NCBI GenBank assembly: GCA_001792895.1
Contig: MARA01000072.1
Span: 1 to 64,000 of the forward strand
DNA: 64,000 nt
Source: Lentinus brumalis
Taxonomy: Eukaryota > Basidiomycota > Agaricomycetes > Polyporales > Polyporaceae
Direction of reading: 5' to 3'
Position 1 is the stretch's first letter. Every line of letters begins with the position of its first letter. The notes beneath the pieces were generated by a model. That model did no database searches. It saw only the letters and a list, made by a program, of their open reading frames with translations, and was not told where the DNA came from. A program made the position numbers and the translations under genes. Positions 1-64,000 of this stretch are shown here, piece after piece.

Positions 1-430
1 AGTCGTCGGGAGCGGGCGACCGCTCGACAACAGCGACACGCGTCTGTCGCGAGCGGTCGACCGCTCGCCCGATGCTTCGGCGACGGCTGGGGATCCCCTC
101 GCCGGAATCCATTGCTTCAGACGGATGACTCGTATCGAGCGGTCGACCGCTCGAGAAGGCTCCGGCGACGGCGGCGACATCCTCGCACCATCGCATTGCT
201 TCAGACGGATGAGTCGTCGGGAGCGGGCGACCGCTCGACAACAGCGACAGCGTCCGTCGCGAGCGGTCGACCGCTCGCCCGATGCTCCGGCGACGACTGG
301 GGACTCCCTCGCCGGAATCCATTGCTGCGACGGATGAGCGGTCGACCGCTCGAGCGATGCCCCGGCGACGGTGGGCGACATCCTCGCCTCAATGCGTTGC
401 TTCAGACAGATGACTCGTCGCGAACAATGC
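1..430. repeat. Cluster of A-family 16-bp palindromes
   Basis: The segment carries spaced copies of GAGCGGTCGACCGCTC and its one-mismatch variant GAGCGGGCGACCGCTC, embedded in imperfect repeats that share 'attgcttcagacggatga'. Open frames run through it on both strands only because the repeats are GC-rich and stop-poor; their translations are monotonous (SGRPLA, ERSTAR). I see no gene here. Confidence 0.8.
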
Positions 431-1289
431 CGATTCTTCCGTAGGTTGACAAGTTTATAATCAAATGCGAGGGACCGGCAGGTACGCCCGCCCACATATC
501 CCATGCAAACCTCGTAGGCGCCCATGGAGTTCCGGCCACTCCAGCCCGTTCTTCATGTTATCGCGATGGGCATGAAGTGGATGAAAGTGTTACCTGGTTT
601 AAACAGCAATGCTTCTATCACAAGTCTTTGAGCGACAGCTCAGACTTCCTTCGACATCACGGGACATCATACCAGACCCTGTACCGCTATTGAGCCTCGG
701 TACTGCCAGTTGGCACTGCCCGGCCCCCGAATATGCCCTCTTTCCTCGCTGCTATCCTCAACTCCGCCAGCGTGTTCTGCTCTTTGCTGGAGCGGTTAGC
801 GGTGGTGAAGGCCTCTCGACGGGACTTCCGAGGAGGATCAAACAAGTCCTGCGTCGCCAACACCGCCAGATCTCAATTCGCCAATGCTGTCGCCTTTGCC
901 GAACTATAGATCCTATAGTCGGCGTATCACCACAGCACCAGTCGTATGGAGGTGCAGTCTGTCTGATCCTGGTCCTGTGCAGCTCAGACCATCCCAAAGA
1001 CCTTTATTCACTGTGTCTACTGATTGTATACATGCGTAGTCCTCATTTTAAAGTCTTGTGTTCTCATGCGCTCCTTGTTGTCGTCCCCACTCATGCTCGC
1101 ATGTTTTCTTAGGATCATGAGCCCTGTGTAATGCTTTCTGTGTCCCGTTTTCATCTTGTACCCCACCGGGAACCAATGATAGCCATCCTGTTAAATCTGT
1201 GCGTGCTGAGATGAGGTTCGGATGAAGTCCAGAGTTACGAAGTCCAGAAGGATGCGCACGGAGATGAGGACTTTGGGGCAAAGCTATTG
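431..1289. other. Intergenic stretch, no recognised gene
   Basis: There are no palindromes here. One open frame (609-1112, +) encodes a Cys- and Arg-rich sequence with no motif I recognise. It could be a remnant of a retroelement coding region but I cannot support that. Confidence 0.4.
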
Positions 1290-2250
1290 AACAATGGCTT
1301 GGGGATCCACGAAGGTCTCCAATTTAGGACAGACAAGAGATCCGGATACCAGAGCAGGACAGACAAGAGATGCAGAGTTTATACCAGAGCAAGCAATGCA
1401 TAAGAAGATAAGCAAGAGTTAATACCAAGCAGAAGAGTAATCAAGCCAGAGGGAAAGAGTCAAGCAGAAGTCGGAGTCAGAGGTCAGAATTCCGGTCGGA
1501 ACTGAGGTCTCAGTGTGGCTACACAAAAGCTTATATAGTAAAGACTGTAAAGTCCGAGAGGCCGGAGAGGAGTAGCGAAGACATAACTAAAGGAGGTCAG
1601 GAACCATAGTCAGGTGGAAGCTAGTGATCGGCCAATACAAAGTACAGTAACTGTGGACTGGAGGCGGATACAATCGAGGTCAGCATGGGGATGGATACAA
1701 GTGGAGTCAGAGTCAGGCAGAAAAAGAAAACACAGGCGGGTACAAGCAGGAGCAGTAAGACCAGATTCCGGGACAAAGTAAGCAAGTAGAATGCAGAAAG
1801 GTGGTTGACAATAGAAACACTTGTAAGACGAACTGAAGTTCTGGAGTCCGATGGAGGTCTGAATGGGAGTTGGTGTCTTGGAGGCACGGGATGTAACAGC
1901 GATCGGACTATGAGAGAAGAGTGAACAGAATAGATTGAGCTGGGAGTCCTAGTTGGTGGTGTAACACGAGATCAGGCCCGAGATCTAAGCACGACCATAA
2001 AGGTGGTCAGAAACCGGAGTCAGGCGGAAACTTATAGGTTAGGTAGAAAAGCGGTCAGGTGTGGAGATAATAGACAATAGCAACACATGTAAGACAAACG
2101 AGAGCAGTGAAGTCAGAGAGTTGGTGACTTGGAGGCATAACAGCTTTCAAGTGGGGGAGGGGTCGGCTCGAGGATAGGTCAAGCACAAGTCGAGCCCTCA
2201 GGGCGGTCCTTTAAACAGGCTCCTTGTTTATGGCATGGCAGCTCCTGATT
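1290..2250 (-). mobile_element. Degenerate LTR-like retroelement remnant
   Basis: The A/G-rich text (repeated 'gacagacaagagatcc', 'aggtggtcag-aac') is in part the reverse complement of the C/T-rich sequence around 24.25-25.6 kb; for example 'gacagacaagagatcc' matches 'ggatctcttgtccgtc' at 25.37 kb. Two related sub-blocks (about 1585-1620 and 1995-2035) suggest internal duplication. No reading frame with retroelement motifs remains, so the family is uncertain. Confidence 0.35.
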
Positions 2251-2607
2251 TGCCTGTCAAGCCTGTGCATCAGATACAAAATGATATGCAGAATCTAAGC
2301 ACTTGCCAACCATGACTTGCAGTCGTGCTGCAGTGTCCCACTCTTGAGTACGAGAACCTGCTTGCTCCCTCAGGCTCGCATACCTGGTCTCTGAAGAGAG
2401 TGTTACGTGCATTGAGAATGTTCCGTACGGGCGGGCGCTTAGCACGTAGATGCACGGATGTACAGGGCCACATATGCGCCAGTCATGGTTCATTCGGGCA
2501 TGAGACGCACGAACCCGCGGAGCGGTCAGTCGCTCGGGCAAGGCGCGGATGTCAGGAGAAGTGCACCACAAAATGGTACTACGCCTGCTTCTTCGATGCT
2601 ACAGTCT

Positions 2608-3360
2608 GAGCGGCCGGCCGCTCGCGAGAGCACATTGGTCCCGTATCTCCCGCTGCTTGCGACGCACGGCAGGACGGGTAAACAGAGCAGCGTGATACTG
2701 CGCCTAAGCCTACGACGGTATGTTCTGAGCGGTCGCCCGCCCACGAACGTATGTCGGTCAGGTATCTCCCGCCGCTCGCGACGCGGCGCCGGACGCGTGT
2801 TGAGTGTCCGGTGAAGGGTACGGGCACCATAGATGATACGCAGTGAGCGGCCGACCGCTCGCGAGAGCACATTGGTCCCGTATCTCCCGCTGCTTGCGAC
2901 GCACCGCAGGACGGGTAAACAGATCAGCGTGATACTGGGCCTACGCCTTCGACGGTACGTTCTGAGCGGTCGCCCGCCCACGAACGTATGTCGGTCAGGT
3001 ATCTCCCGCCACTTGCGACACGGCGCAGGACGCGTGTTGAGTGTCCGGTGAAGGGTACGGGCACCAGAGATGATACGCAGTGAGCGGCCGACCGCTCGCG
3101 AGAGTGCATCGCTCCCGTATCTCCCGCTGCTTGCGACGGACTGCAGGACGGGTAAACAGAGCAGCGTGATACTTCGCCTACGCCTTCGACGGTATGTTCT
3201 GAGCGGTCGGCCGCCCACGAACGTACGTCGGTCAGGTATCTCCCGCCGCTCGCGACACGGCGCCGGACGCGTGTTGAGTGTCCGGTGAAGGGTACGGGCA
3301 CCAGAGATGATACGCAGTCAGCGGCCGACCGCTCGCGAGAGTGCATCGCTCCCGTATTGT
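2608..3360. repeat. 237-bp tandem repeat with A palindromes
   Basis: Three complete units start at 2608, 2845 and 3082, exactly 237 bp apart, and a fourth begins at 3319 and breaks off. Each unit holds two A-family palindromes (GAGCGGCCGACCGCTC type and GAGCGGTCGCCCGCCC type), each followed by a conserved module beginning TATCTCCCGC. Units differ by a few substitutions only, so the array is recent or homogenised. It lies upstream of the BAH/PHD-like gene at 3638. Confidence 0.9.
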
Positions 3361-3637
3361 TAACGACCGCCCGCTTAGCTGCCGGGGTGTAAGGTACTTA
3401 TTCAGCACAGCAGAGCCGTGCAATCACTTGGTACGCCGTACGACTGTACTGACACAAACGGCGGCTCAGGCGAGTGCAGAGCGTGCCTCAATGGGGCTGA
3501 GAAACCCGGTGTTCTTATCGCGATGGAATGCACGTGAAACCTTATCGGATCCCGCAAGGACGCGACGAGTAAGGTCCGCGTAGGTTGTTCTATCTCCGCA
3601 TCGTCTCGCTCTAGTACGAACGTCCACCTCGACTACC

Positions 3638-4952
3638 ATGCCTCCTCCGACGCTCGCAGACTATGGCCGCCACTTCGAGACGACTGTGCCGTCGATAACG
3701 AGGGTCCCGGAGAAGGTCCGCACGGCGGAGGAAGTGCCATCGGTACAACGCAAGTTTTCCTGACCGTCCGTGCATGGGTGCACACTGACCGATTATCAGA
3801 CCCTGCTGGATTCGAAATCACAAAAGACATGGTGTGCGTGCTGAGGGAGTAAGCGGGGAGATGATGGGCGATTACTGACATCGAATGCTGCAGGGTGTTG
3901 TGCAAGCAAGGGCGACATCCGCAGACGGACCACGCAATCGTGTTCTACGCCCTGGTGGAGCAACCCCTCGTACTTCGGCGGCTCCGCGAGGTGAGTACGG
4001 AATGAGAAGGGACGTCCGTGATGCTGACGGTGGATGTACTGTCAGCCGTTTCTCAAAGTGCGGCCATTCTACGTGCGCGACGATCTCGACGTGTCAAACC
4101 TGGCGGGGAGCTCGTGCCGAACGGAAACGAAGGCAGCGATTCAGGGATTGCACCAGTGCGTGCTCGCCACGGACAGCGAACACATTCATGTGACGCAAGT
4201 CATCGGGCTTGAGCACGTACCGTTGCTCGAGGCGACCAAGATTTCGTTCCCGCTGGTCCTGGCACATACGCGGTGGTACCGCGCGGACGTGGAGATAGAG
4301 GTTATATCGCTCAACAAGAAGACGAAAATGCTACGTGCTGCGAAGGTGAGTTAGAACGTGTGCTCGCGTTCAGATGTCGTTAAGGCTACAGCGTGCTGAC
4401 GCAGATGTGTCTGAGCAGGCGGTGGCGCCGTTCTGTGCGGCGCAATGCACGAAGATGCGGGCGTACTCTGCCGCGGACGACGTTGTCCGGTGGTGCGAGG
4501 ACTGCCGGCAGTGGTTCCACGAGAGCTGCTTGGAGCAGCGGAATACGGTGGAGTTCTATCGCGAGGAACACGCGAAGGAGCCGTACACGGACTTTCCGGC
4601 ATGGGTATTGTGGGACACAGAGGAACCGGTTCCCCCGCAGGTGTACCGACACTTCCTGGGGCTGATCACGACACCGATCCGGAGATGCTATCCTGAGGTA
4701 TCGCCCCACCACATATTGACGGCGGAGCTGTTTCTCAGCAAGTTGCGGGATGCGGCGAAGCGGCCGGGCTTCGCCATTCCGCCCAGCGAACGAGCATACC
4801 GAGCCTTCGTGGACTCCCTGCTGGTGCCGACACTACTGCGTCCGGACGTCCGCAGTCCGCACATCGACCGGTTCATCGAGTACCTGACGCAGGTGAACCT
4901 TGGTGAGAAGATGCTGTACCAGTGCCCCCGTCATCCCGACCACGTCATCTAA
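3638..4952 (+). CDS. BAH-like and PHD-like zinc finger protein, copy 1
   Basis: This is a multi-exon gene whose start ATG at 3638 begins MPPPTLADYG. Probable exons are about 3638-3710, 3782-3830, 3895-3990, 4034-4342 and 4364-4952. The third intron (GTGAGT at 4343, CTACAG before CGT) joins in phase 0. The middle exons encode a beta-rich segment containing 'FYVRDDLDV' and 'RWYRADVEIEV', which resembles a BAH domain. The last exon has a PHD-like cluster with C-x3-C followed by CEDCRQWFHESC, and ends HPDHVI. Every exon aligns with a homologous exon of the convergent gene at 5947-7245, which supports the model. BAH and PHD modules read histone marks; whether both domains are complete needs structure prediction. 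I do not know a named orthologue. Confidence 0.6.
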
Positions 4953-5120
4953 TAGCTCGGGTAGTATAGAGTTCAGGTAGGTATGGATTGCAATGTACTA
5001 GTTGGCAATTGGGCCAGGGTATGAAACGTTATAGCCGCGACGGAATGCGTGGAGAGCGGGCGGCCGCTGGGAGACGGGTCGTAACCACATGGGGAGGCGT
5101 TCAGCTAGAGGCGAATCTTT

Positions 5121-5880
5121 GTGTATTCGCGTCCGAGTCTGTTAAGAGCGGGCGACCGCTGCGAGACGAGTAGGAGATCTGAGCGGCCGTCCGCTCACAG
5201 ACAAACGTCTGTATATTCGCGTCCGATTCTGTTAAGAGCGGGCGACCGCTGCGAGACGAGTAGGAGGTCTGAGCGGCCGTCCGCTCACAGACAAACGTCC
5301 GTGTATTCGCGTCCGAATCTCTTCAGAGCGGGCGACCGCTGCGAGACGAGTAGTAGGTCTGAGCGGCCGTCCGCTCAGAGACAAACGTCCGTGTATTCGC
5401 GTCCGAATCTGTTCGGAGCGGGCGACCGCTGCGAGACGAGTAGTAGGTCTGAGCGGCCGTCCGCTCAGAGACAAACGTCCGTGTATTCGCGTCCGAATCT
5501 GTTCGGAGCGGGCGACCGCTGCGAGACGAGTAGTAGGTCTGAGCGGCCGTCCGCTCAGAGACAAACGTCCGTGTATTCGCGTCCGAATCTGTTCGGAGCG
5601 GGCGACCGCTGCGAGACGAGTAGTAGGTCTGAGCGGCCGTCCGCTCAGAGACAAACGTCCGTGTATTCGCGTCCGAATCTGTTCGGAGCGGGCGACCGCT
5701 GCGAGACGAGTAGTAGGTCTGAGCGGCCGTCCGCTCAGAGACAAACGTCCGTGTATTCGCGTCCGAATCTGTTCGGAGCGGGCGACCGCTGCGAGACGAG
5801 TAGTTGGTCTGAGCGGCCGTCCGCTCAGAGACAAACGTCGTGTATTCGCGTCGGAATGCGTTCAGAGCGGTCGACCGCTG
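5121..5880. repeat. 90-bp tandem array of A palindromes
   Basis: About eight near-identical 90-bp units each contain GAGCGGGCGACCGCT and, 40 bp on, GAGCGGCCGTCCGCTC, separated by 'cgagacgagtagtaggtct' and 'acaaacgtccgtgtattcgc'. 90 is a multiple of three and the unit has no stop in several frames, so long spurious ORFs exist on both strands. The array fills the gap between two convergent paralogous genes. Confidence 0.93.
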
Positions 5881-5946
5881 CGAGACGACGCAATCACGAA
5901 TTATACTGCCTTCTACATGCTTGTCGAACATATATTACAAACAAAA

Positions 5947-7245
5947 CTACATGAAATGCTCGGAGCTACGGGGACATCGGTAGAGATATCGGTCTGTCAA
6001 AGGAACCTTCATGAGCTTAATGAAGTCGTCGAGCGCGTGCCACCGAGCGAGCGGCTCCTCGGGAACCGTAAACCGTCGGACGAGGGCTTGGATGTATATG
6101 ACCTGGTCATCGGCGGTGGTTGGATATGTCCAGTGGGGGTTGAGGATGTCCTGCCGGACTTGGCCGAGCAACATCTCAAATGAGACGGAGCGAGCAGGAA
6201 AGAGGTCGGGGTAGTTGCGTTGGATCGGCAGCGTGACAAGGGGCGCCAAATCGGGCCCCGTAGTACGCTCTGCGTTGGCGGGGGGTGTCCAGGTGACCCA
6301 GGCGGGCAGAGACGGGTTGTTCTGCGTGCGGTAGTGGGCAACGGTCTGCAGACGCGGCACGCAGCCGATGTGGTACCACTTCCGGCAAAGCTCGCAGAAC
6401 CTGAGCACGTCCTCCTCGAGGGCGAGGAGGTTTTGACGGCGACAGGAGCGACGACATATGCTGACCATTTGTTCCTGGAAGGACAAGGAGTCAGAGAGTG
6501 AGGCGAGCTGCGAGGAGAAGCGTGCGGGAACTTACATGCTTGACGCTGAAGATGTGGTGGTCAACATCGACAGAGACATCCTCCCGGAGCCACAGCGTGC
6601 CAGTGGCAATGTAGGGCATGCCGAAAAGGGCAAGATCGAGGCGGACGACCTGTACGATCTCAGTGATCTGGGCTGCGTACACATGGATCTTGCTGGAGCT
6701 GCGGACGACCTGGTACTGGCCGTGGATTGCGACGGCTGTGCCGTTGTCGACGGTGGAGGGCGCGAGGACCTCAGTGTCGAGGTCCTGGCGGGTGTACAAG
6801 AGTGAGAGCTCGGCGATTGGCTGCAGTTGTGAACAGGGTGAGCACAAGCGGCACCGGAGGCGTAACTGTGGAGGCAGCGTACCTCGTGGAGAGTATTGCT
6901 GAGCTTGACAGCGACTATTTCGCCCAAGAAGGCGAGCGCATGATGAGTGCTGCGGCTGTGAACGTGATGGGTACACCGGACGCTGCAATAAAATGTAAGG
7001 GACATAGAGCGGTGAGACTGACAGGTGTAGTTACGGACATCATGCGCGGGCGCAGCACGAAACCTGCCGGATCTGAAGGTAAAGGGTTGATTAGTTGCGA
7101 CATGAGGAAGAGATAGGGGAGGGTACCGACGTTCGACGGTGTCCTGTTGCACCGCCGTCGCGATCTTGTCAGCTCGGGGAGCACCTGCGATGTCTGCAGG
7201 GACCTCGTGATGGCCGGCGTGGTGGCGGGGCGAGGGGAAGCTCAT
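5947..7245 (-). CDS. BAH-like and PHD-like zinc finger protein, copy 2
   Basis: The start ATG at 7245 begins MSFPSPRHHAG. An intron begins at GTACCC after 'DTVERR' and ends CTTCAG. The next exons give PAGFVLRPRMM, the segment VRCTHHVHSR to LSNTLHE, and a BAH-like exon with 'LLYTRQDLD' and 'VDHHIFSVKH', closed by a GTAAGT donor. The final exon carries CRRSCRR and RFCELCRKWYHIGC, a PHD-like arrangement, and ends SSEHFM. It matches copy 1 at 3638-4952 exon by exon but is well diverged, so this is an old tail-to-tail duplication. The likely role is chromatin binding; target and pathway are unknown. Confidence 0.6.
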
Positions 7246-7865
7246 TGCGGTGTGGGGAGGCGATAGAGGGATGACAGGGTGGAGGGAAGAGAGAAGGCGA
7301 ACATAGGCGGGCGCTCTGCGTGAGACTTGGTTGCGCTCAACAAAACCACGTGAGATGACACTCGCGGTGACGGGTGACGCATCACTGTGTGAGAGGCGGC
7401 GGTGGGCGGGAGATGGAATGAGGGCATGTCAGTATCAGGCGGTCGAGCGGGACAGTGGCGACTGTTACTACCGGTGTTATACGTGCATCGCGGGCGGGCG
7501 GAGATACATCTCCTGCAGGCAGCGACGACAAATGAATGGCGTTCCGAGCGGCCGACCGCTCAGACATGACATTCCCAGGACACTGTAAGTGAATTTGGTG
7601 GTGGACGGGTTGTCATTAACGTAAGAAGTATATTCTGAGCGGTCGACCGCTGAGATGACACTGTTGCGCTGGTACGACCGCTTTGAACAGGGAACCTGTG
7701 CGCATGTGCAACACGCCGGATTGCACTGGATCTGTTGGATTATTCTCACAGCAATACACGCAACTGAGGGTCTGAGCGGCCGACCGCTCATACGCACGAA
7801 TGGTTGAACGCGAGGGGATTGCAGTGCGTGGATTATCATTGTAAAACGGAGCGGGACACATGAGT
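7246..7865. repeat. Intergenic spacer with three isolated A palindromes
   Basis: Single palindromes lie near 7548, 7637 and 7776, spaced roughly 90-140 bp apart, without a tandem unit around them. The spacer separates the 5' end of the BAH/PHD-like copy 2 from the 3' end of the large gene at 7866. I see no gene here. Confidence 0.6.
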
Positions 7866-10800
7866 CTACACATAACGGCGGCGTTGAGAGGCAGGGGGTT
7901 GAGAGTCATCGTCAGAGCTCCAACTACCGGCGCGGGGACGGGTTGATGATGAGGGACCGGCTTGCAGACGATGCGAGTACTCCGTGTTAGCGGCGCGTTG
8001 CATCTGCGATCCGAAGTGACCTCTGCCGGCCAACATCTCCGCGACGTCGTGCCCGAAGATCTTCGTGACGATTGTGTGCGGGCCGTCGGGCTTTGTGAGC
8101 AGCGTTGTTCGGACCTCGCGGCTCCACGCGTGCAACTCGGGTACATCAAAGATGTGATAGTCCCTGTGGAGGCGAGGTGACTTGAACATGGCAGCGCCCT
8201 TGCCGTAGGCGATCCCGAGACGGATGAGGTTTACGGTGTGAAGGTACTTGGGGCCTGAACGGGATTAGCGGAGTGAGACGAGGCAAGAACAGTAGAGCTG
8301 GGCAACATGCAGGCATACCGTGTTTCTTGTTCCACTGCGCGATGGACCCGCCGTTTTGGAGGTGGGTGCGCAGAGGCGACTTGGGGTCCATCCAAGCGAG
8401 GAAAGTGATGGCGGCGATAGTGAAGAATTGGTCCTCGGATTTACTGCCCTTGTGGTCGTTCGTGTAAACGCGCTGTGTCCAGGGGACCATGCGGAAATAG
8501 GTCACGGAGCCCTGAGGATTGGCAGTCGAGACTCGGTCGAGACCGGCCGGGCAATTCTCGGTTTCCCAAGCGACTCTGGGGAGGACCTTTGAGAGGAGAA
8601 ATGCGAGAGTGAGGGCGAGCGAGCACAGGGGATCCTGGAGATTGGTGCGCATGCGTTCGTCCGCCCACTCGTACGTCTCGAGAATCATCCCGGTTGCTTT
8701 AGCGGAGGCCCAGTTCCAAGACTGGGGAAGGACGGTGCGGTCCAAGTACTTGGGGAACTCGGAGATCTTGATGGAGACGGTGTCCCAGGAAGCACGAGGG
8801 TCCGCGTCGACGACGAGACGGGTGAACTGGGCCAGGGCAGCCTCCGCGCGGGCCTCCTGGGTCGGGAGACGGTTTACGGCGATGGAGGGAGTTGCGCTTG
8901 TCGCGCCGAGGGTGGTCCATGCGTGAATAGAGGGAGTACGCAGAGGGGCGCCTGTGCCGTTGGGGTTAGGCAGGGTGTCCGGGATGAAATTGACGTGGCG
9001 GGTCTGCATGACGGCAACGAGGGCGCGTTTGAAGTCCTTCAGGACGTCCCTGTCGTTGCTTCCTCTGAGCATCAGCCTTGCTTGCTGAATGCAAGCGCAG
9101 GCGACGGGGCCGAATGTGCCAGCGGGGTCGATGGGTGCGCGGAAGGAGCGAGCCGTCGGCAGCTTTGTCTGACTGATGATCTCGTCTGCGAACTGGTCGA
9201 GGGACCATTCGCCGCGGGAAGACTTCTGCAGACCGCGGCCAATGTCTGCGACAGTGACAGAGGAAAAGCGGATGACTTGCTCGAGGGTGGACCGGTCGGG
9301 ACCGTAGGAGAGACAATGATTAGACTTGCGCCACACGTCCCAGTTCTTCTTGCGCTCAATAGCCCTGACGTGGTCGGGATGGTTGCGATCCTTCAAGGCA
9401 TCGGCGATCTCTGTGAACAGCTGCCGCTTGACGAGAGCGAGCACATCCTCCTCGTATGCGTCCATGGCGATCTGGGCCGTGATGAGGAGCCTCTGAATCG
9501 ATGCGTTATACCTGGAGGTGCCTGGCGGTTTGGGGGAGACGTTGGCCAGACGAAGCCGGAAGTCCGTGAGATATATCTGAGGGCGTTGTGAGGTCAGCGA
9601 AGGGTATGTAGCCACGGAAGTGAATCAAGAGTCTGGTCCAATATGAGCAGACCATCAACAAGACGTGCGTACGAGCGGGCGGCCGCTCGCGGAGCACTTC
9701 TGAGGGGTCTGCGCACGATGCGCGGAGGTTGCATGGCAGAGATCGAGTCTCGGGAGCGGGCGACCGCTCGAAAGCATACGTCGCACGAGCGCAGCCGGTG
9801 AGATGACCGACGGGCAGACCATCAACAAGTCGCACGTACGAGCGGGCGACCGCTCGCGAGCACCTCTGAGGGCTCTGCGCACGATGCACGGAGGTTGCAT
9901 GGCAGAGATCGAGTCTCGGGAGCGGGCGACCGCTCGAAAGCATACGTCGCACGAGCGCAGCCGGTGAGATGACCGACGAGCAGACCATCAACAAGTCGCA
10001 CGTACGAGCGGGCGACCGCTCGCGAGCACCTCTGAGGGCTCTGCGCACGATGCACGGAGGTTGCATGGCAGAGATCGAGTCTCGGGAGCGGGCGACCGCT
10101 CGAAAGCATACGTCGCACGAGCGCAGCCGGTGAGATGACCGACGAGCAGACCATCAACAAGACGTGCGTACGAGCGGGCGGCCGCTCGCGAGCACTTCTG
10201 AGGGCTCTGCGCATGAAGGACGGAGGTTGCATGGCAGAGATCGAGTCTCGGGAGCGGGCGACCGCTCGAAAGCATACGTCGCACGAGCGCAGCCGGTGAG
10301 ATGACCGACGAGCAGACCATCAACAAGACGTGCGTACGAGCGGGCGGCCGCTCGCGAGCACTTCTGAACGCCCTGCGCACTACACACGGAGGTTCCGCCC
10401 ACCAAACCGAAGACAGGCCACAATCAAAAGATGAGTACTTACCAAGAAGTGCGGGAGACCGTATGTGAGCTCCTGAGAGCGCTTCGACACCACGAGCGGC
10501 ATATACTCCGGACGGGGGGCCAGCGGCCACTGGGAGAGCTCGACAAATGGTGCGGTTCTTGTCTCGCCGCCGATGACCAGACCAGGCCAGAACGCGGGAA
10601 AGCCATTGTCGAGAATGCCGCGGGTGACCCACATGTGCCACATCAGATTTCTATTGAGGACCTTGGCTGCGCCTGTGTGCGCGAAATTGAGGCAGCGCTC
10701 GGCCACAGAGGTGAGCTCGACGTAGACAGGATCAGGACGGCCGTTCTCAGCAGGATTCATAAGGTTTGGCTTGACACGCAATGTCCAGACTCGGTCGAGG

Positions 10801-13800
10801 AGGGTCGTGATTGGGTACGTCGTCCACTCCAGGATGCGAGGGTAGACCTGTGAGATGCCGCGCGCAGTCAGCATCATCCACGCAGATCAAAAGTAAGTGG
10901 TGCGTCGTACCGCTGGTTTGAAGATTACCGTCGAGGAACGGAGCGCGTTGTTGACCTCAGGGCTGAAGAAGATCTTGCGGAGCTTCATGAGAACGTGCTC
11001 GTAGAAACCGCCGCCAGAACGATACTCAGGCTTGATGCGCGCGATGTGGAAGATGAAGTTGTTCTCAAAGCGGAGGGCGTTCTTGTTGGCATGGTCCTCA
11101 GCGGTGCGCATCTGGCGGGCGAGGCGTTCATGGGGCAGCTGCGCAGACGCATAGCCCAACGTATCGAGAGCGGTCTTTTTGGTGGTGGCGTCGCGTGCCC
11201 AAGCACCGGCGGTAGCACCAGTGAGCGGCCCGCGCTGCGCGATGTGAGTGCGGGCCTTGTCTCGGACGTGATGGGCGACATTGTTGTATGCCTGGGACTT
11301 GAAGCCCTCAATGCAGAGGGGCCCGTCCGCAGTGACGCCTATGTCGCGGGCGAGACGGCGCAAGGGACGCAGGAGAGGCTTGATGATGCCGTCCGCCTGC
11401 CACTGACCGATGTTCTTGGAGAAGAACTGGGGGTAGGTGAAGATGGGTGTCATGGGCTCAGACGGGTCCCCAAGGATGTCGGCGATGAAGTCCTCGTCCT
11501 GGAGATCCCTCTCCCCGTCGTCGAGCTCAGGGTCCTGAAGCGGGATGATCGAGGACTCTTGAAAGAGGGGGAGGACCTTGTTGAGATCCTGGAGCAAGCC
11601 GCAGGGAGGTGTGTCCGGGTCGCGAAACCTGTCTCTGCGGAGGATTGGAAGTCCGTCCTCGGAGAAGATGGGGATCTCGCGACCGTCACCGTCGAGGAGG
11701 TCGTAGTTTTCCAAGTCCTCGATGAGCTCGCGCGTGTTCGGATCGGCGGTCGTGTATACATGTGTGTAGCGATCGAGGATGCGCTGGGGGTCGATAGGCT
11801 CGAAGCCGCTTGCCTCAATAGCCCTACAGTCAGGATGCGTGTGGTGCAATTGATATGAGAGCATATGTATGAGATGCAGGTGTTAACACGCACTGGGTAT
11901 GCACAGCATAAGCCATGTGAATGCGGAGGATGTTGTTGAAGTCGATCATGTCGTTCCAAGTATCGCGATCGGCCTCGAAGGTAGCTGGGGCACAGATTTT
12001 GATGTTTTGGCCATACTTGGCGAGGATGGCAACGGGCTCAGCGTCGATGAACTCTGGGACTCTGTACGAGTCCGGTGCTCCCTGCCACCATTCGTCGTAA
12101 TGCTCCTTGATCGCACGGTCGAGGTTCCGAAGAGTCTCGGTAGTGAACTGCCAGATGGGATTGTCGCTGACGAAACGAGTGAGCATACATGACGTGCAAC
12201 AAATGTGGAATGGGGAGAATAGGAGCGGGCGACCGCTCACAAGGCATCTTCTGCCACGGGTCAGCCGCTATTAGTACTCGACAATCCATCTGGAGCGGGC
12301 AACCGCTTATGCGGTGTCGTCTGGCGACCTGTCGCACGCTCATGGTGATATGTCGTCTGGAGCGGGCGACCGCTCAGAGCGACACTGATCCATGCGCTTG
12401 CTGTGATCCCAGGGTCACGGTGAGCGGTCGTACGCTCACAATAGTGGGATGTGTCGTTCGGAGCGGGCGACCGCTCAGAGCGACACGTTGTCCGGAGCGG
12501 GCGACCGCTCATCCATGCGCTTGCTATCATCCAAGGGTCACGGTGAGCGGTCGTACGCTCACAATATTGGGATGTATCGTCCGGAGCGGGCGACCGCTCA
12601 GAGCGACACGTTGTCCGGAGCGGGCGACCGCTCATCCATGCGCTTGCTATCATCCAAGGGTCACGGTGAGCGGTCGTACGCTCACAATTTGGGATGTATC
12701 GTCCGGAGCGGGCGACCGCTCATCGTCAATATCCCTTGTGGTTACCCAAGGGTTAGGGTGAGCGACGAGAGTCAAGACACGCGCCTGCCTCTGATTGTGC
12801 GCGGTAGCAATGGGCGGGCGTCGCAACGACATGGGCAAGACCACATGCGGGAAATGGCAGGACTCACAAGATGTTGGTTTGCAACCGCCATTCATACTCC
12901 TTCGCGACGTCGGGATACTCTTCCGTCATGTATACCGTACCATAGCCAGCCTTGACGAGCATGTAGGTGATCATGGAGATGGTAATGCGTGCCACAACAG
13001 AACTCATCGTCGTGGGCACGCGCGTGTGGCGGACGGGCTCCGGGTCTGCGGCAAAGGCGTCGACAGGCATGAGCGCGATGAACACATCAGCCTGCATCGG
13101 AGCCTGGCCAATGTATAACATCCGGTGGTCGGGCAGGAAACCAAAGACGCGCCGGTCGCCCTTGAACGTCCAATGTCTGCGGTCGAAGCGCATCGTGAAC
13201 GACCAGTCCGGTTTGTCCACTGGCGGCAACACAGCACCGAAGCCGAGCTCCTTCGGGACACGTATGTCGCAGTCCCAGCGCACCTGCACGCCAGAAAGGG
13301 CACAGGGAGCGAGAACGCACGGGTGGGATGAGACACAGAGATGGTAACAGAGGTAGCATCATGTACACACCTCGCTCAGCTTCCAGTAGATCTTGGGATC
13401 ATTGGCGGCGTACAAGTAGCGGCTGTCGACCTTGAGAAGGTTCTTGCGCTGCAGGAGCGAGAGAGCCCTCTCTTGGTTGCGGGAGTTGAAGTTCCGCTCA
13501 AGATCGGAGAGGAGGACGGTTCTGGTCGGCATCTCGACATACCTCTGCGCCAACTCGTCAAAGTGAGCGTCCGCGACGAGATGGCCGCGGGTGACCTCCT
13601 CCTGCGAGACACTGTCCTCGGTCACCATGGTCGGCGGGACGAAGCTGATGTTGAACGGCTCGCGGAGAGGCCCGTCTTCCTCGTCATCGGTGTACGCCGC
13701 CGCGCCGAGGGGCTCGTCGAGTTCGCTATTGAGAGAGGGGGAGGGGTACGATGAGGACGGAGTGCGCAAAGCAGGACAGTGGCCAGATAGATAGATGCCC

Positions 13801-13907
13801 TCAGACACGTACTTTACGTCTTCTTCCGGCTGTTCATCTTGTTCGAAGGACGGCTCCTCTTGAGAAAACGTCGGTTGATCATCGTAGAAGGCGAAGTTGG
13901 TGTCCAT
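7866..13907 (-). CDS. Large eight-exon protein of unknown function
   Basis: The start ATG at 13907 begins MDTNFAFYDD. Exons I can place are 13907-13813, 13725-13371, 13283-12868, 12166 to about 11890, about 11820-10908, about 10833-10443, 9576 to about 8325 and about 8260-7866, about 1,350 residues in all. Junctions at 13812/13726, 13370/13284, 12867/12167 and 10442/9577 are GT-AG with matching phase. The acidic N-terminus is followed by a middle section with aromatic-rich blocks (DNPIWQF, RIHMAYAVHTQC) and a C-terminal third with FDVPELHAWSREV; it ends in a Ser/Arg-rich tail. I recognise no catalytic motif. Introns 3 and 6 (701 and 866 nt) are ten times normal size because they contain A-palindrome arrays. 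It may be a TE-associated accessory or transposase-like protein. Confidence 0.65.
9577..10442. repeat. Intron 6 of the 7866-13907 gene, ~166-bp A-palindrome array
   Basis: The intron runs from GTAAGT (complement of 10437-10442) to CCTCAG (9577-9579) and joins PHFL to IYLTDF in phase 0. Inside are four to five units of about 166 bp, each with GAGCGGGCGACCGCTC-type palindromes (some GAGCGGGCGGCCGCTC) and the shared text 'gagatgaccgacgagcagaccatcaacaag'. The array therefore has to be removed by splicing. Confidence 0.85.
12167..12867. repeat. Intron 3 of the 7866-13907 gene, A-palindrome array
   Basis: A GTGAGT donor at 12867 and a TCAG acceptor at 12167-12170 join '...LQTNI' plus TT|C to DNPIWQF in phase 2. 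Two full 123-bp units (from 12491 and 12614) and partial ones carry GAGCGGGCGACCGCTC and a second palindrome form GAGCGGTCGTACGCTC. Copies within the array are nearly identical. Confidence 0.85.
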
Positions 13908-14362
13908 CGCGAGCAGCAGGAGATATCGCGAGCGGCGGGAGATGGAGATAGAATGCTGGAGGGAGGGGACGACAAGTTGGGGAGTTAGGGTAAGGGTGGG
14001 AGGGGACCGCAGACGACTTTTGACCACGCAGCAATGATTTATGCGACCCCAAGGCAGCGGTAGGCTAGAAAGAGCGGATCAGAGGGCTTCAAACGTTCAA
14101 GCAGCGGGAACGCTATTTGGTTGTGCGATCGGGGGTGTGTCATTTCAGATGAGTCATCATTTAAAGGGCGAGAGACAATTGCATTCAATTATGGCGAGGA
14201 GAGATATACAGGAACGAGTAGGAGTGGTACATGGGCAGGACTATGCGACGGGAGGGAGGGAAGGATATGCGATACAAGTACAATGAGGAAGCGCGACATT
14301 CAGCGAACGACAAACAGACCGGCGGGCACAGGAGCGCGGAAGGAGAGACGGGGACAAAGAAC
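13908..14362. other. Short spacer between two head-to-tail minus-strand genes
   Basis: The spacer holds the presumed promoter of the 7866-13907 gene and the 3' end region of the ParB-like gene. There are no A palindromes and no obvious TATA box close to 13907. Confidence 0.4.
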
Positions 14363-17300
14363 TCAACCGATCATCGCGTCAGTGTCGTCGTCCTTAACCA
14401 TCGCGGCATTTGCCTTGGACTTCGCGCCGGGCTGAGGACGTTGACGAGTCCTCGCCGCGACAGGCTGCGTCGAGCTGGCCGCGCCAGAGCCAGTCTTGAG
14501 GTCCTTCTTCAGGACCTTGACCGCCTTATCTTCGGGCTCTGCTGTACTTGTCGCGGCACGCTTGCGAGTAATGCGGGCGGTGCCTTGGTTGTCGTCCTTC
14601 TGAGCGTGCGAGACCGGCGGGGTGACCACCATGGAACTGACGTCTGTACAATCATTGCGTGAGCTTCAATGTCGGACAGAAGGTAGTGGAGCGTGGGTGA
14701 GGATGTGTTCGAGCGGTCGACCGCTCGCGAGCATCAGCTGTCGGACAGAAGGTAGCGGATCATGCTCGCGAGCGGACGACCGCTCGCTAGCTCGCAGCGG
14801 CAGATACCGTCTGAGCGGTCGACCGCTCGCTAGCTCGCAGCGGCAGATACCGTCTGAGCGGTCGACCGCTCACGAGCATCCATTGTCGGACAACAGGTAG
14901 TGGATCGTGGGTGAGGATGCTCGCGAGCGGTCGACCGCTCGCTAGCTCGCAGCGGCAGGTACCGTCTGAGCGGTCGACCGCTCGCGAGCATCTTAGCGGC
15001 CGCACGTCATGTTGAGCGGTCGACCGCTCGAAGGCAATGTCGGGATTGCATCCACCAGAAGGGGACCATGCGAGCGGTCGACCGCTCGTTCTGACGTGCG
15101 GCTGCGATCCCCTCTTGAGCGGTCGACCGCTCCGAGAATACATTTGCTGCGTCTTCACCTGTCATTTGCGTAAGACAATATGAGAGAACTCACTATGAGC
15201 GAGGTCCTCAACGCCCTGCTCAGCATCGTCGTCGAGGTCCACCATGCGGTCGGTCCTCCCGTGCTTCTTGAGACGTCGCAAAGGCTGCGGCGCGTCGTCC
15301 TCCGCATCGTCGCCGTTGTCGTCGGGGACCTCAGAGGTAGGGGGGCCGTCTTCGGGCTCGGAAGGACCCTTGTCATCGACCTCCATAGCGTCGCGAGCGG
15401 GCGACCGCTCGCGAGGGACATCCTCGTCAGGCTGAGCCTCCTCAGGGGGAACGGACTTCGCTTCGTCCGTGGCGTGCTCCGAGGCACTCTGCGTTGCCGG
15501 GGCGGTGGAAACCTCGTCGGTGTGCTCACCGCTGGGCTCATCGAGCGTGATGGGACCGACAGAGGCCCAGAGCTTCTCTTCATCGGCATCCTCCCCCTCT
15601 GCGTCGAGGTCCTCGCCGTGAGCCGACTGGTCGTTCTTGCCGTGATTGCCCTGAGGAGGCTCGTCGCTGCTTGATTGGAGCTGGTCTTCGCCGTTCTCAT
15701 CGCCCTCGTCCTCGTCCCCATCCCCGTCCTCGTCGTCGTCCCCGTCGTCGTCCCGTCCGCGTCGTCGTCCGCGTCGTCGTCGTCGTCGTCGTCCTCCTCA
15801 TCGTCGCCCTCGTCCTTGTCCTTGTCAGCGCCCTCGGACGCGCTCTGGTTGTCAGACTCCCGATCGGCCGGGTCGGTGGGCTCTCCGTGAGTCGCCGTGC
15901 TCGCACCGCTGGGTCCGCCCATCTCCATTTCGACATCCTCGACGTCCGAACGATGTTCCTCCTTCGCGAGCGCCGCCGCCGCGAGTGCGCGCGCAGGAAC
16001 GCTGGCCGCATCGAGCTTCATCGCCCCCACGGGCCCGTTCCAGCCGACGAGGTCTTGCGGGAGAATGTCCGTGTCCTTGTACGGGCCCAAGAGCTGCGGC
16101 TTGGGATAACCAAGCCTCTCCAATGCGCCCTCGTACCGGTCCATCTCCTTCCGCGACCGCGCGGTCCTCTCGGCTTGGATCTGCATATAATTGAGCGACG
16201 GGTACGCGGAGCTGTCCGCCTTCGCCGCCATAGTCGGGAACTCCTCGTAGAAATGGTCCCGCCGTCCAGACGGCTCGACGTACGGAGCCGTTGTCCCGCT
16301 TGCGCGGGCCACCTGCCGGTTCGCGTTCGTCCAGAGTGTCTGAAAGCACGCGATGCGCAGTGAGTACAAAGCATAGTACATCCAGACGCCGCACTCACCT
16401 TGATCAAGTCTTCGAAAGAGGTGAGCACCTCGCGGTCGAGGACCACCTGTTTCTTGGCAGCGGTGGGGCCGAAATGCGCGACCTTGGACGACCTGACGGT
16501 CTTGATGATGGTCGAGATCTCCGCGGAGAACGTAGCCCGCATGGTGGCGGACTCGAGGAATGTGTCGAGGTCGAGGTCGAGCACATCCACCGAGACAGGC
16601 AGCGGCGACGCTTGGGTCTCGTACACTTTCCCGAGCTCAGCGTCCCAGTACTTCCAGACACTGACGCGCCGCCCCTCGCGCCCGATGGACTCGAATGCAC
16701 CAATCGCGCTCAGGTGTTTCGCTGCGGCCGCCCGCAGGCTTTTGAACGCCAGAGAGGCGTAGAATGGCGCGACGTGCTCAAGCTGGTACGCCCACCTGAC
16801 CGGAAGCTCGACGCTCAGAGCCTTCAACGCCTTGTCCTCTCCGGCGCTGTTTGCCTTCTTCGCCACGAACGATCGGAACTCGGGAGCGGACGTGGTTACG
16901 AGCATGCGGAGCGCGGGCAGCTTGTCGAGCTGGGATGTAGTGAACCCCCCGTTCTCCGCATCTGCGTCCTTCCGCATGACGGTCAGAGCCTCCTTCATCG
17001 CCTTGTAGTACGCCTCGCAGGTCGGCTTCCACGGATCGTCCTCCGAGTTGAAGTCGATGAATGCGCCGAAGGGGGACAACTTCGCGTTGACGCCGCCCTT
17101 CCCCCACACAGCTTTGCCGATCTTCTCGAAGATGAACCGCCGAGTACCACGCAGGGCATCGGAGCCAGTTGTTGCCATTGCGTGGACCATGCGGCCTATG
17201 TCGGTAAGCTTGATGTGCTCGCGGAGCACAAACGACCACCACTGTTGGGCCGTCAGTGTATGAACTGTGAGCGTGCAGAAGGTATCCGATCAGACTTACC

Positions 17301-20300
17301 CAGACTGAGACACCAGGGACTTGTCGGAAAAGTGTCGCATCTGACAGGAGGGCGTTGATTTGGTCACCGAGGAGGTTATGGGGATTGCCGCCGTGGAGCG
17401 GATCGAGCATGAACATGAGCTGCAGGGAGAGGTGTTAGCACAGCTGTTCACAGTGTAACTCCGCGGCCGAGCGGGCGACCGCTCGAAGTATGTATTCACC
17501 CTTCGTGCCCTATCTCTTGGCACGAGCGGGCGACCGCTCGCACCGTAACTCTAGGGCCGAGCGGGCGACCGCTCGGAGCACGTCCATGGCATGAGCGGGC
17601 GACCGCTCGCACTGTAACTCTGGGCCCGAGCGGGCGACCGCTCGGAGCACGTCCATGGCATGAGCGGGCGACCGCTCGCACCGTAACTCTAGGGCCGAGC
17701 GGGCGACCGCTCGGAGCACGTCCATGGCATGAGCGGGCGACCGCTCGCACTGTAACTCTGGGCCCGAGCGGGCGACCGCTCGGAGCACGTCCATGGCATG
17801 AGCGGGCGACCGCTCGCACTGTAACTCTGGGCCGAGCGGGCGACCGCTCGGAGCACGTCCATGGCATGAGCGGGCGACCGCTCGCACTGTAACTCTGGGC
17901 CCGAGCGGGCGACCGCTCGGAGCACATCCCTGGGATGAGCGGGCGACCGCTCGCATCGTAACCTCTTCGAACGAGCGGGCGGCCGCTCACGCTGCGTCTC
18001 GGCGATCGAACAGTCCGATGGACAAAGGCAATACCACTCACCGTCGCGATTCCGTCGTCTGCCGCGGTCAACTTCTCCTTCAGGGCGTCCATGAACGTCT
18101 TCGTCGGGACCGGGAGCGCGAAGGCCAGCCCGAGCCGCTGCAGCTCGAACACCCACTCCAGCTTCTGGGGTGCGTTCTCCAGCGCACGAATGGACTCCGA
18201 GTCCGGAGTCGTCGCCCGCAGCTTGTCGAGGGTCGCCGTCCAGTACTGCGCACACGACCGCCGGATCGAGGCCTGATAGCCACGCAGCGCGTCCATCCAC
18301 AGAGGCGAGTCGCTGTGCGCCATGTGCGCAAGCCGGTCCTTGAGGCACGACCGGTACGCCGCGTCGATCGTGTCCAGGAGCTCCTTCGGGAACACCTCTT
18401 GCACAACTCGTGCGGCCCGCACCGTCGCCATGACCTCCTCGTACCTATTCTGCGCCTGCCGACGGGCACCCACCGCGGTCTTCGACACCGCAGGGAGAAT
18501 CGCCTCCTGGCCATTCTGCAACGCCTCCATCACCGCCGTCCGTTCCTCGGCCTCCTGGATGCTCGCGATCTGGAACGCATACACCTCGCTGCCGAGCGCA
18601 GAGGCCTGGGGATTCACCAGCTTCCCCTGCTGGTTCACCTCCGGCCACTCACAGTCACTCGCGATGAAATGCAGCGCTGCCAGCCCTGAACGCAATATCT
18701 CCATGTGAAGCTGACACAAGCAGGTCAGCACTCGCATCCGCATACACACAAGCCAGAAAAAAGCACGCACCCAGTCACCGTAATCGCCGTCGTCCAGGTA
18801 GTCCCCAAATGCCTTCGTGTTGACCACGGCTTCGCTCGTGTAGTATGGGAACACACTCATGAGCGACATGAGGTTCCAGGTGGACGGATTATGGAACGGC
18901 TTCATGAAGGAGGAATACTTCCGACGCGTTTTCGGGTCGCCCATCACATCCTCCAGGAGTCGCGAACTCCACCACCCATTGCCGGGGACGAGTGTCTCCA
19001 CCGGGATATTGTGCGTCTTGGCAAGCTGCGCTGCCGCGGCCTTCAGCTCGTACACCCACCGCCATGTTCGCTCTACCATCGTCTCCGAGAGCTGGGGATC
19101 GATCTTGTTCATGGAGAGATGGCGGAGGGTTGGCTCCTGCAGCTTATCTATAACATAGCGCATCATCAGTCGTGTGATCTCGTGAAGTACAATCTAAAAC
19201 AGCCGCAGTGTATGGTCGGAGAAAGCGGTCACGCCCTCGCGCTCGCCACGCCTCTCGAGCGGGCGACCGCTCACATTGGCGAGGCCGCTCCTACTGACCG
19301 AGCCTCGCGAGCGGTCGACCGCTCGAATCGCAACATCGCACACGCAGCGGGCGATGCTGGCGACACCTTTTGAGCGGTCGACCGCTCGAACTCGGTCGAG
19401 CGGTCCAGCTGCTGTTGTAGTTCTATTGCAATAGAGACCGGTAAATAGCCTGCGCGCTATTGCAACACGTACCGGCTCCCGTGTACAGCCACCCCGGAGG
19501 CTCCGGGAGCCACCATATTCTGCCTAATTAGGCAGCTGAGCTAATAGCCAGCCCGGAGGCCTCCTTCTTGGGCGCTTTTTTGGCTCTTTTTGGCCTCTAC
19601 AGCCACAACAGCCCCGGAGCCCATAGTGGCTGTGCTATACCAACCTCCCGGCGCTTTTTTCGTGTTTTCTGGCCCAATATGGCAACTTACTGATGATGGC
19701 TCTGCAGTGAATGTTCCTGCCACCTTAGTACCTTCAGTTCTTATCCGTTTTACATGAAAGTAGGTGCAATGGATTCGCGTTTTAATGCTCTATCTACCTG
19801 GAGCATGAGATACCCAAATACCTGATATACAGGTGCTGTATGGTCGATTTGATCAATAAAATGGGCATATAAAGACAACATCATAAACACTGGGGTCATA
19901 TCTTGTTCAATTTTTACACTTTGGGTGCCACCAAAGAGGTATTAAATGCTGCTTTCTAATGAGGCACTATATATATTAACTTGATACATCAGTGTACTGA
20001 TTACACCCTAGATGTATTTCTCAGTACCAGCCTTGTATTGGTTTCAGTACTTCACTGTCTGTTCTGTCAACTGGTACTAATATCCATAAATACCCTTTCA
20101 ATGATATGGACTCAATTGCAATGCAATAGATGGTATACAGTAGCCACACTTAAGCAAAACCCTTATTGCTGCAAGCCTGCACATTCTTGCACTGAATATG
20201 TTGCCTTCTTGGAGTTCAAACTTTATGAAACTTGCTACATATTATAGCCTTGGTATGGTCTACATGTCTACCAAATTTCAGCCCTATCCGCCAACAGACA

Positions 20301-22775
20301 ATATCTATAGGGCTTTATCAGTGTTAAGAAGGAACGGCCTATAACTCCACCAGTTTTGGCCTGATAAGCAGATCTGTACCACAGAAATGGTCACATTGGA
20401 TGATGCTACAATAAATGTGTTTGGAGATTTTTAGTTGGAAAGATGTTGATATGAGTGGTACAGAATGACCAGAAAGATGGCCTACTGCAGCAACTGATAT
20501 TCAAGTTCTACCCATCTGCCCACATACCACATGATCTCAGAAGTCAAGATATATATTGTATACTATGCTGTGCATCCATTTATGGCACCATACACTTGTG
20601 GCAATGGCTGGATCTGTGTCAACAACGATGCAGAACATTCAGATGGGTCTTAATTTGGGCGCTTTTTGGACAATCTGGCTTATATCTCAGTGTTGAGTGC
20701 TCCGTTTGGCATGGCAAAAACTGTGCCAGAAAGCTGCATACTTGTAGGTCCTATTGGTGGTATTACAATGATTATCCATGCAGGCAACATGTGGTGATCT
20801 GCCAACCATTGCTGGTCATTGATAAGAACACCAGTGAATCAATCCAAGCCCGATAAGCGAAATTAAGCTATGACTGGGTACATGTATGTCTGCTGTATTA
20901 TAGATTATGCAATGATCTCTATGTACATCATGAGCTCACCCATTAGGCTTGGTTTCCTCCCAAGTCATGGTACCAACATAAACCCCAAATTTATGAAGCC
21001 ATTGTAAATGGTATATGGTTGGCCACTATACATAAAGATTATAATATATTGTCTGCTAGTATGTAGATGATTGCAGGGCAAACGGAACAACTATGGACAT
21101 GGTGGAGGTTATAAAGCAGCAGGCTGATCTAGCAGAAGTACATCATTTTACTGGATTATATGGTGCTATAACAGATCACATCAAATGGAGACACTTTCTG
21201 CCTGCTCAGACATGTTAGACATGTCAAGATTGAATAGAAGGTGACCGCAATATGCACTATTTACTGTATGTGACTGTATTTCAGTAGTATTGTGAGTATG
21301 CAGCAGTTGTGAAGGCATGCCACCTATTCTACATAGCACCAGTGGATAGGGCATCAAAATGCGAATCCATTGCACCTACTTTCATGTAAAACGGATAAGA
21401 ACTGAAGGTACTAAGGTGGCAGGAACATTCACTACAGAGCCACCATCAGTAAGTTGCCATATTGGGCCAGAAAACACGAAAAAGCGCCGGGAGGTTGGTA
21501 TAGCACAGCCACTATGGGCTCCGGGGCTGTTGTGGCTGTAGAGGCCAAAAAGAGCCAAAAAAGCGCCCAAGAAGGAGGCCTCCGGGCTGGCTATTAGCTC
21601 AGCTGCCTAATTAGGCAGAATATGGTGGCTCCCGGAGCCTCCGGGGTGGCTGTACACGGGAGCCGGTACGTGTTGCAATAGCGCGCAGGCTATTTACCGG
21701 TCTCTATTGCAATAGGTGCACACCATATGGTGAGCGGTCGACCGCTCACACTGACCACGCCTCGCGAGCGGTCGACCGCTCGGACTCGGTCGAGCGGGCG
21801 ACCGCTCACACTGACCACGCCTCTCGAGCGGTCGACCGCTCGCACTACAACAGCACCGGTCGAGCGGTCGACCGCTCGATATAAAACAATCTCATACATG
21901 CAACACTCACCAATCTCATACATGCAACACTCACCAATGTCATACAGCTCCACCGTCCACGTCCCTATTTCGCCGAGGAGGCTCTTGATCTTCGCGAGCT
22001 TGTCCGCCATGTCCGCGAGCTCCGATCGCAGCGCGCCCTCCGCCTCCTTCTTCACGGCCGCCTTGCCCTTCCTGGTGACGTCGCCGCCGTCGCCGATGTC
22101 GTTCAGCTTCTTCTGCTTCTTCGAGAGCGCCGTCTTCAGCTTCGCCGCCTCAACTTCAAGCTGCTTCTTGAAGCCCTGCACGGCCGCATGTCGGTGCTGC
22201 CCGCCGAGAACGGTGACCTCGGCGCCTTGGACCTTCGACGTCCACTGCACGGCCTTCAAGTCGTTGTCGTCGGCATTCTGAACAAGACAACCGGGGTCCA
22301 CCCAGTCCACCTTGACAGCAACCGGCATCGGGTGGTCCTCGTGCTGGATGCCCATGCCGCGGAAACTGTGCACAAGGTCGGAGACGGCCTTCTTGTTCAA
22401 AGCTCGGTTGTTGTATTGACCGAACGACAGCTGGACCCCGGGGTTGAGGAGGTTAACAGTGGCGTACCCAAGTCGCGCCGCTGCCATCTCCTTCTTCAAA
22501 GCCAACTCCTTGCTCTGCTTCTCCGCCATCAGCGCCATCCGCTCAAGGGGAGGCGCAGCCGCGAGCTGTCCAATCCCATCCCTCAGCTCATCCGCACTCA
22601 CACGCGATGCTGCATACAGTACTCACCTCATCGCGACCGGCAGGAGATATATCTCCAGATGCTCGCGGCGCGTCGCCCGCCGCCCCATCCTTCGTTTTAC
22701 CAACCCCGCCGCGGCCTGGGTCTTCGTCGCCTTCGCCTTCTTGCCAGCCTTGCTTGCCTTTGTTGCAGTACTCAT
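14363..22775 (-). CDS. Large protein with ParB-like N-terminal domain, interrupted by palindrome introns and a transposon
   Basis: The start ATG at 22775 opens a Lys/Ala-rich leader (MSTATKASKAGKKAK); an intron at 22582-22626 joins AMR to DGIGQL. The next ~200 residues resemble the ParB/Srx fold: an N-terminal strand segment, then GGQHRHAAVQGF, matching the ParB box II type (G-x-x-R-x-x-A), followed by a Lys-rich coiled coil. After a giant intron come a helical region from 19193 (RYVIDKLQ), exons 17419 to 17300 and 17245 to 16410, an acidic Asp tract, and a basic tail ending DDTDAMIG at 14363. Junctions 18773/18714, 18041/17420 and 15193/14644 are phase-consistent. Two problems remain. The donor at 21934 or 21910 and the acceptor at 19194 do not agree in phase, so a small exon may be missed. 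The Asp tract near 15770 needs a one-base shift to stay in the acidic frame. The role is unknown; a ParB-like domain suggests nucleotide-dependent DNA binding or nuclease activity. Confidence 0.6.
14644..15193. repeat. Last intron of the ParB-like gene with perfect A palindromes
   Basis: GTGAGT at 15193 and TACAG ending at 14644 join 'EDLAH' through a split AAC codon to VSSMVVTPP, in phase 1. Nearly all palindromes here are the perfect form GAGCGGTCGACCGCTC, several inside repeats of 'ctagctcgcagcggcagataccgtct'. Confidence 0.85.
17420..18041. repeat. Intron of the ParB-like gene with 69-bp A-palindrome array
   Basis: The donor GTGAGT at 18041 and the acceptor CTGCAG ending at 17420 join DDGIAT to LMFMLDP in phase 0. 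About six units of 69 bp each contain two copies of GAGCGGGCGACCGCTC, separated alternately by 'cactgtaactctgggc' and 'gagcacgtccatggcat'. All copies have the same single mismatch, so the array was homogenised. Confidence 0.88.
19250..19400. repeat. A palindromes beside the intronic transposon, left side
   Basis: Four palindromes lie between the splice acceptor at 19194 and the transposon edge at 19423. A matching group lies at 21730-21880 on the other side, so the transposon landed inside a pre-existing palindrome-bearing intron. Confidence 0.7.
19423..21715. mobile_element. 2.3-kb transposon with ~360-bp terminal inverted repeats
   Basis: The left end begins CTATTGCAATAGAGACCGG and the right end is its reverse complement at 21697-21715. 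The inverted repeats continue inward, nearly perfect, to about 19784 and 21357. Each end is itself a 12-bp palindrome, CTATTGCAATAG. The interior is AT-rich and unlike the GC-rich host sequence; its open frames are short and without motifs, so the element is non-autonomous. I could not find a target-site duplication (flanks '...tgtagtt' and 'gtgcac...'). The superfamily is not assigned. Confidence 0.88.
21725..21885. repeat. A palindromes beside the intronic transposon, right side
   Basis: Five palindromes, mostly the perfect form, lie between the transposon and the two alternative splice donors (21910, 21934). They continue the intron sequence interrupted by the transposon. Confidence 0.7.
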
Positions 22776-23330
22776 CGTGCCAGTAAGAGAGGAGTGGAGG
22801 AGTGTCTGTAGTAGGGGAGTGCGGTCGCTCAGAGGGTGATCGCGGGGAGAGAGAGAGAGAGAGAGTCGCTCCCCCGCTCTATCTATCTCTGCCTGCCTGC
22901 GGCCTCATGCCTGCATCGCGGCCCATCGATCGGAACAATCCCAACCTTGTCCTTTTCCGTGCAGGGATCATCTATTCTCTCGAGCACTGCGATTCCCTTT
23001 TTCGTTCGCCATCACGCTCATCCATCTCCTCATCTCCTCATCTCCGGTGTTTCGCACTTGGACGCGACATAATCTGTACCCCACCGCCCATCCCTGCACG
23101 TCCTTCCCTCTGAAGCGTTCAGCCCGTGATGTCCTCTAACCACACTTCCACAGATGATCGCGTTCCTGATTGATCGACATAAACTGTCACACTCGATCAC
23201 GAATCATCATGACGTACTTGCCACGTGGCTATGCCGCCCACGTGCATCCCTCAAGTGTCAAATCACTATCTCCTCCTGCGCGCGGTCGCCCGATCGCGAC
23301 GCGTTGTCTCTGCGTCTCCAATAGTGAACG
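22776..23330. promoter_or_regulatory. Upstream region of the ParB-like gene
   Basis: This 555-bp stretch lies between the ATG at 22775 and the 46-bp palindrome array. It contains a (GA)n run at 22846-22864 and C/T-rich tracts, common in fungal promoters. No clear TATA box or gene is visible. Confidence 0.35.
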
Positions 23331-24040
23331 GTCGGCCGCCCGCAGGCCTCTTTCTGCGTATGTTCGATAGCGAGCGGTCGCCCGCTCGCGGGCATCTTTC
23401 TGCATATGTTCGATAGCGAGCGGTCGCCCGCTCGCGGGCATATTTCTGGGTATGTTCGATAGCAAGCGGTCGGCCGCCCGCAGGCCTCTTTCTGCGTATG
23501 TTCGATAGCGAGCGGTCGCCCGCTCGCGGGCCTCTTTCTGCGTATGTTCGATAGCGAGCGGTCGCCCGCTCGCGGGCCTCTTTCTGCGTATGTTCGATAG
23601 CGAGCGGTCGGCCGCTCGCGGGCATCTTTCTGCGTATGTTCGATAGCGAGCGGTCGGCCGCTCGCGGGCATCTTTCTGCGTATGTTCGATAGCGAGCGGT
23701 CGCCCGCTCGCGGGCCTCTTTCTGCGTTTGTTCGATAGCGAGCGGTCGGCCGCTCGCGGGCATCTTTCTGCGTATGTTCGATAGCGAGCGGTCGGCCGCT
23801 CGCGGGCATCTTGCTGCGTATGTTCGATAGCGAGCGGTTGGCCGCTCGCGGGCATCTTTCTCCGTATGTTCGATAGCGAGCGGTCGGCCGCTCGCGGGCA
23901 TCTTTCTGCGTATGTTCGATAGCGAGCGGTCGGCCGCTCGCGGGCATCTTGCTGCGTATGTTCGATAGCGAGCGGTCGCCCGCTCGCGGGCCTCTTTCTG
24001 CGTATGTTCGATAGCGAGCGGTCGGCCGCTCGCGGGCATC
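23330..24040. repeat. 46-bp tandem array of A palindromes
   Basis: About fifteen units of 46 bp, each reading roughly 'tatgttcgatagcgag' plus the rest of a GAGCGGTCGCCCGCTC or GAGCGGTCGGCCGCTC palindrome and 'gcgggcatctttctgcg'. The palindrome centre alternates between two variants while the flanks are almost invariant. The array starts some 550 bp upstream of the ParB-like gene and ends at a long hairpin. Confidence 0.93.
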
Positions 24041-24181
24041 TTTCTGCTGTTGTCCGCTCGTAACCTCCTGTCGATAGTCACACACAGTTTGCGGTCACAG
24101 GTGTATTTATGCCTATCTCCACTGTAAGCGCCCACTGTGCGTGACTATCGACAGGAGATTACGAGCGGACAACAGCAGAAA
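24041..24181. repeat. Long hairpin closing the 46-bp array
   Basis: Arms at 24041-24088 and 24134-24181 (48 nt) are almost perfectly complementary, around a 45-nt spacer. Beyond the right arm the palindrome text reappears in inverted orientation ('gagcggcggaccactcactatcgc'), so the array looks folded back on itself. Confidence 0.85.
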
Positions 24182-24249
24182 GAGGCCCGTGAGCGGCGGA
24201 CCACTCACTATCGCACACAAGAGGCCCACAAGCGGCGGAATACTTTGCA

Positions 24250-25620
24250 TTGGCTGATCATAAGTTTCCACCTGACTCTGGTTCCTGACCTCCTGTACTT
24301 CTGTCTTGGCTACTGCTCTTCGGACTTTTGGACTTTGCCATATAAGCCTCCTTGTAGCGACACTTAGTTCTCAGTTCTAATATCTCGTTACGCTCCCTGT
24401 TACAACTGTGAGATCGATCTGTTCTGTTTGCTCTCCTCTCATAGTCTGATCTTTCCAACCAGACTTCTGATTCCTGACCTCCAACCTCTCACTCTGACTT
24501 CTGCTTAACCTCGCACCTCTGGCTTGACTTTCTTTCCACTTGGTCTTGTCTCTTGCTTAGTGATGTGCGAGCCCGGCTCGGCTGCAAAGCCGCGGCTACG
24601 GCTCGGCCTGGAGAGCTACGGCCTGCTCGAACTGCAGGCCGGGCTCTTGAAGACGGCTCGAGCTCAGCTCGGCCTGAGCCAGAGCCTGCAGGTGGTGGGT
24701 GCTACTTACCTCCTGCCCGCACCTCTGCACTGCCAGAGTGCAAAGACCCATAATGAGACGTGTCCAACAACGTGTTTCGTTGCACTCCGCCTCTGCACCT
24801 GCCCTCCCGCGCTGCTTGACACCAGGAAGAGCAAGAAGACGTGTCCAATGACGCATCCGTCGTCGACCTCAGGCTGACGGTTCTTGCCCCGGCCTCCTGC
24901 GCTGCAAGAGCATGAAGAACGATGAGAGAACACGTCCAGTGACACTTCTCGTCGCCATCTGCTTTGCCCTGCCCTCTGACCTTTGACCTAGCGTGCACTG
25001 CATGCTCTCAGTCCCGAGTAATTGATACACAAGAGTGACAAGACTACTTATGAGTCTTCCTGATGAAGAAAATGTGAGTACTGCAGTGCTAACGTATGTT
25101 TAAAACCCACATAAATCGCAGTATCATTAGTTCAGTGATCAATATTGCTCGCCCTATGCCAGCGTCATTGAGCCCAAGCTCGAGAGCCCAGCTCGAGCTC
25201 ATTGTGGTCGTGTGCCGAGCCGTCAGGCTCCCCAGGCCGCCTCGAAAGCTCAGCTTGGCTCGGCCTGAATACGGCCGGCTTGGGGAGCCTGATGGCTCGA
25301 GGCCGGGCGTTGCACATCACTACTCTTGCTTTTCTTCTTACTTGTTGCTTGCTCCTGTTATGAATTCCGGATCTCTTGTCCGTCTTACATTGAAGACACC
25401 CACGCATCCTCAAGGTGTTGATCCATAGCTTTGCTGAATCCTTCTTCCTCCGCACACATCCTTCCGGACTTTGTAAGTCCGTAACTCCCAACTTCACCTG
25501 GACTTTGTCCCGGTGTGGACAGTCTCAACAGTATATCAGCCTGTGATGTAACAAGCTCCACCATACACGTGGAGCCAAGGTGTCTCCGGGTGATAGAACA
25601 CATAATATATAGACTGGGGT
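24250..25620 (+). mobile_element. C/T-rich LTR-like remnant interrupted by a hAT MITE
   Basis: The sequence is rich in 'cctgac', 'ctctgactt' and 'cttgctt' motifs and is the inverted relative of 1290-1560. Part of it (25323-25396) is about 85% identical to 60911-60984. The hAT-type insertion at 24558-25322 splits it cleanly. No coding remains, so an LTR origin is inferred only from sequence style and repetition. Confidence 0.4.
24558..25322. mobile_element. hAT-type non-autonomous transposon (MITE), 765 bp
   Basis: The element starts TAGTGATGTGC and ends GCACATCACTA, with imperfect inverted repeats continuing into a CCGGGC-rich segment. It is flanked on both sides by the 8-bp duplication CTCTTGCT (24550-24557 and 25323-25330), the size made by hAT transposases. 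The ends are rich in 'ggctcgagcc'-like motifs. No transposase ORF is present, so mobilisation would need an enzyme encoded elsewhere. Confidence 0.93.
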
Positions 25621-25949
25621 GTACCTTATGTGTTCATATCTCTGAGGAGTGGCGCTCCGAGGTCCCAGGACCAGCCAGAAGATAGGTGCTTAGGGGCCCA
25701 TTATCCCTACACATATGGGAAACTTCTGACACGGTCTCTCTATGTTGTTGCATCACTGCCCAGGAGCACAGAGTGCGACTGTGTGCATGTCTGCCTCTGA
25801 CTCAGATAACTCTTGTATGTAATGCTACACCCGAAGTAAGGTACCATAATTGAACCACGCAGCTGACGGCTCCCAGCGGCGGCTCCTGTTGGGCGCTTAC
25901 ATGTGCCGAGGGGATATCCTGGGTGACCCTATACTCGAGTGCTCATATT

Positions 25950-26363
25950 GTATCGTGAACAATATGAGCGGTCGACCGCTCGCACACCTCGCTGTGAGCG
26001 GTCGACCGCTCGTACCCTACTGTCCGCCCTCGCCCGCTCGTACCTCGCTGTGAGCGGTAGGCCGCTCGCTGCGATGTTCTAGGCGAGAACTGCCTGCTGC
26101 CGTGCACTGTCCAACTGCTGATCATGGAAAACGAAGGGACATCTGGTGAATGCATCATATTGTATCGTGAACAATATGAGCGGTCGACCGCTCGCACACC
26201 TCGCTGTGAGCGGTCGACCGCTCGTACCCTGCTGTCCGCCCTCGCCCGCTCGTACCTCGCTGTGAGCGGTCGGCCGCTCGCTGCGATGTTCTAGGCGAGA
26301 ACTGCCTGCTGCCGTGCACTGTCCAACTGCTGATCATGGAAAACGAAGGGACATCTGGTGAAT
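25950..26363. repeat. 207-bp direct tandem duplication with A palindromes
   Basis: Two almost identical copies begin 'tattgtatcgtgaacaatat' and end 'catctggtgaatgca'. Each holds three A palindromes. A diverged relative of the same unit is found at 49868-50130, after the Coprina element. Confidence 0.85.
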
Positions 26364-26719
26364 GCAGGCCGCGAGCGGTCGACCGCTCACCACGGGTGCG
26401 TCTGCCGGACATAGCGTTGGACGTGCCGGGATGCAGGCTAGTACACCGGACCTGCAACTCCAAGCGTACAATCCAAGCGGCCGACCGCTCTCGAATATGT
26501 GTTGGTGCGGTATCTCCTGTCGCTCGCGACGCGCCGCCGAGCATGTTCTGAGCACGCCCTGATACAAGACTGATGTGTTCAACGCTTAGTGTATCGGCAC
26601 GCCGCCGGACACGTCTTGAGTGCAAATACCATACTTATGCATCCCGTGCTACGTTCAGCGACCCCCATTACCCTGCCGTGAGCGGCCGACCGCTCGTGGG
26701 TGCTCACGGTATTGTATAC

Positions 26720-26802
26720 CAGTCCTCCTGGCTTAGTTGGTAGACCACTTAGAAGCTGTGCCGCTGCACGTCGTGGGCGCAGGTTCGATTCCTGCAGGGC
26801 TG
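26720..26802 (+). tRNA. tRNA-like gene 1 (A and B boxes, non-standard anticodon arm)
   Basis: An acceptor stem CAGTCCT/AGGGCTG, an A-box-like TGGCTTAGTTGG, and a perfect B box GGTTCGATTCC in a T arm GCAGG/CCTGC are visible. A T5 run follows at 26823, as expected for Pol III termination. The region between the arms is longer than a normal anticodon arm, so this is either an intron-containing tRNA or a tRNA-derived element. The isotype cannot be called. Confidence 0.6.
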
Positions 26803-26916
26803 TATTCGTCTTGGGTATCTCGGTTTTTGTCGCCTGGCGACGCGATGAGGAACGGTGGCCCCTACTGGCATCGAGCGGTGGAATCGAACCAGAAAAAAGT
26901 GTTTAGGCGACCATAA

Positions 26917-26991
26917 GAGCCCCACAGGAATCGAACCTGCGACCGCTCGATGCGTTCGCAGAGCGGCTTACCCACTAAGCCAGTAGGGCCC
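26917..26991 (-). tRNA. tRNA-like gene 2, in the spacer of the inverted repeat
   Basis: The A box TGGCTTAGTGGG and B box GGTTCGATTCC are intact, but the acceptor stem has mismatches. The anticodon arm is CCGCT...AGCGG with a 14-nt loop containing TGCGAACGCA, not a standard 7-nt loop. A tRNA pseudogene or SINE head is possible. Confidence 0.5.
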
Positions 26992-27071
26992 ACAACGGCA
27001 TCAGTAGAACCCCGCGTCACCCCACTCATCGCGTCGCCAGGCCACAAAAAAGCTGATTCCCAAGCCGAATA

Positions 27072-27154
27072 CAGCCCTGCAGGAATCGAACCTGCGACCA
27101 CGACGTGCAGCGGCACAGCTTCTAAGTGGTCTACCAACTAAGCCAGGAGGGCTG
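27072..27154 (-). tRNA. tRNA-like gene 3, mirror copy of gene 1
   Basis: This is the inverted-repeat partner of 26720-26802, with acceptor stem CAGCCCT/AGGGCTG and an intact B box. A T6 run lies downstream on the minus strand near 27045-27050. The isotype is unclear for the same reason as gene 1. Confidence 0.6.
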
Positions 27155-27599
27155 ATATACAATACCGTGAGCACCCACGAGCGGTCGGCCGCTCACGGCA
27201 GGGTAATGGGGGTCGCTGAACGTAGCACGGGATGCATAAGTATGGTATTTGCACTCAAGACGTGTCCGGCGGCGTGCCGATACACTAAGCGTTGAACACA
27301 TCAGTCTTGTATCAGGGTGTGCTCAGAACATGCTCGGCGGCGCGTCGCGAGCGACAGGAGATACCGCACCAACACATATTCGAGAGCGGTCGGCCGCTTG
27401 GATTGTACGCTTGGAGTTGCAGGTCCGGTGTACTAGCCTGCATCCCGGCACGTCCAACGCTATGTCCGGCAGACGCACCCGTGGTGAGCGGTCGACCGCT
27501 CGCGGCCTGCATTCACCAGATGTCCCTTGGTTTTCCATGATCAGCAGTTGGACAGTGCACGGCAGCAGGCAGTTCTCGCCTAGAACATCGCAGCGAGCG

Positions 27600-28300
27600 G
27601 CCGACCGCTCACAGCGAGGCACGAGCTGCCAACCGCTCATATGGCACGGTACGAGCTGTCGACCGCTCACGGTACGGTACGAGCGGTCGACCGCTCATAG
27701 CAGTGTACGAGCAGTCGAATGCTCACGACAAGGGGTACGGTACAAGCGTGCAGCCGCTCACGGTACGGTACGAGCGGTCGACCGCTCACGGTACGGTACG
27801 GTCGACCACTCACGACAAGGTACGAGCGGTCGACCGCTCACGGTACAGTACGGTCGGCCACTGAAGGTACATAACGGGCGGTCGGCCGCTCACGGTACGG
27901 TACGAGCGGTCGTCCGCTCGTAGCAGGCGGTCAGCCGCGCACGGTACGGTACGAGCGGTCAACCGCTCACGGTACGGTACGGTCGACCACTCACGACAAG
28001 GTACGAGCGGTCGACCGCTCACGGTACAGTACGGTCGACCACTCAAGGTACAGTACGGGCGGTCGGCCGCTCACGGTACGGTACGAGCGGTCGTCCGCTC
28101 ACAGCAGGCGGTCGGCCGCTCACGACGAGGTACGAGCGGTCGTCCGCTCACGACGAGGTACGAGCGGTCGTCCGCTCACGACGAGGTACGAGCGGTCGTC
28201 CGCTCACGATGAGGTACGAGCGGTCAACCGCTCACGACAGCAGGTGGTCGGCCGCTTGTAACGTGCCGTGGATGGCCGACTGCTCACCATACATTCTGCA
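27600..28300. repeat. Dense cluster of degenerate A palindromes
   Basis: Palindromes recur every 20-40 bp, joined by GTAC-rich linkers ('cacggtacggtac', 'cacgacgaggtac'). Many have decayed half-sites, and several linkers are themselves short palindromes. No gene is visible. The cluster precedes the 197-bp repeat that abuts the methyltransferase fragment. Confidence 0.85.
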
Positions 28301-28307
28301 ACCGTTT

Positions 28308-28504
28308 ACCTTCTACACAGTTCTGAGCGGTTGCCCGCTCGTTCGCTACTTATACCAATCACACCCACCTCCCTGCCACCAACCGCTCCTCCGCCGCAAT
28401 TTATGCTCTCCAGCAACTCGACCGCTCGCAACGTACATTCGGCCCAATAATGCTCACCCTTACCTCCCCCTAACCCTAAGGGGGTTACAGAAATACCTAT
28501 CAAT
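28308..28504. repeat. 197-bp repeat, copy 1, ending in the 53-bp telomeric-motif block
   Basis: This copy matches 51300-51496 at a constant offset of 22992 with few differences. Its last 53 bp (28452-28504) also occur alone at 49815-49867. The block contains CCCTAACCCTAA inside a CCCCC/GGGGG stem and ends CTATCAAT. At 28505 the sequence switches abruptly to the methyltransferase coding region. Confidence 0.9.
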
Positions 28505-29545
28505 GCCACCTTCGACTGTGTACTTACTGGCCTGCGATGCGTGAAGATTGTATTGAAGGAAACCCTTCACATTCTCGAAGAAGCAGTATTTGGGGCGTAG
28601 GAAGTCTACCCAGGACAGTAGGGTGAGCATGAGGTGGCTTTTCCTGTCGTGCGCCTGCTGGTACATATTCAGCGTCGAGTGAGATTGGCTGCTACGTCGT
28701 CAGCTGAAGTTCATCAACAACACAGAAAGCGGTGCGCACCATGGAAAGCCAGCTACGATGCAGTCTATCTGGCCTGGGACCGGCGGAGGCGGAAGCTCCT
28801 CCTTGCTCTTGATGTGAGTAGGTACCTTGTCCCGCTGTCCTGCGTGGCATTTGACTGCGTACTTGAGAACGGTGTTGGAACACTGGTTGTATACAACGGT
28901 GGATGGAGAGTTCCTCCTGTAACATGCAATCCATCAGCTCAATCCAAGACGTTGGGGCGGGCAGACCATACTTGAGCGTGTCCGCGGCACTGGGCGATAT
29001 CTCCACGGCGTGCGTGACCTTCATGTGCCCTGTCTGCTCCATGGATCGCCCAAACGCGCCGCAGCCAGCGAAGGGGTCGAATGCCCTGAGAGGGCTCTCC
29101 TTCTTGAGCGCTTCGTACTCCTCCAGCTTGCTCAAGGCGTCCTGAAAACAACGAGAGCATACAGGGATCTTGCGGCGCTCCAGCTTCGTCTGAGTAGCCC
29201 AGAGCGGAGGGTCAGATGGAACAAGATATTGCATGTAGAAGTGTAGTGGGGACAGATTGAGCCACTGGTCAAGGCCCATGTCGGGGGTGGACTTGGGATG
29301 CAGTACGGTGCAGCGCTTCAGCAGGTCTTCGGCCTTCACGACGATTGGCGGTGTGTCTGTCATGAAGAGCTCCCTCTGCAGTGTATCAGTCAATTTGAAC
29401 GGTTGTCACTCGAGAGTGGTGCTAACCTCGTGGAGGAGAAGTAACGACCCTTCTGCCATGCTTGACGCCAAGTCCACAATGCGTCCCAACAATCGGAGGG
29501 TCACCGTAGGGGTCGATGTCCTGTTGTTGTGGAATGAGACAGTGG
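28505..29545 (-). pseudogene. DNMT1-type cytosine-5 DNA methyltransferase fragment, 3'-truncated
   Basis: Reading the minus strand with introns removed gives a BAH-like tail (RIVDLASSM to LLLHE|RELFMTD), then motif I as DPFAGCGAFG and AVEISPSAA. After a GTATGG...TTACAG intron comes RNSPSTVVYNQCSNTVLKY. An intron beginning GTGCGC splits the motif IV Cys codon to give FPCQSHS, with the catalytic Cys. Motif VI is ENVKGF, and the sequence then reaches VEGG. It stops exactly at the 53-bp block, so motifs VIII-X and the target recognition domain are missing. The N-terminal part (RFD, first BAH) is also absent, replaced by B-palindrome repeats. The fragment cannot be a working enzyme. DNMT1-type enzymes maintain 5-methylcytosine. 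Confidence 0.88.
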
Positions 29546-29569
29546 CAAGCACCCCCACTGCACATGATC

Positions 29570-30122
29570 GTCCGGGACGACCATACCCGTTATGCATTGC
29601 TTTTGCTAGGGACATTGGCGAACGAAGCGCGGGCGCGAGACCGCTCCAGCAGATGGTCGTCCGGGACGACCATAACGGGCATGGAGATGACGAGCAACAC
29701 GCGCGCGAGGGGCCCGTTGCGCCTGTGGTCGTCCGGGACGACCATGCCCACACAGAGTCCAAGGGACTTGCCGAGCAACGCGCGCGCGAGGGACCCTTCA
29801 GCAGACGGTCGTCCGGGACGACCATACATCCATGGAGATGACGAGTAACACGCGCGCGAGGGACCCGTTGCGCCTGTGGTCGTCCGGGACGACCAGTCCA
29901 AGGGACTTGACGAGCAACGCGCGCGCGAGGGACCCTTCAGCAGATGGTCGTCCGGGACGACCATAACGGGCATGGAGATGACGAGCAACACGCGCGCGAG
30001 GGACCCGTTGCGCCCGTGGTCGTCCGGGACGACCATGCCCACACAGTCCAAGGGACTTTACGAGCAACGCGCGCGCAAGGGACCCTTCAGCAGATGGTCG
30101 TGCAGATGGTCGTCCTAGACGA
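29570..30122. repeat. B-family 19-bp palindromes, G-centred
   Basis: About nine copies of TGGTCGTCCGGGACGACCA or close variants are embedded in repeats of 'gagcaacgcgcgcgagggac' and 'gggcatggagatgac'. This is the first B cluster; A palindromes are absent from here to 44 kb. Spurious ORFs translate as VVRDDH or GRPGRP. The cluster separates the methyltransferase fragment from the gene at 30254. Confidence 0.9.
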
Positions 30123-30253
30123 CCATCGAGAAATTGGTGCGTTCAGAGTGAGCTACGCGTGAATTCACCCAACGCGTGTTGTACGGGACCAGTGAATAGT
30201 ATCAATAAAATGAAACCTGCACTACACATGGATGTATCGGTGACCAGACCCAT

Positions 30254-33200
30254 TTATAATGTATGCTGGACGTCCCAATCCATGAAGTCGCGCAGGTCGG
30301 GGAAGGGGGGTGGGGCGGGCCGGGGGCCACTGATAGGCAACAGGCGGCTGACAGTAGGGGTGGGAGGAGTCGGGGGGCGTGGAAGCTCCAACATGAACCG
30401 GTACTGGCGTATAGGAGTGTGCGGCGCGGGGGTGGCTGGGCGAGAGAGATCTAGATCACGGAACGGGTTTGTGGGCGAGTCAAAAGGGGAGGTTGTGGGT
30501 GACTGGACAGGAGCATTGTTGGGCGAGTCCACAAAAGGGTTTGTGGGAGACTCGAGACTCAGCAGAGAATCAGAGCGTCGGTGCTGCTGGGGTGTGCGTG
30601 GTTGCCAGCCCCCTCGTGCAGACAGATGATCTGATTCAAAACGCGGCTGCTCGATAGGTGGATCCTCTTCGTCTTCTTCCTCTTCCTCGCGGAGGTTCCG
30701 GGCGGCGGTGGCGTCTGCAGCCTCGCCTTCTTCGATGAATCTCTGAACCGCAGCTCTACAGTCCTCAACTTGCGCCATGGCCATAACCCAAGGGTCTGGC
30801 CTCCGCTGCTGGGGGTGCTCTTCCTCCTCTTCCTCTTCCTCTTCCTCTTGCTGTGGGCCGGGCAGGCGAGGACGACTGTTAACGGGAGGGGACCGGCGTG
30901 GAGAGTCTGGTTCCTCTTCCTCTTCCTCTTGCTGTGGGCCGGGCAGGCGAGGACTGTTAATGGGAGGCGACCCGCGAGGAGAGTGCCGAGGGATGGGAGA
31001 GTGGGGAGTGCTGATGCTACGTGTCAGGCTGCGACGTGGGCCAAAGACCTGCGGGGGTGCGACGGACTCGCGATGGTTAGCGCGTGCCTGCTGCGCTAAC
31101 CATGCCTGGTCTTCCTCTTCGAGGACCTCTCTTTCGTTGCGAACCTGCTGTGCCAGGTCCTCGGGGTCATAAAGGGCAATGTCGCGCACACTGTCAAGTA
31201 GACGTCTGTTGACGGCGATGTTGACGGTGGGGCCGGTGAGATCCTCGGGGTAGCGAAGCCAGCCGTTTGTGTTGTGTCTGGCCTTGGTGTCCCACATGCG
31301 ATCAGTACTCGCGTGCGGAACCCACAAAAGGCCTAGGAACTTCTCTTTGAGAAGGAGGCGCACAATGTTGGAACTCCGTGTGGTTAGGCTGTCGAGTTCT
31401 GCCAGGTAGTCGCGGAAGTATTGAGCATTGCGGAAGTTCTGGAGGTTAGGCGCAATCGGCTTGCCCTTGGGAGGATAATAACGCGGGAACATCATGTCCT
31501 TCCACTCGTCTTCGGACAAGATCCGTATGTACGCAGCCTGGAAGGGGAGCGCGGTGACACTCTTGAATACTTCCTCGTTGGCCGCCTGGCGCTCGGCAAG
31601 GGACATGGTTAGGCGGGAGGGGGCCAGACGCGAGCGGAAGTTGGGGGCGCACTGAATGATGTCGGAAGGGAATTGGGCCCAGATTTTGGAGAAAACACCA
31701 TCCAACGGCCGCTCGGGTTCAAGGTCCTCGAATCCGCCGAGGTTGTCGACGTCATCCCCAGTCATCTGAAGGCGTCGCTGGCGACGAAGCCCGCGGTCCT
31801 GCAGGCCAAAGTCATGCAGCACGGGCTCCTGGAGAAGGGTGACCTCCTGGGTCGGGCGCCGGTTGTTGGTCCGCTCGCGGTTGGAGCGCGACAGCCTGGA
31901 CAGCCCGAGTGCCATGCCAGAAACCGCCTGCTGAGCGGCAGGGAAGCCTCCTGTCTGCCCATACATCAGGCCGAGTTGGAATGGGTCGATCGTGCGGTCC
32001 GCGGGCAGACGGAGGTAGCCCCCACCGCGGTCACGAACAATGGCGCATATGAAGTACACCCCACGTGGTTCCAGGCATGGTACCATGTTGTCCTCGTCCA
32101 CCTCCGCCCCTGCATTCTCCTCGTCCTCGGGATCGGCGTCGGGGTCATACCAGTATGCACATGCCTTCGCGAGCTCCTGCTCAGCCGGGCGCTCGCTGGG
32201 CCGGTACATCACTGCATTCATCATGTACACGGTGACCGAGGCGAGCATCATGTTTGGCATCCAGCGGCGAGCCGCCCCTGGAGTGTCCTTGATCTCACTC
32301 AAGAGCTTGTACATGGCTGCCAGTCGGTAGAACTTGAAGTACCTAGGGAGAGGGTCGGTCTGCGTTCACAAAGATATTCTAACCGGACGTACCACCACAT
32401 AGAGGCAGGGATCGCAAGTATGGATTGTTCCACCAGCGCATTGGGGAAGTCCGTAAGAGACTGCCTCGCATAGGCCGCATTGACACGAATCTCGAAACGG
32501 GCTGTACCGTCCTGTATGACACCGTTTCGCCCTGCACAGTCCAGGAAGGTGGTGCTAATGGTGTCCATGTCTTGCAAGAGCTTCTCAATTTTGCCTGGAA
32601 TGAGGTCGTACGAGCCGCGCCGACGATAAACCCCGTTGTTCATTTGGTAGGTGGCCGCCTTGTCCGTGGTGTAGACATTGCAATAGACAACATGATCATG
32701 CCGCCCGCGGCTGCGAGGTTCTAGGCGGAAACCGGCAAAGTCAGAGAGATGAGCGCTGGCATCCTGACGGTATAGCTTCTGGCTGCGTGCCAGGTCCTGC
32801 TCGACATTCGGTCCAATGGAAGGAAGGGCGTGGCGAATGAGACGAGGATGAGCAACAGTAAGCCACTGCAGCACGTAGCCCTCTTCGTGAATGTCGATGG
32901 CGACGTCAACAAACCAGCGGGTTTGCACCTCCTCCGCAGGAACCAAGGTCAGGTCCAAGGGAGCCAGCAACGCCTCGAGAGCCTCCCTCCGGGCCTCCTC
33001 GTCACCGGGATCATGGAGTGTCTGAGCTTTGACTCCTCGCGCCTCGACCTCGAAGAACGCGTCCGCGAACGACGCCCCGAGGAGGGCGAGCTTTTGCAGG
33101 AACAGCGGGGCAAAGTCATCCAGCGCGGAAGCAGGAAGGTCGTGGGTGATCGTGCCAAGTTGCCCTCCGCCGCCGCGCGCGAGAGTGGTTGCATGGGATA

Positions 33201-33808
33201 GTTGTTGGGCCATTGCGCGGCTACCTCGGGCAGGAGTTCACGGACGCTTGGTAGCAGGGCTCGGTCATAGATGCTGGCGAAATGCTCCGGAGGAATGGCA
33301 GGGTTCGTGTGGGGGTCGAACCGGTGGGGAAAGAACACGCGCACTTGATGGCGGACTCCGTATTTGGCAAACATGAAGTTTGGGATCTTGTGAAGCGGAA
33401 CTTCAACCATGCGCTCCTGCGCTAGTCAGCTCGTACTACGTGCGATGGTGACTCAACACTCACTCCCCGTCTAATAGGATACGTAAGGTGCACGTCCGTG
33501 GTGAGCGTTTCGCGGAAGGGCGGCACTGCGTGGATCGAGAGCGCTGCTGTGAAGGGCAGATGCTCGGTGAGGCCGATCAGAGAGTCGAAGTCCCTGCTGA
33601 CAGTCGGAGACTCGGGAGCATCGAGGTCGAGGGTCGGATTGAGAAACAAACGACGCGCCTCTCCGTCGATGTCGGCCCGCCCAGCAAGAATGTACTGCAT
33701 AAACGCGTGGCCGTCATCGTCAGTGTCAGCCAAGTCACGAGCAGTCAAGAGAAACTCTTCCAGCCCAACGGTCTTGGGAGGGAGGTACTCGTCAGGGAAC
33801 AGAGGCAT
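30254..33808 (-). CDS. Large protein of unknown function with Glu-rich and Pro-rich C-terminus
   Basis: The start ATG at 33808 (MPLFPDEYLP) lies about 35 bp downstream of a TATA box. Exon 1 (33808-33464) joins exon 2 (from 33416) in phase 0 as IRRG|ERMVEV. A GTACGT...CTCCCTAG intron near 32340-32390 joins SMWW to YFKFYRLAAMYKLL. The central region has SYDLIPGKIEKLL and conserved-looking aromatic blocks; the last ~250 residues contain two 'LPGPQQ'-plus-polyGlu repeats, then SPTNPF/SPTTSPF repeats, ending WDVQHTL. Near 33190 the reading frame has to change by one base (QWPNNYP frame to THDLPASALDDF frame) with no obvious intron, so the copy may carry a frameshift. I recognise no catalytic motif. 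Confidence 0.6.
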
Positions 33809-33843
33809 GGTGAGTTGAACATACCCCGCCGCCGCCGCCGTTC

Positions 33844-33849
33844 TATATA
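33844..33849 (-). promoter_or_regulatory. TATA box of the 30254-33808 gene
   Basis: TATATA lies about 36 bp upstream of the ATG at 33808 on the minus strand, followed by a GGC-repeat leader. Spacing fits a short 5' UTR. Confidence 0.55.
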
Positions 33850-34154
33850 ATATCCTGGAACGAAAAATTTCCCCTCTCAGATGGGGAGTGATGCCGCCAT
33901 GGGATTACCCACCAGCCACATTATCGATTACCCCCGGATGATCGCTGTGCCCTGGGTAAACGGAAATGCCTGAATGGTCAGTATGTTGGCCACAACTGTT
34001 TACCCTAACTGCCTGACCACGCCGATCACCATTGTTTACCATATTGAGCAAGTATGTTACGGGTGGTTAACGAGACCGCTGGCTACTTATTTGCCGTTAT
34101 TTACCTGTGTGGTTCGCGCGTGTATTCTCAGGACGCGCCGAACGCAAGCCCGTT

Positions 34155-34680
34155 CAATAACGGTGGTCGTCCAGGACGACCACAGGCGGGGGGACCCCAC
34201 CAGACGCCGGCGGTGGGCACTCCCACGTACGCAGTGGCGCGATACTCCCGTCGGTACATGTTTGCCGTTATTTACCTGTGTGGTTCGCGTGTATATGCTC
34301 ATGCCGCGCCGAACGCAACCCTTGGTGGTCGTCCAGGACGACCACAGGGCGGGGGAGCCCAGTGGTGCGCCAGCGCTTGTGCGTGGTGTCCCGCACATAC
34401 TGTGGTCGTCCAGGACGACCACAGGCAGGGGCAGGCCCACGAGGCGCCGGCGCTGCGCACTGCCGCTTACTCAATGGCGGGGTGTTCCAGCGGGTCCATA
34501 TTTGCCCTTATTTACCTGTGTGGTTCGCGGTGGATAAAATCAGGAGGCGCCGAACGCAAGCCTAACTGGTCGTCCAGGACGACCACAGACGGGGGAGCCC
34601 CATGGTGCGCCAGCGCTTGTGCGTCGTGTCCCGCACATACTGTGGTCGTCCAGGACGACCACAGGCGGGGGCAGCCCCAC
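34155..34680. repeat. B palindromes, A-centred, in intergenic repeats
   Basis: About five copies of TGGTCGTCCAGGACGACCA occur, each followed by 'caggcgggg' and a 'cagacgccggcg' segment. Repeated 'atttacctgtgtggttcgcg' units separate them. The region lies upstream of the 30254-33808 gene and contains no gene. Confidence 0.88.
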
Positions 34681-35066
34681 CAGACGCCGGCGCTGGGCAC
34701 TGCCGCCTTTATCTACTTACCTGAGTTACGTACAGTGGCGTAGTCGGTTCTTATAAATCTGTTCTCTGTACTCAGTGGCGCGGTACTCCAGCAGGTACAT
34801 ATTTGCCCTTATTTACCTGTGTGGCTCGCGTGGATATGCTCAGCCTTTGACTAATACAGTCTGCCCCGAACGCCAGGCCGGTGGTTACCACCCTCTCTAT
34901 GCAAACGACCAGAATCGCATACGCTAGTAAACGGTTGCATTGAGGTCCCAAGCCCTGACAGTAGAGGTGTTGAGAGAGACTAAAGTGTCGGCCCTGCTGC
35001 CTTGGTTCGTAGACAGTCTAGATAGTGCGTGAGGCAGTAAAAAATACCCGAGCCTGCAAGAACACG

Positions 35067-35141
35067 CAGCCCCGCAGGAATCGAACCTGCGACCGCTCGA
35101 TGCCTTCGCAGAGCGGCTTACCCACTAAGCCAGGAGGGCTG
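35067..35141 (-). tRNA. tRNA-like gene 4
   Basis: The acceptor stem CAGCCCT/GGGGCTG, D stem GGCT/AGCC, A box TGGCTTAGTGGG and B box GGTTCGATTCC are intact. The middle arm is CCGCT...AGCGG with a 14-nt loop (CTGCGAAGGCATCG). It is compatible with a short intron or a non-tRNA Pol III RNA. Confidence 0.55.
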
Positions 35142-35224
35142 ATGCTCAGTACCATCAGCACCGCGTCCCACCCCAATAACACGGTGTCGCCAGCTGACTG
35201 ACAAAAAACATACGAGCAGTGAAA

Positions 35225-35298
35225 CAGCCCCGCAGGAATCGAACCTGCGACCGCTCAATGCATTGCACAGCGGCTTACCCACTAAGCCAGGAGGGCTG
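35225..35298 (-). tRNA. tRNA-like gene 5
   Basis: Same architecture as gene 4, with a middle-arm loop containing TGCAATGCA. The copies differ mainly in this loop, where base changes are partly compensatory (TGCG/CGCA in gene 2, TGCA/TGCA here). Confidence 0.55.
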
Positions 35299-35383
35299 GT
35301 GCTCAGTACCATCAGAACCCCGTGTCATGCCAATAAGCTGCCGTTGTCAGGCGACAAAAAAAGTCACTCGCCACTTATTATAC

Positions 35384-35458
35384 CAGCCCCGCAGGAATCG
35401 AACCTGCGACCGCTCGATGCCTTCGCAGAGCGGCTTACCCACTACGCCAGTAGGGCTG
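35384..35458 (-). tRNA. tRNA-like gene 6
   Basis: Almost identical to gene 4. On the minus strand it is followed by a trailer and a T7 run (plus-strand A7 at 35356-35362), a Pol III terminator. Genes 4-6 form a tandem array with 85-bp spacers. Confidence 0.55.
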
Positions 35459-35689
35459 GTACACAGACCGACCCGAAACTAACCCTCACATGGAAGCAGC
35501 CCTCTGGACTCAGTGGTGAACAGAGAACAGAAGAACCGACGCTACCGTAAGTAACTCAGGTAATAGGTAACAATTTAATACCCCGCCGGCCCGGTGGCTC
35601 AGTAAGGACCGATCTGATATACGGTAAGTCACTCAGCTTATTAAGATGTATGTACGAATTTATGGTGCTAAGCGCCACCCGGCCGTGTA

Positions 35690-36000
35690 CATGCGTGGTC
35701 GTCCAGGACGACCAGTGTGCGCCGGGAACCCCGGCCGTGCTGGCTCTGCCACTAGGGACATTGAAACTCTCAAAACATTTCCATGTCCCGGACTCACCAT
35801 CAGGCAGAGAACCGTGGCTAGAGAGAGAGAGAGAGAGAGAGAGATATTCATTTAGTAGTCATTAAACCCTAAAGTGCAGCGCTACACGACCGTGCCCACA
35901 GCCCACCATGTGGTCGTCCAGGACGACCACGGTGTACACTGAGCCCGCGGAGATTAAGCACTCGTCCCTCCAGCCCGCTATAGTCGTCCAGGACGACCAT
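35690..36000. repeat. B palindromes and a (GA)n microsatellite
   Basis: Three A-centred B palindromes (near 35698, 35911 and 35981) and (GA)n at 35820-35845. Two diverged copies of 'acattgaaactc-caa-ca-ttcatgt' (about 35758 and 36029) show an underlying ~270-bp duplication. No gene is visible between 35.5 and 36.25 kb. Confidence 0.75.
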
Positions 36001-36250
36001 TTAGCCATGCTGAGCTGTGCACCAGAAACATTGAAACTCCCAATCAAATTGCATGTATCGCACACAACAGCAGAGAAGTCACTTAAGTACTCATTATCAT
36101 CGAGTACAGCGGGACCTCAGGCACCATGGAACGGTTGTACATATATACGCATCAATGATACAAGATCTAAAGTACATGCGACAGCGGCGGCCCAAGAAAC
36201 TAGAGGGGTAACTACGTCTTTGCTATGTGTGTAGTCCGTTACCCGCTCCT

Positions 36251-39200
36251 CTATGACCGCTTCGCTCTCCTCCGCTTGTCCTTGGCCTTGTCCGCCTTGG
36301 CCTCCTGGTCCGCCTTCCCTGCCTTCCTGGGGCCCATTTTGGCGGTGAGCTCCGAGGCGGCCCCGACGTCGCTCAACTTGTCGAGCAAGTCCGTGTTGCG
36401 GCCCTTCCTCAGGCTGCTGCGTCGCTCGTCCCCGGCCACCACCTGCGCGGGGCTGACCTCAGCGCGCTTCCGTTTGCGGGTGCTGGGACCTGGCTCGCCC
36501 TGCGGGATGTCGTCCAAGTCGTCGACCGTGCCGCCGAAGTAGGTCTCGAAGGTGGAGTCGCGCGTGGCCTCCCCGTCGATGTCCATCCCCGTGTGGTCCA
36601 GGCGGGGCGAGTACCGGTGCCACTCGTCCATCTGGAACTCGCCGCCGCCCTGCTCCTGCTCGTCGGCGGTCTCGTCGGTGCCCTCAGGCTGCCGCGCGCC
36701 GCCCGCGGTCTCGTCCGCGCCGCCGCCCTGCTGCTGCTCGTCGGCGGTCTCGTCGGTGCCCTCAGGCTGCCGCGCGCCGCCCGCGGTCTCGTCCGCGCCG
36801 CCGCCCTGCTGCTGCTCGTCGGCGGTCTCGTCGGTGCCCTCAGGCTGCCGCGCGCCGCCCGCGGTCTCGTCCGCGCCGCCGCCCTGCTGCTGCTTGTCGG
36901 CGGTCTCGTCCGCGCCGCCGCCCTGCTGCTGCTTGTCGGCAGTGTTGTCGGCACCGTCGCCCTGCGGCGGGGCGCCCGCGGTTTGGGACTCGCCGCCCTG
37001 CGTCTGGCCATCGGTCGGGGCAACGGTCTGAGGCGGGGGGGCCTCGTCATCGCTCGTCGGGACCGTGGCGGGTGTCTTGGGGGCCTTGCGCCCGCGCCCG
37101 CGCCCGCCCTTGCTGGGGGAGTTGCTAGGACCAGCGGCCGTCACGGTCTTCTTGGCGGACAGGGCGGTCGCCGATTTACGGGGGGCCCTGGCCCTGCCCT
37201 TGCCCTTGCTTGCGCGAGTGGCAGTCTCCGGGACGGGGTTCTCCTCGTCCTCGGTCTCGGGCTCATCGGGCACCACCTCTTCCTCGACGATGTCCTGCAA
37301 TCCCGAGGGTAGCATCGGGAGGACGAGCTTCTCTGTAGACCGAGTCAGCACAGTCAACAAACCATAGCAAAAAAACTTACTCATGTTGTCCGACGTCTCC
37401 AAGAACGCCATGAGGATCTGCGCCTTCGTGAACGACAGGATGTTCAAGAAGATGTCCGTCAGCGTCTTGAGGATCATGCGGTAGACGATGACGTCCTTCG
37501 TCTGGGGAAGGCGCCAAACGCGGCCGACGAGTTGAGCGTCCTCCTGGCGGGACCAAGTGTTGTCCTGCACTAGCATTAGCAGCCGCAGACGGTCGGCGAA
37601 CGCAGAGCTTACCAAGATGATGAGGATGTTGGCCTCCGCAATATTGAGGCCAGTGAGGCCGACGTTGGACAAGATCAGGACTCGCGGTCCCTCCCTGCCG
37701 GCCTTCTTGAACGCGATGAGGTCCGTGTTGCGCGCCGTCATCGATTTCTTGCCGTTGATCTCCACGCAGCTGATGCCGTAGAACGACAGGACCTAGAAGT
37801 GTGTCAGCACATTTATAAGCGAAAACAAAGCGAGGGGAAGGCGACATAGATGACGACCTTGTCAGGGGGGGAGTTAGGGCCACGCGGCTTGGCGATCCAG
37901 TCCGTGGTGGGCACCAGCATGTCCTGCATGTACATGTCGGGGTCGCGCTGGTAGTCTGAGCGGGGAAGCTCAGAGTCCTCCAAAACGTCGGACACCTGGA
38001 AGTTGGGGTTGACGACCAGGGGCGGGCGGTTGTCTTGCTCGAGGTGGTACTTGAGCAGCCGCAAGATCGAGTTCAACTTCGTGGAGGGCTGGAACTTGTA
38101 GTCCTCCAGGTTCGCAGGCAGGTAGGCATCATTATCGGCGAGCCTCCAGTGCGTGTGCGTGCGGCGAAACTTGACGTAGAAACTCTGGGGGAGAATCAGT
38201 ACTCGCGAAACAATCTCCAAGCGAGGGTGTGGTCGTCCTGGACGACCGTGCGCGCAAGGGCTCGCGCGGCGACCAAGCGCCCGCATTGGCCTCCACACAC
38301 GAGTGGTCGTCCTGGACGACCATGCGCGCAGGGGCTCGCGCGGCGACCAAGCGCCCGCATTGGCCTCCACACACGAGTGGTCGTCCTGGACGACCATGCG
38401 CGCAGGGGCTCGCGCGGCGACCAAGCGCCCGCATTGGCCTCCACACACGAGTGGTCGTCCTGGACGACCATGCGCGCAGGGACTCGCGCGGCGACCAAGC
38501 GCCCGCGTTGGCCTCCACATGAGTGGTCGTCTTGGACGACCATGCGCGAGGGGTCGCGCGATGAAAAAGCGCTCAGAGGGGTGCCCCCACGCATGGTCGT
38601 CCTGGACGACCAGCTGCGAGACTGTAGTCAGTGATGGAAAAGAAAACTCACATGGCCAAAGTTCTTGGCGACCGTCGGCAATGTCGAACCGTACTCATCG
38701 ACGGTCGCCTGCGCGTGCTCCTCCAAGACGGTGGCCTCTCGCGGGAACGGCTCGAGGGTGAGGACGACCTCGTTGTACTTGTCGAGGCCAGAGATGGCAT
38801 TGCCCTGCCAGTCGACCGAGTGGATCGTTCGTCGGATGACGTGGGGGGAGAAGACCGCGCGCAACCCGGAGACAAGCCCCGTGAAACTCTGGAGCTGCGC
38901 CTTCTTCTCTGGCAGGTCGACCTTGGACTCGCTGACCGATTGCACGAAGTTGTCGGTCTCCCGGAGCTTCTGGAACTCCTTCGTGGCCTTGCGGTTCGCC
39001 GCCAAGATCTCCGTCCTCATCTCGGCCTCCCAGGTGGGGTCGTCGGTCCCCTTGATGTCGAGGATCTGGCCGAGATGCCAGACATCCTGGAAGAATTGTT
39101 AGTGGATGAATTCCCCGGCGTGGCCGACTACTCACCAGCGGACTGTTGACGATCGGGGTCGCGGTCATCCCGACCGCCCCAAACGCGCGCAGGCGCAGAC

Positions 39201-41225
39201 CTTTCAACGCAGCCGACCACTTGGTGACGTTGCGGTACTGCCCGATCTCGTCGATGACGAGCAGGCCATAGTCGTGCGTGTAGGCAGTGACCGCCCGGGA
39301 CGCCTCCGTCACGCCTGTGTCGACCGGGGGCAGATCGAAGCTCGTCCCGAAGCCGGACGAGTAGAAGTGCAGCCCGTCGCTCGTCACAGCCTAGTAACTC
39401 GCGTCAGTACGCACTATGCAGCGGCGTGGACACGGACAGGGACTCACCGTGATCGTCGCGAGGATGATCTTGTCGCTGAGCTTGAGGTCGCCCCGCGGCG
39501 TCATGATCGTGTCCCACACGATCTTGCGCGGGCCCTCCCGGAAGTTGAGCTGGTACGGGATGAGGTCGAACGACCCCCACCGCAGGAAGCGATGAATCTC
39601 GCCCTCCCATTGCTCCTTCAAGCAGGTGGGGACGACGATCATGTGGGGGCGGTCGGGGAGGTTCCCATCCGGCGTCTTGCAATTGTACTTTGCTGTGCAA
39701 GGGGATCAGCGCATGGGGTTAAACATACTGCTTTGAAACTCACCGAACGCCCCAGGGAAGCGTCCGTGCTTCTCGCGGTGCCGCCGGAAGAGCTGATACA
39801 GGGCTATCACCATCAGCACCTGCATCGTCTTGCCAATCCCGACGTCGTCCAACAGCAAGACGGGGACCCCATCTCGGATGACGCGGAGCATCATCCCAAG
39901 TGCGCCGACCCACTGATGCCAGCGCGGAGCGATCGGGTGCCCCTTGTCGGTCTTGCAGAAGGCCTGCCACTCCTTGGTCCACGGATCGACGATGCCGTTG
40001 CGGTCCTCGACCTCGTTGAACGTCGGCAGCCTTTGCGCGTCGCCAAGGCCGAGCTGGGCCATCACCTCCTCGGGCGGCATGTGCTGGAAGTCCTCCACGC
40101 CGGACTCCCATTCGAACTCGTCGTCGCACTCCGGCATGGCGAGCTCCTCGGGCTCCTCGTCGGCGTCGGCCATGACGGCAAGTGCGCGGTCGATGTCCTC
40201 AGCAACGACGGACACGGTCGCACTATCCGCGAGGCGCTTCAAAGCCCTCCGCAGATTGGCCGGGATGGCTGCAAAATGTTGTCAACGCGGTACACGGCAA
40301 CGGCGATCAGACTCACTGGTTGTGCCTTCGGCCTCCTTGCGCTTGAGCATGACATTCTTGACATCGGTCAGAACGGCTTCCCAGTGCTTGAGCTTCGCCA
40401 CCGACTCGTCGTCCGCGAACTTCTTGAGCCGCTTGACGGCTTGCTCGACCTTGCCGACATATCTCTTGAGATCGCCGACGGAGAGCGACTCGTTGGCGGT
40501 GTCGAGTTCTTGATGTAGGTTAGCAGCTGTGTGACCTGGCAACTACAATCACTTACCCTTGAACATGTCATGGAGCTCCGTCTCCGCCTTGTCCGAGTTC
40601 AAGCGCGTGCGATTCCACGCACGGGCCTGCTTCTGCCACTCCGCAACGATCCGCCCCGTGACGATCGGCGCGAGGCGGGGGTCGAGAATCTTCATGGGCC
40701 CCTCCACGGCGTCGGGACCGAACATCGCAACAGCAGCGCCGGTGCTACAGCGCTCGACAACCGGGCAACTATCAGTCAGCAGGAACTGTGACCGATGTTA
40801 GTACCTTCGCTACGTGGATACACCCGATCGCTTACCTTGGTGTGCCGGCGCATGGACCGCATGAACTCAAAGCCCTCGAATCCTCCCGCCGCCATGGACT
40901 CGGCGACCACCTTCGCCATACCCCATGCAGCATACTTCTTGCGCGCCCAAGTCTTGAACGCTTCCCGGCCTACCGTGTACTGGTCTTGCTTGAGCCGCAT
41001 GAACTTCAACCGGGGGCCCGGGCCTGATATTCGCCCGTACGCTGCGATGAAGCTGCGCGCGTGCTCGTACTTGTCCGCGGGAAAGTCGATGGTCGCCGGG
41101 TTGCAGTTGACAGAGAACGGCACGACGGGGAACCCGTGGCGAGCATTGAAGACGGGCCACGCCCAGACGTCAGCGGTGTCGATGATGAGCTTCGCAACTA
41201 CGTTGGAGACGTCTTCTGAGGGCAT
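36251..41225 (-). CDS. SNF2-type ATPase/helicase-like protein with long repeat-rich C-terminus
   Basis: The start ATG at 41225 (MPSEDVSNVV) follows a TATA box. There are about ten exons; intron 1 is 40786-40835 and the palindrome intron is 38185-38651, both phase-consistent. Motif I is DDVGIGKT, motif Ia-like PHMIVVPTCLKEQW, motif II VIDEIG (a DEIG box where SNF2 proteins have DEAH/DEGH), motif III GMTATPIVN, then in the second lobe VGLTGLNIAEA and motif VI QEDAQLVGRVWRLPQ. The C-terminal 300 residues are low complexity with QQQGGGADETA-type repeats and a Lys/Arg end. SNF2 ATPases translocate on DNA to remodel chromatin. The DEIG and TAT changes are shared with the second copy at 55-58 kb, so they define a subfamily. 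It appears intact, with both RecA lobes. Confidence 0.8.
38185..38651. repeat. SNF2 gene intron filled with B palindromes, T-centred
   Basis: The GTGAGT donor at 38651 and CCCCCAG acceptor at 38185 join KNFGH to SFYVKF in phase 0. Six palindromes, mostly TGGTCGTCCTGGACGACCA, lie in a tandem unit of about 78 bp that includes 'gcgcggcgaccaagcgcccg'. This parallels the A arrays in introns of the 0-24 kb genes. Confidence 0.9.
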
Positions 41226-41273
41226 GGTGGGCGGGAATGGATGTATGCGGTCGTTCGCCGCCAGCGCGCATCC

Positions 41274-41279
41274 TTTATA
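41274..41279 (-). promoter_or_regulatory. TATA box of the SNF2-type gene
   Basis: TATAAA on the minus strand, about 50 bp upstream of the ATG at 41225, in the context TTGTATAAAGG. Confidence 0.55.
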
Positions 41280-41639
41280 CAACTCTGGCGCACCCCAGAA
41301 TCAGCCGACGAGTCCTCAAAAAAATTTCCTTGCAGGGTTCCGTGGCGGGCAATCCCCTCAGCCCGACGGAGTTCACCTCATGTCAACCTCAATCAGGTAA
41401 ATTCGATCACTCGACTTGACCGATCAGACTTCTTTGATCGGCCCTCGGCACTACCCTCTATGCACCCTGCATGCCTATTTGGTTAAAAGGTTATCTTCAC
41501 CAGATCTGTCACACGCTGCCGATCATTCTCTATGCAACCTTGGGTAAAAAGGTTAACTTCACCGGATCTGGCATACGATGCCGATCATTGGACGTCACCA
41601 GCTCGTGAGTGCTTCTTGCACCAGTTGTCTGCCACGAGT

Positions 41640-42225
41640 TTTGGTCGTCCCGGACGACCATACGTGCAGGCGGTCCCGACGCGGACGCGCCCAGACGGTA
41701 GGCACCGAACGCTGGTCGTCCAGGACGACCATGCGCGCAGGCGGTCCCTACTAAGTTGGGCATCGAAGACGGTCTGCAGTGGCCACCATGAACCCTGCGA
41801 CTATGGACACCGTTCAACTCTTCCGCGGAGACACGATCATCGTTCGGTATGTTCTTATATACTCTCTTTAAGGTCGCCCGCAACAACCTCCGCGTCAAGC
41901 TCGGTGACATGGTTAACGTTCACGCTTGCCTGGACATCAAGTACGGCAAGGCTGATAGACGCTGACTCGGGCGCACGCTCGGCGTTGGTCGTCCAGGACG
42001 ACCATGCGCGCAGGTGGTCCGGAGGCTGGTAGACGCCGCCTTTGGCGTGCACTCAGGGGTGGTCGTCCAGGACGACCATGCTTGCAGGCAGTCCCAGCAC
42101 GCATAGGCGCCGAGATAGGAGTGCACCCAGCGGTGGTCGTCCAGGACGACCATGCGCGCAGGCGGTCCCGACACGCACAGACGTCGAGAGGGGGGTCCAC
42201 CCCCGGTGGTCGTCCAGGACGACTA
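41640..42225. repeat. B palindromes around a CDC48 gene fragment
   Basis: Six A-centred or slightly varied B palindromes, most followed by 'atgcgcgcaggcggtccc', lie on both sides of the CDC48 fragment. The gene piece is thus embedded in the repeat. Confidence 0.88.
41788..41965 (+). pseudogene. CDC48/p97 N-domain fragment
   Basis: The plus strand reads [20 protein letters not shown], then [18 protein letters not shown] and DIKYGK, the signature of the CDC48 double-psi barrel. The intervening loop (in CDC48 a basic stretch and a VLI strand) is replaced by 24 nt out of frame, and the sequence stops at a TGA 15 nt after DIKYGK. About 55 codons remain of a protein of ~800 residues, so this is a captured, broken gene piece. 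The parent gene, an AAA ATPase for ubiquitin-dependent extraction, must lie elsewhere. Confidence 0.85.
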
Positions 42226-42340
42226 CCACTGGCTCTCCTTCGGCTGAGAGGTCTGCACAGGCCAACAGTAACACGACGAGTGCGAATAGTGACTAATCTG
42301 CCAACCAGTGCTGAACTGGCCAACCTTCATTGCTCAATTA

Positions 42341-42454
42341 AGCTTCCCTTCACCTCCGCTGAGGACCTCCTTACGGCATCTTCCCCTTCGAAGACATCGC
42401 TTCGCGCTGCCTTCGGGAAGATGCCGTAAGGAGGTCTGAGGATGAAGGGAAGCC
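42341..42454. repeat. Strong hairpin upstream of the zinc-cluster gene
   Basis: Arms 42341-42385 and 42415-42454 are complementary over about 40 positions, with a perfect core around CCTTACGGCATCTTCCC, and a 29-nt loop. It could be a miniature foldback transposon or a small-RNA precursor. Confidence 0.8.
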
Positions 42455-42695
42455 TCCTCATCTTCGATGTTGACCCAACATCTGTCCGCCTGCAATGCTT
42501 CTTTTTCCTGCTGACTTCCCTTTTCGCCTCCATACGCCGTGATCAATTCACTCCGAGCTTCGAGAACTCTGTGGCTAGTCCCGACGTCGTGCTCCACCGT
42601 TTTTCCAACGGCCTCCGCCCGCGCAACCCTGCGCACTAGCTTTGCCTGCCTATTCGCCGATCATTCTTCTTCCAGGGTCCTCGCGTTGGTGCATT

Positions 42696-42701
42696 ATATA
42701 C
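42696..42701 (+). promoter_or_regulatory. TATA box of the zinc-cluster gene
   Basis: TATATA in 'gcattatatacctctcc', about 30-45 bp upstream of the two candidate ATGs (42730, 42740). Confidence 0.5.
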
Positions 42702-42739
42702 CTCTCCATGCGGCCCCTCTACACCCCCAATGTACAGCC

Positions 42740-43689
42740 ATGTCACACCCGCCCGACCCTCCCAGCCCGCTCACTCTCGCTGTGGCTCTCGGCCCCCGCC
42801 CCGCCCCCCCCGTCCTCAGCCTCTCTGGCTCGACCACCACCTCCTGGGGCCAGAATGTCCACCTCCCCGCATCTCTCGTCGTCCGCGCATCCGACGCTCT
42901 ATGCCCTCCATGCGTCCCCCCCCACTCATTTCCCTCCCATTACCCCCGTCCCCCGCCCTCCTCGCACCATCCACGCCCTACGCACTCTCCCCCGGCCTCT
43001 TGCCCGAACAGCCCGCACTCGACCACTCGCCGGCAGGCAGTTCCAATGAGACCCGTCCCCGCGGCTCCTCTGTCCGCTCCGCAACATATCCCCCGCTCCA
43101 TCCTCGCCTTGCGACTAGCGTCCTCGAGCTCGAGGATGCCCTCAGGACCGACTTGTCCCTCAGGACCGACTTGTCCCTCGGGACCAGCATCTCCCTTGGG
43201 ACCGGCATCACGCCCGGCAGCGTCGAGCTCGACACCTTCCTCGGGCCCGAGCTTGTCCTCGAGATTGAGAACGACGCCGGCTTTCAACTGCCCCATCCCG
43301 TAAGTCCTCTTCTACACCGACGCATGTTCAGCTGCTCACATACCTTAGTGCCTCCATTGCCATTTCGCACGCCTCGGCTGCACGCCTGCGCGCGAGGGCC
43401 GAGCGTGCTCCAGATGCACCGAAAAAGGTCTTCTCTGCTCTTGGGATATGCAGGCTTCGTAAGTACCACAACTTCGTGTGCATCTTTGTTCACTCATCTT
43501 TCTCGCAGCTGGCGGCCCGCCGAAGACATCCTCCCTGATGCCCGCCCCACCACTCCGCCCAACCAGGTCACCGCATCCCCCTGCGACGTGATCATAAACC
43601 GCTCCTACGTCGAGTCAGATGAGGAGCAGAACCCCGCATCCTTCGGCGTGGAGAAGCGTTCTGGGTGTGGTCGCTGCGTAGTCCAGTAG
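42740..43689 (+). CDS. Small Zn2Cys6-like zinc-cluster protein
   Basis: Introns 43300-43348 and 43459-43508 (both GT-AG, phase-consistent) connect a Pro/Leu-rich first exon to a 37-residue exon. That exon spaces its cysteines C-x2-C-x6-C-x8-C-x2-C-x6-C (CLHCHFARLGC, then CSRCTEKGLLC), the fungal Zn2Cys6 pattern. The last exon ends GCGRCVVQ, a possible CaaX prenylation end, unusual for a transcription factor. The MSHPPDPP start (42740) and the cluster frame differ by one base; a C8 run at 42916-42923 is the likely slip site. Starting at 42730 stays in frame throughout. The exon 1 repeat LRTDLSL/LGTSISL is tandem. The likely role is DNA binding. Confidence 0.55.
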
Positions 43690-43784
43690 TCGTCGTCGTG
43701 TACTTTGTATATAATGTTTCAGACATTTTCTTGGCAATGCAATGCACTCGCGCATGAGTGCGCTCGCTACTCCCGCGGGCAGTG

Positions 43785-44005
43785 GTCGTCCAGGACGACC
43801 ACCGCGTGCGGCATCCCTCGGCGCCCACGGCGACTGCGCCCCCTCACGCTCATGGTCGTCCTGGACGACCACTGCGTGGGTAGAGGCCTCGCCGCCTGTG
43901 ACATTGACCCTCCACAGCTGCGACACCGTGTATGGCGTCCCTAAGACGCCCACGACGACGCCCCCCCCCGCGATGGTCGTCCTGGACGACCACTCCGTGG
44001 TCAGA
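43785..44005. repeat. Last B palindromes before the retroelement
   Basis: Three palindromes, one A-centred (43784) and two T-centred (about 43854 and 43976), in two copies of a ~120-bp unit sharing 'ccctcgccgcctgtgacat'. B palindromes do not occur beyond this point. Confidence 0.85.
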
Positions 44006-44104
44006 GCCCTCGCCGCCTGTGACATCAACCCCCACAGCTGTGACAGTGGTGCTGGACCAACACCGCGTGGCTACGCCCATATGCAAGTCCTGCCGTGGTA
44101 TTTT

Positions 44105-44231
44105 TTATGACAGGTCACGTGACCTAACCCCCCTCTGGGGTTAGGGTAGGGTTAGCAGACCCCGCCCTAGGGTTATATTCCTGCCTAGGTACCATCCCTG
44201 CATTTGCTGTACAAGTCTCTCATAACCCTAA
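44105..44231. repeat. Degenerate telomere-like tract upstream of the Coprina element
   Basis: GGTTAGGGTAGGGTTAG and CCCTAGGGTTA, with nearby CTAACCCCC and ATAACCCTAA, are scrambled (TTAGGG)n motifs in both orientations, immediately 5' of the first terminal repeat. Confidence 0.7.
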
Positions 44232-44958
44232 GAACCCGCAGGTGCGTCCTTAGGCGCCCTACACCCAGCCACGTGACCCGAGGCCTAGACGCCTCGGACC
44301 GAACAGCCGGTTAACCCCGGACTGAAGTCTACCCTGTTATGGTAAGAAGCCAAGCGCTCTGTACCCCGGCTCCGCTACGGCCCGGACCGGGTCAATTAGT
44401 CGCCAGGCACTTACCTTTACCGCCGGCCGGAGTGATCCGACCGGTCCGGAGCGCAGCCGTTGCGTGCTCTGGGGGACTAGGCGGACTCTGGTCCGGCTTA
44501 TATACTGGCTTAGTAGGCGCCGTCACGGCAGCTGCCAGCCAATAGGATTTGAGGAACCATTTCCGATCGGAAACTCCGATCGGCATATCTATTATTACAC
44601 CGGTGTCCCCTCGCGGGAACCTCGGACTCGGGCCGAGACATAACCGGTGTGGGGTGAGAGAATTGATGTCGGAACTCGGCATTTCTGTCATATTACATGA
44701 CAATGTCTTGATCGGTCCGCGTCAAGCGGATCGGAACGTAAGCGTTATCGCGTCATTAACTCCGAGGCCGGGATTAGTCACCGTCCGACATCGGAGTTAA
44801 GTGACAGCAGGTATCTTACCTAAGCAGCCCTGATGAGCCGTATAAAGGCGAAACAGCAGCTGCGGTAGTCTCTACCGAGCCTGTTGGCTGCTTCGCCTAC
44901 ATAGTCTTTTCTTAGCACACGTCTTTAGTGCGGTGCTTCGCACCGCCCTCCCTAACCC
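44232..44958 (+). repeat. 5' terminal direct repeat (pLTR) of the Coprina element
   Basis: 727 bp from GAACCCGCAGGTG to CCTCCCTAACCC. It includes a TATATA motif near 44500, several short stem-loops (for example TGCGGTGCTTCGCACCG) and the ribozyme. It ends 39 bp before the RT start codon. Confidence 0.93.
44822..44893 (+). ncRNA. Hammerhead ribozyme, 5' copy (type I)
   Basis: Stem I pairs AAGCAGCC (44822-44829) with GGCTGCTT (44886-44893). The core CTGATGA (44830-44836) is followed by stem II GCC/GGC with a 7-nt loop, then GAAA (44850-44853). Stem III is CAG/CTG extended by GCT-G-CGGTAG/CTACCGAGC around a TCT loop. The cleavage triplet is GTT, cutting after 44885. All invariant core bases are present. 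Hammerheads in PLE terminal repeats are established; they process the tandem transcript. Confidence 0.93.
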
Positions 44959-44996
44959 TTCCACGTGCTTTGCTTCTCCCTCGGAACTCTCCCACC

Positions 44997-47900
44997 ATGT
45001 CCACCCCCTCTGCTTCCCACACTTTCACTTTCGCAGCCGCCCGGGCCTTATCCCCCGGTATCGGCATCGCCGCCACTCATACGATCGGCTCCCCTGCGGA
45101 GCGATCACAGGCCGGTGACGTCATTCGGCGTCAGGTCTATGAGAAGGCGGCCTCGGTTACTGAGCTCGTGCACGCTGTGCCGGCTAACTACCGAGACGTT
45201 CTGGGCGTGGTGATTCGCGAGATCGCCGAGCAGGCTGAAAAGCTGGTCAACGCCCGGTCCGGCCTTCGAAAGCTGGAGTCGGCTCTTGCCGATAACGTTG
45301 TCCCTCCGCACCTGAAGCTCAAGGTGCCCGAACTCCAAGCTTGCAAGGAGTTCGCAAAGGACGGCTCGCTTACGCGTGCCAACCAGGAAATTGCCGAGGT
45401 GGTCACTGCAGCCTCGATCAAGATCCTGGAGTCCGCGATCACGACCAAGAAGGCCGAGATCGTCGTCCTGGAGGGACTGCTCAACCGAGAACACGTCTTC
45501 GCGAGGATGCGGGACAGCGTTGCAAAGCGCTGGACCGATGTCCGTGAACGGAACCATGTCCCCGTATACGAGTATGTCGGGGATGCGGCTATGGACGGAC
45601 CGGCAACTGCCGCGACCGCCCGGGAGATTAACGTGAAAACGTGGCAAATCGACCCCTCCGTCGTTATCGAGTTCGAGCACCTTCTCACGGACTTCCTCCC
45701 GATCGCCAATCGCATCAAATCGATCGTCGAGATGAAGGATCTGGCTATGCAGCAGAAGATCGAGAAGAAGAAGTCCGTTGTCAAGTCGACTGACGTGAAC
45801 ATGGCCGACGCCACCCGGCCCGGCCCATCCATGCAGTCCCTGATCGACAAGTCGGTCAGCGGACACGTCAAGTCGCTGACGGCCCAGATTCAGAAGGCAC
45901 GTGTTCCTTATCGCGCACGTGCCCAGCTTACTAATGCCCTTCTAGCTCACGGTCAAGAGCAAGAAGGGGGCCGTCACTCCCGGCAAGAAGGCGAAGTCGT
46001 CGACTTCGACGGCGAAGAGCGCCAAGCCCGGACAGAAGGGCAAGGCGCCTCCAAAGCCCGCCGGCAAGACCAAGTCCGTCAAGGGCAAGGACAGCAAGGG
46101 GAAGGGCAAGGCCGGTACGTATTCGGCCATCCCCGAACGCTTCCTGATCACGTACTCACGTGGTCGTACACCAGGCAACTAGAATATGTGCTCCAGAACA
46201 CCCCGATCGGCGTGATCGAGGCGTCCCAGTTCCGCGCGTACGTTCATACGTCGCCGGGTGTATTTGTCCCTGATTCCATCGCATATGAACTATCCGTCGG
46301 ACTTAAATATATGTATTATCAACCTCTCCGATCGAAGCTTATTGCTTCAGCGTGGGAAGATTTCGAGCGACGATTAAAATGGCGCTTGTATTTCACGTTT
46401 AAGGAGGGACCTGATAGGCCATTCGACCCTGATTACGAGGTACCTCGTGAGAAATCTGACAAGCTACCTCGTTTACCGCGTTATTTAGAAAAAGGCTTCG
46501 AGTTGGGCAGGCGCTTCGTGTTCGACACGATCGCCAAAATACCCTCGGAAGAGCCGACGGCGTTACCACACAAGACGCTCGCGCCGTCGCCGTCTAAAAT
46601 TCTAAAGTTCTTACAGGAAAACGATTATGTCGTTACGCCGACCGATAAGAACCTGGGACTCGCGGTGTCTGAGCGCACCTGGGTCATTGACCAAACCCTC
46701 AAACTGCTTGAGAATGATGCCGATTATAAGCTCATTTCCAAAGAACGAGCAGATACGATCATGAGGAGGAAACAAAAGGAAATACGATCCATAGCTAAGC
46801 TAGTGGAAGATGTTATCGTATTGGCCGAGCTAAAAGTAGACGAATTTATTAAGTCGAAATTAAGCGATGACGGCGAAACATTCGCCTACCCGCAATTTTA
46901 TGGTATTCCCAAAATACATAAAAAGCCTGTAGGATTCAGGCCGATTGTGCCATGTCACTCCGTCATCATGGGCCCTGCCGGACAATTTGTTTCAAAAGAG
47001 CTTAAACCGCTTATCCAAGCGGCGCCAACCGTTATACACGGAACCAAAGACTTGGTGAAAAAATTGAGCCAGCTCCAACTACCGTCATTGCCGTTTGGCG
47101 AGAACTGGTATCTCGTCACCGGCGATGTTGTTGCTTTTTACCCCAATATTCCACTAGAACCATGCTTGGATATCGTGTACCAAATGTGGCTCGACTACAA
47201 ATACGGGGATAAAGTCGTTGAATTCAACGCAACAGAAGATGATGGCGTCGTTGCCGGGTTTCAAGGCAGCCAAATGCGACGATATGCTGAGATCTTCCGA
47301 CACTGCTTACATGTTAGTTGTGAGCTTTTAATTTCGCAATTTCAAGGCAAGCATTACCTGCAAAAGCGAGGCCTAGCTATGGGCGTTGCAGAGTCTCCGG
47401 ACCTTGCCAATCTTTATGGTTGGTATTTTGAAAATAAATGCAAAGTCTTAACCGACAATAGATTTGCTTTCTATGGTCGTTACATCGATGATTGCTTTGC
47501 GATCGTCCGCGCAAGTGATGGTAACAGCGCGAAACGCATCTGCAAAGATCTAATTGCGTTCGATGGTTGCGAAATCTTGTGGGAAGTTGGCAGTGAGCGC
47601 TGTAATTTCCTGGATGCGACATTCTATTTTGATCGCGACGGTCGCCTTCAATGGAGGCCATTCAGGAAGCAACGAAACCACATGGAAAGAATTCCGTGGA
47701 TAAGTCACCACCCGCTTGATGTCAAGCGTGGTACGTTTATTGGTGAACTATCACGGATGGCCGTGCTTAGTAGTGAATTTACCACCTACTTAGACAGCGT
47801 ACGAGAGTTGGTAGCCTTGTACGTCAAGCGCGGCTATCCGCAGGAACTTGTATATACTTGGGTCAAGAAAAATGCTACAGAACGCTGGGAACAGCGTCTT

Positions 47901-48473
47901 AGTGACTCTACTCATGACGCCAGCGAAAGTGAGGGCGTTCTGGTCTTGAAAACCGAGTATAACTCGGCATGGAATTATTTCAGTGCCAAGGAATTAGGAG
48001 ATGCCATCTTAGGATATTGGCGTGATTGGTACTCGCGTGCCGACGCCGGGCTCAATACAGTGTTTACTAACGCTGATTGGCCCAGACCGACGGTCGACAT
48101 GGGAGACCTCGAGGTGAAGCCGGACCTCTTCGTTGAGGTCCCGGATACCCTTGGGGGGCACCTGTTGATCCCCGACGTCAGAAAAATTAATATCCTAAAT
48201 AGACGAATGATTACGAGTCGCAAACGCACTCGTAATATGTTTGATTTAACCAGTCTTTGGAAAAAGATGGTTCTCACAGGGATTGACGAGTCGTCAACGT
48301 CTATTGCACATGTGCAGCGGATGGGTGTTGCACACACCCAGCCCTTAGCTGGGCCGTCGACGGTTACTGTTGACCATGAAGAATATCACGATGCGCAACT
48401 CGCGTATCTCAATGACTATCGTGATAATATTCATCGTCGCTCGCCATCCCCGAATAAGATGTTCTTCGGTTGA
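44997..48473 (+). CDS. Coprina-type reverse transcriptase, probably with two introns
   Basis: The start ATG at 44997 (MSTPSASHTF) lies just after the terminal repeat. The first ~300 residues are a GC-rich helical/coiled-coil domain. RT motifs follow in the AT-richer second half: GIPKIHKKPVGFRPIV (from 46902), VTGDVVAFYPNIP, a segment RGLAMGVAESPDLANLY, and RYIDDCF (from 47478) with the catalytic Asp pair. No GIY-YIG domain follows; the protein ends NKMFFG. The unspliced frame stays open (about 1,158 codons), but between 45946 and 46114 the +1 frame encodes a Lys-rich segment (VKSKKGAVTPGKK) far more natural than the Gln/Glu/Arg-rich text of the open frame. An acceptor CTTCTAG at 45945 opens that frame. 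A GTACGT donor at 46115 with acceptor CTAG at 46182 restores the RT frame exactly (AEYVLQN). The first donor is unresolved (45867 fits by phase). Confidence 0.88.
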   Translation: MSTPSASHTFTFAAARALSPGIGIAATHTIGSPAERSQAGDVIRRQVYEKAASVTELVHAVPANYRDVLGVVIREIAEQAEKLVNARSGLRKLESALADNVVPPHLKLKVPELQACKEFAKDGSLTRANQEIAEVVTAASIKILESAITTKKAEIVVLEGLLNREHVFARMRDSVAKRWTDVRERNHVPVYEYVGDAAMDGPATAATAREINVKTWQIDPSVVIEFEHLLTDFLPIANRIKSIVEMKDLAMQQKIEKKKSVVKSTDVNMADATRPGPSMQSLIDKSVSGHVKSLTAQIQKARVPYRARAQLTNALLAHGQEQEGGRHSRQEGEVVDFDGEERQARTEGQGASKARRQDQVRQGQGQQGEGQGRYVFGHPRTLPDHVLTWSYTRQLEYVLQNTPIGVIEASQFRAYVHTSPGVFVPDSIAYELSVGLKYMYYQPLRSKLIASAWEDFERRLKWRLYFTFKEGPDRPFDPDYEVPREKSDKLPRLPRYLEKGFELGRRFVFDTIAKIPSEEPTALPHKTLAPSPSKILKFLQENDYVVTPTDKNLGLAVSERTWVIDQTLKLLENDADYKLISKERADTIMRRKQKEIRSIAKLVEDVIVLAELKVDEFIKSKLSDDGETFAYPQFYGIPKIHKKPVGFRPIVPCHSVIMGPAGQFVSKELKPLIQAAPTVIHGTKDLVKKLSQLQLPSLPFGENWYLVTGDVVAFYPNIPLEPCLDIVYQMWLDYKYGDKVVEFNATEDDGVVAGFQGSQMRRYAEIFRHCLHVSCELLISQFQGKHYLQKRGLAMGVAESPDLANLYGWYFENKCKVLTDNRFAFYGRYIDDCFAIVRASDGNSAKRICKDLIAFDGCEILWEVGSERCNFLDATFYFDRDGRLQWRPFRKQRNHMERIPWISHHPLDVKRGTFIGELSRMAVLSSEFTTYLDSVRELVALYVKRGYPQELVYTWVKKNATERWEQRLSDSTHDASESEGVLVLKTEYNSAWNYFSAKELGDAILGYWRDWYSRADAGLNTVFTNADWPRPTVDMGDLEVKPDLFVEVPDTLGGHLLIPDVRKINILNRRMITSRKRTRNMFDLTSLWKKMVLTGIDESSTSIAHVQRMGVAHTQPLAGPSTVTVDHEEYHDAQLAYLNDYRDNIHRRSPSPNKMFFG

Positions 48474-49069
48474 GCGTCTCTCCGTTGGGGATTCGTTCAG
48501 CCCTCGCTACGTAAGACTAAATCGCTTGATCGTCCGCGTGACGGCGAGCGAGGAGACGGGGCCTTCTTCGGAAGCTCCCAAATGTAGGACCACCATTACT
48601 ACCATGTGAGTTTGGGGAGAGGATGGTTAAGTGGCTCTGCGGCAATGTTCCGCATCCACCGTGTTTTGCCGGGGTTTTACCTGGGCCGCACACCGCCTCA
48701 GCCGTTGCACTGAACCCACGCATGGTACATTTGGGTGCCAAATGGCCGTAGCTTAAACAATGCTCACATGTAGCTGGGAGTCCTCGGACGCCTATGAAAA
48801 ACCAGCCTGTGAACCAGGTCTCCTGACCCCATCGGTACTCGACCAATGGGGAACATCTTTATTCACTAATTCCTTATACGCAGATGCGATAACAATAGTA
48901 ACTCACGCGAACACGTCACTAGTTCGTGGGTTGTACAGTGTTCTAACCCAACCCTAACCGTGAGTGCTTAATAACTTATTGTTATTTATGCTTATCTGTC
49001 TGACATCGTAACTGTTAGCTAACCCTAACCAAACCGAACCCCAACCAAATCCTAACCGAACCTAACTGG
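48474..49069. other. 3' untranslated region and degenerate telomere-like tract of the Coprina element
   Basis: No gene is seen. From about 48947 the sequence drifts into CTAACCCTAACC, CCGAACCCCAACC and similar variants of the telomeric repeat, ending at the second terminal repeat. Telomeric repeats inside the element suggest tandem addition at a chromosome end. Confidence 0.65.
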
Positions 49070-49796
49070 GAACCCGCAGGTGCGTCCTTAGGCGCCCTAC
49101 ACCCAGCCACGTGACCCGAGGCCTAGACGCCTCGGACCGAACAGCCGGTTAACCCCGGACTGAAGTCTACCCTGTTATGGTAAGAAGCCAAGCGCTCTGT
49201 ACCCCGGCTCCGCTACGGCCCGGACCGGGTCAATTAGTCGCCAGGCACTTACCTTTACCGCCGGCCGGAGTGATCCGACCGGTCCGGAGCGCAGCCGTTG
49301 CGCGCTCTGGGGGACTAGGCGGACTCTGGTCCGGCTTATATACTGGCTTAGTAGGCGCCGTCACGGCAGCTGCCAGCCAATAGGATTTGAGGAACCATTT
49401 CCGATCGGAAACTCCGATCGGCATATCTATTATTACACCGGTGTCCCCTCGCGGGAACCTCGGACTCGGGCCGAGACATAACCGGTGTGGGGTGAGAGAA
49501 TTGATGTCGGAACTCGGCATTTCTGTCATATTACATGACAATGTCTTGATCGGTCCGCGTCAAGCGGATCGGAACGTAAGCGTTATCGCGTCATTAACTC
49601 CGAGGCCGGGATTAGTCACCGTCCGACATCGGAGTTAAGTGACAGCAGGTATCTTACCTAAGCAGCCCTGATGAGCCGTATAAAGGCGAAACAGCAGCTG
49701 CGGTAGTCTCTACGGAGCCTGTTGGCTGCTTCGCCTACATAGTCTTTTCTTAGCACACGTCTTTAGTGCGGTGCTTCGCACCGCCCTCCCTAACCC
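49070..49796 (+). repeat. 3' terminal direct repeat (pLTR) of the Coprina element
   Basis: A copy of 44232-44958 with very few substitutions (for example T to C at 49301 and C to G at 49715). It is directly followed by CCTAAACCCCCTAACCCTA. Confidence 0.93.
49660..49731 (+). ncRNA. Hammerhead ribozyme, 3' copy
   Basis: Stem I, CTGATGA core, stem II and GAAA are identical to the 5' copy. One change in stem III (CTACGG for CTACCG) weakens a pair far from the catalytic core, so cleavage should be retained. Predicted cleavage is after 49723. Confidence 0.9.
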
Positions 49797-49867
49797 CTAA
49801 ACCCCCTAACCCTAGCTCACCCTTACCTCCCCCTAACCCTAAGGGGGTTACAGAAATACCTATCAAT
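49797..49867. repeat. Telomeric repeats and isolated copy of the 53-bp block
   Basis: CCCTAAACCCCCTAACCCTA is followed at 49815-49867 by the same 53-bp block found at 28452-28504 and 51444-51496, here without the rest of the 197-bp repeat. The next bases (ACAATATGAGCGG) start the A-palindrome region. Confidence 0.85.
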
Positions 49868-51299
49868 ACAATATGAGCGGTCGACCACTCATATCCTGCC
49901 GCGAGCGGTTGACCGCTTGCGGGCTATGCCTCGGCCACTTGTACCCTGCTATGAGTAGTCGACCGCTCGTACCATGCTGTGAGCGGTCGGCCGCTCGCTG
50001 CGATGTTTCAGGCAAGAACTGCCTGCTGTTGTGCACTTCAGGTTGTAGACAAGTGGACGTCCGCTGAGCATAGGGCACGAGCATCCAACCTCTGATCATG
50101 GATGACGAGGGAACATCTGCTGAATGTAGGCCACGAGCGGTCGACCGCTCACCATAGGTGCATCTACCAAACAGAGCACCTCGGACGTGCGCTGGGACGC
50201 AGGCTGATGCTGCACCTGCAACTCCAAGCCTATGATCCAAGCGTCGGCCGCTCTCGAATATGTATTGGTGCCGTATCTCCTGTCACTCGCGACACATCGC
50301 TGCGCATATGCTGAGCACACCCTGATGCCGCGCTCATGTGTGAGGTGCACACAAACAGCGGAGGAATCCCGCAGAGCGGTCGACCGCTCAGAACGGACCT
50401 GCAAAGCTTGTTTGCTAACTGAGCACCTTCTGTGGCAAATGAAATTAATGTAGAGCACTCTCATACACCTTATTTGAGCGGTCGACCGCTCAGAACAGCA
50501 CTTGCATTGCTACGGTGCATACAAACAGCGCAGCAATCCCGCAGAGCGGTCGACCGCTCAGAACGGACCTGCAGAGCTTGTTGGCTAACTGAGCACCTTC
50601 TGTGGCAAATGAAATTGATGTAGAGCACTCTCATACACCTTATTTGAGCGGTCGACCGCTCAGAACAGCACTTGCATTGCTACGGTGCATACAAACAGCG
50701 CAGCAATCCCGCAGAGCGGTCGACCGCTCAGAACGGACCGGCAGAGCTTGTTGGCTAACTGAGCACCTTCTGTGGCAAATAGAATTAATGTAGATCACTT
50801 TCATACACCCCAATTGAGCGGTCAACCGCTCAGAACAGCACTTGCATTGCTACGGTGCATACAAACAGCGCAGCAATCCCGCAGAGCGGTCGACCGCTCA
50901 GAACGGACCGGCAGAGCTTGTTGGCTAACTGAGCACCTTCTGTGGCGAATAAAATTAATGTAGAGCACTCTCATACACCCCAATCGAGCGGTCGACCGCT
51001 CAGAACAGCACTTGCATTGCTACGGTGCATACAAACAGTGGTGCAATCCCGCAGAGCGGTCGACCACTCGGATTGATGCTTCCAAGCTCATTTATTGGCT
51101 GAGCACTTTCTATGGCCAAGGATATTACTGTAGATCAGTCCTGTATGTACTATGTGAGCGGCTGACAGCTCGGAATGCACTGTTGACCCTTATGGTGGTT
51201 CTGTCGCTGGCCGATCACGGTGAGCGGTTGACCGCTCATATGCTCATATCTTATCGAAGTTATCGTGAGCAGGTGGCAGCTTACTATAATCAACTGCTC
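49868..51299. repeat. A-palindrome region with 170-bp tandem repeat
   Basis: The first part (49868-50320) is a diverged relative of 25.96-26.55 kb. From 50371 a 170-bp unit repeats at 50541, 50711, 50881 and 51051, each with two A palindromes (mostly perfect) and 'gctaactgagcaccttctgtggc'. No gene is visible. Confidence 0.88.
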
Positions 51300-51496
51300 A
51301 CCTTCTACACAGTTCTGAGCGGTTGCCCGCTCGTTCGCTACTCATACTGATCACACCAACCTCCCTGCCACCAACCGCTCCTCCGCCGCAATTTATGCTC
51401 TCCAGCAACTCGACCGCTCGCAACGTACATTCAGCCCAATAATGCTCACCCTTACCTCCCCCTAACCCTAAGGGGGTTACAGAAATACCTATCAAT
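51300..51496. repeat. 197-bp repeat, copy 2, abutting the truncated DIRS element
   Basis: Matches 28308-28504. Its 53-bp end block stops at 51496 and the RNase H coding sequence of the retroelement begins at 51497. Confidence 0.9.
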
Positions 51497-52941
51497 GTTG
51501 TCGGACCGCACGAGGATCCGAGATCTGTCTCTCGGGAGATGTTCCAGAATGCGGTGGTGCAGCGCCATGTGCAGGCCGATTTCGACGGCCACAGCCTCGG
51601 CCCATCCAATGTCGAATTGTTGATGCGGCCCGACGGTGATGCCCGGCGCATAGCGCCAGACTCCCCAGAAGGGTCCTACTACTACTCCGACACCGAAGGA
51701 TGAGCTGGCGTCCCCCCACCATCCGATGTCTTCGGGTGTGGGTTGCGCGAGTGGGAGCTCGTTCGGAAGCAGGTGTAGCAAGTCGGAGATCCACCTCAGA
51801 TCTGCCAGTACGCGTCCGGGGATGGCCAAAGCTGCTCGATGTGAGCGGAAGCTGGCTGCAAACTTGCCGGCTTCGCGGGTGAAAGGGCGGATGAGAGAGA
51901 AGATGGTAGCCACATGGATGAGCTTGCCGTGTAGGCTTGCTGCCTCGCGACGCTGTACTCGGTGTCCTGGTTGCTGCCATTGCTCGAGCAAGGCTAGGAT
52001 GGCGACCAGCTTCTCGGTCGGAAGGGACACCGTCAGTGCGACCAGATCCCAGTCGAAGCCGATGAACCGCTGGAGGGTCGCAAAGAAGCGAACCTTTAGC
52101 AGGCTCCATGGTACGCCAAGGGCCTCCGTGAGCGCCATGAAATCCTGCTCTGTGAACGATTGGTGGGGCAATCGAATGACGAGGAAGTCATCGACCCACT
52201 TTAGAACGACGGTGTACCCATGTGCCTTGTAGATGGCCACCAGAAGATCTGCGATCGATCCGAACACGCCGGCGCTGGAGGCGAGTCCGAAGCATACTGC
52301 CCGATCCACGAACACCTGTCCCTTCCAGAAGATGCAAAGCGCGTTCTGCTGTTCCGGCCGTACTGGGGTTATCCGATAAGCGGACGTTATGTCGAACGTA
52401 GCTGCGACACAGCCTGGTGGCAGGCTGAGCAGTGTTTCGGAGACCTTGTCAAAGGTGCCCCAATCGGTTGGGAAGTCGTCTGAGTTCACATCTGCATTGA
52501 CGGACTGTACGATAGGCTACAGGACGAGAGTTACAAAGTCTGCCACGTGTACGATGTCAGAACGATGAGGCTACGTACATCGTCGCGCGGGTACGATAAG
52601 TCTTGAACAAGCCGCAACTTGTTTGAATTTGGCTTTGGGACGAGCCCGAGGGGAGCGGTGCGGAAAGGCCCGATGATGCGCTCGAGCTCGGCAGCATTGA
52701 AACCGACCGAGTAACGGTCGGCCGCTTGCTCAGATGCGATGTAGTCGGTAATGAACGTTTCGTCTAACGCAGACGATGCGTGGTTGTCAAAAATGAGCGT
52801 GGTAGTGACGGGTTTGTGAATCCCGACGTCGAATCCGTGCCTGAGACCATGGACGATGTGCGCCCACTGATCCCATAGACCTACCCCCTTAAGGACACGC
52901 TCGATGCGATCAGCGTCGAGGGGGTGACCACCCGACGCGGA
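51497..52941 (-). pseudogene. DIRS-type reverse transcriptase/RNase H, truncated
   Basis: The frame continues from the gag-like ORF after a single TGA. It reads GHPLDADRIERVLKG, then GPFRTAPLGLVPKPNSNKLR, and an intron (52505-52578, GTACGT to ACAG, phase 0) leads to SVNADVNSDDFPTD. Then come ATFDITSAYR (catalytic Asp), VCFGLASSAGVF and KWVDDFLVIR. The RNase H part has IGWWGDASSSFG and ILVRSDN and ends there. Without the rest of RNase H and the integrase/recombinase it is inactive. Confidence 0.82.
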
Positions 52942-54793
52942 TCAGACGCGGGGGCATGAGTTGGCACCGTGATCGATGGCGCCGCAGATGCTGCAGCTGT
53001 GAGCGTAGGCACAACGGCGGCCGTCCTTGCATGTGGATCGGAGTGCGTAATTGAAACAGAACGGTTCGCCGTTGGGGGCGGCGAGAGCGTTCGGGCTACT
53101 GGCGTGGGCGTGGAGTGGCGCACACGGGCGTCCGGCACAGGTGGTAGTGCTTGTACAAGTGGACGGGAAGTGGTCGGACTTGCCGCACCGAAAGCAATGG
53201 GTGGGCTTCCCATCCGTACGAGCGCGCTTCCTAGGGCCGGTGTCATTGCCAGTGGTGGGCGGACGGTGGGCGACGTTGCCAGTAGGATGGGCAGGCTGAC
53301 GCGGCACGGCAGAGCGCAAGAAGTTCTGGACGAGTGTTTCAGCTCTGCGGCAGGAGAGGTCTGCCGAGATTGAACGAATGCGCTCCAGATTGGGTGTCGC
53401 CAGATCTATGGTAGGATCGGCGGCAGCCATCTCACGCTCCATGATGTCGTAGCGTAAAGCCGCTGGCCATCCGTGATTGCGTGCGAACTGAGGAATGCGT
53501 ACGTGGTGGGCGTGGAGAGCGTCTGCGCGAGCGCTGCCGTGGTAGAGGCGTACAACGGGCTCGATGGACGCGCTAGCGGATAGCCATTCCTCGGACGGCA
53601 AGACCTCCTCGCCTGTGCGATCCAAAGCCGTGGTGGCGGTCAGCGCCGAGAGTACGCTGTCGTTCTCGACTGGACCCGCAGTCAGGCGAGCCGTCGTCGT
53701 CAGCTGGGAGTACGGCACATAGTGACCGAGACGAATCGCGCGATTGACCTTGGGCGGGATCGCTGTGGAAGCGATGTTAGCTACGAGATTTGCGAGACGG
53801 TACTATGCAGCATGGTGCACTGAGCGAGCACGCTGCACGGAAAGCCAAGTCAACGTCTGAAGACGTCAAGGTACGAGCGTGAACATGTAACGTGCGTGAA
53901 TGCGTGCGCGTGTGCGTGTACGTGTACGTGTGCGTGTGCGTGTGCGTGTGCATGAGCGTGTGCGCGTGCGTGTGCGTGTGCGTGTGCGTGTGCGATGCGT
54001 GCATGCATGTTCAGGAATAAAACAACGACTTACGTAGAGCGAGCGTATCGGCCTGTTTGCCGGGAATGATCGCGGGCAGCGCGACTGCCTGCGGCTGTCC
54101 GGTCTCACGACCGATGGTTGCGAACAGACGCGCGCGGTCTATGTCAGCAGATCCGGCCACCATGAGCGCGGTGGGCGGGGCTGCCGGCGACGTTGCGAGC
54201 ATTGTGGCGTCCATCAGCTCGTTGGAATCGCCCGCCGCAATGGAGGCGGCAGGAACACCGACACGCGCAGCTATGGCCTCGAGCTCTATGATGCGAGCCT
54301 GCATAGCGTCGAGGTCTGCTGTCCTGATGGTGCGTCTACCGGGAGCGGCGACTGTAGGAGCGGCGGCGACAGACGTAGTGGCACCGCTGACACTGCCAGC
54401 TTGAATAGCAGGGTCAGGGGCAGTCGTCTTAGGGGCGGCCGTGGTCTTGGATGCACCTCCGGCGGTGGCGACGAGAGGCTGCGTGATCCCTTGCGTGTTA
54501 CCTGCAGCTTGCACAAGTCCACTGCCGTCCTTGGAAGAACCGACGGCCGGACCCGCAGAGTTGATCTGGGGTTTCTTGCCCTTCGCAGTCGACGGTCCTT
54601 GGGCGTGAGCCCCGTCGGCGGCGTCGGGTTGCTTAGCGGCGGCCGTGTTGGCATCAGCAGCTTCAGCTTCGGCGGCGGCGGCAGTAGCTTCAGCTTGAGC
54701 GGCGTCCGCTTTGGCCCTACGAGTCCTAGCCTCGGTGAGGGGCTTAGGGGCTCCGTCCGGGAGGACCAGGCTGGTAGGGAGGTTGCCGGACAT
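52942..54793 (-). CDS. DIRS-element gag-like protein with zinc knuckles
   Basis: The start ATG at 54793 (MSGNLPTSLV) opens an Ala/Glu-rich coiled region. An intron (53763-54033, GTAAGT to CACAG, phase 1) joins it to PIPPKVNRAIRLGHYVPYS. The second exon carries CFRCGKSDHFPSTC (CCHC), CKDGRRCAYAHSC and CSICGAIDHGANSC and ends at an in-frame TGA (52942-52944). CCHC knuckles bind element RNA. Confidence 0.8.
53880..54000. repeat. (GTGCGT)n microsatellite in the gag intron
   Basis: About 120 bp of GTGCGT/GTGTGC-type hexanucleotide repeat lies entirely in the 53763-54033 intron. In all minus-strand frames it reads as His/Thr or Arg/Thr runs, which are spurious. Confidence 0.9.
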
Positions 54794-55004
54794 GTTGGTG
54801 ATGAACTAGATGTGGATAGGGTAGAGTAGTACGGAGTGTATGATAGACCTCAGATTAAGCGAAAAGTACGATACGCGGGCGAGTTCGCTGGTGCGGACTT
54901 GCGAGGGTTGTCGTGGGAGGAAGAAAGGACTTCGCTCGGGATAGCGCTCACGCGGACGCTCTGTTGGACGCGCGGCGCCGGCCTCTCCTGTTCGGCCGGC
55001 CCCT
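54794..55004. other. Junction between DIRS element and SNF2 pseudogene
   Basis: This holds the 5' leader of the gag-like gene. The exact element boundary is not visible: the SNF2 reading frame stops at 55005 and no terminal repeat could be identified. Confidence 0.4.
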
Positions 55005-58000
55005 CTACTGAACCCAGGTTTCCTGCGAGTCGAGGTCGGAGTCGAGCGGCGGCGCGCAGACCTTGCCAAGATGGTAGCGGACGATCTCGAGGGCGAGGGC
55101 GAGCTTCGTGGACTTGAGCGAGTCCCAATCGAGCTCTTCTCTCTTGTCAGGCCACCTGTGTCCGTCGATTTCACCAAGGCACTTGTGCAGCAGTGCGCGA
55201 CGGACATCTAGATAGAAGGCCTACGACGTGTCAGTAGTGAGCAACACTGATCAGCGCGCGCCCCGCGCCAGACGCAGGCGACACGACGGCCACCCCGCCA
55301 GCCGCCGGGAGGCGCGCCCAATTTGAGCGCAAGTTGCGCACCCCGCCCGCACCTTGCCGGCCAGTCCGTGGACACACGTGCCAGGGTCACGCCTAGCCCC
55401 CTGGGGAGCGTGGGCTGCGCTCGGTGGGGGACCCAGCCCGCGACACAACACGCGCTACGTGGTCGTGTCCCACCACGTGTGAGGCTTGCGCAAGCCCCCG
55501 AGAGAGCGCAAGGTGCGCTCGTGGGCGATCTCATTTCGCATCACAGGATGCGCTACGTGGCCCTGTCTGCACGTCTTAGCCCCGCGCAGCGCACCACAGC
55601 GAGCGTAGCTGGCGCTCTCTAACCCTCTGAGCCTCAGCATCTCGCCGGCGGCCGGGGCGCGTCATGCTCGCAGACCTTGTACGTGCGTGTGCGCTCACCT
55701 TCACACCCCTCTGGTTCACCGTGACTTCCCCATCGACCAATTCGGTGGCCAGTCGCTCCTGCACCGCCTGCTCGTCGGGTCGCAACTCGCAGTACATGCG
55801 CCGGTGCGTAATTGCCGGCAGCGATGATATCGGCAGCCCGTCGGGACCCTTGGACGCTGTTGTCCGTCGGAGGATATTCGACGAGATAAGTACTCGCTGC
55901 TCGGTGATCCACTTTACCATTGCATGGCGGATTGCGTCGTCCTTGGGCTCCTTGGTGACTTGCCCCCGCGCCACTGCGGCCGCTTGCTTGAGCGTGTCTG
56001 GGTCCGCCTTGCGTTTGGTGCGCTCCTCGTCCCTAACGCGATTGAATGCCCTGCGCAACTCTTCCTGTTCCTCACTGTCAAACCCAGGGACGCGCAACAG
56101 CCGCGCGACATAGGTTAAGTCCTGAAAACAACCCCGTCAGACTGCCATCTGGGTCCTCCAATTCGTACACGCACTATCGGGGCGGTGATGATAGGCGTCG
56201 CACTCATACCAATGGCATAGAAGGCCTTGGCGATGATCGCCGAGACATACAGGCGCTTTGCTGGGCGCCCGCGGTAGATGTGAATCTCATCCACGATGAC
56301 GGTGCCGAAGGTCACCCCAGGGTTGAACAACGAGAAGGGCAAAGAGGCGACGCCCACTTTAGTCTTCTTTGGGCTCAGCTCCGTGAACTCGTTGCTCTGG
56401 TTCATCTTCGTTGGTGCTGAAAGGACCGTTTTGCCATCCTCCGACACCGCCCCTTGCGCGACAAGCAGGATCACTGGCACCTGTGATGTTTGGGCAAGGG
56501 CCCAGATCGCCTTGCGGTTGTTAACACTGAAGTTGCCCTGGTAAGGCAAGATTGTGAAGGACATCGGGGGAAGGAATCGATGCAGCTCGGCCTGCCACTG
56601 CGCGATCAGCCCTGGCGGTAGCACGACCACGTGGGGCCCCTTTGGGAGTCTTCTTTCCCCCACGAGTTCCTCTGTGCACAAGCGGGGTCAGCGCAGCGCT
56701 TCGAGCTCAGAGAAATCACTCACTGAGAACCGCCGGCAACTGGTCGGCTTCCTGCATCGCGCGGATCCACTCGTACATGAGGATTGTCGAGATGGCCTGT
56801 GCCATCTTCCCCACGCCGACAGCGTCCATGAGGAGGGTGTAACGCCCTGCCAACATGTTGTGGACCAGCTTTACAAGCCCTTGCCACTGGTGAGGGAAGA
56901 GTCCCAGCGCGACCGCGTCTTCGCTCTCAGCCAAGCGCCTTCCTTCCCTTGACCAAGCGTCGTGGGCCGACGTAGGGTGTTCCTTCTTCGCCATGCCGGG
57001 GACTTGCGGCTTCGACAACCCCAGCATTCCCGCGAGCTCTGCCACTGTTCGGCCAGCCAACTCTTCAGTGCCCTCATCCCAGTCATCGGTCGACCATGAT
57101 GGCATGTCTCTGGGCACCTCCATCGGCTCCTCGTCCTGCATCGCGCGAATCATTTCCGCCACTTTGGCTCGCGCCGACTCAATGTCCCTTTGGTTCGGGA
57201 GGTACTGCCACACCGCCCGTATCGCAAGTGGTAGCTCTAGAGTATTCATAAGCCATTAGACACGCGCCTGTCGAGCCAAGCACCTGCATCTGCTCACTTT
57301 TAAATGCGTCCGAATCGAGCCCCCCTGCCATGCCCTCTTGGGTCGTCTTCAACAACTCCACCATCCCCGAGTAGCGCTCTGGAATGGCGTCTTTCCACCT
57401 CGTGACATGGTCGGCCGCCTTTTTCATAGCGGCGAGGTAAGCCCTCACCTCCGCATGGGTGTGGTTGGCATCCTCCTCCTGCATCTCTACATAGTCTCCA
57501 TCAGTCCTGCCTATCTCTTCTCGGCTGTGACTGTGACTCACCCTTTTGCCGCTCCTGGAAAGCAGTCTGCGCCTTTTCAAGGGCTGCCACCTGCCGGTTG
57601 AATGAACTGCGCCAGCGGTGCCACGTCAGAGTGAGGTACCCACGAAGCCACGCAGTTATTTCGGGTTTGACGAAACGGCCACCCTCGTCCAGGCTGTCCT
57701 CACCAAAGAACTCCAGAGCGAGGTCGGACAGGCACACGTAGGCGTTGGCAGCCTCCAGGGTACGCAACTGGTAACTCGTGAGCCCCCGTAGAATCTTGAA
57801 GAGTCCGTGCTTACCCCTGTCAGCTTCGGGAGGGCGACAGTATAGACGCTAATCCCAGTGTCGCTGAGCACCCGATCAAAGCGCGAATTGATTAGTGATG
57901 CCTTGGTGTCGCAGTCCAACCACCTCTGCAGCCTGGCCTTCGCATCCGCGACATTGCCCTGGAGGATGGCTTCGCGGGCATCCTGTTCGCTGGTCCCCTT

Positions 58001-58228
58001 CCCTTGTCCTGCCGCCCGGTATCGACGAACCAGGTCCACCATCGCTTCTTGGTGCCGTCGCTCATTGGGGTCCTCAGGGGCAGGGTACCCCGGGTGGAAG
58101 GGGGGCACCTTCCCAGAGCCCGCCGTCATCCATTTAGCGTAACACCACGGGGCGGGGTCCTTGGGGTCCGAGCCAGCCGCGGTAGCAAGCTCGAGGAATA
58201 TTGAGAGCATAGATGTGCGCGGAGCCAT
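55005..58228 (-). pseudogene. Second SNF2-type ATPase, C-terminally truncated
   Basis: The start ATG at 58228 is MAPRTSMLSI. Successive exons give an N-terminal helical region, then motif I as DAVGVGKM (the usual Thr/Ser after GK is Met), VVVLPPGLIAQWQ, motif II VIDEIH, motif III GMSATPIIT, and the exon ITHRRMYCELRPDEQAV. It aligns with the 36251-41225 gene throughout. The last exon ends STKLALALEIVRYHLGK... at a TAG (55005), where the intact copy continues into the second RecA lobe; motifs IV-VI are missing. With the changed Walker A and lost lobe it cannot be an active translocase. Confidence 0.8.
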
Positions 58229-58359
58229 GGCGGCGAAGAAGCAGAGAGATTCCCTCGGGGGAAAAAGTGGTCCTCGTTTGCGTTTGAGACGTCCGCCGCA
58301 CCTTATGTACCTCCTCTCCCGCCTGGCAGAAAGTTGTCCAGAAATTTTGCACCCCACGA

Positions 58360-59220
58360 TCGACTCCCTAGCGGCTTGTATGATCCTCCGGATTCCAGGC
58401 TATGTCCTGGAAAACATTCCAGCCGCGCTAATATGGCTCGATTAAGCAAGATTAGGCCAACCCAACACTCCACAGAGGTGATGAAACACCATGGCATTCA
58501 CACAAAGGCCTCCTGCACTGGACTTCCGAATGTTGCACGATGTGCGCGCACTGGCGGCCCGGGGGGCGTATGGACTGTAGACACCAGGCGGTGCTGGCCA
58601 GCCGCATGAGCGTACGTCGCGCCCGTGCAAGGCGCCGCCAAGGCATATCCTTCTCGACCGCGGGCCCGTCCCTCATGCACGCACGCTGCACCCCACCCGG
58701 CCGGCAAAGCGCGATATTCCCCCCTGTAACAGGGCCACCCCCCTCACCCCTAAGGCAACTTTTGACAGGCCTTTTACCCCCTCTGGGGTCAGATGACGAG
58801 GAAATTTTACCTTTGACAGCAATGGCACTGGCCTCTTATAATTATAAGGTCGAACATCCGCCTGCCAGCCCCTGCGTCGCTAACGCATGCATCCCCGTTG
58901 GGCTATCTTTCACCCGCACCCATACCAAGTCCCTAGCGTGCCAGATGGCGGCAGGCGGAATCGGCCATGGGGCGCCGCCTCGCCTGCAGCTTGTATTGTA
59001 TGATGCTGCGAAACATCTTAGCCACGCTAATATTGCTCGACCAAGCAAGATTAGGCCAACCCTAACACTCAGTTGCCGAGGTGATGGCACAACACTAAGG
59101 CCACCCGCACTGGACTTCTGTACCTAGCGCAATGCACGCGTAGGTGCGGCCCGCGCAGCGGCGTGGTTGGGCTGTCTGCTGTCCACCGGCGTGAGCGTAC
59201 CTCGCGCCCGCGCGTGGCGA
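58360..59220. repeat. Diverged direct repeat of ~230 bp
   Basis: Segments at about 58400-58630 and 59000-59215 share 'agcaagattaggccaacc', 'gcactggacttc' and 'gcgtgagcgtacctcgcgcccg'. The intervening DNA has no gene. The unit does not contain A or B palindromes. Confidence 0.7.
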
Positions 59221-59700
59221 GGGTCGGCGCGTGGCCTCCTCCGCGCGCGTCGGCGACGTACATACCCAACCCACCGCGCCCATGCGCCGCGCACGCGCGG
59301 ACGTGGCTCCGCAGCCGCCGACGAATGGCGCTGTATGCTACGCTTACCCGCCGCGCGCTGTGTGCGCCCCTCCCGCACCCACCCCGGCATGCACCACCTC
59401 TCGCACACGCGGTGGGCGCTAGATCCTCCTTGCGCTCCTCACGCACGCTCCGCGGCACGCACCACCTCCCGGGCGCTTGATGCTCCCCTTCCCCGCCACG
59501 CGCTGTGTGCGCCCCGCACGCACGTACCCTGGCATGCACCACATCCCATCCCGCACGCGTGCTGGGCGCTAGATGCTAACGCTGCCCGCCACGCGCTGTG
59601 TGCGCCCAACTGAACGCGAAGGCGGGCCGGCAATGTATCACATTTCCATTCATCTTTCAGAGGGTTCCTCTCATTACCTTCTCGGCCCCCCAAGCAGATC
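59221..59700. repeat. GC-rich imperfect repeats
   Basis: Repeats of 'cgccacgcgctgtgtgcgcccc' and 'cgcacgcgctgggcgctagatgct' at about 100-bp spacing. Open frames on both strands are shadows of this repeat. No gene is supported. Confidence 0.6.
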
Positions 59701-59826
59701 GGGTCCCACCTGCTCGGAGCCTAAGTCTAGCGCGCCAGGTGGGTGATAGGCGGGGTCGCAAAGTGCGACCCCGCCTATCACCCATCTCAGCGCACGCTAG
59801 ACTTGTGCTCCTCACAAGTGGGACCC
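59701..59826. repeat. 126-bp foldback hairpin
   Basis: Arms of about 60 nt with a 3-nt loop (AAG at 59761-59763). The inner 20 bp (GGGTGATAGGCGGGGTCGCA) are perfectly paired and the outer parts about 80%. It looks like a tiny foldback MITE or a pre-small-RNA hairpin. Confidence 0.88.
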
Positions 59827-59949
59827 GCCCCCCCCCCGGGGAACTGACCCTAATTTAGGGTTCGAAACCCCGTCCTAGGGCTAACCCCCGCTGCCTTACC
59901 CCGACCCCTTGCCACCAGAGACCTTCCCCTGGGCTCCCTGGAAGGTCTC

Positions 59950-60850
59950 ATAACCCAGCCACAACGCACCGTAACGTTCTAAGTCTGCAACCCTAACGTA
60001 CCGTAACGTTAGCACGCCTCAGCCCCAACGCACCGTAACGTTCTAAGTCTGCAACCCTAACGTACCGTAACGTTAGCACGCCTCAGCCACAACGCACCGT
60101 AACGTTCTAAGTCTGCAACCCTAACGTACCGTAACGTTAGCACGCCCCAGCCACAACGCACCGTAACGTTCTAAGTCTGCAACCCTAACGCACCCTAACG
60201 TTAACACGCCTCAGCCGCAACGCACCCTAACGTTAACACGCCTCAGCCGCAACACACCGTAACGTTCTAAGTCTGCAACCCTAACGTACTGTAACGTTAG
60301 CACGCCCCAGCCACAACGCACCGTAACGTTCTAAGTCTGCAACCCTAACGCACCCTAACGTTAACACGCCTCAGCCGCAACGCACCCTAACGTTAACACG
60401 CCTCAGCCGCAACACACCGTAACGTTCTAAGTCTGCAACCCTAACGTACTGTAACGTTAGCACGCCCCAGCCACAACGCACCGTAACGTTCTAAGTCTGC
60501 AACCCTAACGTACCCTAACGTTAACACGCCTCAGCCGCACACCCTAACGTTAACACGCCTCAGCCGCAACACACCGTAACGTTCTAAGTCTGCAACCCTA
60601 ACGTACCGTAACGTTAGCACGCCCAGCCACAACGCACCGTAACGTTCTAAGTCTGCAACCCTAACGTACCGTAACGTTAGCACGCCTCAGCCCCAACGCA
60701 CCGTAACGTTCTAAGTCTGCACCCAGCCACAACGCACCGTAACGTTCTAAGTCTGCAACCCTAACGTACCGTAACATTAGCACGCCTCAGCCCCAACACA
60801 CCCTAACGTTAACACACCTCAGCCGCAACACACCGTAACGTACCTTGACG
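59950..60850. repeat. 64-bp minisatellite built from CCCTAACG motifs
   Basis: About a dozen units pair 'cgcaccgtaacgttctaag' with 'tctgcaaccctaacgtacc' and 'gtaacgttagcacgcctcag'. Variant shorter units (CACCCTAACGTTAACACG) are interspersed in a higher-order pattern. The AACGTT cores are palindromic and the CCCTAACG text resembles a mutated telomeric repeat. Confidence 0.9.
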
Positions 60851-60904
60851 CACTGTACCGCTTTGAACCTGATGAAAATATAACCCTTCCACCGGGCCTT
60901 GCAC

Positions 60905-61760
60905 ATCCCCACTCTTGCTTTTCTTCTTACTTGTAGCCTGCTCCAGTTATAAATTCTGGATCTCTTGTGCATCTTACATTGCCCACTTGAACCTCCAAAT
61001 CCTAAGTGTCTTATGCCGAGCTTTGCAAGGTGTCCTGCTGTCAATGGCACAAGTGAGGTGCGGAGTTTGGAGCGGTGAACATCAAAGTTTATAGGCTGCC
61101 TTCGAGATATGAGGTTACTCACTTACTTACCACAACAGGTCGTTATCCGGTTGAGCAAAGATAAGTATTTAGACTATGAACAGGCGATGAGAAACTATTG
61201 GTTGCAATGGCTGCTACTAATGGGTTCGATTGGCCTCCAAGTACCCTTCCACATAGCAAAGTCAAGCCGTATTTCAACAACAAATGTTGCTGAGCCACAG
61301 GTCATCCTGGTTGGATTGTCTTGCACCGAGTTCTCCGAGGTGTTTCGCTGTCACTGTTAACGCTAAATTCGTGGCATGCATCTATAACTAATGGCGCAGC
61401 AGGGGGTCCCACATGGCTGCCATGTGTGCTGTTGCCGCCAAGCTTGCGAGGTCACTGGGCCTCTGTGCCGAGCTTGCGAGGCGCCCTGGGTGTCTGGCCG
61501 AGTCTGCCAGGCCCCCGAATCCTGAGTGTCTTATGCCAAGGTTAGCGAAGTGTCCCGCTGTTAGGAATTTATGCTTGAGTTTTGAAGAAGTGAACATCGA
61601 ATTTCACAGCCTGCTTTTGAGATTGGAGGCTACTAAATAATTACTTACTGCAACGGATTGTTATCAGATCTCTGCAAATATAAGTATTTAGACCTATGAA
61701 CGGGCGACCGGTAAGTATCAGTTCCAATGGTTCCCACTAACGGATTCTATTGTCCTGTCT
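60905..61760. repeat. LTR-like fragment and a diverged ~235-bp direct repeat
   Basis: 60911-60984 is about 85% identical to 25323-25396. Segments 61008-61250 and 61519-61755 share 'gtgtcttatgcc', 'gaagtgaacatc' and 'ataagtatttagac'. A pentamer-like 'cttgcgagg/cttgcgaggcgccc' repeat lies at 61440-61510. No coding is recognised. Confidence 0.6.
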
Positions 61761-62400
61761 CACTGATCAAGGCACACTGGATGTTCAGACAACCTGGAGG
61801 CCTCTCAGTTAGACTGTCTTTGCCCTTGATTGTGTCTGAGGAGCCCTGATGCTAAGTTTTTGGGATGAAGCAACGTGCTTTTATCCAGGTAAGCAATTGC
61901 TTACTGCAGCGGGTTAGATTTGGCTCACAGGATTATTAGGCAAACAAGCAATCAATTACTGCAATGGGTTTCATGTTGCCTATCGGGGTGAACCGTTCCT
62001 TACCGGGACAGGTTTGGCTTATTGAGTTATCCAAACAGGGTTACTTTTGGTTTACTGAATGCCTTGGAAATCACCCCACTAATGCACCTGTCAGCTTGCT
62101 TCATGCAGATGGTGTGATTGAATATCTGTGAGCACAGCTCAGCCAGCGGCGAAGCTACGTAGTGTTGAGCCACAGGCTCATTTTCGGGGCAAAGCCACGG
62201 GTAATAAACTAGTCATATTGAAGCCACGGGCTGTCTTACTGTAACGGGTGAGATTTGGCTCGCTGCTCACTGTGCTTACAATTACTTACCGGAACCGGTT
62301 GGGCGCTTGTGACCGGCGTGTATATTGGCACATACAACACCGTTCGTTAATGTTCCGCCTCTGTGGTAATTCCATTAAGTTTACTGTTAAGCCGGAGGTT
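61761..62400. other. Gene-free stretch with weak repeats
   Basis: Scattered 'cttactgcaacgggtt' and 'ccacgggct' repeats, AT content higher than the neighbours. I see no gene, RNA or element boundary. Confidence 0.4.
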
Positions 62401-62629
62401 ACTACGAGAGGCGCTCTCGCAGCGGTCAGCCGCTCCACGGCCCGGGACGAACTTATCCAAGGCATTACGAGCGGGAGAGTGCTACAAATCACACACGTAC
62501 AGCACGATTGTACATCGCGAGCGGGCGCCCGCTCGTCGTCGGCCCTAGTAGACACCGTCTGTATCGTCCGAGGCAGTCGAAAGTCATACAGAGCACGTCG
62601 TGACGACCCATCTACATCTTTGAAGAGAC

Positions 62630-63060
62630 GTTTCGAGCGGCCGACCGCTCACGAACAAGGATCGGTCGTGTATCTCCTGCTGCTCGCGACGCACCGCGCG
62701 ATACGAGCAAAGAGGTCCCTGATACGGCTCCTGTCCTACCGACGCTACGTTTCGAGCGGCCGACCGCTCACGAACCAGGATCGGCCGTGTATCTCCTGCT
62801 GCTCGCGACGCACCGCGCGATACGAGCAAAGAGGTCCCTGATACGGCCCCTGTCCTACCGACGCTACGTTTCGAGCGGCCGACCGCTCACGAACAGGATC
62901 GGCACGTGTATCTCCTGCTGCTCGCGACGCACCGCAGAGGTGAGCGGGTCACCGACCGTCATACGATGAGGTGCTGCGGCCCCGCAGGGTGAGCGGGCAA
63001 CCGTCATAATGAGGTGCTGCATAGCCATTGAGCGGTCGGCCGCTCATCGTCAGATGTGCT
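62630..63060. repeat. 120-bp tandem repeat with A palindromes
   Basis: Three units begin near 62630, 62750 and 62870. Each has GAGCGGCCGACCGCTC followed 30 bp later by the TATCTCCTGCTGCTCGCGAC module. Two further palindromes (63029, 63119) follow. This is the same palindrome-module pairing as in the 237-bp array at 2.6 kb. Confidence 0.88.
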
Positions 63061-63376
63061 TGGAGTGATTCCAAGTGTATCACTTATTCCCTATCACTTA
63101 TTCCCTATCACTGCTCCGGAGCGGTCGACCGCTCACAAGCCTGTGTGCACGAGAGCGGGCCCGTAATTGCCTGCTACAATGTGACGGGTGATTGCCTTAT
63201 ATAGGTGACATGGTGCTCGAGGCCAGGTGAAGGGTGCAGCTGCGGCAGCCTGGTGTCCCTGCAGGGTCGGCGCCAGCGTATAAGTGCGCCATGCAGCGCG
63301 CTGTCTCCTCAGACTCTCGTCTCTGTCTCCTCTCCCTCGCGAACCTCTGCTTCCATCTTAACTCGTCCACATCAAG

Positions 63377-64000
63377 ATGTCGGAATCGTCGAACAACCGA
63401 CTCACCATCCGCCTGCCGGCCACTCGCTCATCCAGCGTCATGTCAACGTCGATGGCAACGTCCGCAGCGACCGTCATGTACGAACCCGATGAGGAGCAGC
63501 GCGCCCACGATGCCAAATTGGACGAGCGCGTCGGCCCCCGCGACGAAATTTCCTCGTCCTTGGGGAGAACGCGGTCCCCATGCTCGTCCCCCACACGCGT
63601 AAGTGTACCTCACGCCGCTATCTGCGCGCCGCTCGCTGACACCCGCGCCCTCAGATCCGGAGGATTCGTGATTGAGACAGGCGGCCTGTGCGTACCATCT
63701 CACTGCGCCCGTTGCATGCGCTCCGTGCTGACCAAAGTTTCGGTTTTCCAGAGTCCGCGTGCGCGGACCCAGGCACCCGCGGACACTACACGTCGTCAAC
63801 TACGACGCGATCGTCGTCGAGCAGCTCGAGAGCAGGAGCGAGCGCAAGGTGAGTGTGTCGCGAGCCGTAGCCGCGGTGGAATGTACTTACCTTGTCGCCC
63901 CAACAGCCCCTCGTCAAAGTACGCTCGTTGTATTCGTACGAAGACCTCGAGACGGCGTACATCAGCCCGAAGTCGCGGCACCCCAGCATCATCCGACTGG
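63377..64000 (+). CDS. Partial multi-exon gene at the window end, unknown product
   Basis: The start ATG at 63377 (MSESSNNRLT) lies downstream of TATATA (about 63199) and a second TATAAG (63282). Exon 1 runs to a GTAAGT donor near 63600; exon 2 (from ~63656) has SGGFVIETGGLCVPSHCARC and ends at a GTGAGT near 63849. A third exon starts after CCCCAACAG near 63906 and runs off the window. Its layout (Ser-rich start, CxxC exon) vaguely resembles the zinc-cluster gene at 42740 but the full cysteine pattern is not visible. Confidence 0.45.
   Translation, partial: MSESSNNRLTIRLPATRSSSVMSTSMATSAATVMYEPDEEQRAHDAKLDERVGPRDEISSSLGRTRSPCSSPTRVSVPHAAICAPLADTRALRSGGFVIETGGLCVPSHCARCMRSVLTKVSVFQSPRARTQAPADTTRRQLRRDRRRAAREQERAQGECVASRSRGGMYLPCRPNSPSSKYARCIRTKTSRRRTSARSRGTPASSDW

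Follow-up and report, generated by a model that had tools for sequence, protein, structure and literature searches.

Genes and palindrome arrays in the window

The analyzed stretch of DNA (the window; 64,000 nucleotides of a Lentinus brumalis contig) carries a 16-bp palindrome (family A) and a 19-bp palindrome (family B), arrayed in and around the following genes.

10..351: array of 6 A sites
2520..3334: array of 8 A sites spaced at about 119
5054..5880: array of 18 A sites with a period of 90 (35+55) and two centers in alternation
7546..7789: three A sites, right behind the apparent stop of gene A2
7866..13908, minus strand: gene A2 (hypothetical); its exon pieces, as judged by eye, include 13908-13362, a piece that ends at 12868, 12166-10443 (interrupted by smaller introns), and a piece that starts at 9576
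9577..10442, minus strand: A2 intron with A array 9673-10353 (9 sites), in frame as judged by eye
12167..12867, minus strand: A2 intron with the 11-site A array 12223-12721, likewise in frame as judged by eye
14366..22770, minus strand: gene A1 (hypothetical), with A arrays in three introns
14644..15193, minus strand: A1 intron 3, which contains 9 A sites from a cluster of 10 (14711-15410)
15395..15410: the sole A site in a supported exon
17420..18041, minus strand: A1 intron 2, containing the 15-site A array 17469-17988
19148..21934, minus strand: A1 intron 1, containing two A arrays (19257-19387 and 21732-21877) with a TIR element between them
23280..24206: array of 18 A sites with a period of 46, upstream of A1
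25966..28340: A arrays, 9 and 21 sites
28463..29393, minus strand: C5 DNA-methyltransferase-like exons (weak matches), truncated by an A unit
28468..28504, plus strand: fixed edge, on the interior side, of an A unit (CCCTAACCCTAAGGGGGTTACAGAAATACCTATCAAT); it cuts the methyltransferase-like gene
29565..30125: B array, 8 sites
30254..33213, minus strand: gene B2 (hypothetical)
34164..35999: B arrays, 5 and 3 sites, between B2 and B3
36254..41300, minus strand: gene B3, an SNF2/SF2-type helicase
38185..38651, minus strand: B3 intron with B array 38230-38612 (6 sites), helicase exons on either side, in frame as judged by eye
41642..43992: B arrays, 6 and 3 sites
44201..44232, plus strand: fixed interior-side edge of B (..TCTCTCATAACCCTAA)
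49831..49867, plus strand: A-unit edge
49875..51332: array of 17 A sites, mostly with a period of 170; the unit has no A1 exon
51460..51496, plus strand: A-unit edge that abuts a reverse-transcriptase-like ORF
62420..63134: array of 7 A sites; further A arrays lie beyond the window end

Both palindromes are real, and chance is excluded. Family A has 115 exact copies in the window, 148 with at most one mismatch, and 160 with at most two; family B has 24 exact copies, 31 with at most one mismatch, and likewise 31 with at most three. Shuffled windows gave an expectation of 0.8 A sites (maximum, 4) and 0.04 B sites; the original counts of well over 100 A and about 30 B copies are confirmed. The two families do not intermix: A occupies 10-28,340, 49,875-51,332, and 62,420-63,134, just as had been proposed, and B is confined to 29,565-43,992. 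Among the 191 sites, the family label switches only twice, versus a minimum of 36 in 10,000 label permutations (P = 0.0003 when the order is counted as 21 arrays). The further proposal that each array keeps one center is largely correct, as in the arrays at 17.5 kb (GCGA in 14 of 15 A sites), 14.7 kb (TCGA in 8 of 10 A sites), 30 kb (G in 7 of 8 B sites), and 38 kb (T in all 6 B sites), but some arrays alternate two centers (8 GCGA and 8 CCGT in the A array at 5.05 kb) or mix several (the A sites at 27 to 28 kb). No third palindrome family of comparable size was found across five contigs, and searches for RNA families (at the gathering threshold) and for tRNAs returned none.

A and B sites occupy introns and other noncoding DNA of their own element: of the 167 sites of both families located below 44 kb, 1 is in a supported exon, versus about 46 expected under a uniform distribution. 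Six arrays lie within introns that have consensus splice sites and, judged by eye, keep the reading frame. The A2 intron at 9577..10442 has the donor CTTG/GTAAGT and the acceptor CTCAG/ATA, and the splice of A1 intron 1 agrees with Lentinus brumalis protein P0005; the similarity of related proteins to A1 ends at the intron 2 donor. The sites multiply through local tandem duplication, and A1 intron 2 holds between 5 and 31 of them across 12 copies with near-identical adjoining exons. An inverted duplication (26175-26849 and 27025-27699) lies inside the A arrays at 25966..28340.

An A unit interrupts the window's B copy at 28,505; the copies on contigs C50 and C32 continue past that point. The similarity of an array-free chromosomal gene on contig C43 to the window ends at 29,539, before the B array. 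B3 matches the Pfam model Helicase_C above the cut-off and the models SNF2 and ResIII weakly. Between B and A lies a separate insertion, an ORF at 44928-48473 with no Pfam or PDB match, which, by its motifs, is putatively a Penelope-like reverse transcriptase.

Genomic distribution of the two element families

A and B are two families of large repeated elements with separate gene sets, found mostly near contig ends. That each palindrome family travels with genes of its own, as had been supposed, is true of all copies found: the 12 A1 copies all have A sites in both adjacent introns and no B sites (1.5-kb flanks), and the five B-type methyltransferase copies are all accompanied by 8 B sites. 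Array-free methyltransferase relatives (an interior gene with 96% protein identity and another with 45%) have neither A nor B sites in their 3.4-kb loci. Because blastp searches of A against B open frames gave only short or low-complexity matches, we claim no common origin for the two gene sets. Blocks of A and B alternate elsewhere in the genome as anticipated (contigs C45, C50, C60, C84, and C107), with a B block between A blocks on C45, C50, and C107. Contig C32 (24.9 kb) has B and no A, and C21 has 136 A sites in 29 kb and no A1 exon.

Genome-wide, there are 1,314 A sites, of which a sample of 93 was examined for position. On the nine long contigs whose length is known, all 37 sampled sites fall no more than 38 kb from an end. 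In the part of the genome examined, neither random mixing of the two palindromes nor equal density in unrelated single-copy regions was seen. C61 (B sites at 0.8 to 2.7 kb) and C79 (A edge at 43.9 kb) both begin with telomere tracts, which indicates a subtelomeric position. On C107, the first 3.5 kb recurs at 70.5 kb (99.66%); a circular contig was considered and rejected, since one of its A1 copies has 15 A sites in intron 2 and the other 17, and their intron 1 sites differ as well, so that a tandem copy is more likely.

The A edge has 41 genome matches over 18 contigs, in a single orientation on each contig. In 17 copies, the sequence changes at the same base to 14 different flanks, and the joining of one fixed edge to 14 different sequences suggests that A units attach to exposed or broken chromosome ends. 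The elements would putatively spread in this way, with their fixed interior-side edge becoming attached to such ends. A small inverted repeat lies within the A edge, and the base after the edge is T in every case. A Helitron-like end was rejected, as the A edge lacks the CTRR end of Helitrons and keeps one orientation per contig.

Nature of the arrays

On balance, we consider it probable that the arrays are cis-acting, double-stranded binding sites, each private to one subtelomeric element family. An unlikely alternative is that they bind a host protein, such as a Zn2Cys6 regulator or a factor for silencing or replication, with the elements as mere carriers. Zn2Cys6 proteins bind CGG triplets, and the core of A, CGG-NCGN-CCG, has inverted CGG triplets four bases apart, but no inverted repeat of CGG exists in B. 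Host silencing of subtelomeres is common, and Pfam scans of single ORFs and exons recognized neither a sequence-specific DNA-binding domain nor a Mutator-like transposase in 30 window ORFs (E ≤ 0.01) and 10 further exons (E ≤ 1), the former result favoring a host factor. However, the two interior methyltransferase genes examined lack sites, and none of the 93 sampled A sites falls in the inner part of a long contig whose length is known, which would leave a general host regulator with few other targets of this exact form.

It is quite improbable that the palindromes are an inert satellite, grown by slippage and unequal exchange and bound by nothing. The clear tandem periods, the fast change in copy number in A1 intron 2, and the uniform centers within many arrays fit such growth, but identical half-sites return in arrays with unrelated spacers. 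In 240 pairs of A tandem units, picked by their flanks only (14 include a partner with more than two mismatches), differences per column were 0.050 in the half-site, 0.154 in the center, and 0.126 in the near flank; half-site divergence is thus 2.5-fold lower than that of the adjacent bases (ratio, 0.40; 0.30 to 0.51), and that of the center is not reduced. Since homogenization would hit neighboring columns alike, this contrast speaks against an inert satellite, as does the excess of CpG decay at the center over the arms (transitions at 46 of 289 versus 24 of 578 positions; Fisher test, 8.5e-9, taking 289 A sites as independent). These comparisons were made within one genome, where tandem units and copies are not independent. 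For B, no constraint beyond that of the flanks could be shown, which would suit a satellite: 93 pairs at a looser flank cut-off gave a half-site/flank ratio of 1.14 (0.99 to 1.27), 61 of them including a partner with more than two mismatches, and the unbiased comparison comprises just 10 pairs. The predicted pattern of conserved half-sites around a free center is therefore borne out by measurement for A, while B varies at just one central base, in counts too low to gauge constraint.

Very unlikely, finally, is an action of the palindromes as folded hairpins, in intron RNA or in a single-strand transposition intermediate: perfect palindromes can fold, and the 622-nt A1 intron 2 does so at -319.7 kcal/mol (z of -6.2 versus 20 shuffles), but folding is common to any palindrome array, none of the 17 double arm changes in A is compensatory and 57 single changes leave mismatched arms, looser matches show 23 compensatory changes versus 21.6 expected, some arrays lie outside introns, and there is no single consistent loop at the center.

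Half-site constraint, CpG decay at the center, and the lack of compensatory change together favor a dimer on double-stranded DNA over both hairpins and an inert satellite. The signature of dimeric binding sites, originally ascribed to both families, would accordingly fit A, the family in which constraint was measured.

Putative binding protein

With the arrays read as private binding sites, each family would be recognized by a putative dimeric, sequence-specific protein, most likely encoded by the element. By analogy with VANC, this protein would most likely mark or open the chromatin of its own element only, and with private codes, related elements at the same chromosome ends would share no factors. 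A is a 16-bp palindrome and, by eye, an A1 exon contains a ParB-like motif, but a relation to bacterial ParB/parS was rejected: Pfam and PDB searches with the A1 exon and a six-sequence profile gave no ParB match, and the AlphaFold2 model is poor (pLDDT, 50).

A more elaborate scenario is offered tentatively, and we rate it as rather doubtful. Two giant chromosome-end families with chromatin-type genes (methyltransferase-like, SNF2-like, and PHD-like) would carry a private dimeric address code in introns and spacers, and each would read only its own code, keeping its own copies open or recognized. Introns and arrays would survive each jump because the copying template would be antisense to A1 and A2.

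Relation to known systems

The VANC/VANDAL system of Arabidopsis, in which motif arrays serve sequence-specific anti-silencing, is the closest in logic to A and B; VANDALs belong to the Mutator-like DNA transposons and come from a plant. The portions of the VANDAL reports drawn on here describe family-private short motifs, tandemly repeated in introns and in intergenic and terminal noncoding DNA; the motif is a 9-mer, YAGTATTAY, arrayed in one orientation, its copy number varies between copies, two motif types were mapped, and VANC6 targets carry other motifs (PMC5735166, PMC10398659). Shared with A and B, as far as these portions go, are a family-private motif in the noncoding DNA of the element and arrays that form and change between copies by tandem repetition, whereas A and B are 16- and 19-bp palindromes of subtelomeric elements in a fungus. 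Furthermore, no VANC-like or MULE protein was recognized in the A and B ORFs and exons scanned.

The yeast Y' element is a subtelomeric repeated element with a helicase gene. Like Y' and RecQ subtelomeric elements in the descriptions consulted, A and B are multicopy, lie near chromosome ends, have a helicase gene, and show telomere-like repeats at junctions. Unlike that of RecQ elements, the helicase here matches Helicase_C and, weakly, SNF2, with no match of B3 to a RecQ-type model in Pfam. Subtelomeric RecQ helicases are known in fungi, and the part of that account cited here mentions no palindrome arrays (PMC7473861).

As in endonuclease-deficient Penelope-like elements and bdelloid Terminons, insofar as the cited parts describe them, the A and B units are oriented to the chromosome end and a fixed interior-side edge abuts unrelated sequence (PMC3846280, PMC7943196); for Penelope-like elements, it is stated that antisense templates would retain introns (PMC3846280). 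The putatively Penelope-like ORF at one junction of the units is the separate insertion, and no reverse transcriptase belonging to A or B units was found. Titles and abstract openings in one library, searched with chosen wording, returned nothing on this A/B system.

If the preferred reading is true, A and B are a convergent fungal case of VANDAL-type arrays that is palindromic, located at chromosome ends, and associated with chromatin-type genes. The arrays would then be ready-made orthogonal operator arrays, and the coevolution of selfish element, private DNA-binding protein, and host silencing would become testable in a mushroom-forming fungus.

Separate domains of two palindrome families

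Family A (16 bp, GAGCGG-N-CG-N-CCGCTC) has 115 exact sites in the window and 160 with at most two mismatches (0.8 in shuffles), and family B (19 bp, one variable central base) has 24 exact sites and 31 with at most three mismatches (0.04 in shuffles), in agreement with the copy numbers of the original prediction. The two were also said to stay apart in the window, and they do: the order is A (n = 136), B (n = 31), A (n = 24), with two switches, whereas the fewest among 10,000 label permutations was 36 (P = 0.0003 at the level of 21 arrays). Across the genome (53.4 Mb, 136 contigs), exact A and B sites number 1,314 and 198; the reversed-pattern control gave 2 and 0 matches, respectively.

Genes carrying the arrays

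Each family was predicted to have its own gene set, a view supported by the hypothetical A-element gene A1 and by a B-element methyltransferase exon. A1 has 12 genome copies (16 match rows); at all 16 loci, A sites lie in both flanking introns and B sites are absent. All five copies of the methyltransferase exon have 8 B sites each. Long pieces of the B core, the repeated element bearing B arrays, occur on C32, C45, and C50 at 97.8 to 99.7% identity. Neither A nor B sites were found in the methyltransferase loci on C49 (45% identical) and in the interior of C43, the latter gene being 96% identical to the B copy in protein and 95% in DNA (1,041 aligned bases). This similarity ends at 29,539, next to the point where B sites begin (29,565). 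The array-free C43 gene (L022, 361 to 364 kb), with its 95% DNA identity to part of the B copy, is a possible donor or recipient.

Six arrays are flanked by consensus donors and acceptors of matching phase (phases read by eye).

Introns containing arrays (consensus splice sites, phase matched by eye)
21,934-19,148, minus strand, A1 intron with A array
18,041-17,420, minus strand, A1 intron with A array
15,193-14,644, minus strand, A1 intron with A array
12,867-12,167, minus strand, intron with A array in A2 (hypothetical A-element gene)
10,442-9,577, minus strand, A2 intron with A array
38,651-38,185, minus strand, intron with B array in B3 (B-element helicase)

The splice at 21,934-19,148 is present in P0005, a partial L. 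brumalis protein that matches one exon at 96% (17% of the query covered) and another at 92% over 96%. At 18,041-17,420, four related proteins are similar as far as the donor and differ beyond it (by eye). Both sides of the B3 intron are matched by a second helicase at 55.0 to 58.3 kb (E values of 7e-5 and 1e-4), in which no A or B sites were found. The remaining arrays are intergenic or lie in stretches without a possible gene model. Below 44 kb, 1 of 167 A and B sites (at 15,395) falls in a supported exon, against about 46 if uniform, a count from a partial exon list that includes some small introns and from sites that cluster in arrays.

A 2.3-kb element (19422-21715) with terminal inverted repeats of about 375 bp (98%) has inserted into the A array within intron 1 of A1; the C50 copy is without it. 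An inverted duplication (26175-26849/27025-27699, 95%) lies in another A array region.

Changes within sites

A1 intron 2 has 5 to 31 sites across the 12 copies, and the adjacent exon differs from the window's by 0 to 2 of 1,104 bases in seven full-length copies (the window's included). When tandem units were paired by flanks only (240 A pairs), half-sites differed by 0.050 per column, the centre by 0.154, the near flank by 0.126, and the far flank by 0.153. CpG transitions in a set of 289 distinct A sites numbered 46 at the centre versus 24 of 578 at half-site CpGs (Fisher, 8.5e-9; sites partly dependent). B showed no half-site changes in 10 pairs; under a looser flank criterion (93 pairs) constraint was not visible (ratio, 1.14), which leaves the exactness of its sites as the argument for B.

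Intron RNA with palindromes folds strongly (z = -6.2), as expected of any palindrome array. Single arm changes were counted at 57 A sites and double ones at 17, none of the double changes being compensatory; a looser set including off-register matches gave 23 compensatory changes against 21.6 expected. Hairpin selection would not predict the A pattern, which fits what binding at each half of a double-stranded site would predict.

Subtelomeric position and element edges

The telomeres consist of TTAGGG tracts, with which several contigs begin. A genome sample of A sites followed by AA comprised 93 sites on 18 contigs, all listed: 73 on 14 contigs of known extent and 20 on C31, C33, C60, and C116. 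Nine of these 14 exceed 240 kb, and each of their 37 sites is no more than 38 kb from a contig end, on the minus strand at starts and the plus strand at ends; the short contig C21 is mixed (15 plus, 2 minus). On long contigs of known extent, A1 transcription runs towards the closer end in 8 of 8. In a comparable sample of B, the first 100 of 181 both-strand matches include sites on C32, C45, C50, C57, C60, C61, C68, C84, and C107, at 0.8 to 2.7 kb behind a telomere tract on C61; the site at C68:169,076 may be interior. Alternation of domains, proposed as a check of the original prediction, was seen among fetched contigs: C45 reads A-B-A-B, and both C50 and C107 read A-B-A. C21 carries A only and C32 B only.

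A units end on their interior side in one fixed sequence, whose last 21 bases occur 17 times in five fetched contigs. In all 17, one further T precedes a switch of sequence, into 14 different flanks: a methyltransferase gene, a reverse-transcriptase-like ORF, B3, other A arrays, a Penelope-like element (three places), and sequence absent from the window. A genome-wide search with two mismatches allowed gave 41 copies of the edge, every one exact, spread over 18 contigs with a single orientation per contig; on nine long contigs of known extent, 16 of 16 face inward from the nearer end. The B core edge, ..TCTCTCATAACCCTAA, has three exact copies with three flanks and a fourth, inexact copy. We infer that both elements attach to exposed or broken chromosome ends. 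Priming on exposed ends is described for endonuclease-deficient Penelope-like elements, in which antisense templates would keep introns (PMC3846280). A1 and A2 would be antisense to an end-attachment template and might thereby retain introns.

Neighbouring repeats

C107 (92,327 bp), whose first 64,000 bases are the window, carries tandem A elements about 70.5 kb apart: window 1-3527 recurs at 99.66% beyond the window (L001:6469-10000, contig 70469-74000), and a second A1 copy lies at contig 88,746. On C21 (L002 to L004), A arrays and Penelope-like fragments together form tandem units of 8,156 bp, and a 60-bp interstitial TTAGGG tract lies at 25,702.

Other repeats of the window
44232-49796, ORF, presumably (by its motifs) a Penelope-like reverse transcriptase, between 727-bp direct repeats, inserted at the B/A junction and adjoining CCCTAA; C21 and C50 have partial copies
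51452-54793, ORFs whose motifs suggest a DIRS/Ngaro-like reverse transcriptase and a CCHC gag-like protein; the edge of an A unit cuts them at 51,496
55012-59956, unit with an SNF2-like helicase and neither A nor B sites; C32 has a 99.9% identical copy and a 71% identical paralogue (0.5 to 3.0 kb)
59740-59784, 45-bp palindrome with 21-bp arms, adjoining the helicase unit end
59956-60841, about 28 degenerate telomere-like 32-bp repeats

Candidate proteins and comparison with VANC

B3 matches Helicase_C above cut-off, other helicase pieces match SNF2 weakly, and the methyltransferase-like exons have weak matches to PF00145 and to DNMT1 structures that fall short of the curated cut-off (best PDB E value, 0.012). 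The scanned exons of A1, A2, and B2 (hypothetical, B element) gave no family match. The A element gave weak PHD-finger matches; the PHD-like zinc-finger ORFs (4374-4952, 5947-6486, L001:3218-3775, and L001:5464-6018) lie on both strands of its distal part. A candidate resemblance to ParB failed.

VANC21 is described as binding 9-base motifs that crowd the introns and the remaining non-coding DNA of its own VANDAL family as tandem repeats differing from copy to copy, and VANC6 as having other motifs (PMC5735166). Set against that description, the A and B arrays are alike in layout and differ in site form, host, location, and encoded proteins. On present evidence, the arrays would be VANC/VANDAL-like in their working, a likeness and no claim of membership.
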